Positions 1 through 64,000 of a stretch of 64,000 nucleotides of DNA are shown here, piece after piece; the stretch's first letter is position 1; every line of letters starts with the position of its first letter. The stretch is from positions 23,970,189-24,034,188 of the forward strand of contig OZ024931.1 of assembly GCA_964017235.1 (NCBI GenBank), written 5' to 3'. The notes below the pieces were generated by a model that had not been told where the DNA came from, ran no database searches, and saw only the letters and a list, made by a program, of their open reading frames with translations. The DNA is from Sabellastarte sp. h YS-2021. Taxonomy: Eukaryota; Annelida; Polychaeta; Sabellida; Sabellidae. Made by a program: the position numbers and the translations under genes.

Positions 1-947
1 AAAAGTTTTTTTTTTGTAAACATTTAAAGGAGGCTTTTCAGATCTTTCTGATAAAGCTCTGATTACATTGCAATATCTTAATCATCAAAGAGTATTGCTT
101 TGGTAACACTACCTCTTTGCTTTTGCTTTTAGCATACAGACTTATCAACCTGTGTAGCTAGCATTTTTTTAAGGAGCTGAAAACAGGTGTCTACATTCTT
201 ATGCTTTGACTCATGTTTGGAAAAAAAATGGCCAAATTATTTACACTTTTAATGGAAGTATCAGCCTTGAACGAGGCTGTAAACCAAATTAAGGTCATTT
301 AATTTAGTCTGGCTTAAGATTTGCTTTGACACACTCAAGGTTGTTTTGCAATTAAACACAAGTTTAATTCTAATTCTTTAATTCAGATATTAACATGTAC
401 ATCGGTATTATAATTTATTAAAACACAAGTTGTTGTATGAAGGTCTCAGTGAAGTGTGTGGGAATCTTTCTACATTTTAATCTCCAAGGTATATTATAAC
501 AACATATCAGGACATCTGGTCACTGACACTGTAAGGTAATGAGAGGGATCTGGAAGACCCTACTAGCCTCGATAATGACTCTAAAATAATTAACATCCAC
601 AACAAAGGTTGACTCCAGGATATTTGATTTGGGGACATTAATCACCTATCTGGCATTGTGTTTACTCCTCATCAGTTGTTAGAGACTAAACCTAAATGAA
701 ATTAACAATCCTGAGTAGAAATAAAAGTGTGAACATTATTTTTCGCTTAAATCATTTTCGCTCAAATTAATTTCACCAAAATGCCAGAAACAGTCATTTT
801 CACCAAAGTCATGTCTGTTTGCAAAGTAGGAATCATTAAATAATTAAATTTATCTTGATTCAAAATGATATGAAATGCAACTACATGTAGATCTAGCGCA
901 TCAGGGAACTGATGCAAATTGTCCGGAGAGACAACTTAACTAAAGCC
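1..947. other. AT-rich sequence with no recognisable gene
   Basis: No open frame with coding character, RNA gene or clear repeat boundary was seen. The sequence is AT-rich and resembles intergenic or intronic DNA. Confidence 0.5.
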
Positions 948-1815
948 AGTGAACCATAGTTTGACCTTGGTGGAGAGACCCAAGGCCAAATCTGACCACA
1001 TCAAAACATTCCCATTCCATGATTTCCTATATGTTGGTTTCACATCCTAAAAATTTATGAACAATAATAAACAAGTTATAAGCACTTTTAAGTTTGGCTA
1101 CCCTCATTTGACCTTAAAGGACAGGCCCCAGGTAAAATCTGACCACTTCAGAGGATTCCTGGTCCGTAATATCCTACAGGTAGATTTTACATACCAAACC
1201 TCTAGGAGCAATAATAAGTGAGTTAAAAGCACTTTTAAGTTTGGCTACCCTTGTCTGACCTTGAAGGAGAGGCCCAAAGTCAAATCTGAACACATCACAA
1301 GATTCCCAGACAATGATTACCTTATAAGCACTTATAAGTTTGGCTACCATTGTTTGACCTTGAAGGAGGGCCCAAGATCAAATCTGACCACATCAGAAGA
1401 TTCCTAGCCCATGATTTCCTACAGGTTGGTTTCATATCCCAAAAATAATTCTAGCAAAAATAAGCAAGTTATAAGTGCAATGTACTTTTTAAAGTTTGGC
1501 TTCCCTCGTTTGACCTTGAAGGAGGGGCCCACAGTGAAATCTGAACGCATTAGAAGATTTCCATGATTTTCTATCAGTTGGTTTCATACCCCAAACCTCT
1601 AGGACCAATAATAAGCATGTTATAGGCACTTTTAACTTTGGCTAACCTGATTTGACCTTGAAGGCGGGGCCCAAGGTCAAATTTGTCCACATCAACAGAT
1701 TCCCAGCTCATTATTTCCTTGGTTGGTTACACACTCCAAACCTCTAGGAGCAATAATAAGTGAGTTATAGACACTTTTAAGTTTGACTACCATTGTTTGA
1801 CCTGTTTAACATGCT
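948..1815 (+). repeat. Diverged array of the 147-bp satellite (about six units)
   Basis: About six degenerate units repeat the phrase order of the 147-bp monomer found at 32, 35 and 40-42 kb: TTTGACCTTGAAGGAG, then CCAAGGTCAAATCTGACCAC, a 'cccatgatttcct' block, 'cctctaggaccaataataag' and 'gagttataagcac'. Indels shorten several units. The divergence from the homogeneous arrays suggests an old array that is no longer being homogenised. Confidence 0.8.
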
Positions 1816-1866
1816 TGATATTTGGCCGACCCACTCCGACAAGCCTGGAAACTACAACCATGCTGT

Positions 1867-2776
1867 TAGGCCCCAACTCATGATCAGGAACATCTCAAGA
1901 TTGTACTTGCACAAGCTCAAGATCTTGAGTTGAGGCAAACATCTTGAGATTATGAAGAACATCTTGAGTTGGTGCTGCCCAAACTTAAGATAATGTATGT
2001 TGAGTTGTCATTAGCCTACAAGTGTGGCTTCCAACTATAATCTGGCAAAGAATTACAATTGTATTGAATATAAAACTTGCTGATTATCCAATCAAAGGTA
2101 TTTGTGTGTGTTGTCTGAACTTTTTCTCAGATTCTTACTTACACTCCTATAATTGTTGTTGTGTTGTCAGGTGTTTTCTGGGACTAGAATATCAATTGCA
2201 CTTTATAGCACTGAATCCTCTTATTAACAGGTTCATTAAGTATGATTGATATTTACCCTTGATATATTAAGGCAGTAATTCCCCCCCCCCCCAAAAAAAA
2301 AAAAAAAAAAAGTTATTGAAATAAAATTATAATGTTTAATGGTTAGAACTGATGACTTTTTGGTTCTTCATTACATTTTATATTACATTTTTTTATTACA
2401 GTTATATTTAAAACCCAGGTTCACAGAAATAAATCACAATTCATGTAAACATGAATACTTACATCTGTGTGATTCTTTGTAGTTATACAAAAAACAACAA
2501 AAAAGAACTCCTCATAATGCCACAAAAATTGTATTTAAATGGCAATGACTACCTAACTGAGTTAGTACACTAAATATTGACTAGTCACTAAAATTAGCCA
2601 ATCAGTTATTAGTAGACTTCAATTAATCAGCAAATTATAACCTTAGGTAAACATCTTAAGTTTGTGCAGCCCAATCTCGAAATGGTTCTCCCATCTTGAG
2701 ATGTTTGCCCCAACTCAAGATCTTGAGTTTGTGCAAGGACAATCTTGCGATGTTCCCAATTGCGAGTTTGTGCTCA
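1867..2776. mobile_element. Foldback MITE with inverted repeats of about 125 bp
   Basis: The left arm (about 1867-1995) and right arm (about 2645-2776) are inverted copies. Both contain CAAGATCTTGAGTT, a 'ggaacatc.caagattgt.cttgcacaa' block and 'aaacttaagat'. The interior (1996-2644) shows no transposase; the 75-residue ORF there looks random. The flanks (1802-1866 and 2777-2880) read as one disrupted unit similar to family C, so the MITE appears to have inserted into that repeat. The target duplication was not resolved. Confidence 0.75.
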
Positions 2777-2880
2777 ACAATACCATGACACTGCACACCG
2801 ACACCCCAATGTCCCACCAAATATGAACTTCTTATGCCTCATGCGATTGGTCGAAACTGTAGTGGCATAGCCTTTAAAGG
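2777..2880 (+). repeat. Fragment resembling the family C 146-bp repeat
   Basis: The text 'accatgacactgcacaccgacacc', then 'caatgtcccaccaaatatgaacttc', parallels the C monomer at 17.5-18.2 kb (accatgacgttgcacacc, ccaatgtccctaccaagtatcaacttc). It is a single degenerate unit, continuing from about 1802-1866 across the MITE. Confidence 0.6.
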
Positions 2881-3030
2881 CTGTAGAGTAAAATCAGTTA
2901 AAGTGACCAAATCAGCCATTACATTGCTATAGAAATACCAAAATAAAGGAACAGAATGTTGTGGATATAATTTTACTACAGAACACAAGTTTGCCTTGAT
3001 AAGGCTCAATTCTGCTCAATAGTTCTTCAT

Positions 3031-3175
3031 TTATTTATTTATTTGGGTTTTAACGTCGCTTTCAACACATTGTATAGGTCATATCATGGCGGGTAGTTTT
3101 ACGGGCAGAGGAAACCGGTAAATACAGGTGGTCAAGGTTCTGTACTGCAAACTGCCGACCAATGGTAGCAAAACA
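3031..3175 (-). mobile_element. SINE, 3' half
   Basis: Read on the minus strand, it ends in a tail of AAATAAATAAATAAAT preceded by a GACGTTAAAACCC block and an 'aaactacccgccatgatatgacct' block. The same 3' half occurs at 39100-39290 (plus) and 58485-58690 (minus). The tRNA-like head is missing or too diverged to recognise. Confidence 0.7.
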
Positions 3176-5473
3176 CTAATACCTGTTATGAGACATGTGT
3201 ACATATATTATGTACACAATATTAGTAATATTGCAAGATTAGTTTGAAGTTTAAAATATTTTTAATGTTTATGCCACTGTAAGCTCTGACTACATCAAAA
3301 TATTCAAAAAATGGAGTTAAGTTCTGGATTTCCCAAGGCTACAAATAATCACTACCTGAAAAATACAACCCCAGATTTTACTACCGATTTCACAGCACTA
3401 ACTCCAGGTAAAAACAAGTACAAAGTTGTGCACTTTCTAAACCTTACAGTTGATCAGACTGTCTGCTTTACCGGAAGACTAAAACTTGGCAAAAAATACA
3501 CAGACAAGACAACAACACAAATGTACCATTCCCAGGCCAATATATGTTAAATATGTTTCCTATAGAGTAGGATCTGTATAATTAGAATCAGTAACACAGG
3601 AAGTTGTACAAAATTGTAATCACTTTTGAGATACCAATACCAGAAAGGGCAATAGTTTTGTGGTAGAAAAATTATATTACTGGAATCTAGTCATAATTTG
3701 TGGATTACATCATATATCTCTGTACACCCCATCCCTGAATTTGCTCCAGGGTTTTGCCCTAGCATGAAGATTTCCTGCAGTTCCTATAGCCCGGTGTAGC
3801 CTCGCTGAAGGCTCACGTTTCTTTGCAGTTCAGATAATGGAGTTTCAGTTTATATAATGTGCTTATACATGTACTGACTTTTACAGCAGCACACAGCTAA
3901 GAGAAAGTCTCTAGTCTCTACCATGGTCTGTAGTGACATGCCAAGGATCAGATAACATCAAACTATTGGATTTTTCCATAAAGTTTGTACAGATTTTATC
4001 TGATCAAGATATCCATAGCTCATTCGTATCTCATTTGTAGCTCATCCGGGAGTGTCCTTATTGTCCCTAAACCCATCCTAGATGTCTTTGTGGCATCCCT
4101 TTCATCCTTGACACTACTGCGCAAACAAATATCTGTAAAGACATTGCCAGATCTAACCAGATCTCCTACGGAAAGGGTTTGCGGATTAGAAAACAGTCAC
4201 AAGATCAATCCTTTGTGCAGTCTTTTCATCCGCAAACCTGTCCGTGGCGGTCCGTAGCAGATCCGTGGCAGTTCCATAAGTGTTTTACATGACCCACCCT
4301 CATGCCTTGTGCATCCCTATCAGTTACCATATATGGAACCGTGGGCTATATCTGTGGCACATCTGGGTATTTGTAACTGGGCTCTAAGGAAAGGTGTGAC
4401 TGATGCATAACCAGTTTTTTTGAACACTTAAGAGTCCAATTTATTTATTATACAACTGGCCTTATGTATTACTTTTTTAAATTTCTAATAGACAGGGCAA
4501 TAAAATGATTTTATAAATATTACACCAAGCCTTGATTTAATATAGATTGTGCACTGAACCTTGGGGAAAATTTTCAGAAATTTACAGTACTCATGGGCTT
4601 ATAAAAAAAGGTTCAGTTTTCTGTCTTGCAAAAAGCAAAAGTTATTTGGAGTCTTTGCTGGTGATATCATAAATCTGACTCTAGATGTAAAATCTGTGTT
4701 GAAAAGAGGCTGGTAATAATTGTTTTCAGCTTCTTCATTTTTTCTACACAGTAAAAAAAGACTTTTTTTTCAGACTATGCTGACATAGTTATCTGACAAG
4801 ACTAGCTTTTTAAGGAACATCCATGTTATTCTCAATGTTTGGAGTCATTTGCTTATCCAGCATAACTAGGAAATTATCTAGGGTTTGAACCAAATGTCTT
4901 CCCAATTTAAAAACCGGTGAGTGAACTGCTTACATACATTACTGCTGATTAATAATATAAATAAGGGATAAATACTGACACTTTTAGAGAAATGTCTGTT
5001 CCTAAAACCTCACTGCAGTAACAATCTCTTATGTTGTCTACAAAATTAATGTATTTCATGTACAACTCTTCTTTTGGTAATAACTGTAAAAATATTAGCT
5101 TGCAAAAAAGAGTACACATTCTTGTCTGTATATTAGGGATAGATTAGCTAGAAAAAAAGGGAGAGACTACCAAAATAACAGTGCATATTTTATGGGGATA
5201 TTTATCTCTGTCTATTCATTAATTTTTTAACTTAATGTTTAAATCTTTGGTATTGACTGTTTTTCAGTTACAAATTCCTGACAAAATTGATAATTTGAGT
5301 CACAGTATTGTTAGAAACTGTTTATAAATAATTACATTATAAGGTATATTGTGTATCCCCATTCTAAAAGGTAACAGCACAGTCTTTATTCATCCTGGTG
5401 ATGGCGGAAACCCATTTGTCAGCCACTTGACTTGTAAAAACCTGTTGAAAGTAATCTGTCACAACACAATACA
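3176..5473. other. No gene recognised; one imperfect stem-loop at 4168-4246
   Basis: ORFs of 79 and 90 residues have no domain signature and no splice context. The only structure noted is an inverted repeat: GGTTTGCGGAT at 4177-4187 pairs with ATCCGCAAACC at 4228-4238, with partial extension outward. Confidence 0.5.
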
Positions 5474-5747
5474 ACAAGAGGAGAGTGCCCGTGAACGGGC
5501 ACTGTGTCAGCTGACTGAATGTTTTTGATTTGTGATGGTGATAATGAGAGGAAAGCATAATTATCAGGGAAAGGGCTGTACAGAAATACAGTAAATGGTA
5601 ACTGAACAGCATGTTCGAAAGATATTCCGAAGCTGACAGAAGGAAAGGACAAAAAAGTTGTGCCCTGCAAATGGTATTATGAAATAAAGTAACAAGGTAA
5701 TTGTTTAAGTGTAAAAAGTAGGTTAAAAATATTTAAAGAAATACTAT

Positions 5748-6566
5748 AAATGCAATATCCTCGTTCGACCATGAAGAAGGGATCCAAAGGTCAAATCTGA
5801 CCATACCAAAAGATTCCCAGCCAAAGAATTTAGGATGGTTTACCATCCCAAACCTGTCGGACCAATAATAAGTGAGTCATAGGCACTTTTTAAGTTTGGC
5901 TATCCTTGTTTGACCTTGACGGAGGGGTCTAAGGTCAAATCCGACCACACAAAAAAATTCCCAGCCCATGATTTCCTGTAGCTTGTTTACCATCCCAAAC
6001 CTGTAGGACCAATAATAAGCGAGTTATAAGCAATTGTAAGTTTGGCTATCCTCAATTGACCTTGAAGGAGGGGTCCCAGGTCAAATCTGACCACACCAAA
6101 AGAATCCCAGCCCATGATTTCCTATATGTTGGTTTACCATCCCAAACCTCCAAGACCAATAATACGCGAGTTATAAGCACTTTAAGTTTGGCTATCTTCG
6201 TTTGACCTGGAAGGAGGGGTCTAAGGTGAAATCCGACCACACCAAAAGATTCCCAGCCCATGATTTTCTATAGGTTGGTTTTCCATTCCAAACCTCTAGG
6301 ACCAATAATAAGCGAGTTATAAGCACTTTTAAGTTTGGCTATCCTCATTTGACCTTGAAGGAGGGGTCCAAGGTGAAATCCGACCACACCAAAAAATTCC
6401 CAGCTCATGATTTTCTATAGGTTGGTTTTCATTCCAAACCTCTAGGACCAATAATAAGCGAGTTATAAGCACTTTTATGTTTGGCTATCCTCATTTGACC
6501 TTGAAGGAGGGTTCCAAGGTCAAATCGGACCATATTAACAGATTCCCAGCCCATGATTTCCTACAG
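5748..6566 (+). repeat. 147-bp satellite, six units inside A1
   Basis: The units start near 5760, 5905, 6045, 6192, 6338 and 6482 with 'tttggctatcctcgtttgacc', and each carries paired TTTGACCTT and AAGGTCAAA blocks. The monomer is the same as in element B, but these copies have their own variants, such as 'ccaggtcaaatctgaccacaccaaaagaatccc'. Confidence 0.9.
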
Positions 6567-8930
6567 GTTGGATACAATGATTTACTCAACAGTGAGAACC
6601 TGAAAGAAGCTATTGCTCAGCTATGCCATGACATAGAGGTCTGCAATTTCACTATGTTATAGCTGACCAAAACGTCTGTGAATAACATATTTAACAAAAT
6701 GCTCTAAATGTAATAGTTTTCAAGTTACAACTGATTTACTCAAGAGTGAGAACCTCAAAGTAACTATTACTCAGCTATGCAATGAGCTACATGTCTGAAT
6801 TTTTGCTCTGTTATAGCTGACCTAAAAGTAGGTGAACAACATATTCAAGCAAAATACTGTAAATGCAATAGTTTTCAAGTTACAACTGATTTACTCAATA
6901 GTGAGAACCTGAAAATAGCTATTGCTCCGCTATGCCACGAGCTATAGGTCTGTAATTTCACTATGTTATAGCTAACCCAAAAGTAGGTGAACAATATATT
7001 TTAACAAAATACTCCAAATGCAATATTTTTCAAGTTATAGCCGATTTACTCAACAGTCAGTGCCTGAGAATAGCTATTGCTCAGTTGTGCCATGAGCTAC
7101 AGGTCTGTAATTTCACTATGTTATAGCTGGCCCAAAAGTAGCTGAATAACATATTTGCACAAATTTCTGTAAAGGCAATAGTTTTCCAATTACAACTGAT
7201 TTACTCAACAGTGAGAACTTCAAAGTAGCTATTACTCAGCTATGCAATGAGCCACAGGTCTGGAACTTCACTATGTTATAGCTGACCCCAAAATAGGTGA
7301 ATAACATATTGCAACAAAATACTCTAAATGCAATAGTTTCCAAGTTATAAGTGATTTACTCAACAGTGATAACCTAAAAGTAGCTATTACTCAGCTATGC
7401 CATGAGCTACAGGTCTGAAATTTTACTATGTTATAGCTGACCCCAAAGTAGCTGAATAACATATTTATACGAAATTCTCTAAATGCAATAGTTTTCAAAT
7501 TATAAGTGATTTACTCAACATTGAGAACTTCAAAGTAGCTATTACTCAGCTATGCAATGAGTCACAGGTCTGGAACTTCACTATGTTATAGCTGACCCCA
7601 AAATAGGTGAATAACATATTGAAACAAAATACTCTAAATGCAATAATTTCCAAGTTATAAGCAATTTACTCAACAGTGATAACCTCAAAGTAGCTATTAC
7701 TCAGCTATGCCATGAGCTACAGGTCTGAAATTTTACTATGTTATAGCTGACCCAAAAGTAGGTGAACAACATATTTAAGCAAAATACTGTACATGCAATA
7801 GTTTTCAAGTTACAACTGATTTACTCAATAGTGATGACCTAAAAGTAGCTATTACTCAGCTATGCCATGAGCTACAGGTCTGAAATTTTACTATGTTATA
7901 GCTGACCCAAAAGTAGCTGAATAACATATTTATACTAAATTCTCTAAATGCAATAGTTTTGCAATTACAACTGATTTACTCAAGAGTGAGAACCTCAAAG
8001 TAGTTATTACTCAGCTATGCAATGAGCTACAGGTCTGAAATTTCACTATGTTATAGCTGACCCAAAAGTAGGTGAACAACATATTTAAGCAAAATACTGT
8101 AAATGCAATAGTTTTGAAGTTACAACTGATTTACTCAATAGTGATGACCTAAAAGTAGCTATTACTCAGCTATGCCATGAGCTACAGGTCTGAAATTTTA
8201 CTATGTTATAGCTGACCCAAAAGTAGCTGAATAACATATTTATACGAAATTCTCTAAATGCAATAGTTTTCCAATTACAACTGATTTACTCAATAGTGAG
8301 AACTTTAAAGTAGCTATTACTCAGCTATGCCATGACCTACAGATCTGAAATTTCACTATGTTATAGCTGGCCCCAAAGTAGCTGAATAACCTATTTATAC
8401 GAAATTCTCTAAATGCAATAGGTTTTAAGTTACAAGTGATTTACTCAATAGTGAGAACTTCAAAGTAGCTATTACTCAGCTATGCAATGAGCCACAGATC
8501 TGAAACTTCTCTATGTTATAGCTGATCCCAAAATAGGTGAATAATATATTGCAACAAAATACTGTAAATGCAATAGTTTCCAAGTTATAAGCGATTTACT
8601 CAACAGTGATAACCTAAAAGTAGCTATTACTCAGCTATGCCATGAGCTACAGGTCTGAAATTTTACTATGTTATAGCTGACCCAAAAGTAGCTGAATAAC
8701 ATATTTATACGAAATTCTCTAAATGCAATATTTTTGAAGTTATAAGCGATTTACTCAACAGTGATAACCTAAAAGTAGCTATTACTCAGCTATGCCATGA
8801 GCTACAGGTCTAAAATTTTACTATGTTATAGCTGACCCAAAAGTAGCTGAATAACATATTTGTACGAAATTCTCTAAATGCAATAGTTTTTAAGTTACAA
8901 GTGATTTTACTCATGATGGAAGTTACTGAA
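6567..8930 (+). repeat. 155-bp satellite, about 16 units inside A1
   Basis: The unit includes 'gatttactcaacagtgagaa', 'gctattactcagctatgcc', 'ctacaggtctg', 'ttcactatgttatagctga' and 'aaatgcaatagttttcaagtta'. Spacing is about 155 bp. The first and last units are the most diverged, as expected for unequal exchange within an array. Confidence 0.9.
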
Positions 8931-9495
8931 AAGCCCAAAAGTAGCTATTGCTCACTTAGCTATTGAGACAGGCACCCAACTTACTCACCATATTGTAGCT
9001 ATGAAAAAAGTAGCTGAATAACATATTTTAACAAAATGCTCTAAATGCAACACTTTTCAAGTTATAAATGATTTTGTGCATGATTTCATGAATTTTAATG
9101 CATTAAAAATTATTAAAAAAAATTATTTAAAAAAAAGTAAGACAGATCCAGGTCTCATACTCACACAAGAGAATCTACCTGTGGCCTAGTACATATATGC
9201 AAGATATGAGAGAAATCCCTGCAATAGTCACTGAGAAAATTGTGATTAAGTGTTGAAATTTTCACACTTTTGGTGGGGGTACCCCCCTTGTAATGTCTCT
9301 AGCAAACAGACGAACAGACAGATTTGCATGCCTTGAACAATTTTTCATCCTCGATAGATAAGGTATCTTTTAAAAAAACAGCACGTCTCTAGGCCTTGTA
9401 GTTTTGGAGGAGAAGTTGTTCACGCGGACGCGTACGCCCACGCCGCAGAGTGACGACATAATGTCAGCTGACTGACAAGTCAGCTGACATAAAAA

Positions 9496-10540
9496 GGTAC
9501 TGGACAAATCTGCAAGAAATAAGACAACACTTTTTAAACAGTGAATTAAGTTAACGCTACTATAAATTGTGTGCTATGGATAGTTATACAGAGCAGAGTT
9601 TATATGAGAAGAACTCAAACGAAATTTTTGGGACAAAGGAACACAACTGGTGGACTAAAATAAATTTCTAAGCATAATCTGGTCTATCATGTCTGACAGG
9701 GTTAAAATTACAAATATATCTTATCTCTTATCACAGAGCTCTAAATTATCAATTGCAGATAACTCAATGCCCAAAAAATATGTTCTGGAGTAATCTACCA
9801 CAACAGTACACAAGATGCCTCATGCCAGAGTGTCCCAAAACACAAATAATCTGCCACATTGGAATATCAAAATTAAAATACACATAACGGTGAATTTTAC
9901 AAAATAGAAAATTAAATTGTATCCATATGCAAGTCAAAGGTCAAACAGAAGTGCACTGATGAATATTTTTGACCTTTCAGTTAGGCTTGCTCAAGGCCCA
10001 AATTTGTACCAAGGGCCTATTGAAAATATTTTAACAAAGCACTAACAAAGTATTAATAAAGCACTCTCACATGCTGGATAAAGTAAGCTCACCAGACAGT
10101 TTATCATGGCATTATGTAAATGCCAGTATATGTAAGAGTGCATTTTGCAAACTGAATAAAGTGCATTTTTTGATTGATTACAACAATACTATCTTGAGCC
10201 TTAAAGAAGCCCACATGATAGTTACACTACAACTAGTTGTTTGCACAACAAATGGACAGAACTTTTTCATGTTTTTGTTCAAGTAAAGTTTCGTTATGGC
10301 CTTTCATTTTTGTAACTTATTGTAACTGCACTAACCTAGGACAAAGGCTATCCTCTTAATTTCTAAAAAAAAAAAAAAAAAAAAAAAAGAATTATGGGAA
10401 CATATATCTAAAAATTTCTAGAGTCTATCTTATTGAAGAATTTGTAAGTTCTAACACAATATCTTTAATACAATTTTTTTTAAATGTGGCACTTATATTA
10501 CAGTAATATTTATTTGCAGTAATTGGTCACATTGCAACTG
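9496..10540. other. No gene recognised
   Basis: AT-rich sequence with one 71-residue ORF (10071-10286) that shows no domain or splice context. An A25 homopolymer follows at about 10366-10389. Confidence 0.5.
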
Positions 10541-10544
10541 ACAC

Positions 10545-10745
10545 CAACAAACACCTCAAAACCCATCTCTTCAATTCCAGTTTCCCAGCTTAGTCTCCTT
10601 CCCTCTTGGTCACACCCACAACTCTGTATTACTGACCTTCAACGCTCCTCGACTCTCCTTATGATAAATGATTTTTGTTAACTAGCGCAATGAGGTCCCC
10701 TTTGTGGGGAAGATATTGTGCCTGCAAAGCAGTAGATTAGATTAG
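10545..10745 (+). mobile_element. LINE 3' end fragment with ATTAG tail
   Basis: It starts in the last codons of a CR1/L2-type ORF2 (HLKTHLFNSSFPA, then stop) and runs through a short 3' UTR to a tail of repeated ATTAG. The same 3' UTR occurs in reverse at 14856-15008, and that copy is interrupted by a MITE. This fragment preserves the uninterrupted 'gactaagctgggaaact' sequence, so it serves as the empty-site reference for the MITE. Confidence 0.8.
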
Positions 10746-10916
10746 ATTAGACCAACATGAGATACCATTCCAGTATGCAGGGGCTTGCATAGATTAGCCC
10801 CTGCGTAATAATTTGGGTTGTCCATTTTACACACTAGAGGTCATTCTGGGCTAGGCCAAAGTTTACCTTCCTGTTCCTATTATACCTAGGTATAGACTGG
10901 GATAAGATTTGCCTAT

Positions 10917-11207
10917 TCAAAGCCCACAGGTGTAAACTATATCTGCCTGAGATAGCTGCAGGATGTCATATTCTATCTGTAACTCTTGCACAGCCCTTTC
11001 TTCAAATTCTGTGTCATTCTGTCTTTTCCTGTACCTCAAGTGAAGTTCATTATACTGTATCTTTAAAGTATCTTTCCTGTACAATTTCGTTGTCAAACCA
11101 TGCCCCTGTCCTCCCTGATTCCCTTTGTCTTCTGTAGCTAAACTATAGTGGACTGTGTGTTGCTGGGATTCACAGAAGGTGGAGTTCTGCTTCTGTTTTT
11201 CTGCCAT
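10917..11207 (-). CDS. Hypothetical protein or exon, 96 residues, unassigned
   Basis: The frame reads from MAEKQKQNST to ADIVYTCGL and has an even, charged composition unlike the random ORFs around it. Residues 44-85 (LYRKDTLKIQYNELHL, KRQNDTEFEERAVQELQIEY) look like an amphipathic or coiled-coil helix. Just upstream on the same strand is 'tatatatcag' before the ATG, which could be a splice acceptor, so this may be a terminal exon rather than a complete gene. No homologous family was recognised. It has the same orientation as MTTP but lies about 16 kb beyond the last firm MTTP exon, and no link is shown. It could be a chance ORF. Confidence 0.35.
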   Translation of the reverse strand: MAEKQKQNSTFCESQQHTVHYSLATEDKGNQGGQGHGLTTKLYRKDTLKIQYNELHLRYRKRQNDTEFEERAVQELQIEYDILQLSQADIVYTCGL

Positions 11208-13677
11208 CTGATATATAAAACTCCCCGGGAAAAACTACTTTTAGTGTGACTGGAAAAAAACCTTACTACTGAACGAAAATGGCATCATTTGGCAATACAA
11301 GAAACATCAAGTTATTAAATAAAACAAATAAGAACGTCTGGAGGCCAGGCTATACCAGAATATACACACTATTGTTTTTATTGTAAGTGGGCTTATCCTG
11401 GTCCAGTTTGGGTGGTGCTTCATCATGTTCATGGCTAGAGAAAAAACAAATCCTGCATGAACTGAGTTGGCAACATGCCAAAGGCTATACTATAGGTATA
11501 TAAATACATATAGATCTCCAAATATATTTAGATCTGTAAGTCAGGTAACTTGATGAGTGTTTCCTCAAGGCAGATGTCCAATGCTCAATCACTGATATAC
11601 AAGTACATGACCAAAGCTTACTTTTTGGGGGTATTTCTACTCCAAATCAACCACAGGCATAGTAATTTGGTACAGCTAAAACAAAATGGCTTCTTTGTGC
11701 TTCATTTAAGTAAATAAGCATAGGTTTATCTTGATTAAAATATTAATAAACACAAGCATGTAGAGACTTGTTTCACACACAAAAATGCCAGCAACCTTCT
11801 TAATCACATCATAACCCCCCAAAAACAACAACAACAACAAAAAAAAATATATATATATATATTTATTAAATATACATGTATTACATTGTATTTTGGTGTT
11901 CTGTAAATATAACCTTGGAACAATATGACAGCTCTTTTGGGCTCCAAGGCTGCAAAACTGGTTGACTGTTGAGCTATTTTCTCAAGATTAACTTGAGGGC
12001 TTTTCTCCTGACAGCTTTGCAAGTGAGGGTTTTTCTCCATCTCCCAATTTAATTAAATTTACCTGGCCAAAATCAGGTGTGAGGAAACAATTCAATGTAA
12101 TCAGTGAAAGGTATAAAATTGGCATTGGCATCAGTAATTGGGTGCAACCATACATGCATGTACAGAAATATTATAAAACTTCTGATCAGGCCACTCACTT
12201 CTCTAGTTGTAACCATGACAACGTACAAGCATGGCCACATGAAAAATACCAAAACATGCTCAGGTATAAAAACTAGAACCTGGACCCATTTTTCTTTCCT
12301 GGAGAAAGGAATCCCACTACAAGCTATTCCTGGAGGTAAAACTGCATTTCTTTACATGAAGAAGATTTTTCATTTTTTTTTGGCACAAGATAACAATTTT
12401 AGTTTTTTTTTTACTGTGGAAACCATGCATCCCTAGTACTAAGACTGAACCAGTCTCTGTACAAGAAGTAACACACTTCCTGTTTTAAAAAAAGTATGGA
12501 CTGAGTTAGTGAGTGTGCCCTGGGGGATGTACACCAAAACATTTGGTTACACAAAGGAAGGCTGCATTTTTTGGTGAAGTAAATCTTAGATGCACTGCAG
12601 AAAATGAAAATCCCATTTCTAAAAGTTACCAGTTCTGTACTTGTCAGAAAGTGTATGCTTTGGTATTTTCTGCAAGAAGAAGTATCACGTCAACTAGTTT
12701 CAAATTAGTGGAATTCTTTTTAATGTAGAAAGAAAATATAAGACTGTTACAGACAACTTGAGTACTCTTTATAGAGTACTGGATTACTTAGAGTACTTAA
12801 TAAAGAAAAGAGTACCCTTATTTCCCTCTTGCACATTGACAGTTTTTTACAACATTCACACACAGGTGCACTTAGAGAGTGCACAATTTCGTGAAGACCC
12901 AACAGTGTTTATAATACATTGTATTGACTCACAAAACAAGAGCATTCGGAGAGTACACACCTCAGCCAAAGCCCAACGCCTCCAATATTGCTCATGGGTG
13001 CAATGACAAAATATCTTTTAGAAAATTGCTGGCACCTGACAGTGATCCATATTAGAGTAAGAAATCTAAAATTCGCCACATATCTGAAATTCGCCACATG
13101 TTGAAATACTAATAAAATAAATTAACTGAGGTGAGATTTGTTAAATGTACAGTACATTCAGGCTTTTTGAACTGAAAAATACCAAATTTTGAGACAAAAC
13201 ATCATTTTCTTCATAAAATTAACTAAGGTTTTAGACGTGGCAAATATTAGATTCCTGGCGAATTTTAGATTTCTTACTCTACCATAGAAAGAATCTTTTA
13301 TCATCTGTTCATAATTGTGCCATTGTTGACATTTCATCACAATTCATTAATAACTTTTTTAGTAATTCTGCAAATTAAACAAACAGATGAATGAATGCTG
13401 CCAATTACATAACCTTCTTGGCATAGGTAAATATCATAATACATGTAATTGAATTTAATTACTTTTCATGGAAAATAGCACATTTTGTTGCTTTTGTCAA
13501 AAACTGGCAATGCTTATTATTCAAGTCTAGAGTATTTTTGATAGAGTACTAAAGTACAAAAACTACTACTAGGGTCCTTACAACACCTTTTCTAGTGAAA
13601 TATATATTTTTATCTGGAATTCTTGCTTAACTATTTTTGGGAGGTTGCACAAGTTAAGATAATAATGATGTTACTTG
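11208..13677. other. No gene recognised; simple repeats
   Basis: It holds a CAA/ATAT microsatellite patch near 11828-11870 and several overlapping short ORFs (110, 82 and 71 residues) without domains. 'aattcgccacat' phrases recur at about 13070-13100 and, inverted, at 13240-13275, forming a weak foldback. Confidence 0.45.
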
Positions 13678-13853
13678 CCGTTTCCAAACCTTTGGCCGTT
13701 TCGAAACGGCCATGGCCGTTTTGATACCTTTGCAAGGTTTAGAAATGGCTTGGCCATTTGGAAACGGCCAACAATTCCCCTTGGCCATTTTGATACCTCA
13801 TTAGTTTGACATTGGTGAACAGGTTTGTTCTGTTGTGTTTAAGTGTAACAGTT

Positions 13854-14291
13854 TTAATACAATAAAAACTTGTATATATCATCATCAATGACCTCAATGA
13901 CTGTGTCTGGCATTTCTTTAACGTCCTCTGGCAGGTCAGTATAGGCCTTGGCCACCTCACTAACGACCTCTGGTACCTCACTGGCATCAATGACTGGAAC
14001 TTCTGAGTCTGGTACTTCAGGTGCAACCTCACTGGTGACCTCTGACTCAATGGATGGTACCCCTGTGTCTGTCACATCTGGCCCTTCATTGGCGTCCTCT
14101 AGCAAGTCAATGAAGGTGTCGGGCACCTCAATGGCAACCTCTGGTACCTCACTAGCGACCTCTGGTACTTCACTGGAGACATCTGATATATTTCGAACAG
14201 TATCAGCCATTTTTTTCCTGGGAGCAGGGACAGGTCGATACAGCTCTGAGACACTGACATCAATGGAATTTTCTATATTTTCTTCTTTCAC
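13854..14291 (-). CDS. Low-complexity EVPEV-repeat ORF, 145 residues
   Basis: The acidic frame is rich in Glu, Val, Pro, Asp and Ser. It contains repeated 'SEVPEV', 'EVPD' and 'LPEDV' words from about residue 40 to 135, after a short 'RPVPAPRKKMADT' segment. It overlaps the end of the integrase-like fragment by 4 bp in another frame. This could be the tail region downstream of an integrase domain in a pol-like polyprotein, or simply a minisatellite translated in frame. No catalytic domain is seen. Confidence 0.35.
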   Translation of the reverse strand: MKEENIENSIDVSVSELYRPVPAPRKKMADTVRNISDVSSEVPEVASEVPEVAIEVPDTFIDLLEDANEGPDVTDTGVPSIESEVTSEVAPEVPDSEVPVIDASEVPEVVSEVAKAYTDLPEDVKEMPDTVIEVIDDDIYKFLLY

Positions 14292-14476
14292 AACACCAGT
14301 ACGGGCACATGGGAATAATTGTTGCCTCTTGGAGCCTGACCAAACACAAGCTCATATGGTGTTTCACCTGTCGTGTATGATTTTTGCATGTTTAATGCAA
14401 ACATAATTCGTGGAAGCCAAGACACCCACGGGTATGAAAATCCACACTTTTCTTCATCTGCAGCTATGTCAAACAC
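14288..14476 (-). pseudogene. Retroelement integrase fragment (C-terminal part of catalytic domain)
   Basis: The residues include WVSWLPRIMFALNMQKS followed by TTGETPYELVFGQAPRG, the typical 'ALN...H..TG.TPYELVFG..P' block at the end of Gypsy/KRBA2-like integrase cores. The catalytic Asp residues upstream are absent because the fragment begins within the foldback arm. It is a truncated relic and cannot be an active integrase. Confidence 0.7.
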
Positions 14477-14855
14477 ATGCTATAGAAAAATTTAGAAATC
14501 AGGTGAGGTTTCAAAATGGCCAGGTTATTGATTTGGCCATTTTGAAACCAGGTTTTGAACTGGCCAGGCCGTTTCAAAACCAAGGAAGGTTTCAAAACAG
14601 CCAAGTAAATAATTTGGCCATTTTGAAACGGCCAGGGTTTCGAAACGGCTGGGAACAATGACAACTGTTTGGCGAAGATGTTATAGATTCTATGCTTTCA
14701 CAGACCTGAAATTAATAATGTAACTAAAGTGATGGAGTTTGTATTTGGGGTATGGTACAATTATTTTTCAATCTCATTATTTATTTATTCAGTTTAATAA
14801 CAATTAAGTACACACAAACCATTCATTTCACACCTACTGTTTTGTCTCTCAATCA

Positions 14856-16575
14856 AATCTAATCTACTGCTTTGGAGATGCAATATCTTCCCCACAAAGG
14901 GGAACTCAGTGCCCTAGTTAAACAAAATCATTATCATAGGGAGAGTTGAGCGGTGTTCAGGGTCAGTAATCCAGAATTGTGGGTGTGACCAGGAGGGAAG
15001 AAGACTAACTGGGCGTTCACACTATGAAATGAACCCGGGTTGACACAGATTGAACCAGACTGGAGACTAGTCTGAACAATCACAATCCAGGTTGACAAGG
15101 GTAAATCTCAACCCCACTCAAGAGGTGGATTGAAGCAGATTGGTTCAACCCCCTTTGTAGTGTGAACCCTCTCAATCCGGGTTGACAAGGGTTGAGTGTG
15201 TTGGTACTGTAACCAATTGACTTACTGCCTTGAAACAATTGCCTAATTTAATATGTATACCTTAATGTTAAGCAGGAGCCCTAATTAACACAAAGGCTAC
15301 CATAATGGATTGTTGTGTGATTTCTGTTTAATTGCAATTTGACTTAAAATGTTTGAATATTTGTAGTAGTAGTAGTGGTAGGATAATTTAATAAGCAGAA
15401 GAATGTCAAACAATTGCAATTGGGCTGTTGCTGGAAAAGTGACCCAATCTTTATAACTTAACATTCAGTTTAAATAATTATAAAAACTTAATCAAGTTTT
15501 TAACTTTAATAATTGCTCAACAATTTTTATTAATTGTATGATAAATAATATGAAAATACAGTTGTAAACCTTGGAAAAAATGAAAGAATTCATTAAAGAA
15601 TATTTACATGCATCATATTAAGTTAATTTTAGAGGTTTTACTGTACTCAGTTTTTGAGACTTTTCAATCCAGATTAAACTCTGTAGTGTGGACACTCAAC
15701 TCGGATTGAGATGAATCTGCTTCAATCAGCTTCAACCCTCAATCCTTGTCAACACGGATTGTAGTGTGAACAGGGTGTAAATTTAGGGGCTTTACAGTAC
15801 CTAGTTTTTGAGACTTTTCAATCCAGATTACACTCTGTAGTGTGGACAATCAACTTGGGTTGAGATGAATCTGCTTCAATCTGCTTCAACCCCCAATCCT
15901 TGTCAACCCGGATTGTAGTGTGAACCCCACCTAAGTTGGGAAACTAGAGTTGAAGAGGTGGGTTTTGAGGTGTTTCCTAAAAGATGCAACAGAGGGACTG
16001 TTTCTTACATGAAAGGGGAAAGAGTTCCAAAGGACTGGGGCATAGTGACTGAAGGAATTAGAGAAGTGTTTGATTGATTTGTGAACTCTACAGTCAAAAT
16101 CGGGGTTTGAAGGAACTTGAGTTTGGGGGTGCTTCACCTTGTATTTCTGGAAGAGGTGTAGGGGTGAATTAATTCTCTTAGGTAAACTGGTTGACCTTGG
16201 TTGAGAATTTTGTATGTAATGAGGTCAATTTTAAATTGTACCCTGTACATGACTGGGAGCCAATGGAGTTTTTTTTAGTTGAGGGGCAATGTGACAGAAT
16301 TTAGAGGAACAGGTGACAACCCTGCAGAGTGAGTTTTGGACTAGCTGCAATCGCCTTAACTCAAAATCAGTGAGCGATAAGAACAGTGAATTGCAATAAT
16401 CCAATCTGCTGCTCACCAAAGCATTCGCTAAGACAACTGATGTATTAAGGTCCAGAAGGGGACGAATTTTGTAGAGGTCTCTCGCATGAACTCTAGTGGA
16501 CTTTATGACATGTGACACATGTTTTGAGAAATAAAATTTGGAGTCAAACTCCACTCTGAGGTAATATGAAAACAA
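14856..16575 (-). mobile_element. 5'-truncated CR1/L2-type LINE relic, split by a MITE
   Basis: On the minus strand, 16575-16231 encodes the end of a reverse transcriptase region (LVSSRLDYCNSLFLSL, FELRRLQLVQNSLCRVVT). After a decayed stretch, 16137-15931 encodes the C-terminal domain (HYAPVLWNSFPFHVRN, FRKHLKTHLFNSSFP). The 3' UTR continues at 15008-14856 and ends in TAGATTAGAT. The 922-bp MITE separates the last codons from the 3' UTR. The same C-terminal layout occurs in the fuller LINE at 54.7-58.3 kb. Confidence 0.85.
15009..15930. mobile_element. 922-bp MITE with CTAA target duplication
   Basis: The termini are inverted: TGGGCGTTCACACTA on the left and TAGTGTGAACCCCA on the right. CTAA flanks both sides (15005-15008 and 15931-15934), and the paralogous LINE copy at 10.6 kb has a single 'gactaag' at this point. 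Inside are 'caatccgggttgacaaggg' words in both orientations and a tandem duplication of about 145 bp (about 15640-15780 and 15785-15925). There is no transposase. The 3-4 bp duplication and the TIR suggest a Harbinger-like or related cut-and-paste family (inference). Confidence 0.85.
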
Positions 16576-16746
16576 ATTTCAATGTGTGCCTCAAATTTTC
16601 CAATGTCTCATTTTATATATAATTCTTTTCAGTGACTTTGGCTCTCTGGTTGACATTACACCAAAGGAAGAATTGATTACATTTTGGTAAAGGTCTGGGT
16701 CATATTCATAACAACAAAAATTCCCCAAATTCTCCCAAATGCCTAC

Positions 16747-16816
16747 CTGTTGGAGGTTGAGTGCTTTCTAGTTTCTTCATATAATCAGGGTCCCAACCTG
16801 ACACAAACCTTGTACA
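16747..16816 (-). CDS. Candidate 70-bp exon, possibly an MTTP 3' exon
   Basis: The minus strand shows 'ttggtgttttctcag', then 70 bp open as CTRFVSGWDPDYMKKLESTQ plus PPT, then 'gtaggc'. Both splice sites look good. The segment starts in phase 0, whereas the last firm MTTP exon ends in phase 2, so at least one further exon would have to lie between them. An early Cys in the MTTP C-terminus would fit, but the similarity is too weak to claim homology. It could belong to another gene or be chance. Confidence 0.3.
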
Positions 16817-17519
16817 CTGAGAAAACACCAAAATTATTAATTTAGGTCTATTGTCACTTTGGCTACAATTGTTTTCAGTCCTTGTGTTGTATTTTAAACT
16901 CGCTGAAATGCAAGAGTGTTGCCAATGACAATCATGGATCAGTATTCTCCATACTGTTTAGTGCCAAGTTGAGGTGTATGGGAAATATAGCAGTATTGGT
17001 CAAATTTCTTTTGAGTTAACTTGTCAAAAATAGCATCAGAGATGCCCGTACCCCACAGCCTAGGGAAATATTTTCAACACCATGAGATACAGAAGCACTG
17101 TACCAGTACAAAGTTCAGGATACTTTCAGAGCACTATCAGTTATATAAAGTTCCAAAAAATGTTTAAATGCAGAAAATAATGTTTAAAAGAAAGATAATG
17201 CATGTAAAGATGAAGTATTAAAACAAGCCAATTCAATAACAAGATGACAGCATTAATCAGCAAACTAAAATTCAACATTCTTTATCTACATCTGCATGGC
17301 CGAATTATGGTTTAGATGTTTTGAATATTACCATGCATACAGAAGTGGTAATACATTTAATGAATGCTTATGTGTGGTGTTAGAGTAAAATCTGTGGCTC
17401 ACTTGATGAAATTCTATCTCTTACAATGGGAAGTTATGAAAGTAAAATTCTTAATAAATTCTAATATGAATTAACAGTGCTTAATCTGCATCAAAAGACA
17501 GACCCAAAGGTGCAACAAG

Positions 17520-18245
17520 ATTTTAAAGGTCAAGGTCACTATGACAAGGTCAAAGGTCAAATTAAGGTCGCACCATGATAATACACACCTATGGCCCCTG
17601 ACTAATGTCCCTACCAAGTATCAACTTCCTACACCTTACGGTTTCTGAGATATAGCCTGGACAAGATTTTATAGGCCAAGGTCACTACGGCAAGGTCAAA
17701 GGTCAAATCCTGATCAGACCATGACGCTGCACACCTACACCCCCTAACCAATGTCCCTGCCAAATATCAACTTCCTACACCTTACAGTTTCCGAGATATA
17801 GCCCGGACAAGATTTTATAGGTCAAGGTCACTACGGCAAGGTCAAAGGTCAAATCAAGGTCAGACCATGACGTTGCACAACTACACCCACTAACCAATGT
17901 CCCTACCAAGTATCAACTTCCTACACCTTACGGTTTCTCAGATATAGCCCGGACAAGATTTTCAAACTCGAGGTCACTACGGCAAGGTCGAAGGTCAAAT
18001 CAAGGTCAGACCATGATGTTGCACAACTACACCCCCTAACCAATGTCCCTACCAAGTATCAACTTCCTACACCTTACGGTTTCCGAGATATAGCCCGGAC
18101 AAGATTTTCAAACTCAAGGTCACTACGGCAAGGTCAAAGGTCAAATCAAGGTCAGACCATGACGTTGCACACCTACACCCCCTAACCAATGTCCCTACCA
18201 AGTATCAACTTCCTACACCTTACGGTTTCTGAGATACAGCCCGGA
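17520..18245 (+). repeat. 146-bp tandem array with AGGTCAAAGGTCA in most units
   Basis: AGGTCAAAGGTCA starts at 17547, 17693, 17839 and 18131. A one-base variant (AGGTCGAAGGTCA) starts at 17984. Spacing is 145-147 bp. Other unit landmarks are 'accatgacgttgcacacctac', 'ccaatgtccctaccaagtatcaac' and 'gagatatagcccggacaag'. Confidence 0.9.
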
Positions 18246-18352
18246 CAAACTTTTTCCCACCGCCCGCCCACCCGCCCGCCCGACAGGACGCCTGCCCGCC
18301 CGCCCGCCCATCCGGACACCATGGGTGAAAACAATACCCCAACAGCCCTTAA

Positions 18353-19175
18353 AGCCCATTGCACACTAGCGCGGCGCGGCTAAATAAAATAGAAATAATG
18401 GCAGTAGTTCACTACTTGTACATATGTGCGGCGCGGCAGCTAGCGGTGCGGCGCGGATTTTTCTATTTAGAAAATTTTCTATTTTTAAAAAAAAACGCGC
18501 GGTTTTTTCTCTGTTTTACCCAAGTTTTCATGGATATTAGGATTTTCCACATATTTAAAATTGTAGTGTATCACAGAATTCTACACAAATATATTAATTG
18601 GAAAACAAAATGCAAGCACACAGGCTCATTGTGAAGGGATTAGCTGCTGGCAGATAGATCACAAAATATGATGTGTGTCAATATAGACACAGGAAAGGGT
18701 TTAATTTAATGAAGATTGCAATTAACAGTAATTCTAGAAGGGACACACTGGCCAAGGGTCTTGTTTGTAGATAGATTAAGTACTTAAATGGAGGAAGGGA
18801 TGTCAAGTTAGGTGTGTGGCAATATATATAAACAAAGCACAGCCAGAATTTAATTGAAAGGGGGTGTAATCACTAGTATTATAAAAAGGACACTGGTCAA
18901 GTACAAGGCTCTTCATTGTGAAGGGATTAAATTGCATGTAAGGTTATGATAGGTGTGGAAATGTACTGTGGGGTATTAGATGTTTAATTATATGTGATTA
19001 GTTTAACTATTGTAGCCACTTTGCTGTAGTTTAATTTTTTTTTTTAATTTACTGAAAACCGCTGGGAAAAATCGCCCAAATGTGCAAAGTAAAGAAAATT
19101 CACCTACTCAGCATGTAGTAAAAATCGTACCGCGCCGCACCGCGCCGCACCGCGCCGCGCAAATGTGCAACGACC
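18353..19175. mobile_element. TTAA-flanked MITE, 823 bp, with GCGGCGCGG termini
   Basis: TTAA lies at 18349-18352 and 19176-19179, and the uninterrupted target is visible in C2 (ACAGCCCTTAAGGGCTGT). The termini are inverted: TTGCACACTAGCGCGGCGCGG on the left and, reversed, TTGCACATTTGCGCGGCGCGG on the right. Extra GCGGCGCGG words lie just inside each end (18430-18456 and 19129-19158). The AT-rich interior carries no transposase. The exact TTAA duplication suggests piggyBac-type mobilisation (inference). Confidence 0.9.
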
Positions 19176-19192
19176 TTAAGGGCTGTGGGGTA

Positions 19193-20205
19193 AAAACAAA
19201 TCTTTGGGGTGGTGTAACTAGCTACAAAATAATGTGTCCCAGATGTTCAACCTGGTATACTACAAAAAAGAGGATTTTTGGGGACTGAGGTTTCAAACAG
19301 CAGAAACTAATACATGTAACTGTATTTAGATCACATTTACAAGAGGTTATATGGAGGTGGAATACCTCCTGGAAAAAATATACCTGGTTTTAATGTTATA
19401 AACAATACAATAAATGTGTAAAAAATTTTAAGTAATACCTATTTTTGATCTCAGAAAAAACATTTTACTGTTGAAACAATGAAATTATTTTTAAAAAATA
19501 GCTTACATAATAGAATATATTTTTGTAAGGACTGAATTCCTTATACTGGTAATATTTATGATCTATAAAAAATTAATTTCGCATTTTAACTTTTCATAAC
19601 AATATATGTTTTATCAAAATATTCATCTTACTATGATATATTAACTTAACATTTGGCCTTATATAATAAACCATAATGAGGCATTTTAATTAATAGGTGT
19701 AAACATCTCTTTTGTAAACTTTTCATACTTACAAAATATTTGAAATTTATTAGGTTTTTTTTAATTTTGATAATTACATTTTTCTGGGAAGCAAAATTAG
19801 TTGGCAGAATTTTTTTCTAGGAGGTATTGTTTCAAGGGGACATTTTTTCCAGGAGGCAGTTTTTTTCCTGGGTTCCTATATAACATAGATATATCACCAT
19901 GTTACATTAGCAGGGAGGACAGAAAATGCAAGTTAAACTTCAACATATCAGTCAACATAAAATTATATTTGCATGATATTCATACTCCCTTTCAACATCT
20001 TCCCTTTAAAAACAAAGTAAAAATGACATAACTAACAAAACAGGCCAGCACACTTTTGCAGATGACATGGTTTATTTCTCAGTTCATTGAACAGCTGCTG
20101 CAGAAGTTATTTGCTACCACTTGAATATATCTTAGCCTGGGCTAAGACTCATACCACAAAGTAAAAGTTGGGTTTCTATGTCCTTTTCTAACAGCTGGTG
20201 GAATA
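19193..20205. other. No gene recognised
   Basis: Very AT-rich sequence. Two phrases of the form 'ggaggtggaatacctcctgg' and 'ctaggaggtattg' hint at a decayed inverted repeat, but no boundaries can be set. Confidence 0.45.
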
Positions 20206-20730
20206 TTCTTCAACAATACTTAGACAGTTCCTAACTTGGATTCTAAGTTTTTCTCAAGCTTTTACTAACTTAGATCGAAATGGTATTCATCACAATTCCT
20301 AACTCCATGGTCACCTTAGACCTCTACTTAGATTTTAAGTTATCTGCAGAGGTACCTTAGATGACAGAATGTTTTTAAAATATGTAATTATTGCAGGGAA
20401 TCTTGTGTTTCTGTGATATTAAACTGTAACAGAATATTAAAAACAGCATTTTCCCTCATGAAAATGAGCTTTTTCACCATTTTGTTTAACAAAGCAGATG
20501 ATTCAGTAAAAAACAAAGGACACCTTACATAAGAATTGTTGTGGAATAAGACTCTTCCTAACTTAGATATACTGATTTCCAAGTTTAGAGTTACAGTACA
20601 AAGTATAGGGAGTTTTCCCAACTTAATACTTAAGAAAGTAGAGGTTGATGAATACGAAATCTAAGTAATACTCTGGTAAGTAGAAAACCATTCCTAACTT
20701 AGCTGACCTTAGCAAAGTACTTTTCTACTG
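20206..20730. repeat. Probable decayed foldback element
   Basis: 'ttcctaacttggattctaag', 'cctctacttagatttta' and 'cctaactccatgg' on the left face inverted partners near 20560-20725, such as 'aaatctaagta', 'aagtagaggttgatgaatac' and 'ccattcctaacttagctgacc'. The pairing is imperfect and the ends are unclear. Confidence 0.4.
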
Positions 20731-20773
20731 TGACAAAGCTGGCTTTTTCTGAATGTTGTCCTGGATTCGAAGA

Positions 20774-21420
20774 CACAAATTACGGTAAACGGACAAAACA
20801 CCGGACGACAAAACCCCGAAAAATCTGGCTACTGGGACAAAAACCCGGAGTTGATTTTCAGAGGGGTGGAAAGAACCCCAGACATTTTTTACATTTACTT
20901 TTCATGGAATTTATTCTATTTTAGATTGTAAAATCTGTGTATATTACAAGAAGATGCAGTGCTTGTTATAAAGTTTATTTCGTAGTAAGCCAGGGGTGAG
21001 TTACCAATCAAAAGACAAGCTTGAGCTGCTGTCACCCTACAGAAAAACACTAAAGAATCTATGCCACGCATTTGATGATGGGTCCAAAAATCTAGGAGAC
21101 TTCCTTCCTGGTATTGGACACTGTGTTAGATTGATTAATTGTTGATTCAGATAGTTTTTGGGTTATGGTGCTTACTCGTTATACATATGTTGGTGTTTTT
21201 GGTGTTGAAGTATACTTTTGACAAGGAATAAAGAATATATTTCTTCATGATTTGTTTTATATTTTGATCATTTCTCTTACATTTGCTGTACTTATAACTG
21301 CCGGGTTCTGTCCTCCCTCTGAAAATCAACTCCGGGTTTTTGTCCCAGTGGCCAGATTATTCCGGGGTTTTGTCCTCTGGGATTTTGCCCTCCGGGGTTT
21401 TGTCCGCCCTTCACAAATTA
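20774..21420. mobile_element. Foldback element with inverted repeats of about 95 bp
   Basis: Left arm 20785-20880 and right arm 21301-21410 are inverted copies. Both contain the words ggacaaaaccccgga, 'aatctggc.actgggacaaaaacccggag' and 'ttgattttcagaggg'. The central 420 bp hold a short coding-like segment followed by AATAAA (21218-21224). No transposase is present. Confidence 0.8.
20972..21145 (+). pseudogene. Coding-like relic inside the foldback element
   Basis: This is a 57-codon open frame after a TAA. It reads SLFRSKPGVSYQSKDKLELL, then SPYRKTLKNLCHAFDD and GSKNLGDFLPGIGHCVRL, ending at TGA. The composition looks like real protein, no ATG precedes it, and an AATAAA lies 73 bp downstream, so it may be the captured 3' end of a transcript. 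No family was recognised. Confidence 0.35.
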
Positions 21421-21771
21421 CACAGGCAACAGCCAACGTGATGATTTGTCAAGCTTTATGATCATTAGGAAACTAAGGCCCCTGTTTTATGATGCAAAGT
21501 TTTAATGTGGAATTACTGTATCTTTTTAATACATTGTTTATCTAATCATAGTGCTTTACAGTTGCACTAATTTCTCCAAAAGGGAAACTCAGTGTGCCAA
21601 ACTGACATAAAAAGAGATAAGTTATAATTGAGAGACATACAAAGTCAACAATCCATGGTTTCATACTAGATAACTTAATTTGGAGAGGTGTGTTTAAAGA
21701 TGCCACCTAAAAGATGTTAATCATGGACAGGTTCTAATATAAAGATAGAAGGGTTCCAAAATACTGTACTG
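21421..21771. other. No gene recognised
   Basis: Short AT-rich interval. 'aatcatagtgctttacagttg' and 'tttctccaaaagggaaactcagtgtgcc' resemble the 3' UTR of the LINE at 14.9 kb, so a decayed LINE tail is possible. Confidence 0.4.
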
Positions 21772-23070
21772 AAAATAGCATCAGAGATGCCCATACCCCA
21801 CAGCCTGGGGAAATAGTTTTCAACACCATGAGATATAGAAGTAGTGAAACAGTACAAAATTTGGGATACTTTCAGAGCAGTGTCAGTTATATAAAGCTCC
21901 AAATAATGTTTAAGTAGAAAAAATAACATCTAAGAGAAAGAAAATGTATGTAAAGATAAGGTATTAGAACAAAACAATTCTATAGCAATTAATGACAGCA
22001 TTAATCAGTAAACTAAACATTTGAAGCTCTAAAATTTAAGCACAATTATGTAAAAGTGCATATAATAATCGGCTGCAGCAATCCAGATATCTTTGTCATA
22101 AGAGAAATATATCTCAAATATGGCAGGCAAACACACTTTGGCAGAGTCAAAGTTAAAGGTCACACTATGATGCACACCTACATCCCCTAGCCAATGTCCC
22201 TCAACCTTCTACACCTTATGAAATCCAAGAAATAGCCTAGACAAGATTTTAAAACTCATGATCACTATGACAAGGTCAAAGGTTAAATCAACGTCACACC
22301 ATGATGTTGCACACCTACAGCCCCTGACCAATATCCCTACCAAGTATCAACTTCCTACACCTTACGGTTTCCGAGATATACTCCAGACAAGATTTTATAG
22401 GTCAAAGTCATTACGGCAAGGTCAAATTAAGGTCACACCATGACGTTTCACACCTACACCCCCTTACTAATGTCCCTACCAAGTATCAACTTCCTACACC
22501 TTACAGTTGCTGAGATATAGCCCAGACAAGAATTTATAGGTCAAGGACACTACGGAAAGGTCAAAGGTCAAATAAAGGTCACACCATGATGTTGCACACC
22601 TACACCCCCTAACTAATGTCCCTACCAAGTATCCAAGTATCACCTTCCTACACTTTACGGTTTCTGAGATATAGTCTGGACAATATTTTATAGGTCAAGG
22701 TCACTATGGCAAGGTCAAAGGTCAAATAAAGGTCACACCATGATGTGCCACACCTACACCCCCTAACTAATGTCCCTACCATGTAGCAACTTCCTACACC
22801 TTACGATTTCCGAGATATAGCCCGGACAATATTTTATAGGTCAAGGTCACTATGGCAAGGTCAATGGTTAAATCAAGGTTACACCATACCGTTTGCACAC
22901 CTACACCCCCTAACCAATGTCTCTACCAAGTATCAACTTCCTACATCTTGCAGTTTCTGAGATACAGCCCGGATAAACTTTTTCCCGCCGTTCACCCACT
23001 CGCCCGCCAGGCCATCCGGACATCTTGGGTGAAAATTATACCCCGACAGCCCTTAAGGGCTGTGGGGTAC
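21772..23070 (+). mobile_element. Family C element, copy C2 (uninterrupted)
   Basis: It has the same left hairpin (GCATCAGAGATGC), arm TACCCCACAGCC (21794-21805) and unique segment as C1. The 146-bp array is more diverged, with perfect AGGTCAAAGGTCA at 22558 and 22712. After a shorter GCCC-rich tract come 'gggtgaaaattatacccc' and the intact palindrome ACAGCCCTTAAGGGCTGT plus GGGGTA. It supplies the empty site for the TTAA MITE in C1. Confidence 0.85.
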
Positions 23071-26000
23071 AAACCATAGGGTATTGACAACCAACTACAT
23101 AGTACTGAATAAACGTTTTGAAGAACATCTGATACACCTGTACAACAAACAAAATTTGACATTTAAGTAGAAAACAAAGCTATTCATTCGAGTGGACTTT
23201 ATTTGAAAAAGGTACACACAAAAATCAGAAAAAACATATGCAAGGGACAACAGAGGAATATTGTCTCATTTGACACAAGTGAGGATAAATGTGGATAAAT
23301 CTTTTCATAATTTGAAATTTTTTGAAACTAAAAATAAATTAAAAGAACTGCAATATTGCATGTTAAATAGGTATTTCCCAACAAATGTATCATTTACTAG
23401 GACAGGCAAAAAAAACAAATAGTACATGTAACACTTGTGAATTTTGTTCCTCAAGTAAGGGAAACTATTGAACAATTAGTGTAGGCTAATAATATTATTA
23501 ATTCAAAATTGACTAAAGCTATCCAACAATAGAACTTAAGTTTTCTTCAAAAACGTCATAGTAGCAGTGAATAAAAATATAAATTAGGATGAATAAATGT
23601 TTTCTCTGATAAACACTGTAGTGCTATAACTGACCAAATATCCGTTTGACAATTTACATGCCAGTGGCAATGACAATCAGTGCACAAAATTACAAACTAT
23701 AGCCCCTCTGCCCAAAACTGGTGACCATGCTGAAAGACCTGTACTTTCTAGTGTTACAGGTGTGGATGTCCTCTTAACAAAACTATTCATGTTTTTATAT
23801 ATTTTTTACTGGTGAAATTATTATGGGACTAAGGCCACAACAGACATTCTTGTCATTATAGATAACAACATTAGAGCATTTATCTTGCTCAATTATGAAA
23901 CTCAATACTGATTTAACCTACAATGAAATACAGCAACTTTTGCTATGGACCTGTAACATTTTTCAGTTAGTTATGAGATTAGTTCAAAAGGAATTTAATC
24001 ACTTGACTCTGACTTCTGTGGTTACAGGTTTGAGTCCAATTCATATAGCACAATAATTGGGATGCACTGAAGGACCATGTCTGTAGAAAGGGTTATAAAA
24101 CCTCAACTCTGACTTCATACTATCAACCCTTAAGTAAGGCTAGTGCTATTGAAAATAAAAGCCTAAAACAAGGCTGACGGTCAAAACAGGGCACATAACT
24201 CAAAGCTACTGAGTAAATCTTCAAGAGGAAATGGACACATTCAAGGCTCTTTCCATTCTTCTTTTAAACAATAATGTCAGGATCAGGACAATTTATGGTA
24301 GTACTGTTTCAGTGTAGCCAGTAAAACACTTGCGAGGAAAGGTAACATTTGTAACTATAAATTTCTCATTTCCCCTGTACCCAGGAGCACCGATCACAAG
24401 TTTGGAATACATTCAGTATGTTGTTGGTGTACAGTAGCTAAAGCACAATGACTTCTAAGCTCACATGAGGCTACAGATTTGATGAGAGAAAAATCATAAA
24501 ATTTACAGAAGAACACTATATATTACACAGAGGGTTCATTTAGCTCTTTGATATTTAGGACTGTTCATGGAATCTCAAAATTAATGCAAGGCAACAGCAG
24601 CCAGATCTGTAACCACAGAGCAGACATTTATTTTATGTTTATTTATACACATGGTGGCATGATGCAATTTTAAGTTAGCTCTTGCAAATTTGGTACTACA
24701 CATGGGATTTCCCAGAATTTACATAAGAAAACAACAGCCACATATGTAACCCATGTAACCACATCCTTTGAAGTCACATTTGTGGGATGGTAATTCTGTA
24801 TTATGTTCACCACACAGGAGAATATGTGCACATTGTATTTGCTAATAAAAACAATTGACAAGTATGCCTTTCTTGTAACCTTTCTTTGGGGTCAAATTTG
24901 TACCACAATGCTTTTCAGACATCTACATAAATGTTCACTCATACATTTTAGAAGACTTTAAGTCAGTGCCTTACAGGATATATCTTCATCAATTTATAAA
25001 ATGAGATTTACATTGAGATTTCCTTGATTTTCTAGAACTGTTGTTTTCAGTTAGCTTCTCCCAATGAGGTAATTTATTTAGGATTTCCCAAAGTTTACAC
25101 AAGAAAAAAAAACAGTCACATATGTAACTACATCACTTGAAGTCTGTATTCTATTTTCATCAAATTTTCACACTTTCAAATGAAAAACCTTACATGTTTT
25201 TCTGAAATCTTTTCAGCCATCTCCAAGGCTTTCATTTGCATAGGTAAATCACACAGAGAGAGTTTGGTAAGCTAGGGGGTTTAGAGAAACAATGACTCAA
25301 CTAGGAAGAGACAGATACTGTTAGCCAGGTACTCAGACCTGCTGCGTAACTAGCCCAGTTCAAGGCTTATTGGCTATCTCATTGCACAGATTTGAAGTGA
25401 TGCTTCCAGGTGAGCATACACTAAAACACACAGCCTTGGATATAAAAACACCTGTGAAACACTGTAGTAGTAACATAAGAAAACACAGTAAATAGCAGAT
25501 TTCAGTGGTGCAAAGTAAGAACCACTTTATCTGTTTCTTGCAATGTTTGACTACAACTTTAGCCTTGCCACAGGCGTTCATATGTACAGTATAACCACAA
25601 CTGTTTCCATTATAATTGTTTTTCATTATGTTTTCATATACTTATTTAGTTTAGTTAGCTCAGGGGAACTAGTCTTTTATTCAGATTAGAAAGACTTCTG
25701 ATATAGTGTGCATTATGGCAAAAATAGTTCATGTTTGCATTATGGTTCAGACAGCCTAGAAGGCCAGGCTAGTAGAACCACTGCAAACACTCACACACAT
25801 ACAAAGGCACTTTCAGTTAGCCACACACACAGACTCTCTTTCATGGTAAAAAGCAAGTAATCCCTGTAAACACTGTAAACATACAGCAAGTAGATCCCTC
25901 TCTCTGTAGGGATGATTTGGTTTGTGAATGCCACACCCACCTCATTTGCATATAATTATCCTCTTGAATATACAAGATTATAAAGGCTCCACCCCCAAGA

Positions 26001-26690
26001 AAACAGAGATAAATAAAGATACTTTGCACAGTAATAATGTACTATTTCAAGTTTTATGTCAATGCAGAATCTCCAATGCAAACTTACATTTGATGAACAA
26101 AAAGAGAACACTTGAAACATCACAAATATTTCTGTATGATCGTACTAAAATAATAATTGATAGCACAACATTTTATTATGCGAGCATTCAGGAAGAGTAG
26201 GATTGTTATAGAAGTTCATAAAATAGAAATGGTATTTTAGTGTAAAAAAAACCAGGACATCACCAATTTGGGAGAGTGACCGGTTTTACTGTACATTGCA
26301 AGAATAATAATTTCTTATACAATGCAATACACTGATTATTTACAATGCAAGCTTTAATTTTCTTGTGCCTTAAAGTAGTACATTGAGTAATATAATAAAA
26401 CTACTACCTTTTGGTTGTAACTGAAAATTTTTTTTGTATGCACTACTGGTCAAACTGACTTGAAATTTTTTAACAAATAAGAAATCACAAGATTTGATGA
26501 AGTACCTTGGTTTTACCAGATATGACCAAGGTCAAAAGTAACGATTTCAGCTTCTGAATGTCTTAAATAAGAGCATACTCATTGCTTACACAGAAAACAT
26601 GTTTGTTTCATATATTCTTATTACACTGACAAGATGAAATCCCTAGGAGTCATGAGGGTGCTGAAAAGAAGCTGGAAAAGTAGAGCTTAC
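23071..26690. other. No gene recognised; probably 3' part or last intron of the MTTP locus
   Basis: Unique AT-rich sequence immediately 3' of the last firm MTTP exon. It should contain either the rest of the coding sequence or a long last intron. 'gggatttcccaraatttacayaagaaaa' recurs at 24704-24732 and 25082-25109. A minus-strand open stretch near 25183-25268 (LCDLPMQMKALEMAEKIS) has a possible donor but the wrong phase for MTTP. Confidence 0.4.
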
Positions 26691-26858
26691 CTTAACGTTG
26701 CATTTGGTCTGTACATTTGTAGACACATTTTAATTCCATCATAGAAATCTACATCTGTCTGGAAGTTGATTACGCTGGAACTTTCCACAGTAAATTTAAC
26801 GCCACTGCGGAATGAAGACGTCACAAGCCGCATTGAGCCTTGTATGGATATGGCACCA
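26691..26858 (-). CDS. MTTP: MTTP exon (eighth and last firm exon in window)
   Basis: Bounded by 'attcacag' and 'gtaagc'. It has 168 bp with one base completing the previous codon and two bases left over. It encodes GAISIQGSMRLVTSSFRSGV, then KFTVESSSVINFQTDVDFYD and GIKMCLQMYRPNATL. It forms beta-strands of the C-terminal lipid-binding sheets. Because it ends in phase 2 without a stop, at least one more exon must exist further along the minus strand. Confidence 0.85.
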
Positions 26859-28452
26859 CTGTGAATACATAAACAGGTTGTCTTGCTAGTGAAAATGGTC
26901 CAATGAAAAAACTAACAAAATAACTTATTTCATACTTCACATACTGCTAAAAAGTGCTTACTTCATATGTATGAAAACACCCAAATAGAAATATTGAGGG
27001 ATCTTTTGGTAATGGCTGTTTATAAAATATTTGAATTTAAAAAGAATAAAATACAAGATAGTTGCTGACTGAAGACAATACCTGCTATATTCTGTAATAC
27101 TTTACAAATATAAAATATCACCTGGAAGCAAATTTCACCAATTCTTCATTTTTACTAATTCACTAGAATTAATTTTTACTAATGGCTAGTTTCTACTTGA
27201 GATAGTAATACACATTAAAATTTCACTAGGCATTAATTTTCATTATCCAAGCTCATTAGCTAAAATAGCTACACTTAATTGCAGCTTATATCCTTGTTGA
27301 ATGTGATGAGTTTGGGTCGTATGGCTCGTCTTTTTAAGCACGAGCTTTAGCGAGGCTCGCACTTTGAGGGATCACGTTTTTTTTCATTTCCGGACTTTCA
27401 TGAATTGTGGCATACCATGAGTACCTGTCTCTTCACTGAAGTTAAGCAGCAATGGCCTATGTTAGTACTTGGATGGGTGACTGCCTCAGTGCACTATTTG
27501 TGTCTCTGATGGGTTTGCGGCTTGCACTAGAAGATCGAAACACCTTTAAGCCTTGTTGGTTGTTAAGGTCAGGAACATAATCGTAGTGATCATAGAAGCG
27601 TGTCCCAAATATTCAAAATGTTTGAAAACTTTTCTCAAGTGAGCAATTCTGTCCTGTGTACTCACAACCCATCTTTTTGGTTGTAAAGCAGTTACAACTA
27701 ATCATAAGGGTGTTACGACTTACCTCTTTATTGCTACAACCCATCTTATACACTACTCTTGAACTGAGTGATATTGTCCACAGAGAACATAACGAGTCCC
27801 GTGATTACTGCACAACAGTGTTAGGAATATGAGATTTTGAATTATCTTTATGAATCGTATCAATCAAAAGCAGATCCTAAGGCAATCATTTCAGTCATAT
27901 GACCGTTCTTTTCATTCCAAACAAATCAAGTGGTTTGTCAGTTTTTCCACTCCTTTCAAGTGGACCAGTCATAGCAACCATCTGAGTTTTTAAACTGGAA
28001 TGGTGGGCACTAAGTCATCAAAGTGAAATAGTAGTAGCACTTCATCAACAATTTGAGAACTTGACTGTGAATATCTTTTTTTACAGTAACTGCTTTTACA
28101 ACAGTTTCCAAAAATACCTTTAAACGATGTTTGTGATTTTGAAACTCATTCTTTACAGCTACCCATGGTTATCTGTTAAAGATGAAATGAATATTGTTTT
28201 AGATTATAATTGCTTGGAAAGTATAAGATTTTGTTTTCAGAACTGATTGTGGACATTTGAGATGTGATTTTAAAATCCCTGCTAATACATTAAAATACTC
28301 TTCTAGATAATTCACCTGATTTGTGACATTTAGCAATCCATAACAAGGTTATACAGTACATTGTTTTCACCTGATTTCACACATGCATGTGTGGTTCACA
28401 GTGAGACTAAAACCTGATTTAGACAGGTTTTAACCAGATTTCAGGTACTTAC
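26859..28452 (-). other. MTTP intron between last two firm exons
   Basis: Intron of 1594 bp. It is AT-rich and contains the 5S-like relic at 27407-27495. No other gene was seen. Confidence 0.6.
27407..27495 (+). pseudogene. 5S rRNA-like relic (pseudogene or 5S-derived SINE head)
   Basis: The segment keeps 5S rRNA landmarks in order: 'ggcataccatgag', 'ctgtct' for the expected 'ctcgtctgat', 'gaagttaagcagc', and the internal control element 'gttagtacttggatgggtgact'. Mutations break the helices near the 5' end, so a functional 5S gene is unlikely. The good preservation of the promoter half fits a 5S-derived SINE or a processed 5S copy. It lies in an MTTP intron, antisense to MTTP. Confidence 0.75.
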
Positions 28453-28607
28453 CTGTTCATGATGAGACTCTTGCAGTTCTTGTTCCAGAGGGAGATGCTT
28501 AAGGCTCCAGACAGGTCCATAGAAATGGCACCCCTCACGTCTGACTCCATCACCAGCCCATTCTGCAGATGATGCCGCACTCTGTAGTCATGCAGGAGTA
28601 CATTAGC
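28453..28607 (-). CDS. MTTP: MTTP exon (seventh in window)
   Basis: Bounded by 'ttttttacag' and 'gtaagt'. It has 155 bp, starting in phase 0 and leaving two bases. It encodes ANVLLHDYRVRHHLQNGLVM, ESDVRGAISMDLSGALSISL and WNKNCKSLIMN. The SISLWN stretch before the next beta-strand is characteristic of the MTTP C-terminal region. Confidence 0.88.
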
Positions 28608-29039
28608 CTGTAAAAAAGGATTTAAATATATATTTTAATTTCTGTGATAAAGGCACCCTTTCCCTAACTGTATCCCATCCAAGTTGTTTAATAATTGTTT
28701 TCAGTGATTAATGGTTAACACCATTTATATAAAGTTGCTGTAATCAAATAAGAATATGCAGTAAACTACTGTTGGCCATGTTTCTTACCTGTATTTCCTA
28801 TAAGAAGTAAGGCTAAAAATACTAGACATCGCTTGAATTGAAACAATTTATGCTAGTTGTTTAACTATTGTAAAAAATCTTCTATGAATGCTTTAGGTTG
28901 ATTTAAATTCCCCATTTTAAAAACAAAATGTATCACCCTAGGTGTTTATTGCCGAAACTACAATATATAACCATGAAATAAGTATTCCATGAAGTGTTTC
29001 ATTCCAAAACTACATGCCCTAAACAGGCCTTGTGACATT

Positions 29040-29455
29040 ATCATACTGGGCCAAAGTCAAAGTTAGGGTTTTACATCACATTCAACAGCCAGGATCATAC
29101 TGGGACATGACAGCCATCTTGTTTTTTGAAGATACACCAATTTCGAAAGCAACCTAGCTTAGGTCGTGCGCCTACCACCCTGTTAAGGTTCAAACTGATT
29201 GGCACAAGCGTCTTTTAGTTAAAGTCTGGAAATGGAATTTCAAGATGGCTGTCATGCCAGCCATCTTGTTTTTCCAAATGGCACCAATTTCAAAAGCAAC
29301 CTAGCCTAGGGGATGCCCTACCACCCTGTTAAGTTTCAAATCAATTGGCACAAGCACCTTCAAGTTATAGTCTGGAAACCAAAATATTGACAGACAGATG
29401 GACGGATGTTGGGTCCATCAATCTAATAGGCGGGTTGTCTACATGTAACCCACCC
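29040..29455 (+). repeat. Small two-unit tandem element ending in a hairpin (possible family F)
   Basis: Two units of about 150 bp ('cagccatcttgtttttt', 'caccaatttc.aaagcaacctagc', 'accctgttaagtttcaaa', 'ttcaagttatagtctgg') at 29110-29258 and 29259-29370 are followed by GACAGACAGATGGACGGATG. Next comes an inverted GGGTTGTCTACATGTAACCC. The order of tandem units, simple tract and 3' hairpin matches families A-D, but no clear left end was found. Confidence 0.6.
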
Positions 29456-29499
29456 AAAAATGAATCCATAATTTAGGCAATCAAACACTTCATTTGTTT

Positions 29500-29770
29500 T
29501 TACTTTTTTCAGGGTTAAGTGCTTTGTGAGACCATACATTTATCAAGTTGCAGTTAGATAAAGGAGACGTCATGGGTCAAATCTGACAGTAGCAAAATAT
29601 TTGAAAAATATTTGCAGCCCTTGATTCCTACAACATGCTTACACATGATGAAACTCATATGACCAATAACAAGAGAGATTTAATATTTTATGGTAGATCC
29701 ACCCCGTTTGACCTAGAAGCATGGGTTGAAGGTCAAATCTGGATATGTAAGTATGGCACTGAATACTTTA
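29500..29770 (+). repeat. Strongly diverged 147-bp-type units
   Basis: 'gggtcaaatctgacagtagcaaaatattt', 'catatgaccaataacaagagag' and 'cgtttgacctagaagcatgggttgaaggtcaaatctgg' follow the phrase order of the 147-bp monomer with many changes. One to two units are present. Confidence 0.5.
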
Positions 29771-30618
29771 CTCAACTTTAAAATAAATAATTGAGGTATA
29801 GTTTACCAAAATGTTGGTGTTACTGATTGAAAAGACTACATGAGCACACAAATGGTAGTTAATGTAAATTTATTATTTTTTACCGAAAATTTTAAGGGAC
29901 CCAGCGCCAAAAGGTGAGGTGTGAGTCCGTTAACCATCACAACACAACACTGCTGCAGGCACACAAGCTCAAATTATTCATTCCTTATATGCCCAGATCT
30001 GAAGAGGATACTGTGATAGCCTTGGCAAAAAATGAGAGTCAAAGTGAGTTAGCAGTTACCAACAATCGTGCCAAAGAGTCACTAAAGCTAGAGTCACATG
30101 ATCAAAAACCCAGATGTCGAAATGTTTTTTTGACTTTTTTTTGATGTGCTAAGATGAAATCTCAACAAAGCATGATTATAATGAGAATACCCAACAACAG
30201 GTTAAGTTTATTGGTAACTTTGGCACGAATAACATGATATTCAATGAGTTAACTACAGGTGGGCCAGACTGAATTGTGAGCTGTGAAGACTTGACTTTGG
30301 CAAACAAAGAAGGAAGTGAGATGAGGCAGACCATCCAGATAATTTGCTGAGAATAAGAAAAAAATGTAACGTGTTGGCAACTGCTCGGGCAAAGACTTAG
30401 TGCATGAGCAAATGAGCTACCCATTGCTGCAAACTGTTATGGTAAACTGCAACACAAAAAAATATCCGCAATAATTTTGAACAGCAGGTTGACGTTCTAG
30501 CAGGGTGGTAAAAATGAAGAGGGTTGAAGACCATAGTCAATCAACCAAGCAGCTGCCACAAACTTCAAATAGTTTTCTGTTCACACTATTCACCTTCAAA
30601 AATTGCTACTGTACTCAC

Positions 30619-30819
30619 CTGCAGTGCTGACATGGGTTCACTAGGTGCGGCCCAGACAGCAGACATCAGTCCAGCAGAACCTTCAAAGAAGGTGATGGGG
30701 CGTAGGGAAACGTCCATGAGATCCAAGGAGATGCCAGCTGTCGGTGTCACATCCTCCCCATCTATATTGTCTGTCTCCTCACCAAGTAGTCCCTCTAAGC
30801 CCGCAGCAAAAATACCAAA
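30619..30819 (-). CDS. MTTP: MTTP exon (sixth in window)
   Basis: Bounded by 'atcattgtag' and 'gtgagt'. It has 201 bp, exactly 67 codons in phase 0. It encodes FGIFAAGLEGLLGEETDNID, GEDVTPTAGISLDLMDVSLR, PITFFEGSAGLMSAVWAAPS and EPMSALQ. The acidic GEETDNIDGEDV insert is probably a surface loop. The preceding intron is about 20 kb and contains the nested sulfotransferase gene and elements B, A2 and D. Confidence 0.87.
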
Positions 30820-31424
30820 CTACAATGATATCATGGAAAAACTTGTATAATCTTTGTCTATTGATATACTAAATTTCGACGACATCATCAAAAACTTTTG
30901 TTGTCTTCCCCATCAAAAATAACAAAGTAAAAGAATACTTTTGAGAAACCATAGGCCTATATAGATTTTACCACCTAGTTCAGCTATTGCCAAAACACAG
31001 TAAGTGCTTGAATATTTGAGAACCCTTGAACATTCCATACAGCTAATCAACACTGTCACACAATTTGAAAGCAGTCGCCCAAAACCCTATGAAACATCTG
31101 AATATTGCATCCAATTCTGTGATCACGCTGTAATATTGTCGGTCATGTGACCTAGATTTTAACTGTTGCAATCAGGCACATAACCATGATGACTGTAGGC
31201 ATTGGTTGCGAACAAGTCATAAGACGTTATGATCAGACGACTTGTCTTTCCAGTCATAATTCCATAAGAGTTCAATTGGTAAATAACACCTTGAATTGAC
31301 AGGATTGCTCATAGCAGGGCCCCAACTTCAAAATCAACTAATTGTTATAAGAACTTGTGAAGGTGCAACAGCAACATTAGACTGTTTCCTTGGATTTTTA
31401 CAACATAAAATATGATTCTATATT

Positions 31425-31489
31425 TGTCCACATGCATAACCCTCACTGGTTACCTGTTATACATCAGATTAAATGTAAACTAGACAAAA
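31425..31489 (+). mobile_element. LINE relic, left half (cut by element B)
   Basis: The plus frame reads HMHNPHWLPVIHQIKCKL, the 'LHWLPV..RI.YKL' block near the end of CR1/L2-type ORF2. The expected continuation (LVYK.LNG) is found 11.6 kb away at 43090, directly after the right end of element B. Confidence 0.75.
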
Positions 31490-31714
31490 GTTTTTGTACA
31501 CAAAAACAAAGCGTCCCTACAGCTTTTAAGTTTTATAAGAAATGCTAAAGGACCAATGTGAAGAGGTAAATGTTATTGGTGAAGAGAAATTCTCCTGAAA
31601 GGACCATGTTAGGGTCACAAGAGTGATCTTAAAACGAAAAAAGCAATCAGTGCCTGTGAACAGGTTCTGTATCAGCTGACTGTGTCTTTTAAGCTGCAAA
31701 GTAGAAGAAGCATG

Positions 31715-33190
31715 TTTAGGTTTGGCTATGCTCGTTTGACCTTGAATGAGAGGCCCAAGGTCAAATCCGTCCACACCAGAAGATTCCCAGCACATGATTT
31801 CCTACATGTTGGTTTCACATCCCAAACCTCTAGGACTAATAATAATCGAGTTATCGAACTTTTAAGTTTGGCTATGCTCGTTTGACCTTGAAGGAGAGGC
31901 CCAAGGTCAAATCGGACAACACCAAAAGATTCCCAGCCCATGATTTCCTATATGTTTGTATACCATCCAAAACCTCTAGGACCAATAATAAGCGAGTTAT
32001 AAGCACTTTTCAGTTTGGCTATGCTCATTTGACCTTGAATGAGAGGCCCAAGGTCAAATGCGACCACACCAGAAGATTCCCAGCACATGATTCCCTATAT
32101 GTTGGTATACCATACCAATCCTCTAGGACAAATAATAAGCGAGTTATAAGCACTTTTAAGTTTGGCTATCCTCGTTTGACCTTGAAGAAGAGGCCCAAGG
32201 TCAAATCCGACCACACCAAAAGATTCCCAGCCCATGATTTCCTATATGTTGGTATACCATCACAAACCTCTAGAACCAATAATAAGCGAGTTACAAGCAC
32301 TTTTAAGTTTGGCTATACTCGTTTGACCTTGAAGGAGGGGCCCAAGGTCAAATCCGACCACATCCGAAGATTCCCAGCACATGATTTACTGTATGTTGGT
32401 ATACCATCCCAAACCTCTAGGACCAATAATAAGTGAGTTATAAGCACTTTTAAGTTTGGCTATGCTCGTTTCACCTTGAAGAAGAGGCCCAAGGTCAAAT
32501 CCGACCACACCAAAAGATTCCCAGCCCATGACTTCCTATATGTTGGTATACCATCCCAAAGCTCTAGGACCAATAATGAGCAAGTTATAAGCACTTTTAA
32601 GTTTGGCTATGCTCATTTGACCTTGAAAGAGAGGCCCAAGGTCAAATCCGACCACACCAAAAGATTCCCAGCCCATGGTTTGCTATATGTTGGTATACCA
32701 TCCCAAACCTCTAGGACCAATAATAAGCGAGTTATAAGCACTTTAAACTTTGCCTATCCTCGTTTGACCTTGAAGGAGGGGCCCAAGGTCAAATGCGACC
32801 ACACCAGAAGATTCCCAGCCCTTGATTTCCTACATGTTGGTATACCATCCCAAACCTCTAGGACCAATAATAAGCGAGTTATAAACACTTTTAAGTTTGG
32901 CTATGCTTGTTTGACCTTGAAGAAGAGGCCCAAGGTCAAATCTGACCACACCAAAAGATTCCTAGCCCATGATTTCCTATAGGTTGGTATACCATCCCAA
33001 ACCTCTAGGACCAATAATAAGCGAGTTATAAGCACTTTTATGTTTCGTTATGCTCGTTTGACCTTGAAGGAGGGGCCCAAGGTCAAATCCGACCACACCA
33101 GAAGATTCCCAGCCCATGATTTCCTACATGTTGGTATACCATCCCAAACCTCTAGGACCAATAATAAGCGAGTTCTAAGCACTTTTAAAG
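31715..33190 (+). repeat. 147-bp satellite, first part of the array in B (about 10 units)
   Basis: The homogeneous units each contain TTTGACCTTGAA, a short GGAGAGGCCC spacer and AAGGTCAAATCC, then 'gaccacaccaaaagattcccag', 'catgatttcctatatgttgg', 'tctaggaccaataataagcg' and 'agttataagcacttttaag'. Since 147 is 49 codons, one plus-strand frame stays open over long stretches (for example 31882-32436). The array continues at 39444 after the nested insertion. Confidence 0.95.
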
Positions 33191-33191
33191 G

Positions 33192-34427
33192 TCATAGGAA
33201 GTATTTTCAAATCATTCATTAGTGATTACATATACATATGTAAGTTCAATTTCTGTGAAAAAAGATGCGTCTGGACAAGGTTACATGGTATATTCAATCA
33301 CTTTCTGGCTGTTTTTCAAGATTTTTACAACTGTCGCCATTATTTTTCACTTGACAACTCCCGTAGAAAATACTAGCCTTGACGTCACAGGTTCATGACA
33401 ATGTAAACAAACTATTATTTCCTTAAGCCTTTTAATACATACATATATATTTAAAAGATTGCATAATGTGTTTTTATGAAGTTTATTTGTTTATAAGACA
33501 TCAGTCTGCCACAGTAAATTTTTGAAATAGCCTTCAGAACATCTTTTATTTTTGTTCTCAAATAAAAAATATTTAGAGAGGTATTAAGCAAGTTGCATAA
33601 AAATCACCAAACAATGCAGTCAACCAGGTTCAACTCTGAGATGAATTTTGATAGTTATTTTTTTCAATTTTGAAAACACTATTGCCAGGAGATGAAATAA
33701 ATACAACATAAATGTCTTTAGAACTGGGCCTCAAGCAAGGATAAATCATATATGTTCTCCAAATTAGTTTCCCATAAAAACTGTAAACAATACTGCTTTC
33801 ATAGTATACATAATGCGTCTAGCCATCTAGTGTTGATTACAGTTCCCCTAAACACATATCCTTTTTTTTGGTCTCAACAAAGGCTTAAATTGAGAATAAA
33901 ATGTCACCAACTAATTTCCAAAACTTTAAATTATCCAAACTTAAGGCCAAGAAATACTGAACTAATATCTTAAGGAAAACTCATATACTGAATTATTTCA
34001 TAAACTGATAATGTAAAAGTTAGAACTTCAAACATGATTCTTTCAGAATAAATTCAATAAATTTGACTACAACAGCATGCTTTTATAAATTATTAATGCA
34101 AATGAAAACAAATTGTGTATTTTGATTTCACTTTATATCATGCCTTTTCTTGATAGAAATGCCGGTGATTAAAGGCAAAAAAACAGTATCCAGTAAGTTC
34201 AAATGACCACTTTTGAATTTATCAAGAGATTCTTAGTTTTGTGTAAATTTATCTAACTTGAAAGGCTACTTTCTCATCACAGTTTAAAAACCTGGAAAAA
34301 AATGATGGAAGGAGGCAAAATCTCATACATATGTTTACGCTTTCTGCATTCCAAGACAAGCCTACTTACAGTATATCTGTGTTTGTTAGAACTGTCAGTG
34401 ATTAAAAGTTAGGTAAAACTTGAGAAA
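33192..34427. other. Left unique part of the TTAA element
   Basis: AT-rich sequence with no gene. The 73-residue ORF at 33752-33973 shows no domain. Confidence 0.5.
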
Positions 34428-34719
34428 ACAAGAGGAGAGTGCCCGTGAACGGGCACTGTGTCAGCTGACTGAATGTTTTTGATTTATGATGGTGATAATG
34501 AGAGGAAAGCATAATTATCAGGGAAAGGGCTGTACAGAAATACAGTAAATGGTAACTGAACAGCATGTTTGAAAGATATTCTGAAGCTGACAGAAGAAAA
34601 GGACAAAAAAGTTGTGCCCTGCAAATGGTATTATGAAATAAAGTAACAAGGTAATTGTTTAAGTGTAAAAATAGGTGAAAAATATTTAAAGAAATACTAT
34701 AAATGCAATATCCTCGTTT

Positions 34720-35515
34720 GACCATGAAGAAGGGGTCCAAAGGTCAAATCTGACCATACCAAAAGATTCCCAGCCAAAGAATTTAGGATGGTTTACCATC
34801 CCAAACCTCTCGGACCAATAATAAGTGAGTCATAGGCACTTTTTAAGTTTGGCTATCCTTGTTTGACCTTGACGGAGGGGTCCAAGGTCAAATCCGACCA
34901 CACAAAAAAATTCCCAGCCCATGATTTCCTGTAGCTTGTTTACCATCCCAAACCTGTAGGACCAATAATAAGCGAGTTCTAAGCAATTGTAAGTTTGGCT
35001 ATCCTCAATTGACCTTGAAGGAGGGGTCCCAGGTCAAATCTGACCACACCAAAAGAATCCCAGCCCATGATTTCCTATATGTTGGTTTACCATCCCAAAC
35101 CTCCAAGACCAATAATACGCGAGTTATAAGCACTTTAAGTTTGGCTATCTTCGTTTGACCTGGAAGGAGGGGTCTAAGGTGAAATCTGACCACACCAAAA
35201 GATTCCCAGCCCATGATTTTCTATAGGTTGGTTTTCCATTCCAAACCTCTAGGACCAATAATAAGCGAGTTATAAGCACTTTTAAGTTTGGCTATCCTCA
35301 TTTGACCTTGAAGGAGGGGTCCAAGGTGAAATCCGACCACACCAAAAAATTCCCAGCTCATGATTTTCTATAGGTTGGTTTTCATTCCAAACCTCTAGGA
35401 CCAATAATAAGCGAGTTATAAGCACTTTTATGTTTGGCTATCCTCATTTGACCTTGAAGGAGGGTTCCAAGGTCAAATCGGACCATATTAACAGATTCCC
35501 AGCCCATGATTTCCT
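34720..35515 (+). repeat. 147-bp satellite, six units inside A2
   Basis: Unit for unit it matches the six units of A1, including private variants such as 'cctccaagaccaataatacgcgag' in the third or fourth unit. This shows the two arrays were copied as a block. Confidence 0.9.
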
Positions 35516-38330
35516 ACAAGTTGGATACAATGATTTACTCAACAGTGAGAACCTGAAAGAAGCTATTGCTCAGCTATGCCATGACATAGAGGTCTGCAAT
35601 TTCACTATGTTATAGCTGACCAAAACGTCTGTGAATAACATATTTAACAAAATACTCTAAATGTAATAGTTTTCAAGTTACTACTGATTTACTCAAGAGT
35701 GAGAACCTCAAAGTAACTATTACTCAGCTATGCAATGAGCTACATGTCTGAATTTTTGCTCTGTTATAGCTGACCTAAAAGTAGGTGAACAACATATTTA
35801 AGCAAAATACTGTAAATGCAATAGTTTTCAAGTTACAACTGATTTACTCAATAGTGAGAACCTGAAAATAGCTATTGCTCTGCTATGCCATGAGCTATAG
35901 GTCTGTAATTTCACTATGTTATAGCTAACCCAAAAGTAGGTGAACAATATATTTTAACAAAATACTCCAAATGCAATATTTTTCAAGTTATAGCCGATTT
36001 ACTCAACAGTCAGTGCCTGAGAATAGCTATTGCTCAGTTGTGCCATGAGCTACAGGTCTGTAATTTCACTATGTTATAGCTGACCCAAAAGTAGCTGAAT
36101 AACATATTTGCACAAATTTCTGTAAAGGCAATAGTTTTCCAATTACAACTGATTTACTCAACAGTGAGAACTTCAAAGTAGCTATTACTCAGCTATGCAA
36201 TGAGCCACAGGTCTGGAACTTCACTATGTTATAGCTGACCCCAAAATAGGTGAATAACATATTGCAACAAAATACTCTAAATGCAATAGTTTCCAAGTTA
36301 TAAGTGATTTACTCAACAGTGATAACCTAAAAGTAGCTATTACTCAGCTATGCCATGAGCTACAGGTCTGAAATTTTACTATGTTATAGCTGACCCAAAA
36401 GTAGCTGAATAACATATTTATACTAAATTCTCTAAATGCAATAGTTTTCAAATTATAAGTGATTTGCTCAACATTGAGAACTTCAAAGTAGCTATTACTC
36501 AGCTATGCAATGAGTCACAGGTCTGGAACTTCACTATGTTATAGCTGACCCCAAAATAGGTGAATAACATATTGAAACAAAATACTCTAAATGCAATAAT
36601 TTCCAAGTTATAAGCGATTTACTCAACAGTGATAACCTCAAAGTAGCTATTACTCAGCTATGCCATGAGCTACAGGTCTGAAATTTTACTATGTTATAGC
36701 TGACCCAAAAGTAGGTGAACAACATATTTAAGCAAAATACTGTACATGCAATAGTTTTCAAGTTACAACTGATTTACTCAATAGTGATGACCTAAAAGTA
36801 GCTATTACTCAGCTATGCCATGAGCTACAGGTCTGAAATTTTACTATGTTATAGCTGACCCAAAAGTAGCTGAATAACATATTTATACTAAATTCTCTAA
36901 ATGCAATAGTTTTGCAATTACAACTGATTTACTCAATAGTGAGAACCTCAAAGTAGTTATTACTCAGCTATGCAATGAGCTACAGGTCTGAAATTTTACT
37001 ATGTTATAGCTGACCCAAAAGTAGGTGAACAACATATTTAAGCAAAATACTGTAAATGCAATAGTTTTGAAGTTACAACTGATTTACTCAATAGGGATGA
37101 CCTAAAAGTAGCTATTACTCAGCTATGCCATGAGCTACAGGTCTGAAATTTTACTATGTTATAGCTGACCCAAAAGTAGCTGAATAACATATTCATACGA
37201 AATTCTGTAAATGCAATAGTTTTCCAATTACAACTGATTTACTCAATAGTGAGAACTTCAAAGTAGCTATTACTCAGCTGTGCCATGACCTACAGATCTG
37301 AAATTTCACTATGTTATAGCTGGCCCAAAAGTAGCTGAATAACATATTTATACGAAATTCTCTAAATGCAATAGTTTTGCAATTACAACTGATTTACTCA
37401 ATAGTGAGAACCTCAAAGTAGCTATTACTCAGCTATGCAATGAGCTACAGGTCTGAAATTTTACTATGTTATAGCTGACCCAAAAGTAGGTGAACAACAT
37501 ATTTAAGCAAAATACTGTAAATGCAATAGTTTTCAAGTTACAACTGATTTACTCAATAGTGATGACCTAAAAGTAGCTATTACTCAGCTATGCCATGAGC
37601 TACAGGTCTGAAATTTTACTATGTTATAGCTGACCCAAAAGTAGCTGAATAACATATTTATACGAAATACTCTAAATGCAATAGTTTTCCAATTACAACT
37701 GATTTACTCAATAGTGAGAACTTTAAAGTAGCTATTACTCAGCTATGCCATGACCTACAGATCTGAAATTTCACTATGTTATAGCTGGCCCAAAAGTAGC
37801 TGAATAACATATTTATACGAAATTCTCTAAATGCAATAGGTTTTAAGTTACAAGTGATTTACTCAATAGTGAGAACTTCAAAGTAGCTATTACTCAGCTA
37901 TGCAATGAGCCACAGATCTGAAACTTCACTATGTTATAGCTGATCCCAAAATAGGTGAATAACATATTGAAACAAAATACTGTAAATGCAATAGTTTCCA
38001 AGTTATAAGCGATTTACTCAACAGTGATAACCTAAAAGCAGCTATTACTCAGCTATGCCATGAGCTACAGGTCTGAAATTTTACTATGTTATAGCTGACC
38101 CCAAAGTAGCTGAATAACATATTTATACGAAATTCTCTAAATGCAATAGTTTTGAAGTTATAAGTGATTTACTCAACAGTGATAACCTAAAAGTAGCTAT
38201 TACTCAGCTATGCCATGAGCTACAGGTCTAAAATTTTACTATGTTATAGCTGACCCAAAAGTAGCTGAATAACATATTTATACGAAATTCTCTAAATGCA
38301 ATAGTTTTTAAGTTACAAGTGATTTTACTC
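35516..38330 (+). repeat. 155-bp satellite, about 19 units inside A2
   Basis: Same monomer as in A1. Extra units relative to A1 lie in the second half of the array, around 37190-37680, where the 'ttttgcaattacaactg' and 'ttttccaattacaactg' variants alternate. Confidence 0.9.
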
Positions 38331-39099
38331 ATGATGGAAGTTACTGAAAAGCCCAAAAGTAGCTATTACTCACTTAGCTATTGAGACAGGCACCCAACTT
38401 ACTCACCATATTGTAGCTATGAAAAAAGTAGCTGAATAACATATTTTAACAAAATGCTCTAAATGCAACACTTTTCAAGTTATAAATGATTTTGTGCATG
38501 ATTTCATGAATTTTAATGCATTAAAAATTATTAAAAAAATTTATTAAAAAAAAAGGAAGACAGATCCAGGTCTCATACTCACACAAGAGAATCTACCTCT
38601 GGCCTAGTACATATATGCAAGATATGAGAGAAATCCCTGCAATAGTCACTGAGAAAATTGTGATTAAGTGTTGAAATTTTCACACTTTTGGTGGGGGTAC
38701 CCCCCTTGTAATGTCTCTAGCAAACAGACAAACAGACAGATTTACATGCCTTGAACAATTTTTCATCCTTGATAGATAAGGTATCTTTTAAAAAAAACAG
38801 CACGTCTCTAGGCCTTGTAGTTTTGGAGGAGAAGTTGTTCACGCGGACGCGTACGCGTACGCCCACGCCGCAGAGTGACGACATAATGTCAGCTGACTGA
38901 CAAGTCAGCTGACATAAAAACAGCATCTAGAAAAAATAGAGGCTAGTCAGCTTTTTTGGCAAAGGAAAATGTTATCTTCCTTCAGTTTGGAAATATATAC
39001 ACTATATCTCCAACTACACGGAACTTCATTATGAACCTGTGACGTCATCAATCATCTACTACGAGAAAAACAATATGTCCACTTTTTACTCCATGTTCG

Positions 39100-39290
39100 G
39101 TTCTCGCCTCCAACCTCTGTGGCCGCCGGTTCGAATATCGGGCCGGGCGCTTCATGTTGGAAAGTTGGTAGTTACTTGCCGATGCCCGGTGGTTTACAGT
39201 GCACTATGCACTGGTTTATTCCACCTGTAAACTACCCGTCGCAATATGACCCTGGCTGTTGAACGCGACGTAAAGCAACAAATAAATAAA
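39100..39290 (+). mobile_element. tRNA-headed SINE with a 15-bp target duplication
   Basis: The 191-bp insertion is flanked by TTTACTCCATGTTCG (39085-39099) and TTTACTCCACGTTCG (39291-39305), one mismatch apart. The head carries a box-B-like GGTTCGAATATC (39128-39139). The 3' part has 'aaactacccgtcgcaatatgacc', 'ttgaacgcgacgtaaagc' and the AAATAAATAAA tail. It shares its 3' half with copies at 3.0 and 58.5 kb. Confidence 0.88.
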
Positions 39291-39447
39291 TTTACTCCAC
39301 GTTCGTGATATTTATTTTTATAATGCTATTTATGGCTCTTGTACCATATATTTCTTAAAATAAACCACATTTTCATTCTTATAGGTTGTTTGTCTACTGA
39401 ATGAAGTTAACTTCATAATTTTTGTGAAAAATGTTTCCTATGACCTT

Positions 39448-42400
39448 TAAGTTTGGCTATGCTCGTTTGACCTTAAACGAGAGGCCCAAGGTCAAATACG
39501 ACCACACCAGAAGATTCCCAGCCCATGATTTCCTATATGCTGGTATACCATCACAAACCTGTAGGACCAATAATAGGTGAATTATAACCACTTTTAAGCT
39601 TGGCTATGCTCATTTCACCTTCAATGAGAGGCCCAAGGTCAAATGCGACCACACCAGAAGGTTCCCAGCCCATGATTTTGTATATGCTGGTATACCATCC
39701 CAAACCTCTAGGACCAATAATAAGCGAGTTCTAATCACTTTTAAGTGTGGCTATGCTCGTTTGACCTTGAACGTGGGGCCCAAGCTCAAATCCGACCACA
39801 CCAGAAGGTTCCCAGCCAATGATTTCCTACATGTTGGTTTACCATCCCAAAGCTCTAGGACCAATAATAAGCGAGTTATGAGCATTTTTATGTTTGGCTA
39901 TCCTCATTTGACCTTCAAGGAGGGGCCCAAGGTCATATCCGACCACACCAAAACATTCCCAGCCCATGATTTCCTATATGTTGGTATACCATCCCAAAGC
40001 TCTAGGACCAATAATAAGCGAGTTATAAGCACTTTTAAGTTTGGCTATGCTCGTTTGACCTTGAAGGGGGGCCCAAGGTCAAATGCGACCACAGCAGAAG
40101 ATTCCCAGCACATGATTTCCTACATGTTGGTATACCATCCGAAACCTCTAGGACTAATAATATGCGAGTTATAAGCACTTTTCAGTTTGGCTATCCTCGT
40201 TTGACCTTGAAGGAGAGGCCCAAGGTCAAATCTGACCACACCAAAAGATTCCCAGCCCATGGTTTCCTACATATTGGTATACCATCCCAAACCTCTAGGA
40301 CCAATAATAAGCGAGTTATAAGCACTTTAAACTTTGCCTATCCACGGTTGACCTTGAAGGAGGGGCCCAAGGTCAAATCTGACCACACCAGAAGATTCCC
40401 TGCACATGATTTCCTATATGTTGGTCTACCATCCCAAAGCTCTACGACCAATAATAAGCGAGTTATAAGCACTTTTAAGTTTGGCTATCCTTGTTTGACC
40501 TTGAACGAGAGGCACAAGGTCAAATGCAACCACACCAAATGATTCCCAGCACGATTTCCTATATGTCAGTATACCATCCCAAAGCTCTACGACCAATAAT
40601 AAGCGAGTTATAAGCACTTTTAAGTTTGGCTATCCTTGTTTGACCTTGAACGAGAGGCCCAAGGTCAAATCCGACCACATCAGAAGATTCCCAGCACATG
40701 ATTTCCTATATGTAGGTATACCATCCCAAAGCTCTACGACCAATAATAAGCAAGTTATAAGCACTTTTAAGTTTGGCTATCCTCGTTTGACCTTAAAGGA
40801 TGGGCCCAAGGTCAAATGCAACCACACCAGAAGATTCCCAGCACATGATTTCCTATATGTAGGTATACCATCCCAAAGCTCTACGACCAATAATAAGCGA
40901 GTTATAAGCACTTTTAAGTTTGGCTATCCTCATTTGACCTTGAACGAGAGGCCCAAGGTCAAATCCAACCACACCAGAAGATTCCCAGCACATGATTTCC
41001 TATATGTAGGTATACCATCCCAAAGCTCTACGACCAATAACAAGCGAGTTATAAGTACTTTTAAGTTTGGCTATCCTCGTTTGACCTTGAAGGATGGGCC
41101 CAAGGTCAAATGCGACAACACCAGAAGATTCCCAGCACATGATTTCCTATATGTCGGTATACCATCCCAAAGCTCTACGACCAATAATAAGCGAGTTATA
41201 AGGACTTTTAAGTTTGGCTATCCTCGTTTGACCTTGAAGGATGGGCCCAAGGTCAAATCCGACCACACCAGAAGATTCCCCGCACATGATTTCCTATATG
41301 TTGGTATACCATCCCAAACCTCTAGGACCAATAATAAGCGACTTATAAGCACTTTCAACTTTGCCTATGCTCGTTTGACCTTGAAGGAGGGGCCCAAGGT
41401 CAAATGCAACCACACCAGAAGATTCCCAGCCCATGATTTTCTACATGTCGGTATACCATCCCAAACCTCTAGGACCAATAATAAGCGAGTTATAAGCACT
41501 TTTAAGTTTGGCTATCCTCATTTGACCTTGAACAAGAGGCCCAAGGTCAAATCCAACCACACCAGAAGATTCTCAGCCCATGATTTCCTATATGTTGGTA
41601 TACCATCCCAAACCTCTAGGACCAATAATAAGCGAGTTATAAGCACTTTTAAGTTTGGCTATCCTCGTTTGACCTTGAACGAGAGGCCCAAGGTCAAATC
41701 CAACCACACCAAAAGATTCCCAGCCCATGATTTCCTATATGTTGGTATACCATCCCAAACCTCTAGGACCAATAATAAGCGAGTTATAAGCATTTTTATG
41801 TTTGGCTATCCTCGTTTGACCTTGAAGGAGAGGCCCAAGGTCAAATCCGACCACACAAGAAGATTCCCAGCCCATGATTTCCTATATGTCGGTATACCAT
41901 CCCAAACCTCTAGGACCAATAATAAGCGAGTTATAAGCACTTTTAAGTTTGGCTATCCTCGTTTGACCTTGAACGAGAGGCCCAAGGTCAAATCCAACCA
42001 CACCAAAAGATTCCCAGCCCATGATTTCCTATATGTTGGTATACCATCCCAAAGCTCTAGGACCAATAATAAGCGAGTTATAAGCATTTTTATGTCTGGC
42101 TATCCTCGTTTGACCTTGAACGAGAGGCCCAAGGTCAAATCCGACCACACCAGAAGATTCCCAGCCCATGATTTCCTACATGTTGGTATACCATCCCAAA
42201 GCTCTAGGACCAATAATAAGCGACTTATAAGCACTTTTAAGTTTGGCTATGCTCGTTTGACCTTGAAGGGGGGGCCCAAGGTCAAATGCGACCACACCAG
42301 AAGATTCCCAGCACATGATTTCCTATATGTTGGTATACCATCCCAAACCTCTAGGACCAATAACAAGCGAGTTATAAGCACTTTTCAGTTTGCCTATCCC

Positions 42401-42672
42401 CCTTTGACCTTGAAGGAGACGTCCAAGGTCAAATCTGACCACACCAAAAGATTCCCAGCCCATGGTTTCCTATATGTTGGTATACCATCCCAAACCTCTA
42501 GGACCAATAATAAGCGAGTTATAAGCACTTTAAACTTTGCCTATCCTCGCTTGACCTTGAACGAGGGGCCCAAGGTCAAATCTGATCACACCAGAAGATT
42601 CCCAGCACATGATTTCCTATATGTTGGTATACCATCCCAAACCTCTACGACCAATAATAAGCGAGTTCAAGG
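39448..42672 (+). repeat. 147-bp satellite, second part of the array in B (about 22 units)
   Basis: This continues the array interrupted at 33190. A single frame remains open from 40640 to 42697 (14 units of 49 codons, for example FKFGYPRLTLKERPKVKS). Neighbouring units share private variants: 'agctctacgacc' dominates about 40430-41190, while 'acctctaggacc' dominates later units, showing local homogenisation. A one-base indel at about 40070 breaks the frame in an earlier unit. I regard the long ORF as a by-product of the period, not a gene. Confidence 0.95.
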
Positions 42673-43076
42673 CTTAATCTTAGCAAAATTTTTATGAACT
42701 TATAATCAATCGCCCGTCAATCAGTCAATTATGGCCCGACTGATCCCAATATCGACTGGCGCCTAGATTCTTCCCCCAGGAATGTGCATACCAAATTTGG
42801 TTGACCCACACCCAGTACTTTCTGAGGAAATCTAGTGAAAAGGAAGTAAATTTTTTTTTGAATTTTTTATAATGTGACCTCGATAAAGGTCAAAGGTCAA
42901 ATTTATGCCTGTCAAAAAATTTCCCCACGCCTATAGAAGAACACTGCCACATATCATTTGGATAGGCCTAATAACAAGGGAGATATTCAAGGGAGACGAT
43001 AATGCGGCGGCGGCGGCGGCGGTTGACTGAAAACCGGGGGTGAAACCAATAAGCGTCCCCTTTTCAAGGGACGCTT
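42673..43076 (+). repeat. Right terminal segment of element B
   Basis: After the array come a unique 220 bp, one AGGTCAAAGGTCA (42887-42899), 'aacaagggagatattcaaggg', (CGG)6 at about 43003-43021 and the AAGCGTCCC hairpin. This is the same order of parts as at the right ends of A, C and D. Confidence 0.75.
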
Positions 43077-43370
43077 AATTAATTAAGTCTACTAGTATAT
43101 AAGACTTTGAATGGACAAGTACCATTATACTTAACATCAGTGATAAACTACCAGCAACACCAGTGTATTATAACATTGTCCAGAAAATTATATGCGTTAA
43201 TTCAATAAAAGTGAAATATGTATTAGTGGGTTATTGTGCCTTCAGATTTATAGAACCAAAGCACTAGAATCAAATACCAGATGATGTCAGAGGCACAAAG
43301 CTTCCACTGCACATCTTGAAGGAGAAACTAAAAACCCATTATTTCAAAGTGTATATTTTGAGACAAAGAG
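43077..43370 (+). mobile_element. LINE relic, right half
   Basis: The plus frames read LLVYKTLNGQVPLYLTSVIN just after the B terminus. Following a decayed stretch comes NQIPDDVRGTKLPLHILKEK, then LKTHYFKVYI, the C-terminal end of a CR1/L2-type ORF2. Several frameshifts and stops are present. It continues the block found at 31425-31489. Confidence 0.75.
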
Positions 43371-43913
43371 TAATCATCCTTTACCCTTAAATATAATTGC
43401 ATTGTACAAATGTTCTTATGGTATTATTATTACATCTAGACACTACTGCAAAACACAATATACAAAACCGGCCATCAGCCTCATGGTTATGAGCAAAATA
43501 TTGTCAACCCTTCTGCTAAAATTTCCTTTAACCTACATCAATGATGAACTTGATAAAATGTAACCAAGGACTTATTTTAGGATGACAAAGTTTGAATCTG
43601 TCTTCAACACTCTCAAAAAATGCATTGTTTCCAGTGGGATTTTAATTTTCCCCAGCCTTCTCAAAATAATATTTCCTTTTGGTTTTCATTCAGAATTGAT
43701 GACTGTGCTGAAAAGCTTCTGTCTTTGTCTTCAGAAGAGGACTAGCTTTTGATGGGATAATATCACATTCTCCCTGTGAAGGAATTGTGCTATCATGTTA
43801 ATATTTGTAAATATATTGAATCAGAATTAAACTCATCTTATTTACTTGTCTTTGTCACAAATACCAACCCTGTGACACACTAACAAACTAGATTGGGCCA
43901 ACTCGGCGCCAAC
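43371..43913. other. No gene recognised
   Basis: AT-rich sequence between the LINE relic and element D. No coding frame or repeat was recognised. Confidence 0.5.
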
Positions 43914-44090
43914 ATATCCCCAGACAGGTCATCACTCACGCCACAGGTTTTGATCGGGAATTTTTTAAAACATAATTACCCATTATTATATGAACTTCAG
44001 CACATCAATCTACTCTGTTTATATCTTCCAAGGAAGATGGTGTATCCCCAGACGCCGAATACATAACTCAAATTATATTTTCAATCTTCC

Positions 44091-44345
44091 TGCAATGATA
44101 ACTCTAAACCTATTTTCAAAGTATTTAAATGATTGATGATTGAATGTCCATTCTAAAATAATAATCCCAAAAGAGCATATCTGTTTCTATATTTGTTGAC
44201 AAATAAAATATTATTTTTAACTCAACTCATCATACTTTTCAATCTTCCTTCAAAGTATTTAAATGATTGATGATTCAATGTCCATTCTAAAATTCATAAT
44301 CCCAAAAGCGCATATCTGTTTCTATATTTGTTCACAAATAAAATA
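44091..44345 (+). repeat. Tandem duplication of about 128 bp in D
   Basis: 'tcaaagtatttaaatgattgatgatt', 'aatgtccattctaaaat', 'aatcccaaaag' and 'gcatatctgtttctatatttgtt' occur twice, at about 44117-44210 and 44250-44345, with few differences. Confidence 0.8.
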
Positions 44346-44889
44346 TTATTTAAAAAAAAATTATTTATATTATTATTTTATTATATTATTTTTAGAATTT
44401 GCAAATTGTTTTCAGTTATTCATTTCCTCTATACCTATATATGTGGTCCATATATATGCAACCTAAATATGTGACACAATCTCAGTTCTGACTCCCCTTT
44501 GTGTTATATGTAATGAAGCATCATTAAATACCTTTGTTTATTTAGTGTCACTCAATATAGCTGGAGGTCCCAGAGGTGGGTGGGGGGAATCCGGGTGGGG
44601 GATGCATAAATGGTAAACAAACAATCTATATAAAAGGGGTACTCAAATACAAAAAGAATTGAGAATTTTAAGTATGTGATTATCAACTGAAATGAGTTCA
44701 TAACTGTAGGAGCTGTGCCAAAATTAACTGAGGCAAGTTGAATAAAACTGGGCTAGTTGAGGGTTAAAAATCCCCTACTTTTACTACATAAGGATATAAT
44801 TTCATTAATATTGGGACTTAAAGCTCACTTAAAGTGTCCATTTTGTCTACTTGAATATGTTTAACCAGTTTCATTTTAAAAAGTTAAAA

Positions 44890-46840
44890 ACTCAGCAAGC
44901 AGAGGTATAACACACAAAAATAAGTTCTTAAAAGACTAAGATAGCCATAACATTATTAATATTCAAAATTTAAATAGACAGGCATTTCCTTTTAAAAATT
45001 CAAAGATTTCAGCTCTATAACCCACATAGTTTGACAGTTACTGGGCTTTAAAGTGGCATAATGTCCATAAATTGGGTTTCTGTGGGCATTTTACAATTGT
45101 TAAAGAGACCTTAGCAATTAAACAACAGATCTGAAACTTTTTGGGGGACATACATAACAAACAAAAATTATATATAATACAGTTTAAGACTTGTCACACT
45201 AAGCATTTCCAAATAACAGGGCAAAATACGGAAAAAATGTCCAAAAAGGCACTTGGGCGAGTGTCTATGGCCCTCATACACAGGTTAAATGTCTACTAAA
45301 AACCTTGATTTTCGGCATATGTAAAAAGGACATAATAATGCATTCCCAGATGGGATTTCAGCTCCATCAATCACATAGTTTAACAGTCACAGGGCTTAAA
45401 GGTGGTTAAAAAGTCCAAATATTGGGTCTCTGTGGGCCTTTTAGAGATCTCGATGTGGCTTTCAAATTAAAGCTTCAGACTTAAAATTTGTTACATACTA
45501 AGATTACACATAGAATATGTATCTAATAAAGTTTGAAACTTCTCAGACTTACCATTTCCAAGTTACAGAGCAAAATATGTGAAAAATGTCTTAAAAGGGT
45601 CACTCAGGTGGGTGTTTAAGGTCCTCATACACAGGTTAAATGTCTACTTGAAGCCTTGATTTTTGGCACATGTAAAAAGAACATAATAATGTATTCCCAG
45701 ATGAGATTTCAGCTCTATCAGTCACATAGTTTAACAGTCACAGGCCTTAAAATTGGCAAAAAGTCCAAATACTGGGTCTTTATGGGGCCTTCTAGAGACC
45801 TAAATGTGGCCTTCAAATTAAAGCCTCAGACTTAAAATTTGTCACATACTAAGATTACACATAGAATATGCATCTAATACAGTTTGAAACTTCTTAGACT
45901 TACCATTTCCAAGTTACAGGGCAAAATATGTGAAAAATGTCTAAAAATGGTCACTCGGGTGGGGATTTATGGTCCTCATACACAGGTTAAATGTCTTCTT
46001 AAAGCCTTAATTTTTGGCACATATATAAATAACATACTAATATCTTCCCAGATAGGATTTGAGCTCTATCAGTCACATAGTTTGACAGTCACAGGGCTTA
46101 AAAGTAGCAAAAAGTCCAAATATTGGGTCTTTGGGAGCCTTTTAGAGACCTCAATTTGACCTTCAAAATTAAAGCTTCAGACTTAAAATCTGTTACATAC
46201 TAAGATGACACACAGAATATATATCTAATACAGTTTGAAACTTCTCAGACTTACCATTTCCAAGTTACAGGGAAAAAGATGTGAAAAATGTCTTATAAGG
46301 GTCACTCGGGTGGGTGTTTATGGTCCTGATACACAGGTTAACTGTCTATTAAAGGCCTAAATGTTGGGGCACATATAAGAAAACACATAGATATATTCCC
46401 AGATGATATTTAACTTAGATGAGAGACATAGTTTGAAAGCTACAGTGCTTGAAAGTGGCAAAAAGTGCATAAATTGGGTCTCTGTGGGCACTTTTGAGAC
46501 CTTAAGTCGACCCCTTTGGGTAAACCTACAGCCCTAAAATTTTCTACAGACAAGGATTACATATCAAAGTTATACCTAGCGCAGTTTGAGACTCATCAGA
46601 ATTACCACTTCCAAATTATAGGGCAAAATATGTGAAAAATATAGCAAAAAATCCCCAAGTGGGGGTATTTATGGGCCTCAAACACAATTTTCTCCTCAAC
46701 TTAAAGTCGTGATTTTCGGCACATGTACTAAGAACATATTAATGTGTTGTCAGGTAAAATTTCAGCCAGCTGAGCATCATAGTTTGTGACCTACAGGGCT
46801 CTAAGTGGCCAAAAGTCCAATTTCTGACCTTAAGGTGGCC
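44890..46840 (+). repeat. Array of units of about 350 bp in D
   Basis: The landmark 'acataataatg.attcccagatg' recurs at 45330, 45681, 46032, about 46382 and about 46732. Units carry 'cagctctatcagtcacatagttt', 'gggtctctgtgggc' and 'ttccaagttacagggcaaaatatgtg'. About five to six units are present, and the outer ones are the most diverged. Confidence 0.85.
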
Positions 46841-46976
46841 ATAAGTTCTTTTTTACTGGGAGTTTAAGGTCACCTTAAAATAGGGATCTTCCTTTGGGCA
46901 CCCTTAACATGTGTACCAAGTTTGAAAAAAAAATATTAATTTGTTTTTGAGTTATCGCGTCCACAAGGAAATTTCT

Positions 46977-47025
<49 letters not shown>

Positions 47026-47029
47026 GACG
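46977..47029 (+). repeat. (CGG)n microsatellite, about 16 repeats
   Basis: An uninterrupted CGG run sits between 'aaatttcta' and 'cgcgacggacctg', immediately before the terminal hairpin of element D. A shorter (CGG)6 occupies the same relative place in element B. Confidence 0.95.
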
Positions 47030-47111
47030 GACCTGAATCCAATATATCCCCGACTTTCGTCTGGGGATATAATTAGCATCTTTTTTCTGACCAGTAATCA
47101 ATGGTATGAAT

Positions 47112-47218
47112 AGATCTAATTACAATAAACTTAGCCAATGAAACAGTGTCAGCTAGTGAGGAAGATGAATAGATCTAACTACAATAAACTAGGCCACTGA
47201 AAGAGTACCAGCTGGTGA
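47112..47218 (+). repeat. Tandem duplication of about 55 bp
   Basis: 'gaatagatctaa.tacaataaac', 'ggccactgaaagag' and 'cagctggtgaggag' are repeated with small differences at 47118-47162 and 47168-47220. Confidence 0.7.
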
Positions 47219-47224
47219 GGAGCC

Positions 47225-48464
47225 TGTACACATTGTAAAGTAGTTAGGAACATATAATCAAAAATGTATCAAATCTATACTATGTGAGGCTGTGATATAA
47301 AGTGATGCTGTTGTGTTGAGTGAGTGTGACTTGCAAGGAGATGCATTATCGTATATATACACGTATGGTAAGTGTCATCTGTTATTACTATTTAAAATAC
47401 TATCTACCATTTATTTCAGATTTTGTTATTAGCAGGAACTTGATCTGATGTCATGTCTGTGTTGCCATTTGGGTGAATTTTGGGTCATTTGAAGAACCAG
47501 AAAGCATAAACCAAGATACACTGAGTGTATAAGGGTAGTTCATTGATGTTACACACGAAAAGATAAAACATGTAATTGCAAGTATAAATTCTGTGTAATA
47601 TTCTGAACTGCTGAGTTATGATTCAAGAGTATTTTAGGGTAAGATGTATACCTTATGCTATTCAAGAGATTCAATAAAAGGATAGTAGTTCATTAATTTA
47701 TTTTAATGAGGGTGAAAATTACTGAGCCTGACAACATATTCCTGAGAGACTTTGGAATTTTTAACTTTGATAATGTTCAAACAAGTTGCTACAATATTAT
47801 CAGAAGTCAACTGTTCTGTTTTGGTAGTTTCCTTGTCTCCTCCTCTACTAAATCTCTGATAACCTTGTTGTATTTTATAATGGGAACATGAAGTCTAATT
47901 AATTTCTTATTCTCTCTTGCAAGCAAAAGAGCTATCAATCTTAATGATGTTTTAAGCTATTGACAACTGATGCTATTGGTGCATTGCCACAGGACATCTT
48001 ACCTTTTATCCCAAGTTTGATGTCACTCACTTTGTCTTGTTTATTTTTCAAGGACCTGATTTCAAACTTTGTCTATACAGATATATATTTCTACATGTAG
48101 CAATTTTGTAGTTCTTTTGGTTTAATTTAATTTACATATTTTTTGAGAAAATATGTAATATATAAGGAAATACTGGGGTTTTTATTTATGACTAACTTTA
48201 GTTGAAAACTATTGGGGTGTTCACAACATGTGTAAATGTTCACCAACTTCCTTTGTAAATGCTGACATTTGTAAATCTGATATGATATCAGCTAGTATAC
48301 TCCTGTTTTAACTTTATTATGAACTGACATTTTATCTTTTTGCGGAAATCTAGTGTCATTCAATCTCCACTTGTGCTAATAAATTATGATAACATCGAAT
48401 CCAAACATGTAAACTATATTTATTATAAAAGGAACTAATTTCTTTAATAAAATACTCTTTCTCA
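47225..48464. other. Upstream region of the sulfotransferase gene; no feature recognised
   Basis: AT-rich with no convincing upstream exon. The 61-residue ORF at 47706-47891 has no domain. A promoter or 5' UTR exon of the nested gene should lie here or further upstream, but nothing specific was seen. Confidence 0.4.
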
Positions 48465-49009
48465 ATGACCTTTCAGCTACTTTGGCGGTTGCGACATCAC
48501 AAAAAAGTCATCACTGTGTTTTTTATAACCACCTTTCTTCTGCTCTCTCTATCCATCCAAACTCCACCCTCCTTCCTTCGTGACAACCCGAATAAGTTTG
48601 ACTGTAACAATCTGCAGAGTCTTTACTATGTCAAGATCCACAAAACAGGCAGTACCACCTTCCAGAACATCATCTTTCGCCTTGGAATGCAGAGAGATCT
48701 GTTCTTTGCTTTATTTGACTGTTCTTATGGCATGCCATACCCAAATGCTCCCAATGACTCCTATCTATACTCTCATCCCACCCACCCCAAGTTTCAAGGT
48801 CGATTCCATATCCTGACTGATCATGCAATGTTTGATACTGAGGCGACCAAGTCCTACATACCAGAAGATACACCAGTAATAACTTTACTCAGGCATCCCT
48901 TGGATCAACTTTCATCCACTTTTGAGTTTTTTAAAATGGCTGAAAAGTTTGGCATGAAAGCTGAAACAACAGAAGAAGCACTGAAGATGTATCTGGACAA
49001 TCCAACAAG
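48465..49009 (+). CDS. gal3st: Galactose-3-O-sulfotransferase, exon 1
   Basis: This encodes the N-terminal 181 residues of a Golgi type II membrane sulfotransferase of the GAL3ST family (galactosylceramide or Gal-glycan 3'-sulfation using PAPS). A short basic cytosolic tail (WRLRHHKK) precedes a membrane anchor at about residues 15-31 (VITVFFITTFLLLSLSI). The PAPS-binding 5'-phosphosulfate loop is IHKTGSTTFQN at 58-68. The 3'-phosphate loop is VITLLRHPLDQLSSTFEFF at 138-156, where many family members have Arg-Asp/Glu-Pro and this one has RHP. The ATG at 48465 is the first in frame, but 'gacctttcag' directly after it could be a splice acceptor (48476), so the true start may lie in an upstream exon. 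The exon ends at AAG|GTAAGA, phase 2. Confidence 0.85.
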
Positions 49010-49396
49010 GTAAGAGAGTTTTTTTAGTTTCTTAATCAGTGCTAAAAGGAGTCTATCTTTACTCAGTACAGGTATTGGTTTAAATGTTTCTCTGTTATTT
49101 GACTATGCTAAATGTAATGAAGCAATTTTTGTTAAATTTAAAGGAGAAACACATTATGGCTATAGAATGAACTTATTGCTAAACCTGTTTATGATTAACT
49201 CCCCACCTGACATATATATCTACTCTAATTTTTCCAAATATATAAATAACTTTGCAATGCTTAGGTACTTTTGTTAGCTTGCATTTACAGGAAACTTGTT
49301 AATTTATACAGTTGCCACTCATGTCTGAAGGCACTGCCTTTTAAGAGTGCTTTGTTATATTTACTCTATAATGTAATTACTATTGATCTGTTGAAG

Positions 49397-50279
49397 ATAT
49401 GAACAGCTGACAGACTATGCTGGTTGTCAGTCTTCCAGAAACTACTCACAAACCAGAAATCCTCAGTGTCACCATCTTGGACTTGTAAACCAATCTACAG
49501 ATGACCCTGACCTTATATATAGATTTATACACGGCTTAGACAACAAAGTCAGCCTGGTTCTTATACTGGAAAAGTTTGATGAGTCTTTACTTCTATTTCG
49601 ACGGATGTTTTGCTTAAGTACGAAGGACATTCTGCACCTCAACTTATTCAGCCAGTCATTTCTTCAAAAAAGACTTCTCAGGCACAAGAGGAAAAGAAAT
49701 GTTCCACAGTTGTCAAAAACAAAAGAAGGTGTTGATGAACAGAAACAAAGAGAACACTTCATCTTAAAACACAGATCTTGGAGTATTGCTGATTATGAAC
49801 TTTACAATTACTTCCTACGGAAACACACCAGCATAGTTCAGAAACTAGGGGCTGAGTTCCAAGCAGAGTTGGAGTCATTCCGCAAAATTAAAGACAAAGT
49901 TAGAAGTTTCTGTGCTCAGAGTTGTACAGTTTTCGAACAGCTCAGACATAAATCAGTGCAACATGCTAGAAAGAGCCTGAATGAAGAGATACTTGTGATT
50001 CCAAGTACAGCCTGGAATGGCGAGTTCACTGTCTCCCGAACTGACTGCCTGTTGATGATGATTGAGACAGCTGTGTATAATGATGCCATCAAACTGAAGC
50101 AGTGGCCAGATATTTGTACTAGAGTGGAGACAAAGGAGGACCATACAGGCAGGAGCTATCCTGTATTTACTGATAAAGTACAATGTGATAAGAATGAGGC
50201 CCTTATACCATATTTTCCATGGAGTTCTCTCCAATACAAAGAATATTTCTACAAAGATATCTGTCTGGCTCAATTTTAA
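49397..50279 (+). CDS. gal3st: Galactose-3-O-sulfotransferase, exon 2 (terminal)
   Basis: It joins exon 1 in phase (AG plus A gives Arg) after 'gatctgttgaag' and runs 293 codons to TAA, giving a protein of about 475 residues, a typical length for the family. Recognisable family blocks are DPDLIYRFIHGLDNKVSLVL, ILEKFDESLLLFRRMFCLST, HRSWSIADYELYNYFLRKH and RTDCLLMMIETAVYNDAIK. Several Cys residues fit a secreted-pathway fold. The paralogue (GAL3ST1-4) cannot be decided. The gene lies wholly inside an MTTP intron on the opposite strand, 671 bp from the nearest MTTP exon. The acceptor has a weak pyrimidine tract, so the exact junction is slightly uncertain. Confidence 0.85.
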
Positions 50280-50949
50280 ACCTTTCTGAGTGTACCTTTG
50301 TTAGAAAAGTAAAATATACTTTTGAATAGCAGTTAAAATCCAGGTGTTCAGAAGTGCTTATCTAGTGAAATGTACTGTTATCAGGGTTCAAGTGAACATA
50401 CCATGTAGAAAAAGATTTACTCAACAGGTCCTCTCTTGAAATTTGGTAACAACATTCAGTGTTTCCTGCAATTCTCCTGCACACCAGATAAATGCAAATA
50501 ATTTGAGGTGAGGTTATTGGTTCTAGCAATGACAAATAAAACCTTTTTTACTTTACATCTGACAATAAAAGTGCACAGAACTCTTGTGATTAAAGCTAGC
50601 TGTGGTTATAGCATCAGTCTGTTACATCACTAGTTTTACATATTGGCATAAGTATTAGAAAGAAATGCCTGTTCTAGACATTAGGGGATGTCCACAGAAT
50701 ATGAATTTATGTATACAGTCAAAGAAAGACCGTGGTCACATAATGGAAGGTTTTAAAACTTGAAGAGTTATTTCAATATAAAACAATAAGCAACTCTAAT
50801 TTTGGAAGGGTGGAACAGAAACTACAATTGAATATTTTTATAATCAAAGGTCAGATATTGGAGATTTTACTGTATATACTGCAACATCTACGTTCTGTAA
50901 TCTTTGATCTACAATCTATGTTAAATTTATCTCCCCACTTTTTGCTCAC
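50280..50949. other. 3' region of gal3st and end of the MTTP intron
   Basis: AATAAA-type signals occur near 50537 (gacaaataaaacc) and 50564 (gacaataaaag), either of which could end the gal3st transcript. No other feature was seen. Confidence 0.5.
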
Positions 50950-51071
50950 CTTATAAATTGGCAGGGTCTGTACAGGTGAGATCATATTCACGTCCATACC
51001 ACTTCTTTTCATAATGCCTGCCCTGGAATTCTCCACATACATAAAGTATTGAGTGGTCGACTCCTTCATGC
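50950..51071 (-). CDS. MTTP: MTTP exon (fifth in window)
   Basis: Bounded by 'ttattttcag' and 'gtgagc'. It has 122 bp, beginning with two bases that complete a Gly codon. It encodes MKESTTQYFMYVENSRAGIM and KRSGMDVNMISPVQTLPIYK. The 'QYFMYVEN...G.M.RSG.DV' pattern fits the strand connecting the helical and beta-sheet parts in MTTP. Confidence 0.87.
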
Positions 51072-52923
51072 CTGAAAATAAACCGAGTTTTTTAACACAA
51101 GAAACACACTTATTAACATGTTATTTAATCAGATTTTTATTCACAGACACAGAAAAGTCTCATCATCATCCAGACTTGAAATTCACACAAAAATCCCACT
51201 TGTTGCTACTCCTGATTGCTAAGTAAAACTGTTAGTGCATAAAATAATATACTTGTATACATTTACATGATTGGTAAGCCAGACACCAGTAAGAAAATAC
51301 CAATGTATAAAATGGTATATTTGCATAAGTGTATGTGATTGGTAACCAGGACACCAGCCAACAAACATCAAGTAGAAGGCATTACAATAACTGAAGTTAC
51401 CACATGGCATTACCTGGGTGTACACAAGTCCAAATCCTTTGTCTATCATGCCTGCCGCCAATGGACGTTACTTTTATGTACATAAATACTTTTGTTTTAG
51501 TTGTATAGATATACCCTGATAAAGTTAGAATCTCTTAAACTAAAATTCTGATGAAAAGAATTTTCCTTTAAGCACAAGTAAATCTAAGATCCCCGAAAAT
51601 CCTGTTCAACTGAAACTTCCCATGCTCCCTTGAAATCCTAGTGAAGCAAAGCATTTTTCTGGGTTAATATTCACACAAAAATCTCAAACTAAATCTCAAA
51701 TATAATCCCTATAATTTAGGATTTAAAGTCTAAATATGAGTTCATATTTATGTAGGGATGAATTTGAGGTTGAGATGATGAGGAAGTTTTAATTTGGATT
51801 GAGTTTAGAGATTTTTCTGAATACTTAGTCCTAATCCCTTGAGGTTCTACTGAATAGGGTTCAACTGTATATCTAATCTTATGTGAACTTTTATGGTGCT
51901 TAAGGTCCATCATGTGACAGAATGAAAGGTACAACAAACCAGAAACCTGTTTAGTAACAGTTACTTCATTAACGTAGCCTACTCATGCCTTGAAATATAC
52001 AGTAGGTGAGGTGATTAAGACTGTACATGTCATCTAAGGTGGACAGGGTCTTTTCTTTTGGGTTATTGTTGAAGAGTTTTTGTGTGTTTTTTACCAATGT
52101 TTAGTACATATGACATGCTGTGACACCATATGCTACCCATATGCCATGTCTTAGAACCATTTTGATTCCTTAATGGCGAAAGGGTTAAAAATAAGAAATA
52201 TGATGGGTCAGTGTCACATTACAGGGTAGGAAAGAAGGTGATCCCGGCACAGGTTTTACAAATACCTGTGAAAATCATTACATATAGTATGGATCCCATT
52301 GTTTTATTCAAGAAACAAAAGGTTTTTGTTGTAACGGTGTCATGTGTTTCACCGATATGTTGTTGTTACCACCACAAAGGAGGTGGTAATGTGATCATTG
52401 GATTCTGTTTGGTTTTTAGTTTGAAAAATTACTACATTTGCAGCAAATTTTCTCAGTATGCGGATCTTAGTCTAACTCTGAACTGATTTAATTTTGGGAA
52501 TGATACGGATAACCAATTCTTTGTCCAAAATTTTTTTAAAGGATTTTTAGCTCCCCAAAGAGGTATTATTTTGTGACAGTTGTCTGTTTGTTTGTTTGCT
52601 AGCAGGATTATGCAAATACTGCTGGTTGGATGTTCCTGAAAAAGAAGATGGGCCTCAGTCCAACTTAGATCCCATTAAATTTTGAGAATAATCTAGATCA
52701 CTGTTTGGATACAAAAAAAATAATCTGGCTTTTCTCATCTACTTATTTATTACATGAGTTGGTGGAGTAATGTGCTCTCCGAGAGCTCTTGTTTATTATG
52801 GCACTCTTCAGCAATAGTTGAGGTGTTTGGCCTTGGTGGAGGTATCAGCTCTCTGAGTGCCGTTGTTTTTTTTTTGCATTGTTTTTATGCTACTCCCTAC
52901 AAATCACAAACAGGATAGTTTAC
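51072..52923 (-). other. MTTP intron; probable repeat fragments
   Basis: There is no gene in this 1.85-kb intron. Two phrases, 'gttggtggagtaatgtgctctccgagagctcttgtt' (52758-52793) and 'cttggtggaggtatcagctctctgagtgccgttgtt' (52833-52868), are related and look like terminal words of a dispersed repeat. 'cattggtaagccagacaccag' words recur near 51270 and 51330. Confidence 0.45.
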
Positions 52924-53021
52924 CTGCCAGGTCTCCGGTAAATGCCAAGGCCTTGCCTTTTGGTGAGAGAAAATTCCAATTTCTAAACTGTTCCTCTTTT
53001 AGTATTTCTTTCATAAATGTT
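52924..53021 (-). CDS. MTTP: MTTP exon (fourth in window)
   Basis: Bounded by 'tatgttgcag' and 'gtaaac'. It has 98 bp, with one leading base and one trailing base. It encodes TFMKEILKEEQFRNWNFLSP and KGKALAFTGDLAG across the junction. Both neighbouring phases agree. Confidence 0.85.
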
Positions 53022-53169
53022 CTGCAACATAAACATGAAGTCAGTATCTGAAAATGTTGCACATAATGTACAGTAATTAATCATGCCACATTAAATATAA
53101 ATGATTACAGCTTAAATACTTAATACAGTAAGATGCTTGATTACTGCTCAAAAACTTAACACAGTAAAT

Positions 53170-53335
53170 ATAAATGGTCAAAGGTCAGGGTTCTATGTCC
53201 CGTATAACAGCCAGGGCCATTTTGGAACTGGTCCTCAGCATTGTCTCTTATGGGAGTCGAACCCACTAAGAGCTGACAGCCTGTGATTTGGTGCCAAACC
53301 TGCCAACCCATTAGACCACTGAGGATCTCTGTAAA
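53170..53335 (-). mobile_element. tRNA-derived SINE, complete pol III promoter words
   Basis: On the minus strand a box-A-like TGGTCTAATGGGTTGG is followed about 35 bp later by box B GGTTCGACTCC, inside a tRNA-like head. The 3' part ends near 53170 with 'tgacctttgacca'. It lies in an MTTP intron in the sense orientation. It is a different family from the 39.1-kb SINE. Confidence 0.75.
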
Positions 53336-53963
53336 TATATAAATATTTACTGCTAAAACATAATCCACTGACATTTGCTCTCATCTCTGTGGCAATTATT
53401 GACAAGGAGTTTTCACAATAGCCTGGAAAACATACAGGTTGCAAGTCCATGTGAATATTGCCAGTCTATTAAAGTGAGAATAATTTTGCTATTTGTTAGT
53501 AGCTTATTTTTAATTTTGGATGACTGAAACAAAGTTTGGCTTTGATGTCCCATGGAAGTGCTGGGGTCAAATTCGGTCATGCTGTTAGTATGGTGCACAC
53601 AGTTTAAAAAGTCAGAGGGTTAAGAAAATATTCTCTTGCAACAGTTCACAATTCATAAAAATCATGAGAAAATGAACTGCTGCAAAATGAAACAATGAAT
53701 AATTAGAACAGACTATTCAGCTGATAGTTGTATTCACCAGAGTTGTATTTGCGCACAGAACAACACCTTCAAACAAAATTCTTTCAAGTAGGTTTTCCTT
53801 TTTAAGCAGAAATACATATCAGGTTTACAGAGGGCATCTTGCATTGACATTACTTTTTTTAGATTATTTTGCTATCCTGGAAAAGTACATGAACACATTT
53901 TTGGCATATTGAGAATTGACAGTTCAACTGTGATTTTCTATGCAGTATAAGTAAGCTCCCTAC

Positions 53964-54058
53964 TTTATGTCTTTGTCCTGCTCCATCACATTGAAGAGTC
54001 GTGCCTGGACGTATAGTGAGTAGTCAGTGTTGTATGGATCTGTGGTCTCCAGAAGAAC
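53964..54058 (-). CDS. MTTP: MTTP exon (third in window)
   Basis: Bounded by 'gtacacag' and 'gtaggg'. It has 95 bp, phase 0 at the start and two bases at the end. It encodes VLLETTDPYNTDYSLYVQAR and LFNVMEQDKDIK. The donor GTAGGG is weaker than the others but required by the phase of the next exon. Confidence 0.83.
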
Positions 54059-54179
54059 CTGTGTACAAAGATACTGTCACATGAGAGTATACGGGTTCAT
54101 ACAACTGGTATTTACTCAGCATGAATTAACTTAAAATATTTCTACTTCCTTGGATGCGTTGCCAGTCTGTCTAAATACA

Positions 54180-54530
54180 TAGTTTCTCCAGAAGAGTGTA
54201 GATAAAGCCATTGTTATGGCCTAGTGGCCCAAGTGACATGAGCTTATTTCTGGTTTCCATGGCATGAATCAAATCAAAATATTTTGACTCCCCAGAACAG
54301 GATGCCGGTCTGTCGCAGGTTGAACTCTCCCACCAGTGTTAGTACCCATTTATATATGGAGATGAAGAGAAGCACATGTGTGTAAATACCTTGTACAAGT
54401 CTGTGGTATTGTACTTGGCAATGGCTATGCAATGATGATTTTTTAATTTGATTGTGGTGTTGAGCCTTAGAGTCTACCTCAGCAGAGATTAAGCGCCATA
54501 AAAATACAGAATAGAATAGAACCTCCAGGA
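54180..54530. repeat. Decayed dispersed repeats, including an AGAAT-tailed 3' end
   Basis: 'gactccccagaacaggatgccggtctgtcgcaggttgaactc' looks like a known type of dispersed SINE/LINE phrase. 'ggtgttgagccttagagtctacctcagcagagattaagcgcc' runs into repeated AGAAT (54507-54520), a typical 3' tail. Boundaries are uncertain. Confidence 0.45.
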
Positions 54531-54811
54531 TCTTGGAACGTGTCAAACCCCAGACCTTTTCCTCTGACGTACAACACCCTAATATTTCTGGGTGAAAAGA
54601 CATAAATTTGCGCAAAGCACCTTATCAATGGATACAAACTTTACCACTCTGGTTATTCCTGAAACATCAATCAATCAGTTGTCCAGGTGCTTAATCTCCG
54701 TATCAACGGATTCTAAGGCACACCATCCAATCCGTAAGGCATAAATCATGAGACATTAGACATGTTCCGAGTCGTTGCCAGGGAGGCGGTCCGGTGTTCG
54801 GTAGTAAGAAG

Positions 54812-55243
54812 CTATGGTGGGAATGATTTCTGAAATAGGTAGGTTTTGAGTCGACTTTTGAAACTGGAGAGATTTGGAGCACTGCGTATATCATATGGAA
54901 GATCATTCCATAACTTAGGGGCATCATATGAGAAACTATTGTTAAAATGGACCTTTGATTTATGGATGGAAGGACAGTAAGAGGGGACCAGAAGGAACAA
55001 ATTTTTGGGATTGGAACGTCTTGTATTCACGGCAGATTTGTACAAGGGGAGATATGGTGCAAAATACTTAGGCTGGCCAGTGGTGAGGTACTTATAGACC
55101 AAAACTAGGGTTTTGAAAATAATACGTTGTCTAACGGGTAGCCAATGGAGTGTCCTAAGGGTGGATGTAATGTGAGTGTACTTTGAAGCACCAGTGACAA
55201 ACCGTGCAAGCGCATTTTGAACATATTGGAGCCTTGTAGCATT
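54812..55243 (-). pseudogene. LINE C-terminal domain (frame-shifted from the RT)
   Basis: After the frame break, the third frame continues the family pattern with LQYVQNALARFVTGASKYTH, TLRTLHWLPVRQRIIFKTL and then VYKYLTTGQPKYFAPYLPLY to the SFSYDAPKLWNDLPYDIRS block. It ends at KSFPP. It is the same domain as the relics at 10.5, 15.9-16.5, 31.4 and 43.1 kb. Confidence 0.8.
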
Positions 55244-56578
55244 TCAGGATGACAAACTGCGAAAAAGAGAGTTGCAATAATCCAAACGACTACTGACCAG
55301 AGCATTTGCAATCACCACTGATGTATCCACAGAAAGAAACCTCCTGATACGATGAAGGTCCCTGAGGCTGATAAAGCAGGATTTGATAACAGAATTTACG
55401 TGATTGGTGAAACAAAACTTTGCATCAAACAGAACACCCAGATTGCGTACAACATCTGCGGGAGAGAGGCAATTACCCAGGATATTGACAGGTAGTGAGT
55501 CACTGAGCCATTTGTGTCTGTCTTTGGCACCGAAGACTATGAATTCTGTTTTATCAGGATTTAGCTTGAGTTTGTTTTCAGACATCCAGACCTGAATATC
55601 ATTCAAACATGATTTAAGACGGTCAAAAGACTTGAGACTATCATCAGGGGATAAGTGAATGAACAACTGAGTGTCGTCCGCATAGAAGTGGTAACGGACT
55701 CCGGTATATTTTCTGATGACTTGACCAAGAGGTGTTGTGTAGAGGGAAAACAGAAGGGGACCTAAGACAGAACCTTGGGGGACTCCAAACTTCAATTTGA
55801 ACAAATTCGAAAGACTAGAACCAATCTTGACTGACTGAACACGATCCTGGAGATAGGATCTAAACCATTTTAATGCCGATCCAGCAAAACCAAATCTAGA
55901 CGACAGACAGGATAGGAGTGTGTCATGATCGATAGTATCAAATGCCGCAGACAGGTCGAGTAGCACTAGTGCTGTAGGCATGCCCTTGGACAGAAATAAG
56001 TGAATCTCATTTTTGATGCACAACAAGGCAGTTTCTGTCGAGTGCCCCACCTTGTAGGCTGACTGGAAAGTATTACCAAGATCATGAGAATCCATGTGAG
56101 ATCTAATTTGGGCAGCCACAATTCGCTCGACCAATTTTGACAAGAAGCTAAGACCGGACACTGGTCGGTAGCTCTTCAAATCCTCTTTTGAAAGGGTGGA
56201 CTTTTTGAGGAGGGGAGTGACAATAGCCTGTTTGAAAGGATTAGGGAAAATGCCGTTTTTGAGGGACAAGTTAACTAGTTTAGTCAATGAAGGGAGAAGA
56301 ATGTCAATACATTGTTTCACAATGTGAGTGGGGCATGGATCAAGGGAGCAAGTTTTAGAAGGGGATTCCTTGATAAACTTAAGGACTTCAGTCTCAGTGA
56401 CAGTTTGAAAGGAACAGAAAGTCGGCGGCTCCTTGTCAGGATGAAGAACCTGAGATCGGGTGTATTTAAAGGTGTCTCGAATCTTTTTAATTTTATCAAT
56501 GAAAAACGAACCAAATCTGTTTGCTAAAGATTTTTCATCATCAAAGGATGGGAGGACAGTAGAATTTGACCGACTCAA
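55244..56578 (-). pseudogene. LINE reverse transcriptase frame, 444 residues
   Basis: The frame contains the reverse transcriptase blocks in order: SYRPVSGLSFLSKLVERIV (residues 136-154), LVLLDLSAAFDTIDH (204-218), GVPQGSVLGPLLFSLY (265-280), and the catalytic YADD at 299-302. Downstream come KLKLNPDKTEF and ALVSSRLDYCNSLF. The catalytic Asp residues are intact. The frame is separated from the endonuclease by one frameshift and from the C-terminus by another. Confidence 0.9.
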
Positions 56579-57902
56579 TGTTCTGTTTAGTGCATGCCAT
56601 AACCTTGCTATCGCCGCAATTTTCGCTAACTAGATCACGATAGAAACACCCCTTGTTTCTATTTAGGATGTGGTTACATCTGTTTATCTGCGGTCGAAGA
56701 CGGGAACGATTTTCAGGGGATTTGTCTCTTCTCCAGGCACGCTCAAACTGCCTTCTCATGCACTTGGCAGTTCTATACTCATCAGTTATCCAGCTTGGGG
56801 CTGGTTTGATGAGCTGTTTAGTCTTCACTGGTGCATGAATATCTAGAAGGCCAGACAAACCAGACATGTACTGTTCATGCAATAAATCTATGTCATCAGA
56901 TGGTGAGCTAACAAACGGAATAGTCAGGAGGTCACTTCTGAATTTATCTATATTCAATTTATGGTACTGACGGAAGGTAACAACTTTCTGAATTGGTGTA
57001 TCCAAAGATGGAAAGTCAACCACACAAGAGATAATTTTGTGATCACTAATGAAGCCTGAACCTTTCACATCAGAAATTGCAGAGAACTCAGATGGAGCCA
57101 TCAACAAATCCAAGGTATGACCATGAAGGTGAGTTGGAAAATCAATGTATTGGGACAGACAGCAAGAATCCATGACTGATTTAAATTCAGAGACTGTTGG
57201 AGACATAATGTCGACATGAAGATTAAAATCACCACAAATGACAAAGGAGGGGGATAAGGAAGACAAAAAACCCACATATGACAGAAAATCTTCAAAAAAT
57301 TTTACTACAGATGAGGCAGGAGGCCGGTAAATGACCCCGAGAAACAAGCGACGCCAATCAAGAGTGAGACAGACAGTGTGATTTTCAAAGGAGGAGAACT
57401 CAGGGGAATGAATGGTTTTAAAATCAAGAGCAGATTTAATAAAAAAGCCAACACCGCCACCACGTTTGTTTTCTCTATTGGTGTGAACAAGGGAAAAATC
57501 TTCAGGCGTTAACTCATTTAAAAATGAGGGTGTGTCTAGAGCTTTAATATGGGTCTCGGTGAGACCAAAAACATCAAAATTTCCAGTTTGGATTTCATCA
57601 CAGAGAATTGGACCTTTATTCCTAATGGACCGGCAGTTAGCAAACCCAAACTTCAATGGCCCAGGATTTAGAGCAACATCACCCGACAGTAGAACCAGAG
57701 CAAGCTGCCTGAAAGACACCTTTTCACAAAAAGTGACTCTATGTGTCCTGACATAAATGAACAAAATGGATTTGGTAGTGGGTCCATCATATTTACGTCC
57801 ATGCAGGCCGACATCGCACCTAGTCTGAATTCTGTTTTGACTCTTATGGTAATGTACAAAGAGGCCAACAATACAAAGAAGGAGTGTAACAGTCCGCATC
57901 AT
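56541..57902 (-). CDS. LINE apurinic-type endonuclease frame with 2A-like motif, 453 residues
   Basis: The N-terminal 74 residues precede a 2A-like GDVALNPGP (residues 74-82). The APE endonuclease follows: LKFGFANCRSIRNKGP (83-98), LTETHI (114-119), IYRPP (191-195), GDFNLH (224-229), HTLDLL (262-267) and the catalytic SDH (286-288). After residue 430 the frame departs from the family pattern because of a frameshift, and the last 20 residues are out of frame. The start Met-Met at 57902 is the first in frame. Confidence 0.88.
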   Translation of the reverse strand: MMRTVTLLLCIVGLFVHYHKSQNRIQTRCDVGLHGRKYDGPTTKSILFIYVRTHRVTFCEKVSFRQLALVLLSGDVALNPGPLKFGFANCRSIRNKGPILCDEIQTGNFDVFGLTETHIKALDTPSFLNELTPEDFSLVHTNRENKRGGGVGFFIKSALDFKTIHSPEFSSFENHTVCLTLDWRRLFLGVIYRPPASSVVKFFEDFLSYVGFLSSLSPSFVICGDFNLHVDIMSPTVSEFKSVMDSCCLSQYIDFPTHLHGHTLDLLMAPSEFSAISDVKGSGFISDHKIISCVVDFPSLDTPIQKVVTFRQYHKLNIDKFRSDLLTIPFVSSPSDDIDLLHEQYMSGLSGLLDIHAPVKTKQLIKPAPSWITDEYRTAKCMRRQFERAWRRDKSPENRSRLRPQINRCNHILNRNKGCFYRDLVSENCGDSKVMACTKQNIESVKFYCPPIL

Positions 57903-58310
57903 AAGGAATTACAAACCACAGACGAAATGGAACATGCAAAAATTGACAGCAAAAACATTAAGGACAATAAAGTACAAACCAAAACCAAAAATGACTGAGT
58001 AAATCCTGGTAAAGGACAGTAATGCCCGTAATATCCACTATCAGAATATTCAAAATATAAAATACAACCAAACAGCACTGAGTAACTCCCGGTAGTGGGC
58101 GATAATACCCGCAATATCAACTAGGACAACTGTTGTACATCTAAAATCATTCAGAACAATATGAAAAGGATAAATAACTAAAGGTATATCATGGAAAGCA
58201 GTAATGATAAGAAAAAGTACGACTAAAAGCCCAGATTATTTGGTATTTTCCGTCAATTGTATATATTGTTAAAATTACGCGTCCATTACGGTCCTACCGA
58301 ACACCTCACC

Positions 58311-58375
58311 CATGAATTGTAACTTGTGGTATTTAATGTTTAAAAACGCTCCATGACAAACTTAATTGTTGTATC
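58311..58375 (+). repeat. Left arm of a 65-bp inverted repeat around an MTTP exon
   Basis: The sequence is identical, apart from one base, to the reverse complement of 59060-59124. It begins exactly at the inferred 5' end of the LINE. Its partner lies 54 bp upstream of the acceptor of the 59006-58887 exon. Confidence 0.9.
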
Positions 58376-58484
58376 TCCCTTTGAAGGAGAGCATGTGTAT
58401 TAGTGTTGGCTGCGATTTGAAAATTGAATATCAATGTCAATGTTCAATTTGGATTAACTATTTAATCAATGTTGTTTCTTTCAA

Positions 58485-58690
58485 ATTTATTTATTTATTT
58501 GGGGTTTTACGTCACTTTCAACACTGTTCAGGTCATTTCATGACAGGTAGTTTTATAGGCAGAGGAAAGTAGAACATACAGTTGGTCAAGATTCTGTACT
58601 TGTAACCATCGGTAAGCAACTACCAACTTTCCCATATGGTCCAGGGTTTCAATCACCGACCTCAGAGGTGGTAGGCGGGTATGTTACCAG
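58485..58690 (-). mobile_element. SINE of the 39.1-kb family, minus orientation
   Basis: Read on the minus strand it contains the box-B-like GGTGATTGAAACCCTGG, then 'gggaaagttggtagttgc', 'aaaactacctgtcatgaaatgacctg', 'ttgaaagtgacgtaaaacccc' and the AAATAAATAAATAAA tail. It lies between the two arms of the 65-bp inverted repeat, in an MTTP intron. Confidence 0.82.
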
Positions 58691-58886
58691 TGTGGTGCCT
58701 GTTTCTCTCCACAAAAGTGCATAAATACTTGTAATATAAATATACAGGATATCGAATAGTACACTTGTAAGACTTCCATGAAGTACATCTGTACAAGTTG
58801 TAAACACCATATATACTACCAAGTAGAGACATTGTACTTTTACACTGGCAAAGACAATGATTAAATACAAATATGTAAGGCGTTAC

Positions 58887-59006
58887 CTGTTTGAGTTCCT
58901 CTTTAGTGGGTCCTGTAGTCAGTATATACGTCAATGCATGAGACCTGACGGCTGAATCGTAACCTTTTTTCTTCTGGTGAAATACACGCTTCATACACTC
59001 ACGCAC
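58887..59006 (-). CDS. MTTP: MTTP exon (second in window)
   Basis: Bounded by 'tataattgcag' and 'gtaacg'. It has 120 bp, exactly 40 codons: VRECMKRVFHQKKKGYDSAV and RSHALTYILTTGPTKEELKQ. It continues the helical module. It lies between a SINE and one arm of a near-perfect 65-bp inverted repeat. Confidence 0.88.
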
Positions 59007-59059
59007 CTGCAATTATAGTAGGCTATTCAACCATTTTGCTGGAAAATATGTACACCTGT

Positions 59060-59124
59060 GATACAACAATTAAGTCTGTCATGGAGCGTTTTTAAACATT
59101 AAATACCACAAGTTACAATTCATG
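59060..59124 (-). repeat. Right arm of the 65-bp inverted repeat
   Basis: This is the inverted partner of 58311-58375 with a single mismatch. Together the arms bracket 684 bp that include one complete MTTP exon. Confidence 0.9.
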
Positions 59125-59374
59125 AAACAATTCATGTTAAACAGTTTAATTAATTTACACATTTAAAAATTTTACTTTCAAACCCAGATAAGTCAAAATA
59201 TCAAGAGATCAAAAATAGCTTTACCTAACCAAAAATTCCATCCAACAGGGCAGTTTTGACAGGACAAGAATTTACAGAATATATTTCAAATTTTTACTTA
59301 AAAGAGTCCCATTCAAAGGAGTTCTATACAACCAATGCTCAACTACTTCAGTCAGCTTTCTGCAGACTTTTACC

Positions 59375-59412
59375 TCAGGTTTCACAATTTCACTCTGTCT
59401 CATCCTTCTGCA
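59375..59412 (-). pseudogene. Relic of a duplicated MTTP exon end
   Basis: On the minus strand RRMRQSEIVKPE followed by 'gtaaaag' repeats the end of the 60587-60369 exon (RRMGQSEILKPE, 'gtagaag'), including the splice donor. Similarity stops upstream of the first Arg. The frame is preserved but no acceptor or full exon is present, so it is probably a truncated exon duplication. Confidence 0.65.
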
Positions 59413-60044
59413 TATAACAGGCTTCAACTTACCAGTGTTACACTGAGCACCAATTCAATTACTTCATTCATTCTTAATAGAACAGATATAAACTTAATGG
59501 TACTCAGTGGAAAACTGCCATTCTCATTGTGTCACCTTAATATTATCATCATGCTTCTGATTTTCCATCTCACCTGTTTGCTACTTGCAGTCTATTATAA
59601 ACCAGTTGAATTGTTTCAGCCTACTTTCAATCAAAAAAACCCAAGTCGATAGGTCAAAGACTATTCAGAATCACTCATTTCTGTCCAATATAATGCCAAT
59701 GCAAATAGTCTAACAGATACATTGAAAAATGTACAAGAGGCCACTTCTGTAAAACCCACCTTCTGTATAAAGACTACTTTGTGATTCCAATTATCATATT
59801 TTGCCTAAATGCTTGCCTGTTTATAATGAATAGCCCCTTGTACAGATTATTTGCAGCTACTCCAGGGCGGTCTTTATAGTTTATACACAAGATGATAAAC
59901 ATGTAAAGGAATCCACATTCTGTACATATAAAAGTAGTAACAGAGCTGTGAAGGGTTTATAGAAGATATCACCATCCAAGAGATTATATGTAATACCTCT
60001 GCTGCCAGTTGGGTATGTTTATTCTTCTAGATAACACCTCTTAA
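59413..60044 (-). other. MTTP intron sequence, no feature
   Basis: AT-rich intron between the exon relic and a SINE. Nothing recognised. Confidence 0.5.
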
Positions 60045-60340
60045 TACAACAAAACTGTGCCCTAGTGGGTAACACACTAGGAACTCAGAGGATGTGGGTT
60101 CAAACCCAGGTACAGACAGATACATAGTGGCTTGGATGACCACTTAAAATGGCGGTCCTCTGTCATTGGGTCCTATCCCCAGTGGCAGGCTAGAGAACCT
60201 CAAGGACGCTGATAAATGGTCATCCTTGAGCCTCTGTCTTTCAGTTACGGGAATGTGAGTTACTTGTCAGTTGGGACTGTACCTATGCAGTCAGATGGGT
60301 TAAATAGAAATAAATAAAAAAATAAATACACAAATAAAAA
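60045..60340 (+). mobile_element. tRNA-derived SINE, plus orientation
   Basis: The head carries a box-A-like 'tgccctagtgggtaac' and box B GGTTCAAACCC (60098-60108). A body of about 200 bp follows ('ggcggtcctctgtcattgggtcc', 'ggtcatccttgagcctctgtc', 'gggactgtacctatgcagtcagatgggtt') and an AAATAAATAAAAAAATAAAT tail. It ends 29 bp from the donor of the neighbouring MTTP exon, antisense to MTTP. Confidence 0.78.
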
Positions 60341-60368
60341 AGCAAAAACTTTCTCCTTTGACTTCTAC

Positions 60369-60587
60369 CTCAGGCTTCAGGATCTCACTCTGACCCATCC
60401 TTCTCAATCCTTTCACGGCCTCCTCAATGATGTCTGAGCTCTTGTCTGACTCAATGTACTTGAAGAACAGTGGGATGAACTCTGGCACTCCTGTGTTTGC
60501 AAGAGCACGCAGCTGCATCCGCATACAGCTGCCATCTGCACAGGAGTTAAGCATGTCCACCATCTGCTTGCGGACCTCTCTACCAAT
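60369..60587 (-). CDS. MTTP: MTTP exon (first in window)
   Basis: Bounded by 'cacatttcag' and 'gtagaag'. It has 219 bp, exactly 73 codons from IGREVRKQMVDMLNSCADGS and CMRMQLRALANTGVPEFIPL to FFKYIESDKSSDIIEEAVKG and LRRMGQSEILKPE. The 'C..GDSC....ALRALAN.G.PEFIP' helix repeat is diagnostic for the vitellogenin N-terminal module of large lipid-transfer proteins. The upstream exon would have to end in phase 0 and is not in the window. Confidence 0.88.
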
Positions 60588-62880
60588 CTGAAATGTGAAC
60601 AGGTGGTATGATGATAAATATATAAAACAATCAATATTCTTTCCTCAACAAACTTCAATCTCTTTTTATGCAAACAGTAAATCAAAGTCATCCACTGGCA
60701 ACTGCCATTTACACTGGAATAAAGGCTGAACATGTTTCCTGACGTATTAACAAATTCTGAGATAGAAACATGACAGCTATAATTGTAGATAATCCCAAGT
60801 GCTTTGCAGACACGAAATCTTCCCCACGAGGGGAAATATAACATGGGAGATAGCACGCAATTTAACAAGTAAGTCTATGGGTCTATGTGTACTGGTTGTA
60901 GGTGCGGTGTCTGGTTAAAATTTAAACATCAAAGAAATACATTCAAATTACACCTGCAGTTTTTCTTTTGTTGAAAGTGTTAAATATCTTTCATTAGTAC
61001 TAGCTGAACGTGCGTTACTAGGAGATTATTAGTGCAAAATGAAGTCTTTGAAAACACAGTATTTTATTGCTAGCTGGTCCGCGGTCCAATAGTGAGTATT
61101 ATTGACTGGGCTCTGAAGTCACCAAGTATTTGTTAACAAATATTGTACTCTCACTTGAAATTTTTAACTTACAATATCTCACTTATTACTGCATGGATTT
61201 TGATCAAACAAAAACGACAGAAAGTAGTATAAAAATATCTGTTCAATGATATAGAGAATATTTTAGTACATTAACTGGTTATTATGAAAAAAACGGCACT
61301 TGTTTACGGGAAAAATAACCCATTCAAGAACCATTTCAAACAAAATGTCATGATGACGTATTTTTATTAGCCTCTACTTATATGATGTCACAACAATATA
61401 TTTTTTGAAAAGTCTTATTTGAACTTATCGTTTATATATTAATATAACTAATTACTTATAAATGTAAACGATATTAATATAACTAATTACTTATAAATGT
61501 ATTTTTCACCAAAACGATAATATATGAGTAATGTAGAGCCTTAACCCTAAGTACAGTTGATGTAATCACTATTGCACGAAAACGCCAATGACACAAAAAT
61601 ATCACAGACAACCATATATAAAATTCAGCTAATAATAATAGTACTAATGTAATTTTTACAGGCAATATGCTGTAGAAATGGACCTTCATCAATGATTATC
61701 GGCCTGACACATCCATTAGTGGAGAAGGTCCATTTCTACAGAACATTGCCCTATAATATTACATTATTGTACTATTATTGCCCAGTTGTTTCACTCAGCG
61801 ATTATGACCATAAATGGAAGCCCTTTGCACACATTTCTAAAGAAACCCTTATACTTTTTGTTCAACTAAAATGATCACAAAAACAACAAAAATACATACC
61901 TAAAATATAGAAATGAAGAATAATAATGTTAAAAACAACATCTTAAGAATTACAAATTAGGGAATAGGTGTAATTTAAATAGGTTAATAGCCTCAATATC
62001 AGAAAATAATGGATTTTTGACTCGGTCCCTTTGGGATCTCGTAAACAATCCATTATTTTCTATTACTGGACACTTACTTAGCCATTAACCTATACGTAAA
62101 AGGAGTGTTTCTTTGTATGTGGTTGAATGCAAGTTGGCCAATCTAATGTGTAATACTAACACAAACACTAACACTTTATTAAATTTTAATCATGGGAACA
62201 ACAAATATAATTCAAAGGAACTCATTTTTGGACATTTACTTATATTATTGATTGCTAGATTTATACAGCACTAAATTGAAATGAACTGAGTAACAGGTGA
62301 TCAATATTTCAAAATTAAAGTTTTTAAAATACCATATTAGTAAGACTGAGTATTATGTGCATAACATTTATAGCGTTTCAGCTTACTTTCCTGCTGGTAA
62401 CATAAATTATGTACTTCATATTAGGAAAACAAAATGTTTCCAATTAAATAATTTTTGAACTAAGAGGTTTATTGTAATATTCTTTAAATAAATAAAATTG
62501 AAATTACATGATATAATTGTTGTAAACATATAATTCATCTTTCTTTTTTTCTTGTTTGTTATTATATTCTTGTTCAGTTCTCTTTCTTTCTCTTTGAACA
62601 TTTACTCTATATACAATATTTTATTTCATTGTTATAAATTTCCTATGGCTAAATGGGCAGTTCTGTGTGGCCAAACTGCCTCAGCATTTGATGGATTTGA
62701 CCTAGCAACATGTAGACTAATAAACTACCTCCACCAGGCCAAATAGACTGTAAATTCTGTTAGACTCTTTTGTTAACTAAAACAACCAGAGGAATGCTTT
62801 TGGTAACAAAAGTGAAGCATCGCTGAAAGTTTAAAATGTTTTGTGGTTTTAATAAGCATGCTGTAAAGCTAAGAATGCAC
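60588..62880 (-). other. Probable MTTP intron; no exon or gene recognised
   Basis: AT-rich. 'taatataactaattacttataaatgta' is duplicated in tandem (61439-61462 and 61473-61501). Near 61640-61760, two 'gg.caatatgctgtagaaatggacctt' type phrases are inverted around 61700, forming a stem-loop of about 100 bp. No MTTP exon was found on the minus strand. Confidence 0.45.
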
Positions 62881-62892
62881 AAAGCTGCACCG

Positions 62893-64000
62893 TATGCTTT
62901 CCCAATACCTCTTAATACATTCTGAAGCTATAAAAGCAATGATAAAGGAGATATAAGGCAAAAACTCCAAAGCAGCTATTTATGACCCCAGTTTGGCCCA
63001 TAAGGGGGGGTCGGGGGGTAAAACTGACCAGCTATTTAGACTCTCCACATATGCTTTCCCAATACCTCTTAATACATTCTGAAGGTATAAAAGCAACAAT
63101 AAAGGAGATATAAGGCAAAACTCCAAAGCAACTATTTTATGACCCCAGTTTGACCCATAAGGGGGGGTCGGGGGATAAAACTGACTGGCTATTTAGATTC
63201 TCCACATATGCTTTCCTAATACCTCTTAAACATTCTGAAGCTATAAAAGCAACGATAAAGGAGATATAAGGCAAAAACTCCAAAGCAGCTATTTATGACC
63301 CCAGTTTGGCCCATAAGGGGGGGTCGGGGGGTAAAACTGACCGGCTATTTAGACTCTCCACATATGCTTTCCCAATACCTCTTAATACATTCTGAAGGTA
63401 TAAAAGCAACAATAAAGGAGATATAAGGCAAAAACTCAAAATCAGCTATTTTATGACCCCAGTTTGACCTATAAGGGGGGGTCGGGGTAAAACTGACCGC
63501 CTATTTAGACTCTCCACATATGCTTTCCTAATACCTCTTAATACATTCTGAAGGTATAAAAGCAACAATAAAGGAGACATAAGGCAAAATTCCAAAGCAA
63601 CTATTTTATGACCCCAGTTTGACCCATAAGGGGGGGTCGGGGGGTAAAACTGACTGGCTATTTAGATTCTCCACATATGCTTTCCCAATACCTCTTAATA
63701 CATTCTGAAGCTATAAAAGCAACGATAAAGGAGATATAAGGCAAAAACTCAAAATCAGCTATTTTATGACGCCAGTTTGATCCATAAGGGGGGGGGGGGG
63801 CGTGGGGCAAAACTGACCGGCTATTTAGACTCTCCACATATGGTTTCCTATTACCTTCCAGTACATTTTATGGCTCTAAATGCAATACTTAAAAAGATAA
63901 TAGGGGGGTTGACCTAAATTTAAGGCTTTCAGATTGGAAGGTGTCAGAAAATCACTCATAAATGAGACATTTTTCAAGGGATTGCTCCCAAAATCTCATC
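62893..64000 (+). repeat. 157-bp tandem array running off the right edge (about 6 units)
   Basis: 'tatgctttcccaatacctctt' recurs at 62893, 63050, 63207, 63363 and about 63520 and 63677, with a decayed unit at 63840. Units carry 'ctgaaggtataaaagcaac', 'aaaggagatataaggcaaaa', 'tgaccccagtttgacccataa' and a G-run ending in 'gtcgggg'. It could be the body of another element whose right end lies outside the window. Confidence 0.9.

Follow-up and report, generated by a model that had tools for sequence, protein, structure and literature searches.

Four sequence families with the ends of non-autonomous Helentron/Helitron2-type transposons in Sabellastarte sp.

Families A to D, all present in the window (the whole stretch of 64,000 nucleotides analysed here), are almost certainly four high-copy, non-autonomous and non-coding families of Helentron/Helitron2-type rolling-circle transposons (HINEs). 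They are new families of an already known kind, and the satellite cores that they carry are passengers spread by the elements. The original prediction had placed them among Helentron-derived elements, and this class is well supported: the boundaries coincide with the arms, the flanks are rich in T, no duplication is seen at three empty sites, and one element that bears RepHel, here called family E, follows the same plan. By a rough upper estimate, the elements make up 94-118 Mb, or 5-7% of the 1.79 Gb genome, if end counts are multiplied by the median lengths of the listed pairs, each end being counted as a full copy and nested sequence being included.

Element copies and their end plan in the window

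All six element copies of the window (A1, A2, B, C1, C2 and D) lie on the minus strand. Every hairpin and arm quoted in the original prediction was located at its position; its left and right ends are swapped, as the copies are on the minus strand and the "right" hairpin of the window is the 5' end. D had been described without a "left" (3') hairpin, which exists at 43893-43912. The features are as follows.

5475..9490, minus strand: A1, family A copy; 5' end at 9490, 3' end CTCTTG at 5475, ends as in genome copies
5485..5502, minus strand: A1 3' hairpin; 7,938 exact genome copies
5506..5515, minus strand: A1 3' arm (ATIR)
5756..8913, minus strand: A1 core, a 146 bp array (5756-6571) and a 155 bp array (6573-8913)
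9422..9447, minus strand: A1 GC-rich microsatellite-like tract behind the 5' hairpin
9461..9490, minus strand: A1 5' hairpin (arm and inverse); 9,095 genome copies at up to 2 mismatches
17031..19192, minus strand: C1, family C copy; a TTAA-flanked insert divides its 5' hairpin, and its 3' boundary is placed less exactly than those of the other families
18353..19175, no strand assigned: insert of 823 bp at TTAA in the middle of the C1 5' hairpin
21776..23069, minus strand: C2, family C copy, the plan without the insert of C1
31480..43078, minus strand: family B copy (TT...CTAG), interrupted by the insert 33189-39446
31490..31507, minus strand: B 3' hairpin
31509..31517, minus strand: B 3' arm (ATIR)
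31649..31690, minus strand: degraded A-type 3' end in B, 81% to A over 42 bp
31708..33188, minus strand: B core array part 1, 147 bp units
33189..39446, no strand assigned: insert with TTAA on both sides and inverted ends AGGTCATAGGAA/TTCCTATGACCT, in the B core array, carrying A2
34429..38915, minus strand: A2, family A copy inside the TTAA-flanked insert within B
39447..42667, minus strand: B core array part 2
43004..43022, minus strand: B (CGG)6 tract
43051..43078, minus strand: B 5' hairpin and terminal TT
43888..47072, minus strand: family D copy (TT...CTAG)
43893..43912, minus strand: D 3' hairpin TTGGGCCAACTCGGCGCCAA, folding with one bulge
43914..43925, minus strand: D 3' arm (ATIR)
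45004..46640, minus strand: D core array, 351 bp units
46978..47024, minus strand: D CGG tract
47044..47072, minus strand: D 5' hairpin with the terminal TT; found 11,383 times in the genome at up to 2 mismatches

From 5' to 3', the elements begin with an arm that forms a hairpin with its inverse. A microsatellite-like tract rich in GC and a core resembling satellite DNA follow, and then come the inverted arm, a second hairpin and a tail. The inverted arms, of 9-12 bp, are found at both ends of the elements; the 5' arm lies about 0-2 nt from the element end, and the 3' arm, behind the second hairpin, is 31 nt from its end in A, 29 nt in B, 18 nt in C and 26 nt in D. The 5' arm and its adjoining complementary repeat fold in all four 5' ends (the C1 copy being split by its insert), and the 3' arm and 3' palindrome are present in A to D, with the second hairpin 2-10 nt from the 3' end. 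The short 3' tails abut T and read CTCTTG (A and E), CTAG (B and D, matching the CTRR element of Helitron1) and CTA (C). The tract adjoining the 5' hairpin is GC-rich in A to D (CGG, GCCC, ACGCGG), not GTCY, and is short and irregular in A and C2. The core arrays of the window hold about 5-22 units, mostly of 145-157 bp, with one (D) of 351 bp. The elements do not have the canonical Helitron1 form (5'-TC, 3'-CTRR, no 5' hairpin, no terminal inverted repeats): 5' hairpins and arms are present. The prediction had called this shared plan with its GC tract unusual, which is not supported: the order of hairpin, arm, microsatellite, tandem core, second arm and hairpin is standard HINE anatomy in the available text of PMC7492417, PMC4067079 and PMC3627910.

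Within the window, A1 and A2 are 96% identical. B is not a single 11.6 kb element, as the nested TTAA-flanked insert with A2 (33189-39446) interrupts it. The (ACCGCGCCGC)3 tract next to the right arm of C1 is part of the 823 bp insert and not of C; the GCCC tract that had been ascribed to C is its own.

A structure scan, in which an arm had to lie within a hairpin at one end and its inverse had to adjoin a second hairpin at the other, recovers three minus-strand copies, A1, A2 and B, over a background of 0.15 hits on average in 40 first-order Markov controls. It also gives one further minus-strand hit and 28 plus-strand hits; the latter are satellite artefacts, since they join a single 3' site at 42886, just past the B array, to 5' sites in the A and B satellite arrays. 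C1, C2 and D, the stems of which contain bulges or an insert, are not detected by the scan of the window.

A gene-bearing element of the same plan

The genome holds 24 profile matches to PF14214, and these loci form several diverged groups. The RepHel element of family E has a 5' hairpin, a GTCY tract, a 164-187 bp tandem core, the RepHel gene (PF14214 match, 1.2e-25), a 3' arm, a hairpin and CTCTTG|TT. Both ends were read in one RepHel copy of this plan; of two others, one showed the inner 5' end and the other (contig C4) the core only. E is assigned as Helentron/Helitron2-type; what sets Helentron apart from Helitron2 is an AP endonuclease domain fused to RepHel in its C-terminal part. In the window, the 5' hairpin of E was not found at up to 4 substitutions. 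E was also considered as a partner of A: the tail and T-run are alike and the arm is different.

The original prediction had proposed to look for an autonomous Rep/helicase element with shared termini. E has the plan of A to D but its own arms, and of the termini it shares only the last bases with A. A motif search of the 24 RepHel loci (about 3.2-3.6 kb each) revealed no RepHel element whose own arms match those of families A to D. Two ends did turn up in these loci, the 5' end of a D copy in L012 and the 3' end of an A copy in L029; as the RepHel elements' own ends these were rejected, both being insertions when uninterrupted or empty copies are compared. By similarity search, L025 has a C-like 3' part, and L030 and L031 have an A-like piece.

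We propose the following mechanism. RepHel would nick at the junction of T and the 5' hairpin and displace one strand. Displacement would come to a halt at the 3' arm and its hairpin; there, base pairing of this arm with its 5' counterpart could open the 5' hairpin, as in the model put forward for Helitron2 in the available text of PMC3627910. RepHel would then join the displaced strand into a T-rich site. Considering that arm and hairpin sequences vary among the families, with fold, spacing and end bases kept, this sequence comparison suggests that the features of importance at the ends are probably the fold and the final few bases. Within the same transposon class, it is quite possible, if not the reading we prefer, that each family has its own RepHel lineage reading its arm sequence, as opposed to one protein reading fold and terminal bases. 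The diverged groups of PF14214 loci and the tail types (CTCTTG, CTAG and CTA) speak for separate lineages; against them, A and E share a tail yet differ in their arms, RepHel ends having been read for one lineage.

Copies, boundaries and target sites in the genome

All ends of A to D recur when searched in the genome, in 881 to 20,533 copies: 7,938 exact 3' ends and 9,095 5' ends (up to 2 mismatches) for A, 881 and 988 for B, 20,533 and 16,071 for C, and 8,316 and 11,383 (5' ends at up to 2 mismatches) for D. Reversed-pattern controls of the end motifs have no genome match. Among the matches listed, a 5' partner on the same strand and in order was found for 66/100 3' ends of A, 47/55 of B, 54/98 of C, 90/99 of D and 26/28 of E, leaving 34/100 of A and 44/98 of C without a listed partner; pairing is not fully one-to-one, the distinct 5' ends being 59 (A), 45 (B), 50 (C) and 84 (D). 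Opposite-strand controls give 1 pair for A, 2 for D and 0 for B, C and E. Paired D ends gather near 3.2 kb in length (median 3,240). The 3' boundary falls at the identical base in 8/8 copies of A, 28/30 of B and 30/30 of D, and the flanks diverge beyond it. Boundaries in genome copies do fall at the predicted arms and hairpins.

The 3' flank begins with TT in 8/8 copies of A. In B, where 28 of 30 ends were located, it has T in 28/28 and TT in 27/28; in D, it has T in 30/30 and TT in 29/30, a few copies sitting in the same repeat. The 5' flank of A reads TTTTT|ATG in 6/6, likewise at loci L093 and L095. For A, one 3' junction was set against an empty copy, and for C the T-rich site was judged from the flanks.

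Three clean empty sites, of B and D, have no target duplication if the element starts with TT; the filled sites hold two T more than the empty ones, and this extra TT is counted as element. First, D lies within a RepHel gene copy (L012/L116, compared with the uninterrupted L014, L015 and L017); this D copy is longer than usual, and its 3' end falls in L116. Second, B lies in D (L103/L046, compared with D sequence that is identical across 29/29 pattern matches). Third, B lies in an E element (L105/L044, compared with L118), with E ends on either side. Insertion between T and T, as predicted, holds for one of the three sites; the other two junctions are A|T. At these three sites, target duplications of another transposon class do not account for the ends. 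For D in C (L064/L114/L115), no clean empty site was obtained, as the joined flanks exceed the C2 sequence by about 2 nt.

It is very improbable that a cut-and-paste DNA transposon gave rise to A to D as MITE-like derivatives, with arms that would be ordinary terminal inverted repeats. Inverted arms of 9-12 bp do stand at both ends, and other TTAA-flanked insertions are present in the same window. However, the arms are placed asymmetrically: one lies about 0-2 nt from its end of the element, the other 18-31 nt from the opposite end and behind a second hairpin. At the three clean empty sites, nothing is duplicated apart from the ambiguous TT, and AATAATGGG, the site of B in D, is not readable as a TT duplication. 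A RepHel gene also lies inside the same end plan. A cut-and-paste origin is rejected on the asymmetric arms and the empty sites. Still less credible is that the satellites are the only real units and the hairpins and arms immobile, fold-prone array flanks spread by recombination or extrachromosomal circles: the cores are satellite-like (145-157 bp in most arrays) and one satellite is common to A and B, but the sharp 3' stops between differing flanks (A 8/8, B 28/30, D 30/30), the D lengths near 3.2 kb (median 3,240) with 90/99 ends paired among the matches listed, and the empty sites contradict it.

Kinship of A and B, and known systems

The four families had been taken as unrelated, which holds only in part. 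Kinship is seen between A and B: they have in common a satellite of 146/147 bp, with 86-87% identity over 831 bp, and the degraded A-type 3' end inside B is matched in 30/30 sampled B copies (up to 6 edits). Four wholly unrelated families are rejected on these two grounds. As a speculative idea, which we regard as rather unlikely, new Helentron families may arise here by escape past a decayed terminator, the enzymes reading the fold and the last bases and not the arm sequence, with B as the example from an A-type element. The 3' arm-hairpin of that element would decay and strand displacement would run on; a new matching end pair would then be fixed, and the old terminator would remain as a relic about 165 nt inside B copies (30 sampled). 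With its relic terminator, B provides a specific instance in which the possible birth of new Helentron ends can be tested.

The DINE-1/HINE study of 2014 is reportedly by Thomas and co-workers, and the Helitron2 paper of 2013 is said to be by Bao and Jurka. A to D resemble the Helitron2 elements in the available text of PMC3627910 in their asymmetric terminal inverted repeats and in a 5' arm 0-2 nt from the end, inside the 5' hairpin. There, the 3' arm lies about 20-30 nt from the end, upstream of the 3' hairpin, and A (31) and C (18) are just outside this range; A to D, unlike Helitron2, are non-coding with satellite cores. The available text of PMC4067079 describes DINE-1/HINE elements like A to D, non-coding and with subTIRs and an inverted repeat, a 3' stem loop, a TT target, a microsatellite and central repeats. 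In mosquito families described there, the element includes its terminal Ts, the number of which varies; in mite HINEs, the 3' arm lies 38-60 nt from the end, compared with 18-31 nt in A to D.

The Cg_HINE elements of Crassostrea gigas (Vojvoda Zeljko et al. 2020, PMC7492417) form, in the available text, 11 families in one oyster genome, some unrelated in all modules. Like A to D, they have a 5' subTIR, a complementary inverted repeat, a microsatellite, a satDNA-like core, a 3' subTIR and a palindrome, with T-rich insertion without target site duplication and one or two arrays. According to the same text, the tract there is mostly of 4-nt motifs such as GTCY, which E also has, whereas it is GC-rich in A to D. 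Its authors could not relate autonomous elements to Cg_HINE; the genome-tested HINE plan and the gene-bearing element of the same plan identified here make this link at the level of the plan. Arrays of Cg_HINE mostly hold up to 5 units, the longest 29, compared with about 5-22 in the window, and monomers average 140-180 bp in the text available, a size that agrees with the present families except for the 351 bp core unit of D.

Shared end plan and pairing of ends

Families A, B, C and D, the non-coding Helentron/Helitron2-type elements present in the window as six copies (A1, A2, B, C1, C2 and D), have ends that pair among the genome copies listed, abut T-rich targets and are matched in plan by a RepHel-bearing element, family E, found elsewhere in the genome. 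The motifs quoted in the original prediction were all found in place; its right hairpin is the 5' end on the minus strand, and its left hairpin the 3' end. In the sequence around these motifs, the arm and its inverse make up the 5' hairpin of each family, and at the opposite end another hairpin stands next to the arm. The order on the minus strand is identical throughout the six copies: 5' hairpin, GC-rich tract, tandem core, 3' arm, 3' hairpin and tail. Stems were predicted by DNA folding for 10 of 10 ends tested (families A to E), at raw folding energies of -3.6 to -14.1 kcal/mol. On the minus strand, a structure scan of the window recovered A1, A2 and B and did not recover C1, C2 or D; its controls, 40 first-order Markov sequences, gave 0.15 hits on average. 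The scan also returned one other minus-strand match and 28 plus-strand matches, all 28 with a single 3' site in common, next to the B array. No further A to D 5' end was found in the window with up to 3 substitutions.

A search of the genome (1.786 Gb, 647 contigs), whose size and content suggest a eukaryote, with each end, as the original prediction had proposed, gave 881 to 20,533 copies per end and none for any reversed pattern; pattern lengths and mismatch limits differ, so that a 5' count can be set only loosely against a 3' count. Pairing, meaning that both ends share a strand and stand in the correct order, was judged among the first 100 places listed per search, all of them exact matches, and one 5' end was sometimes matched to more than one 3' end.

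Genome-wide end copies, and pairing of listed 3' ends with a 5' end (reversed-pattern control for end copies, 0 each)
Family; 3' copies; 5' copies; listed 3' ends paired; within; median distance (bp); pairing control; distinct 5' ends
A; 7,938 (exact); 9,095; 66 of 100; 15 kb; 4,240; 1; 59
B; 881; 988; 47 of 55 (genome contig C1); 25 kb; 8,528; 0; 45
C; 20,533; 16,071; 54 of 98; 10 kb; 1,642; 0; 50
D; 8,316; 11,383; 90 of 99; 15 kb; 3,240; 2; 84

Boundaries and empty sites

The 3' flank (the bar marks the element boundary) is CTCTTG|TT in eight of eight A copies and CTAG|T in all 28 B copies whose end was located (30 examined; the end was not located in L034 and L042), 27 of them with TT. D has CTAG|T in 30 of 30 copies (TT in 29); these copies are not all independent, since a few share one repeat. 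At the 5' flank, A has TTTTT|ATG in 6 of 6 copies, plus L093 and L095; B has TT|AAG in 12 of 12, with a diverged end in L034; and D has TT| in 7 of 7, with a diverged end in L040. C has TTTT|T in 6 of 7, the exception being C2 (TTTG), a count that omits the diverged matches (two in L069, one in L070) and those to the inner half of a palindrome (one each in L034 and the window).

Uninterrupted counterparts were found for three insertions (single outer brackets enclose the element):
Site 1, D in a RepHel gene copy: CATTGTTTA[TTATATCC...CTAG]TTTTGG, versus CATTGTTTATTTTGG in three uninterrupted RepHel copies (L014, L015, L017)
Site 2, B in D: ATAATAA[TTAAGCG...CTAG]TGGG, versus ATAATAATGGG, common to all 29 D pattern matches
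Site 3, B in an E element: GCATATTT[TTAAGCG...CTAG]TTCATTC, versus GCATATTTTTCATTC

These sites fit a TT...CTAG element that inserts without duplication, at A|T in two cases and at T|T in one; the expected insertion between T and T thus holds for one empty site and not for the other two. The D insertion in C (L064/L114/L115), a fourth case, does not resolve cleanly: when joined, its flanks exceed the C2 sequence by about 2 nt. For A, the 3' junction alone could be compared, between L029 and the empty L028. This A insertion (L028 2396/L029 2397) lies downstream of a RepHel fragment, and the uninterrupted L028 is 98% identical over 1,055 bp.

The RepHel-bearing element and a possible mechanism

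The Helitron Rep domain has 24 matches in the genome, in several diverged groups, and one RepHel group (L012, L014, L015, L017) shows about 99% identity. L015 codes for Helitron_like_N (1.2e-25) and DUF6570 (5.5e-14); at another locus, L009, an OTU domain lies upstream of the Rep domain at 5.5e-5, just over the cut-off. The stretches around L015 delimit the following element:
C3:168666692-168678957, about 12.3 kb, family E RepHel-bearing copy, read at both ends and into the gene up to its last 2 kb

Its order is T5|AGGTGGGTTGCGTGTAACCAACCCGCCT, a GTCY tract, 164-187 bp tandem units, the RepHel gene and GCAACCCGCCT, followed by a weak 3' hairpin and CTCTTG|TT. The original prediction proposed looking for a Rep/helicase element with the same termini; E has the same plan and shares its last seven bases with A, and its arms differ, being of its own sequence. 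A second, inner 5' end lies 600 bp further in (L119 93 and 693), and a second RepHel copy, L122, also has this inner end on its upstream side, at a similar distance (6.9 vs 6.8 kb); in a third RepHel stretch (L121) the core alone is visible.

Genome-wide, E has 3,979 copies of the 5' hairpin and 3,075 of the 3' end. Of the E 3' ends listed, 28 fall within the span that the 5' list covers; 26 of these have a 5' partner (control 0), at less than 1.7 kb in 23 cases. E therefore has both gene-bearing and short copies. One E copy, with ends at 42452974 and 42461519, holds the nested B copy at genome contig C1:42.45 Mb. The 5' ends of E are often doubled on one strand: among the 100 listed, 20 pairs of neighbours lie 0.43-1.1 kb from each other. 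Such doubling, in E, A and B, is consistent with repeated 5' initiation or with tandem insertion. Closer 5'-end doublets occur among the matches listed for A (117 and 125 bp apart) and B (91 bp apart).

We propose that RepHel would nick the element and that a strand would be displaced, stopping at the 3' arm-hairpin; pairing of the arm may then melt the 5' hairpin, and the displaced strand would be joined to a T-rich target.

In L117 (1560-2300), the RepHel frame carries, upstream of the Rep domain, a cysteine-protease-like stretch (NDCGAYA) that may resemble Ulp1, and then 63/126 bp coding repeats.

A to D are of a known kind, and the families are new as far as seen here; a literature search by topic, not by sequence, gave no paper tied to exactly these families, so they may already be described. 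The plan matches Helitron2 (PMC3627910), HINE/DINE-1 (PMC4067079) and, most of all, the 11 Cg_HINE families, whose authors were unable to link them to autonomous elements (PMC7492417).

Relations among families and nested inserts

The four families had been described as unrelated, a view that does not survive for A and B. The 146 bp unit of A and the 147 bp unit of B represent one satellite (alignment score 351 vs 16 in shuffles; identity 86-87%), and an A-type 3' end lies within B, 165 nt inside B's own 3' end (81% over 42 bp). This segment was matched in 30 of 30 B copies sampled, at up to 6 edits, with its hairpin stem degraded to a varying degree; nothing resembling the A 5' end turned up in the 5' region of B. 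The segment stems either from an A-type terminator that decayed and was then bypassed or from capture of an A fragment by a B-type element. The gene-bearing element E is a useful find, and this possible relic terminator in B an interesting one.

The array at 959-1803 is a further relative of the A/B satellite (about 73-76% identity in the longest matches). When the units were compared, the A and C cores gave a weak score (29 vs 16 in shuffles), and the D core unit matched none of the others above the cut. At 62893-63856 there is a 157 bp satellite array of 6 units, with no relation to an A to D core above the cut in the same comparison.

Nested sequences in the window are:
33189-39446, insert with TTAA flanks, lying within the B core array and carrying A2; its ends are inverted, AGGTCATAGGAA/TTCCTATGACCT
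34429-38915, A2, the family A copy within this TTAA-flanked insert
18353-19175, TTAA-flanked insert of 823 bp, exactly at the central TTAA of the 5' hairpin of C1 (family C copy), splitting the hairpin

The 823 bp insert has GCGGCGCGG-type tracts at its ends.
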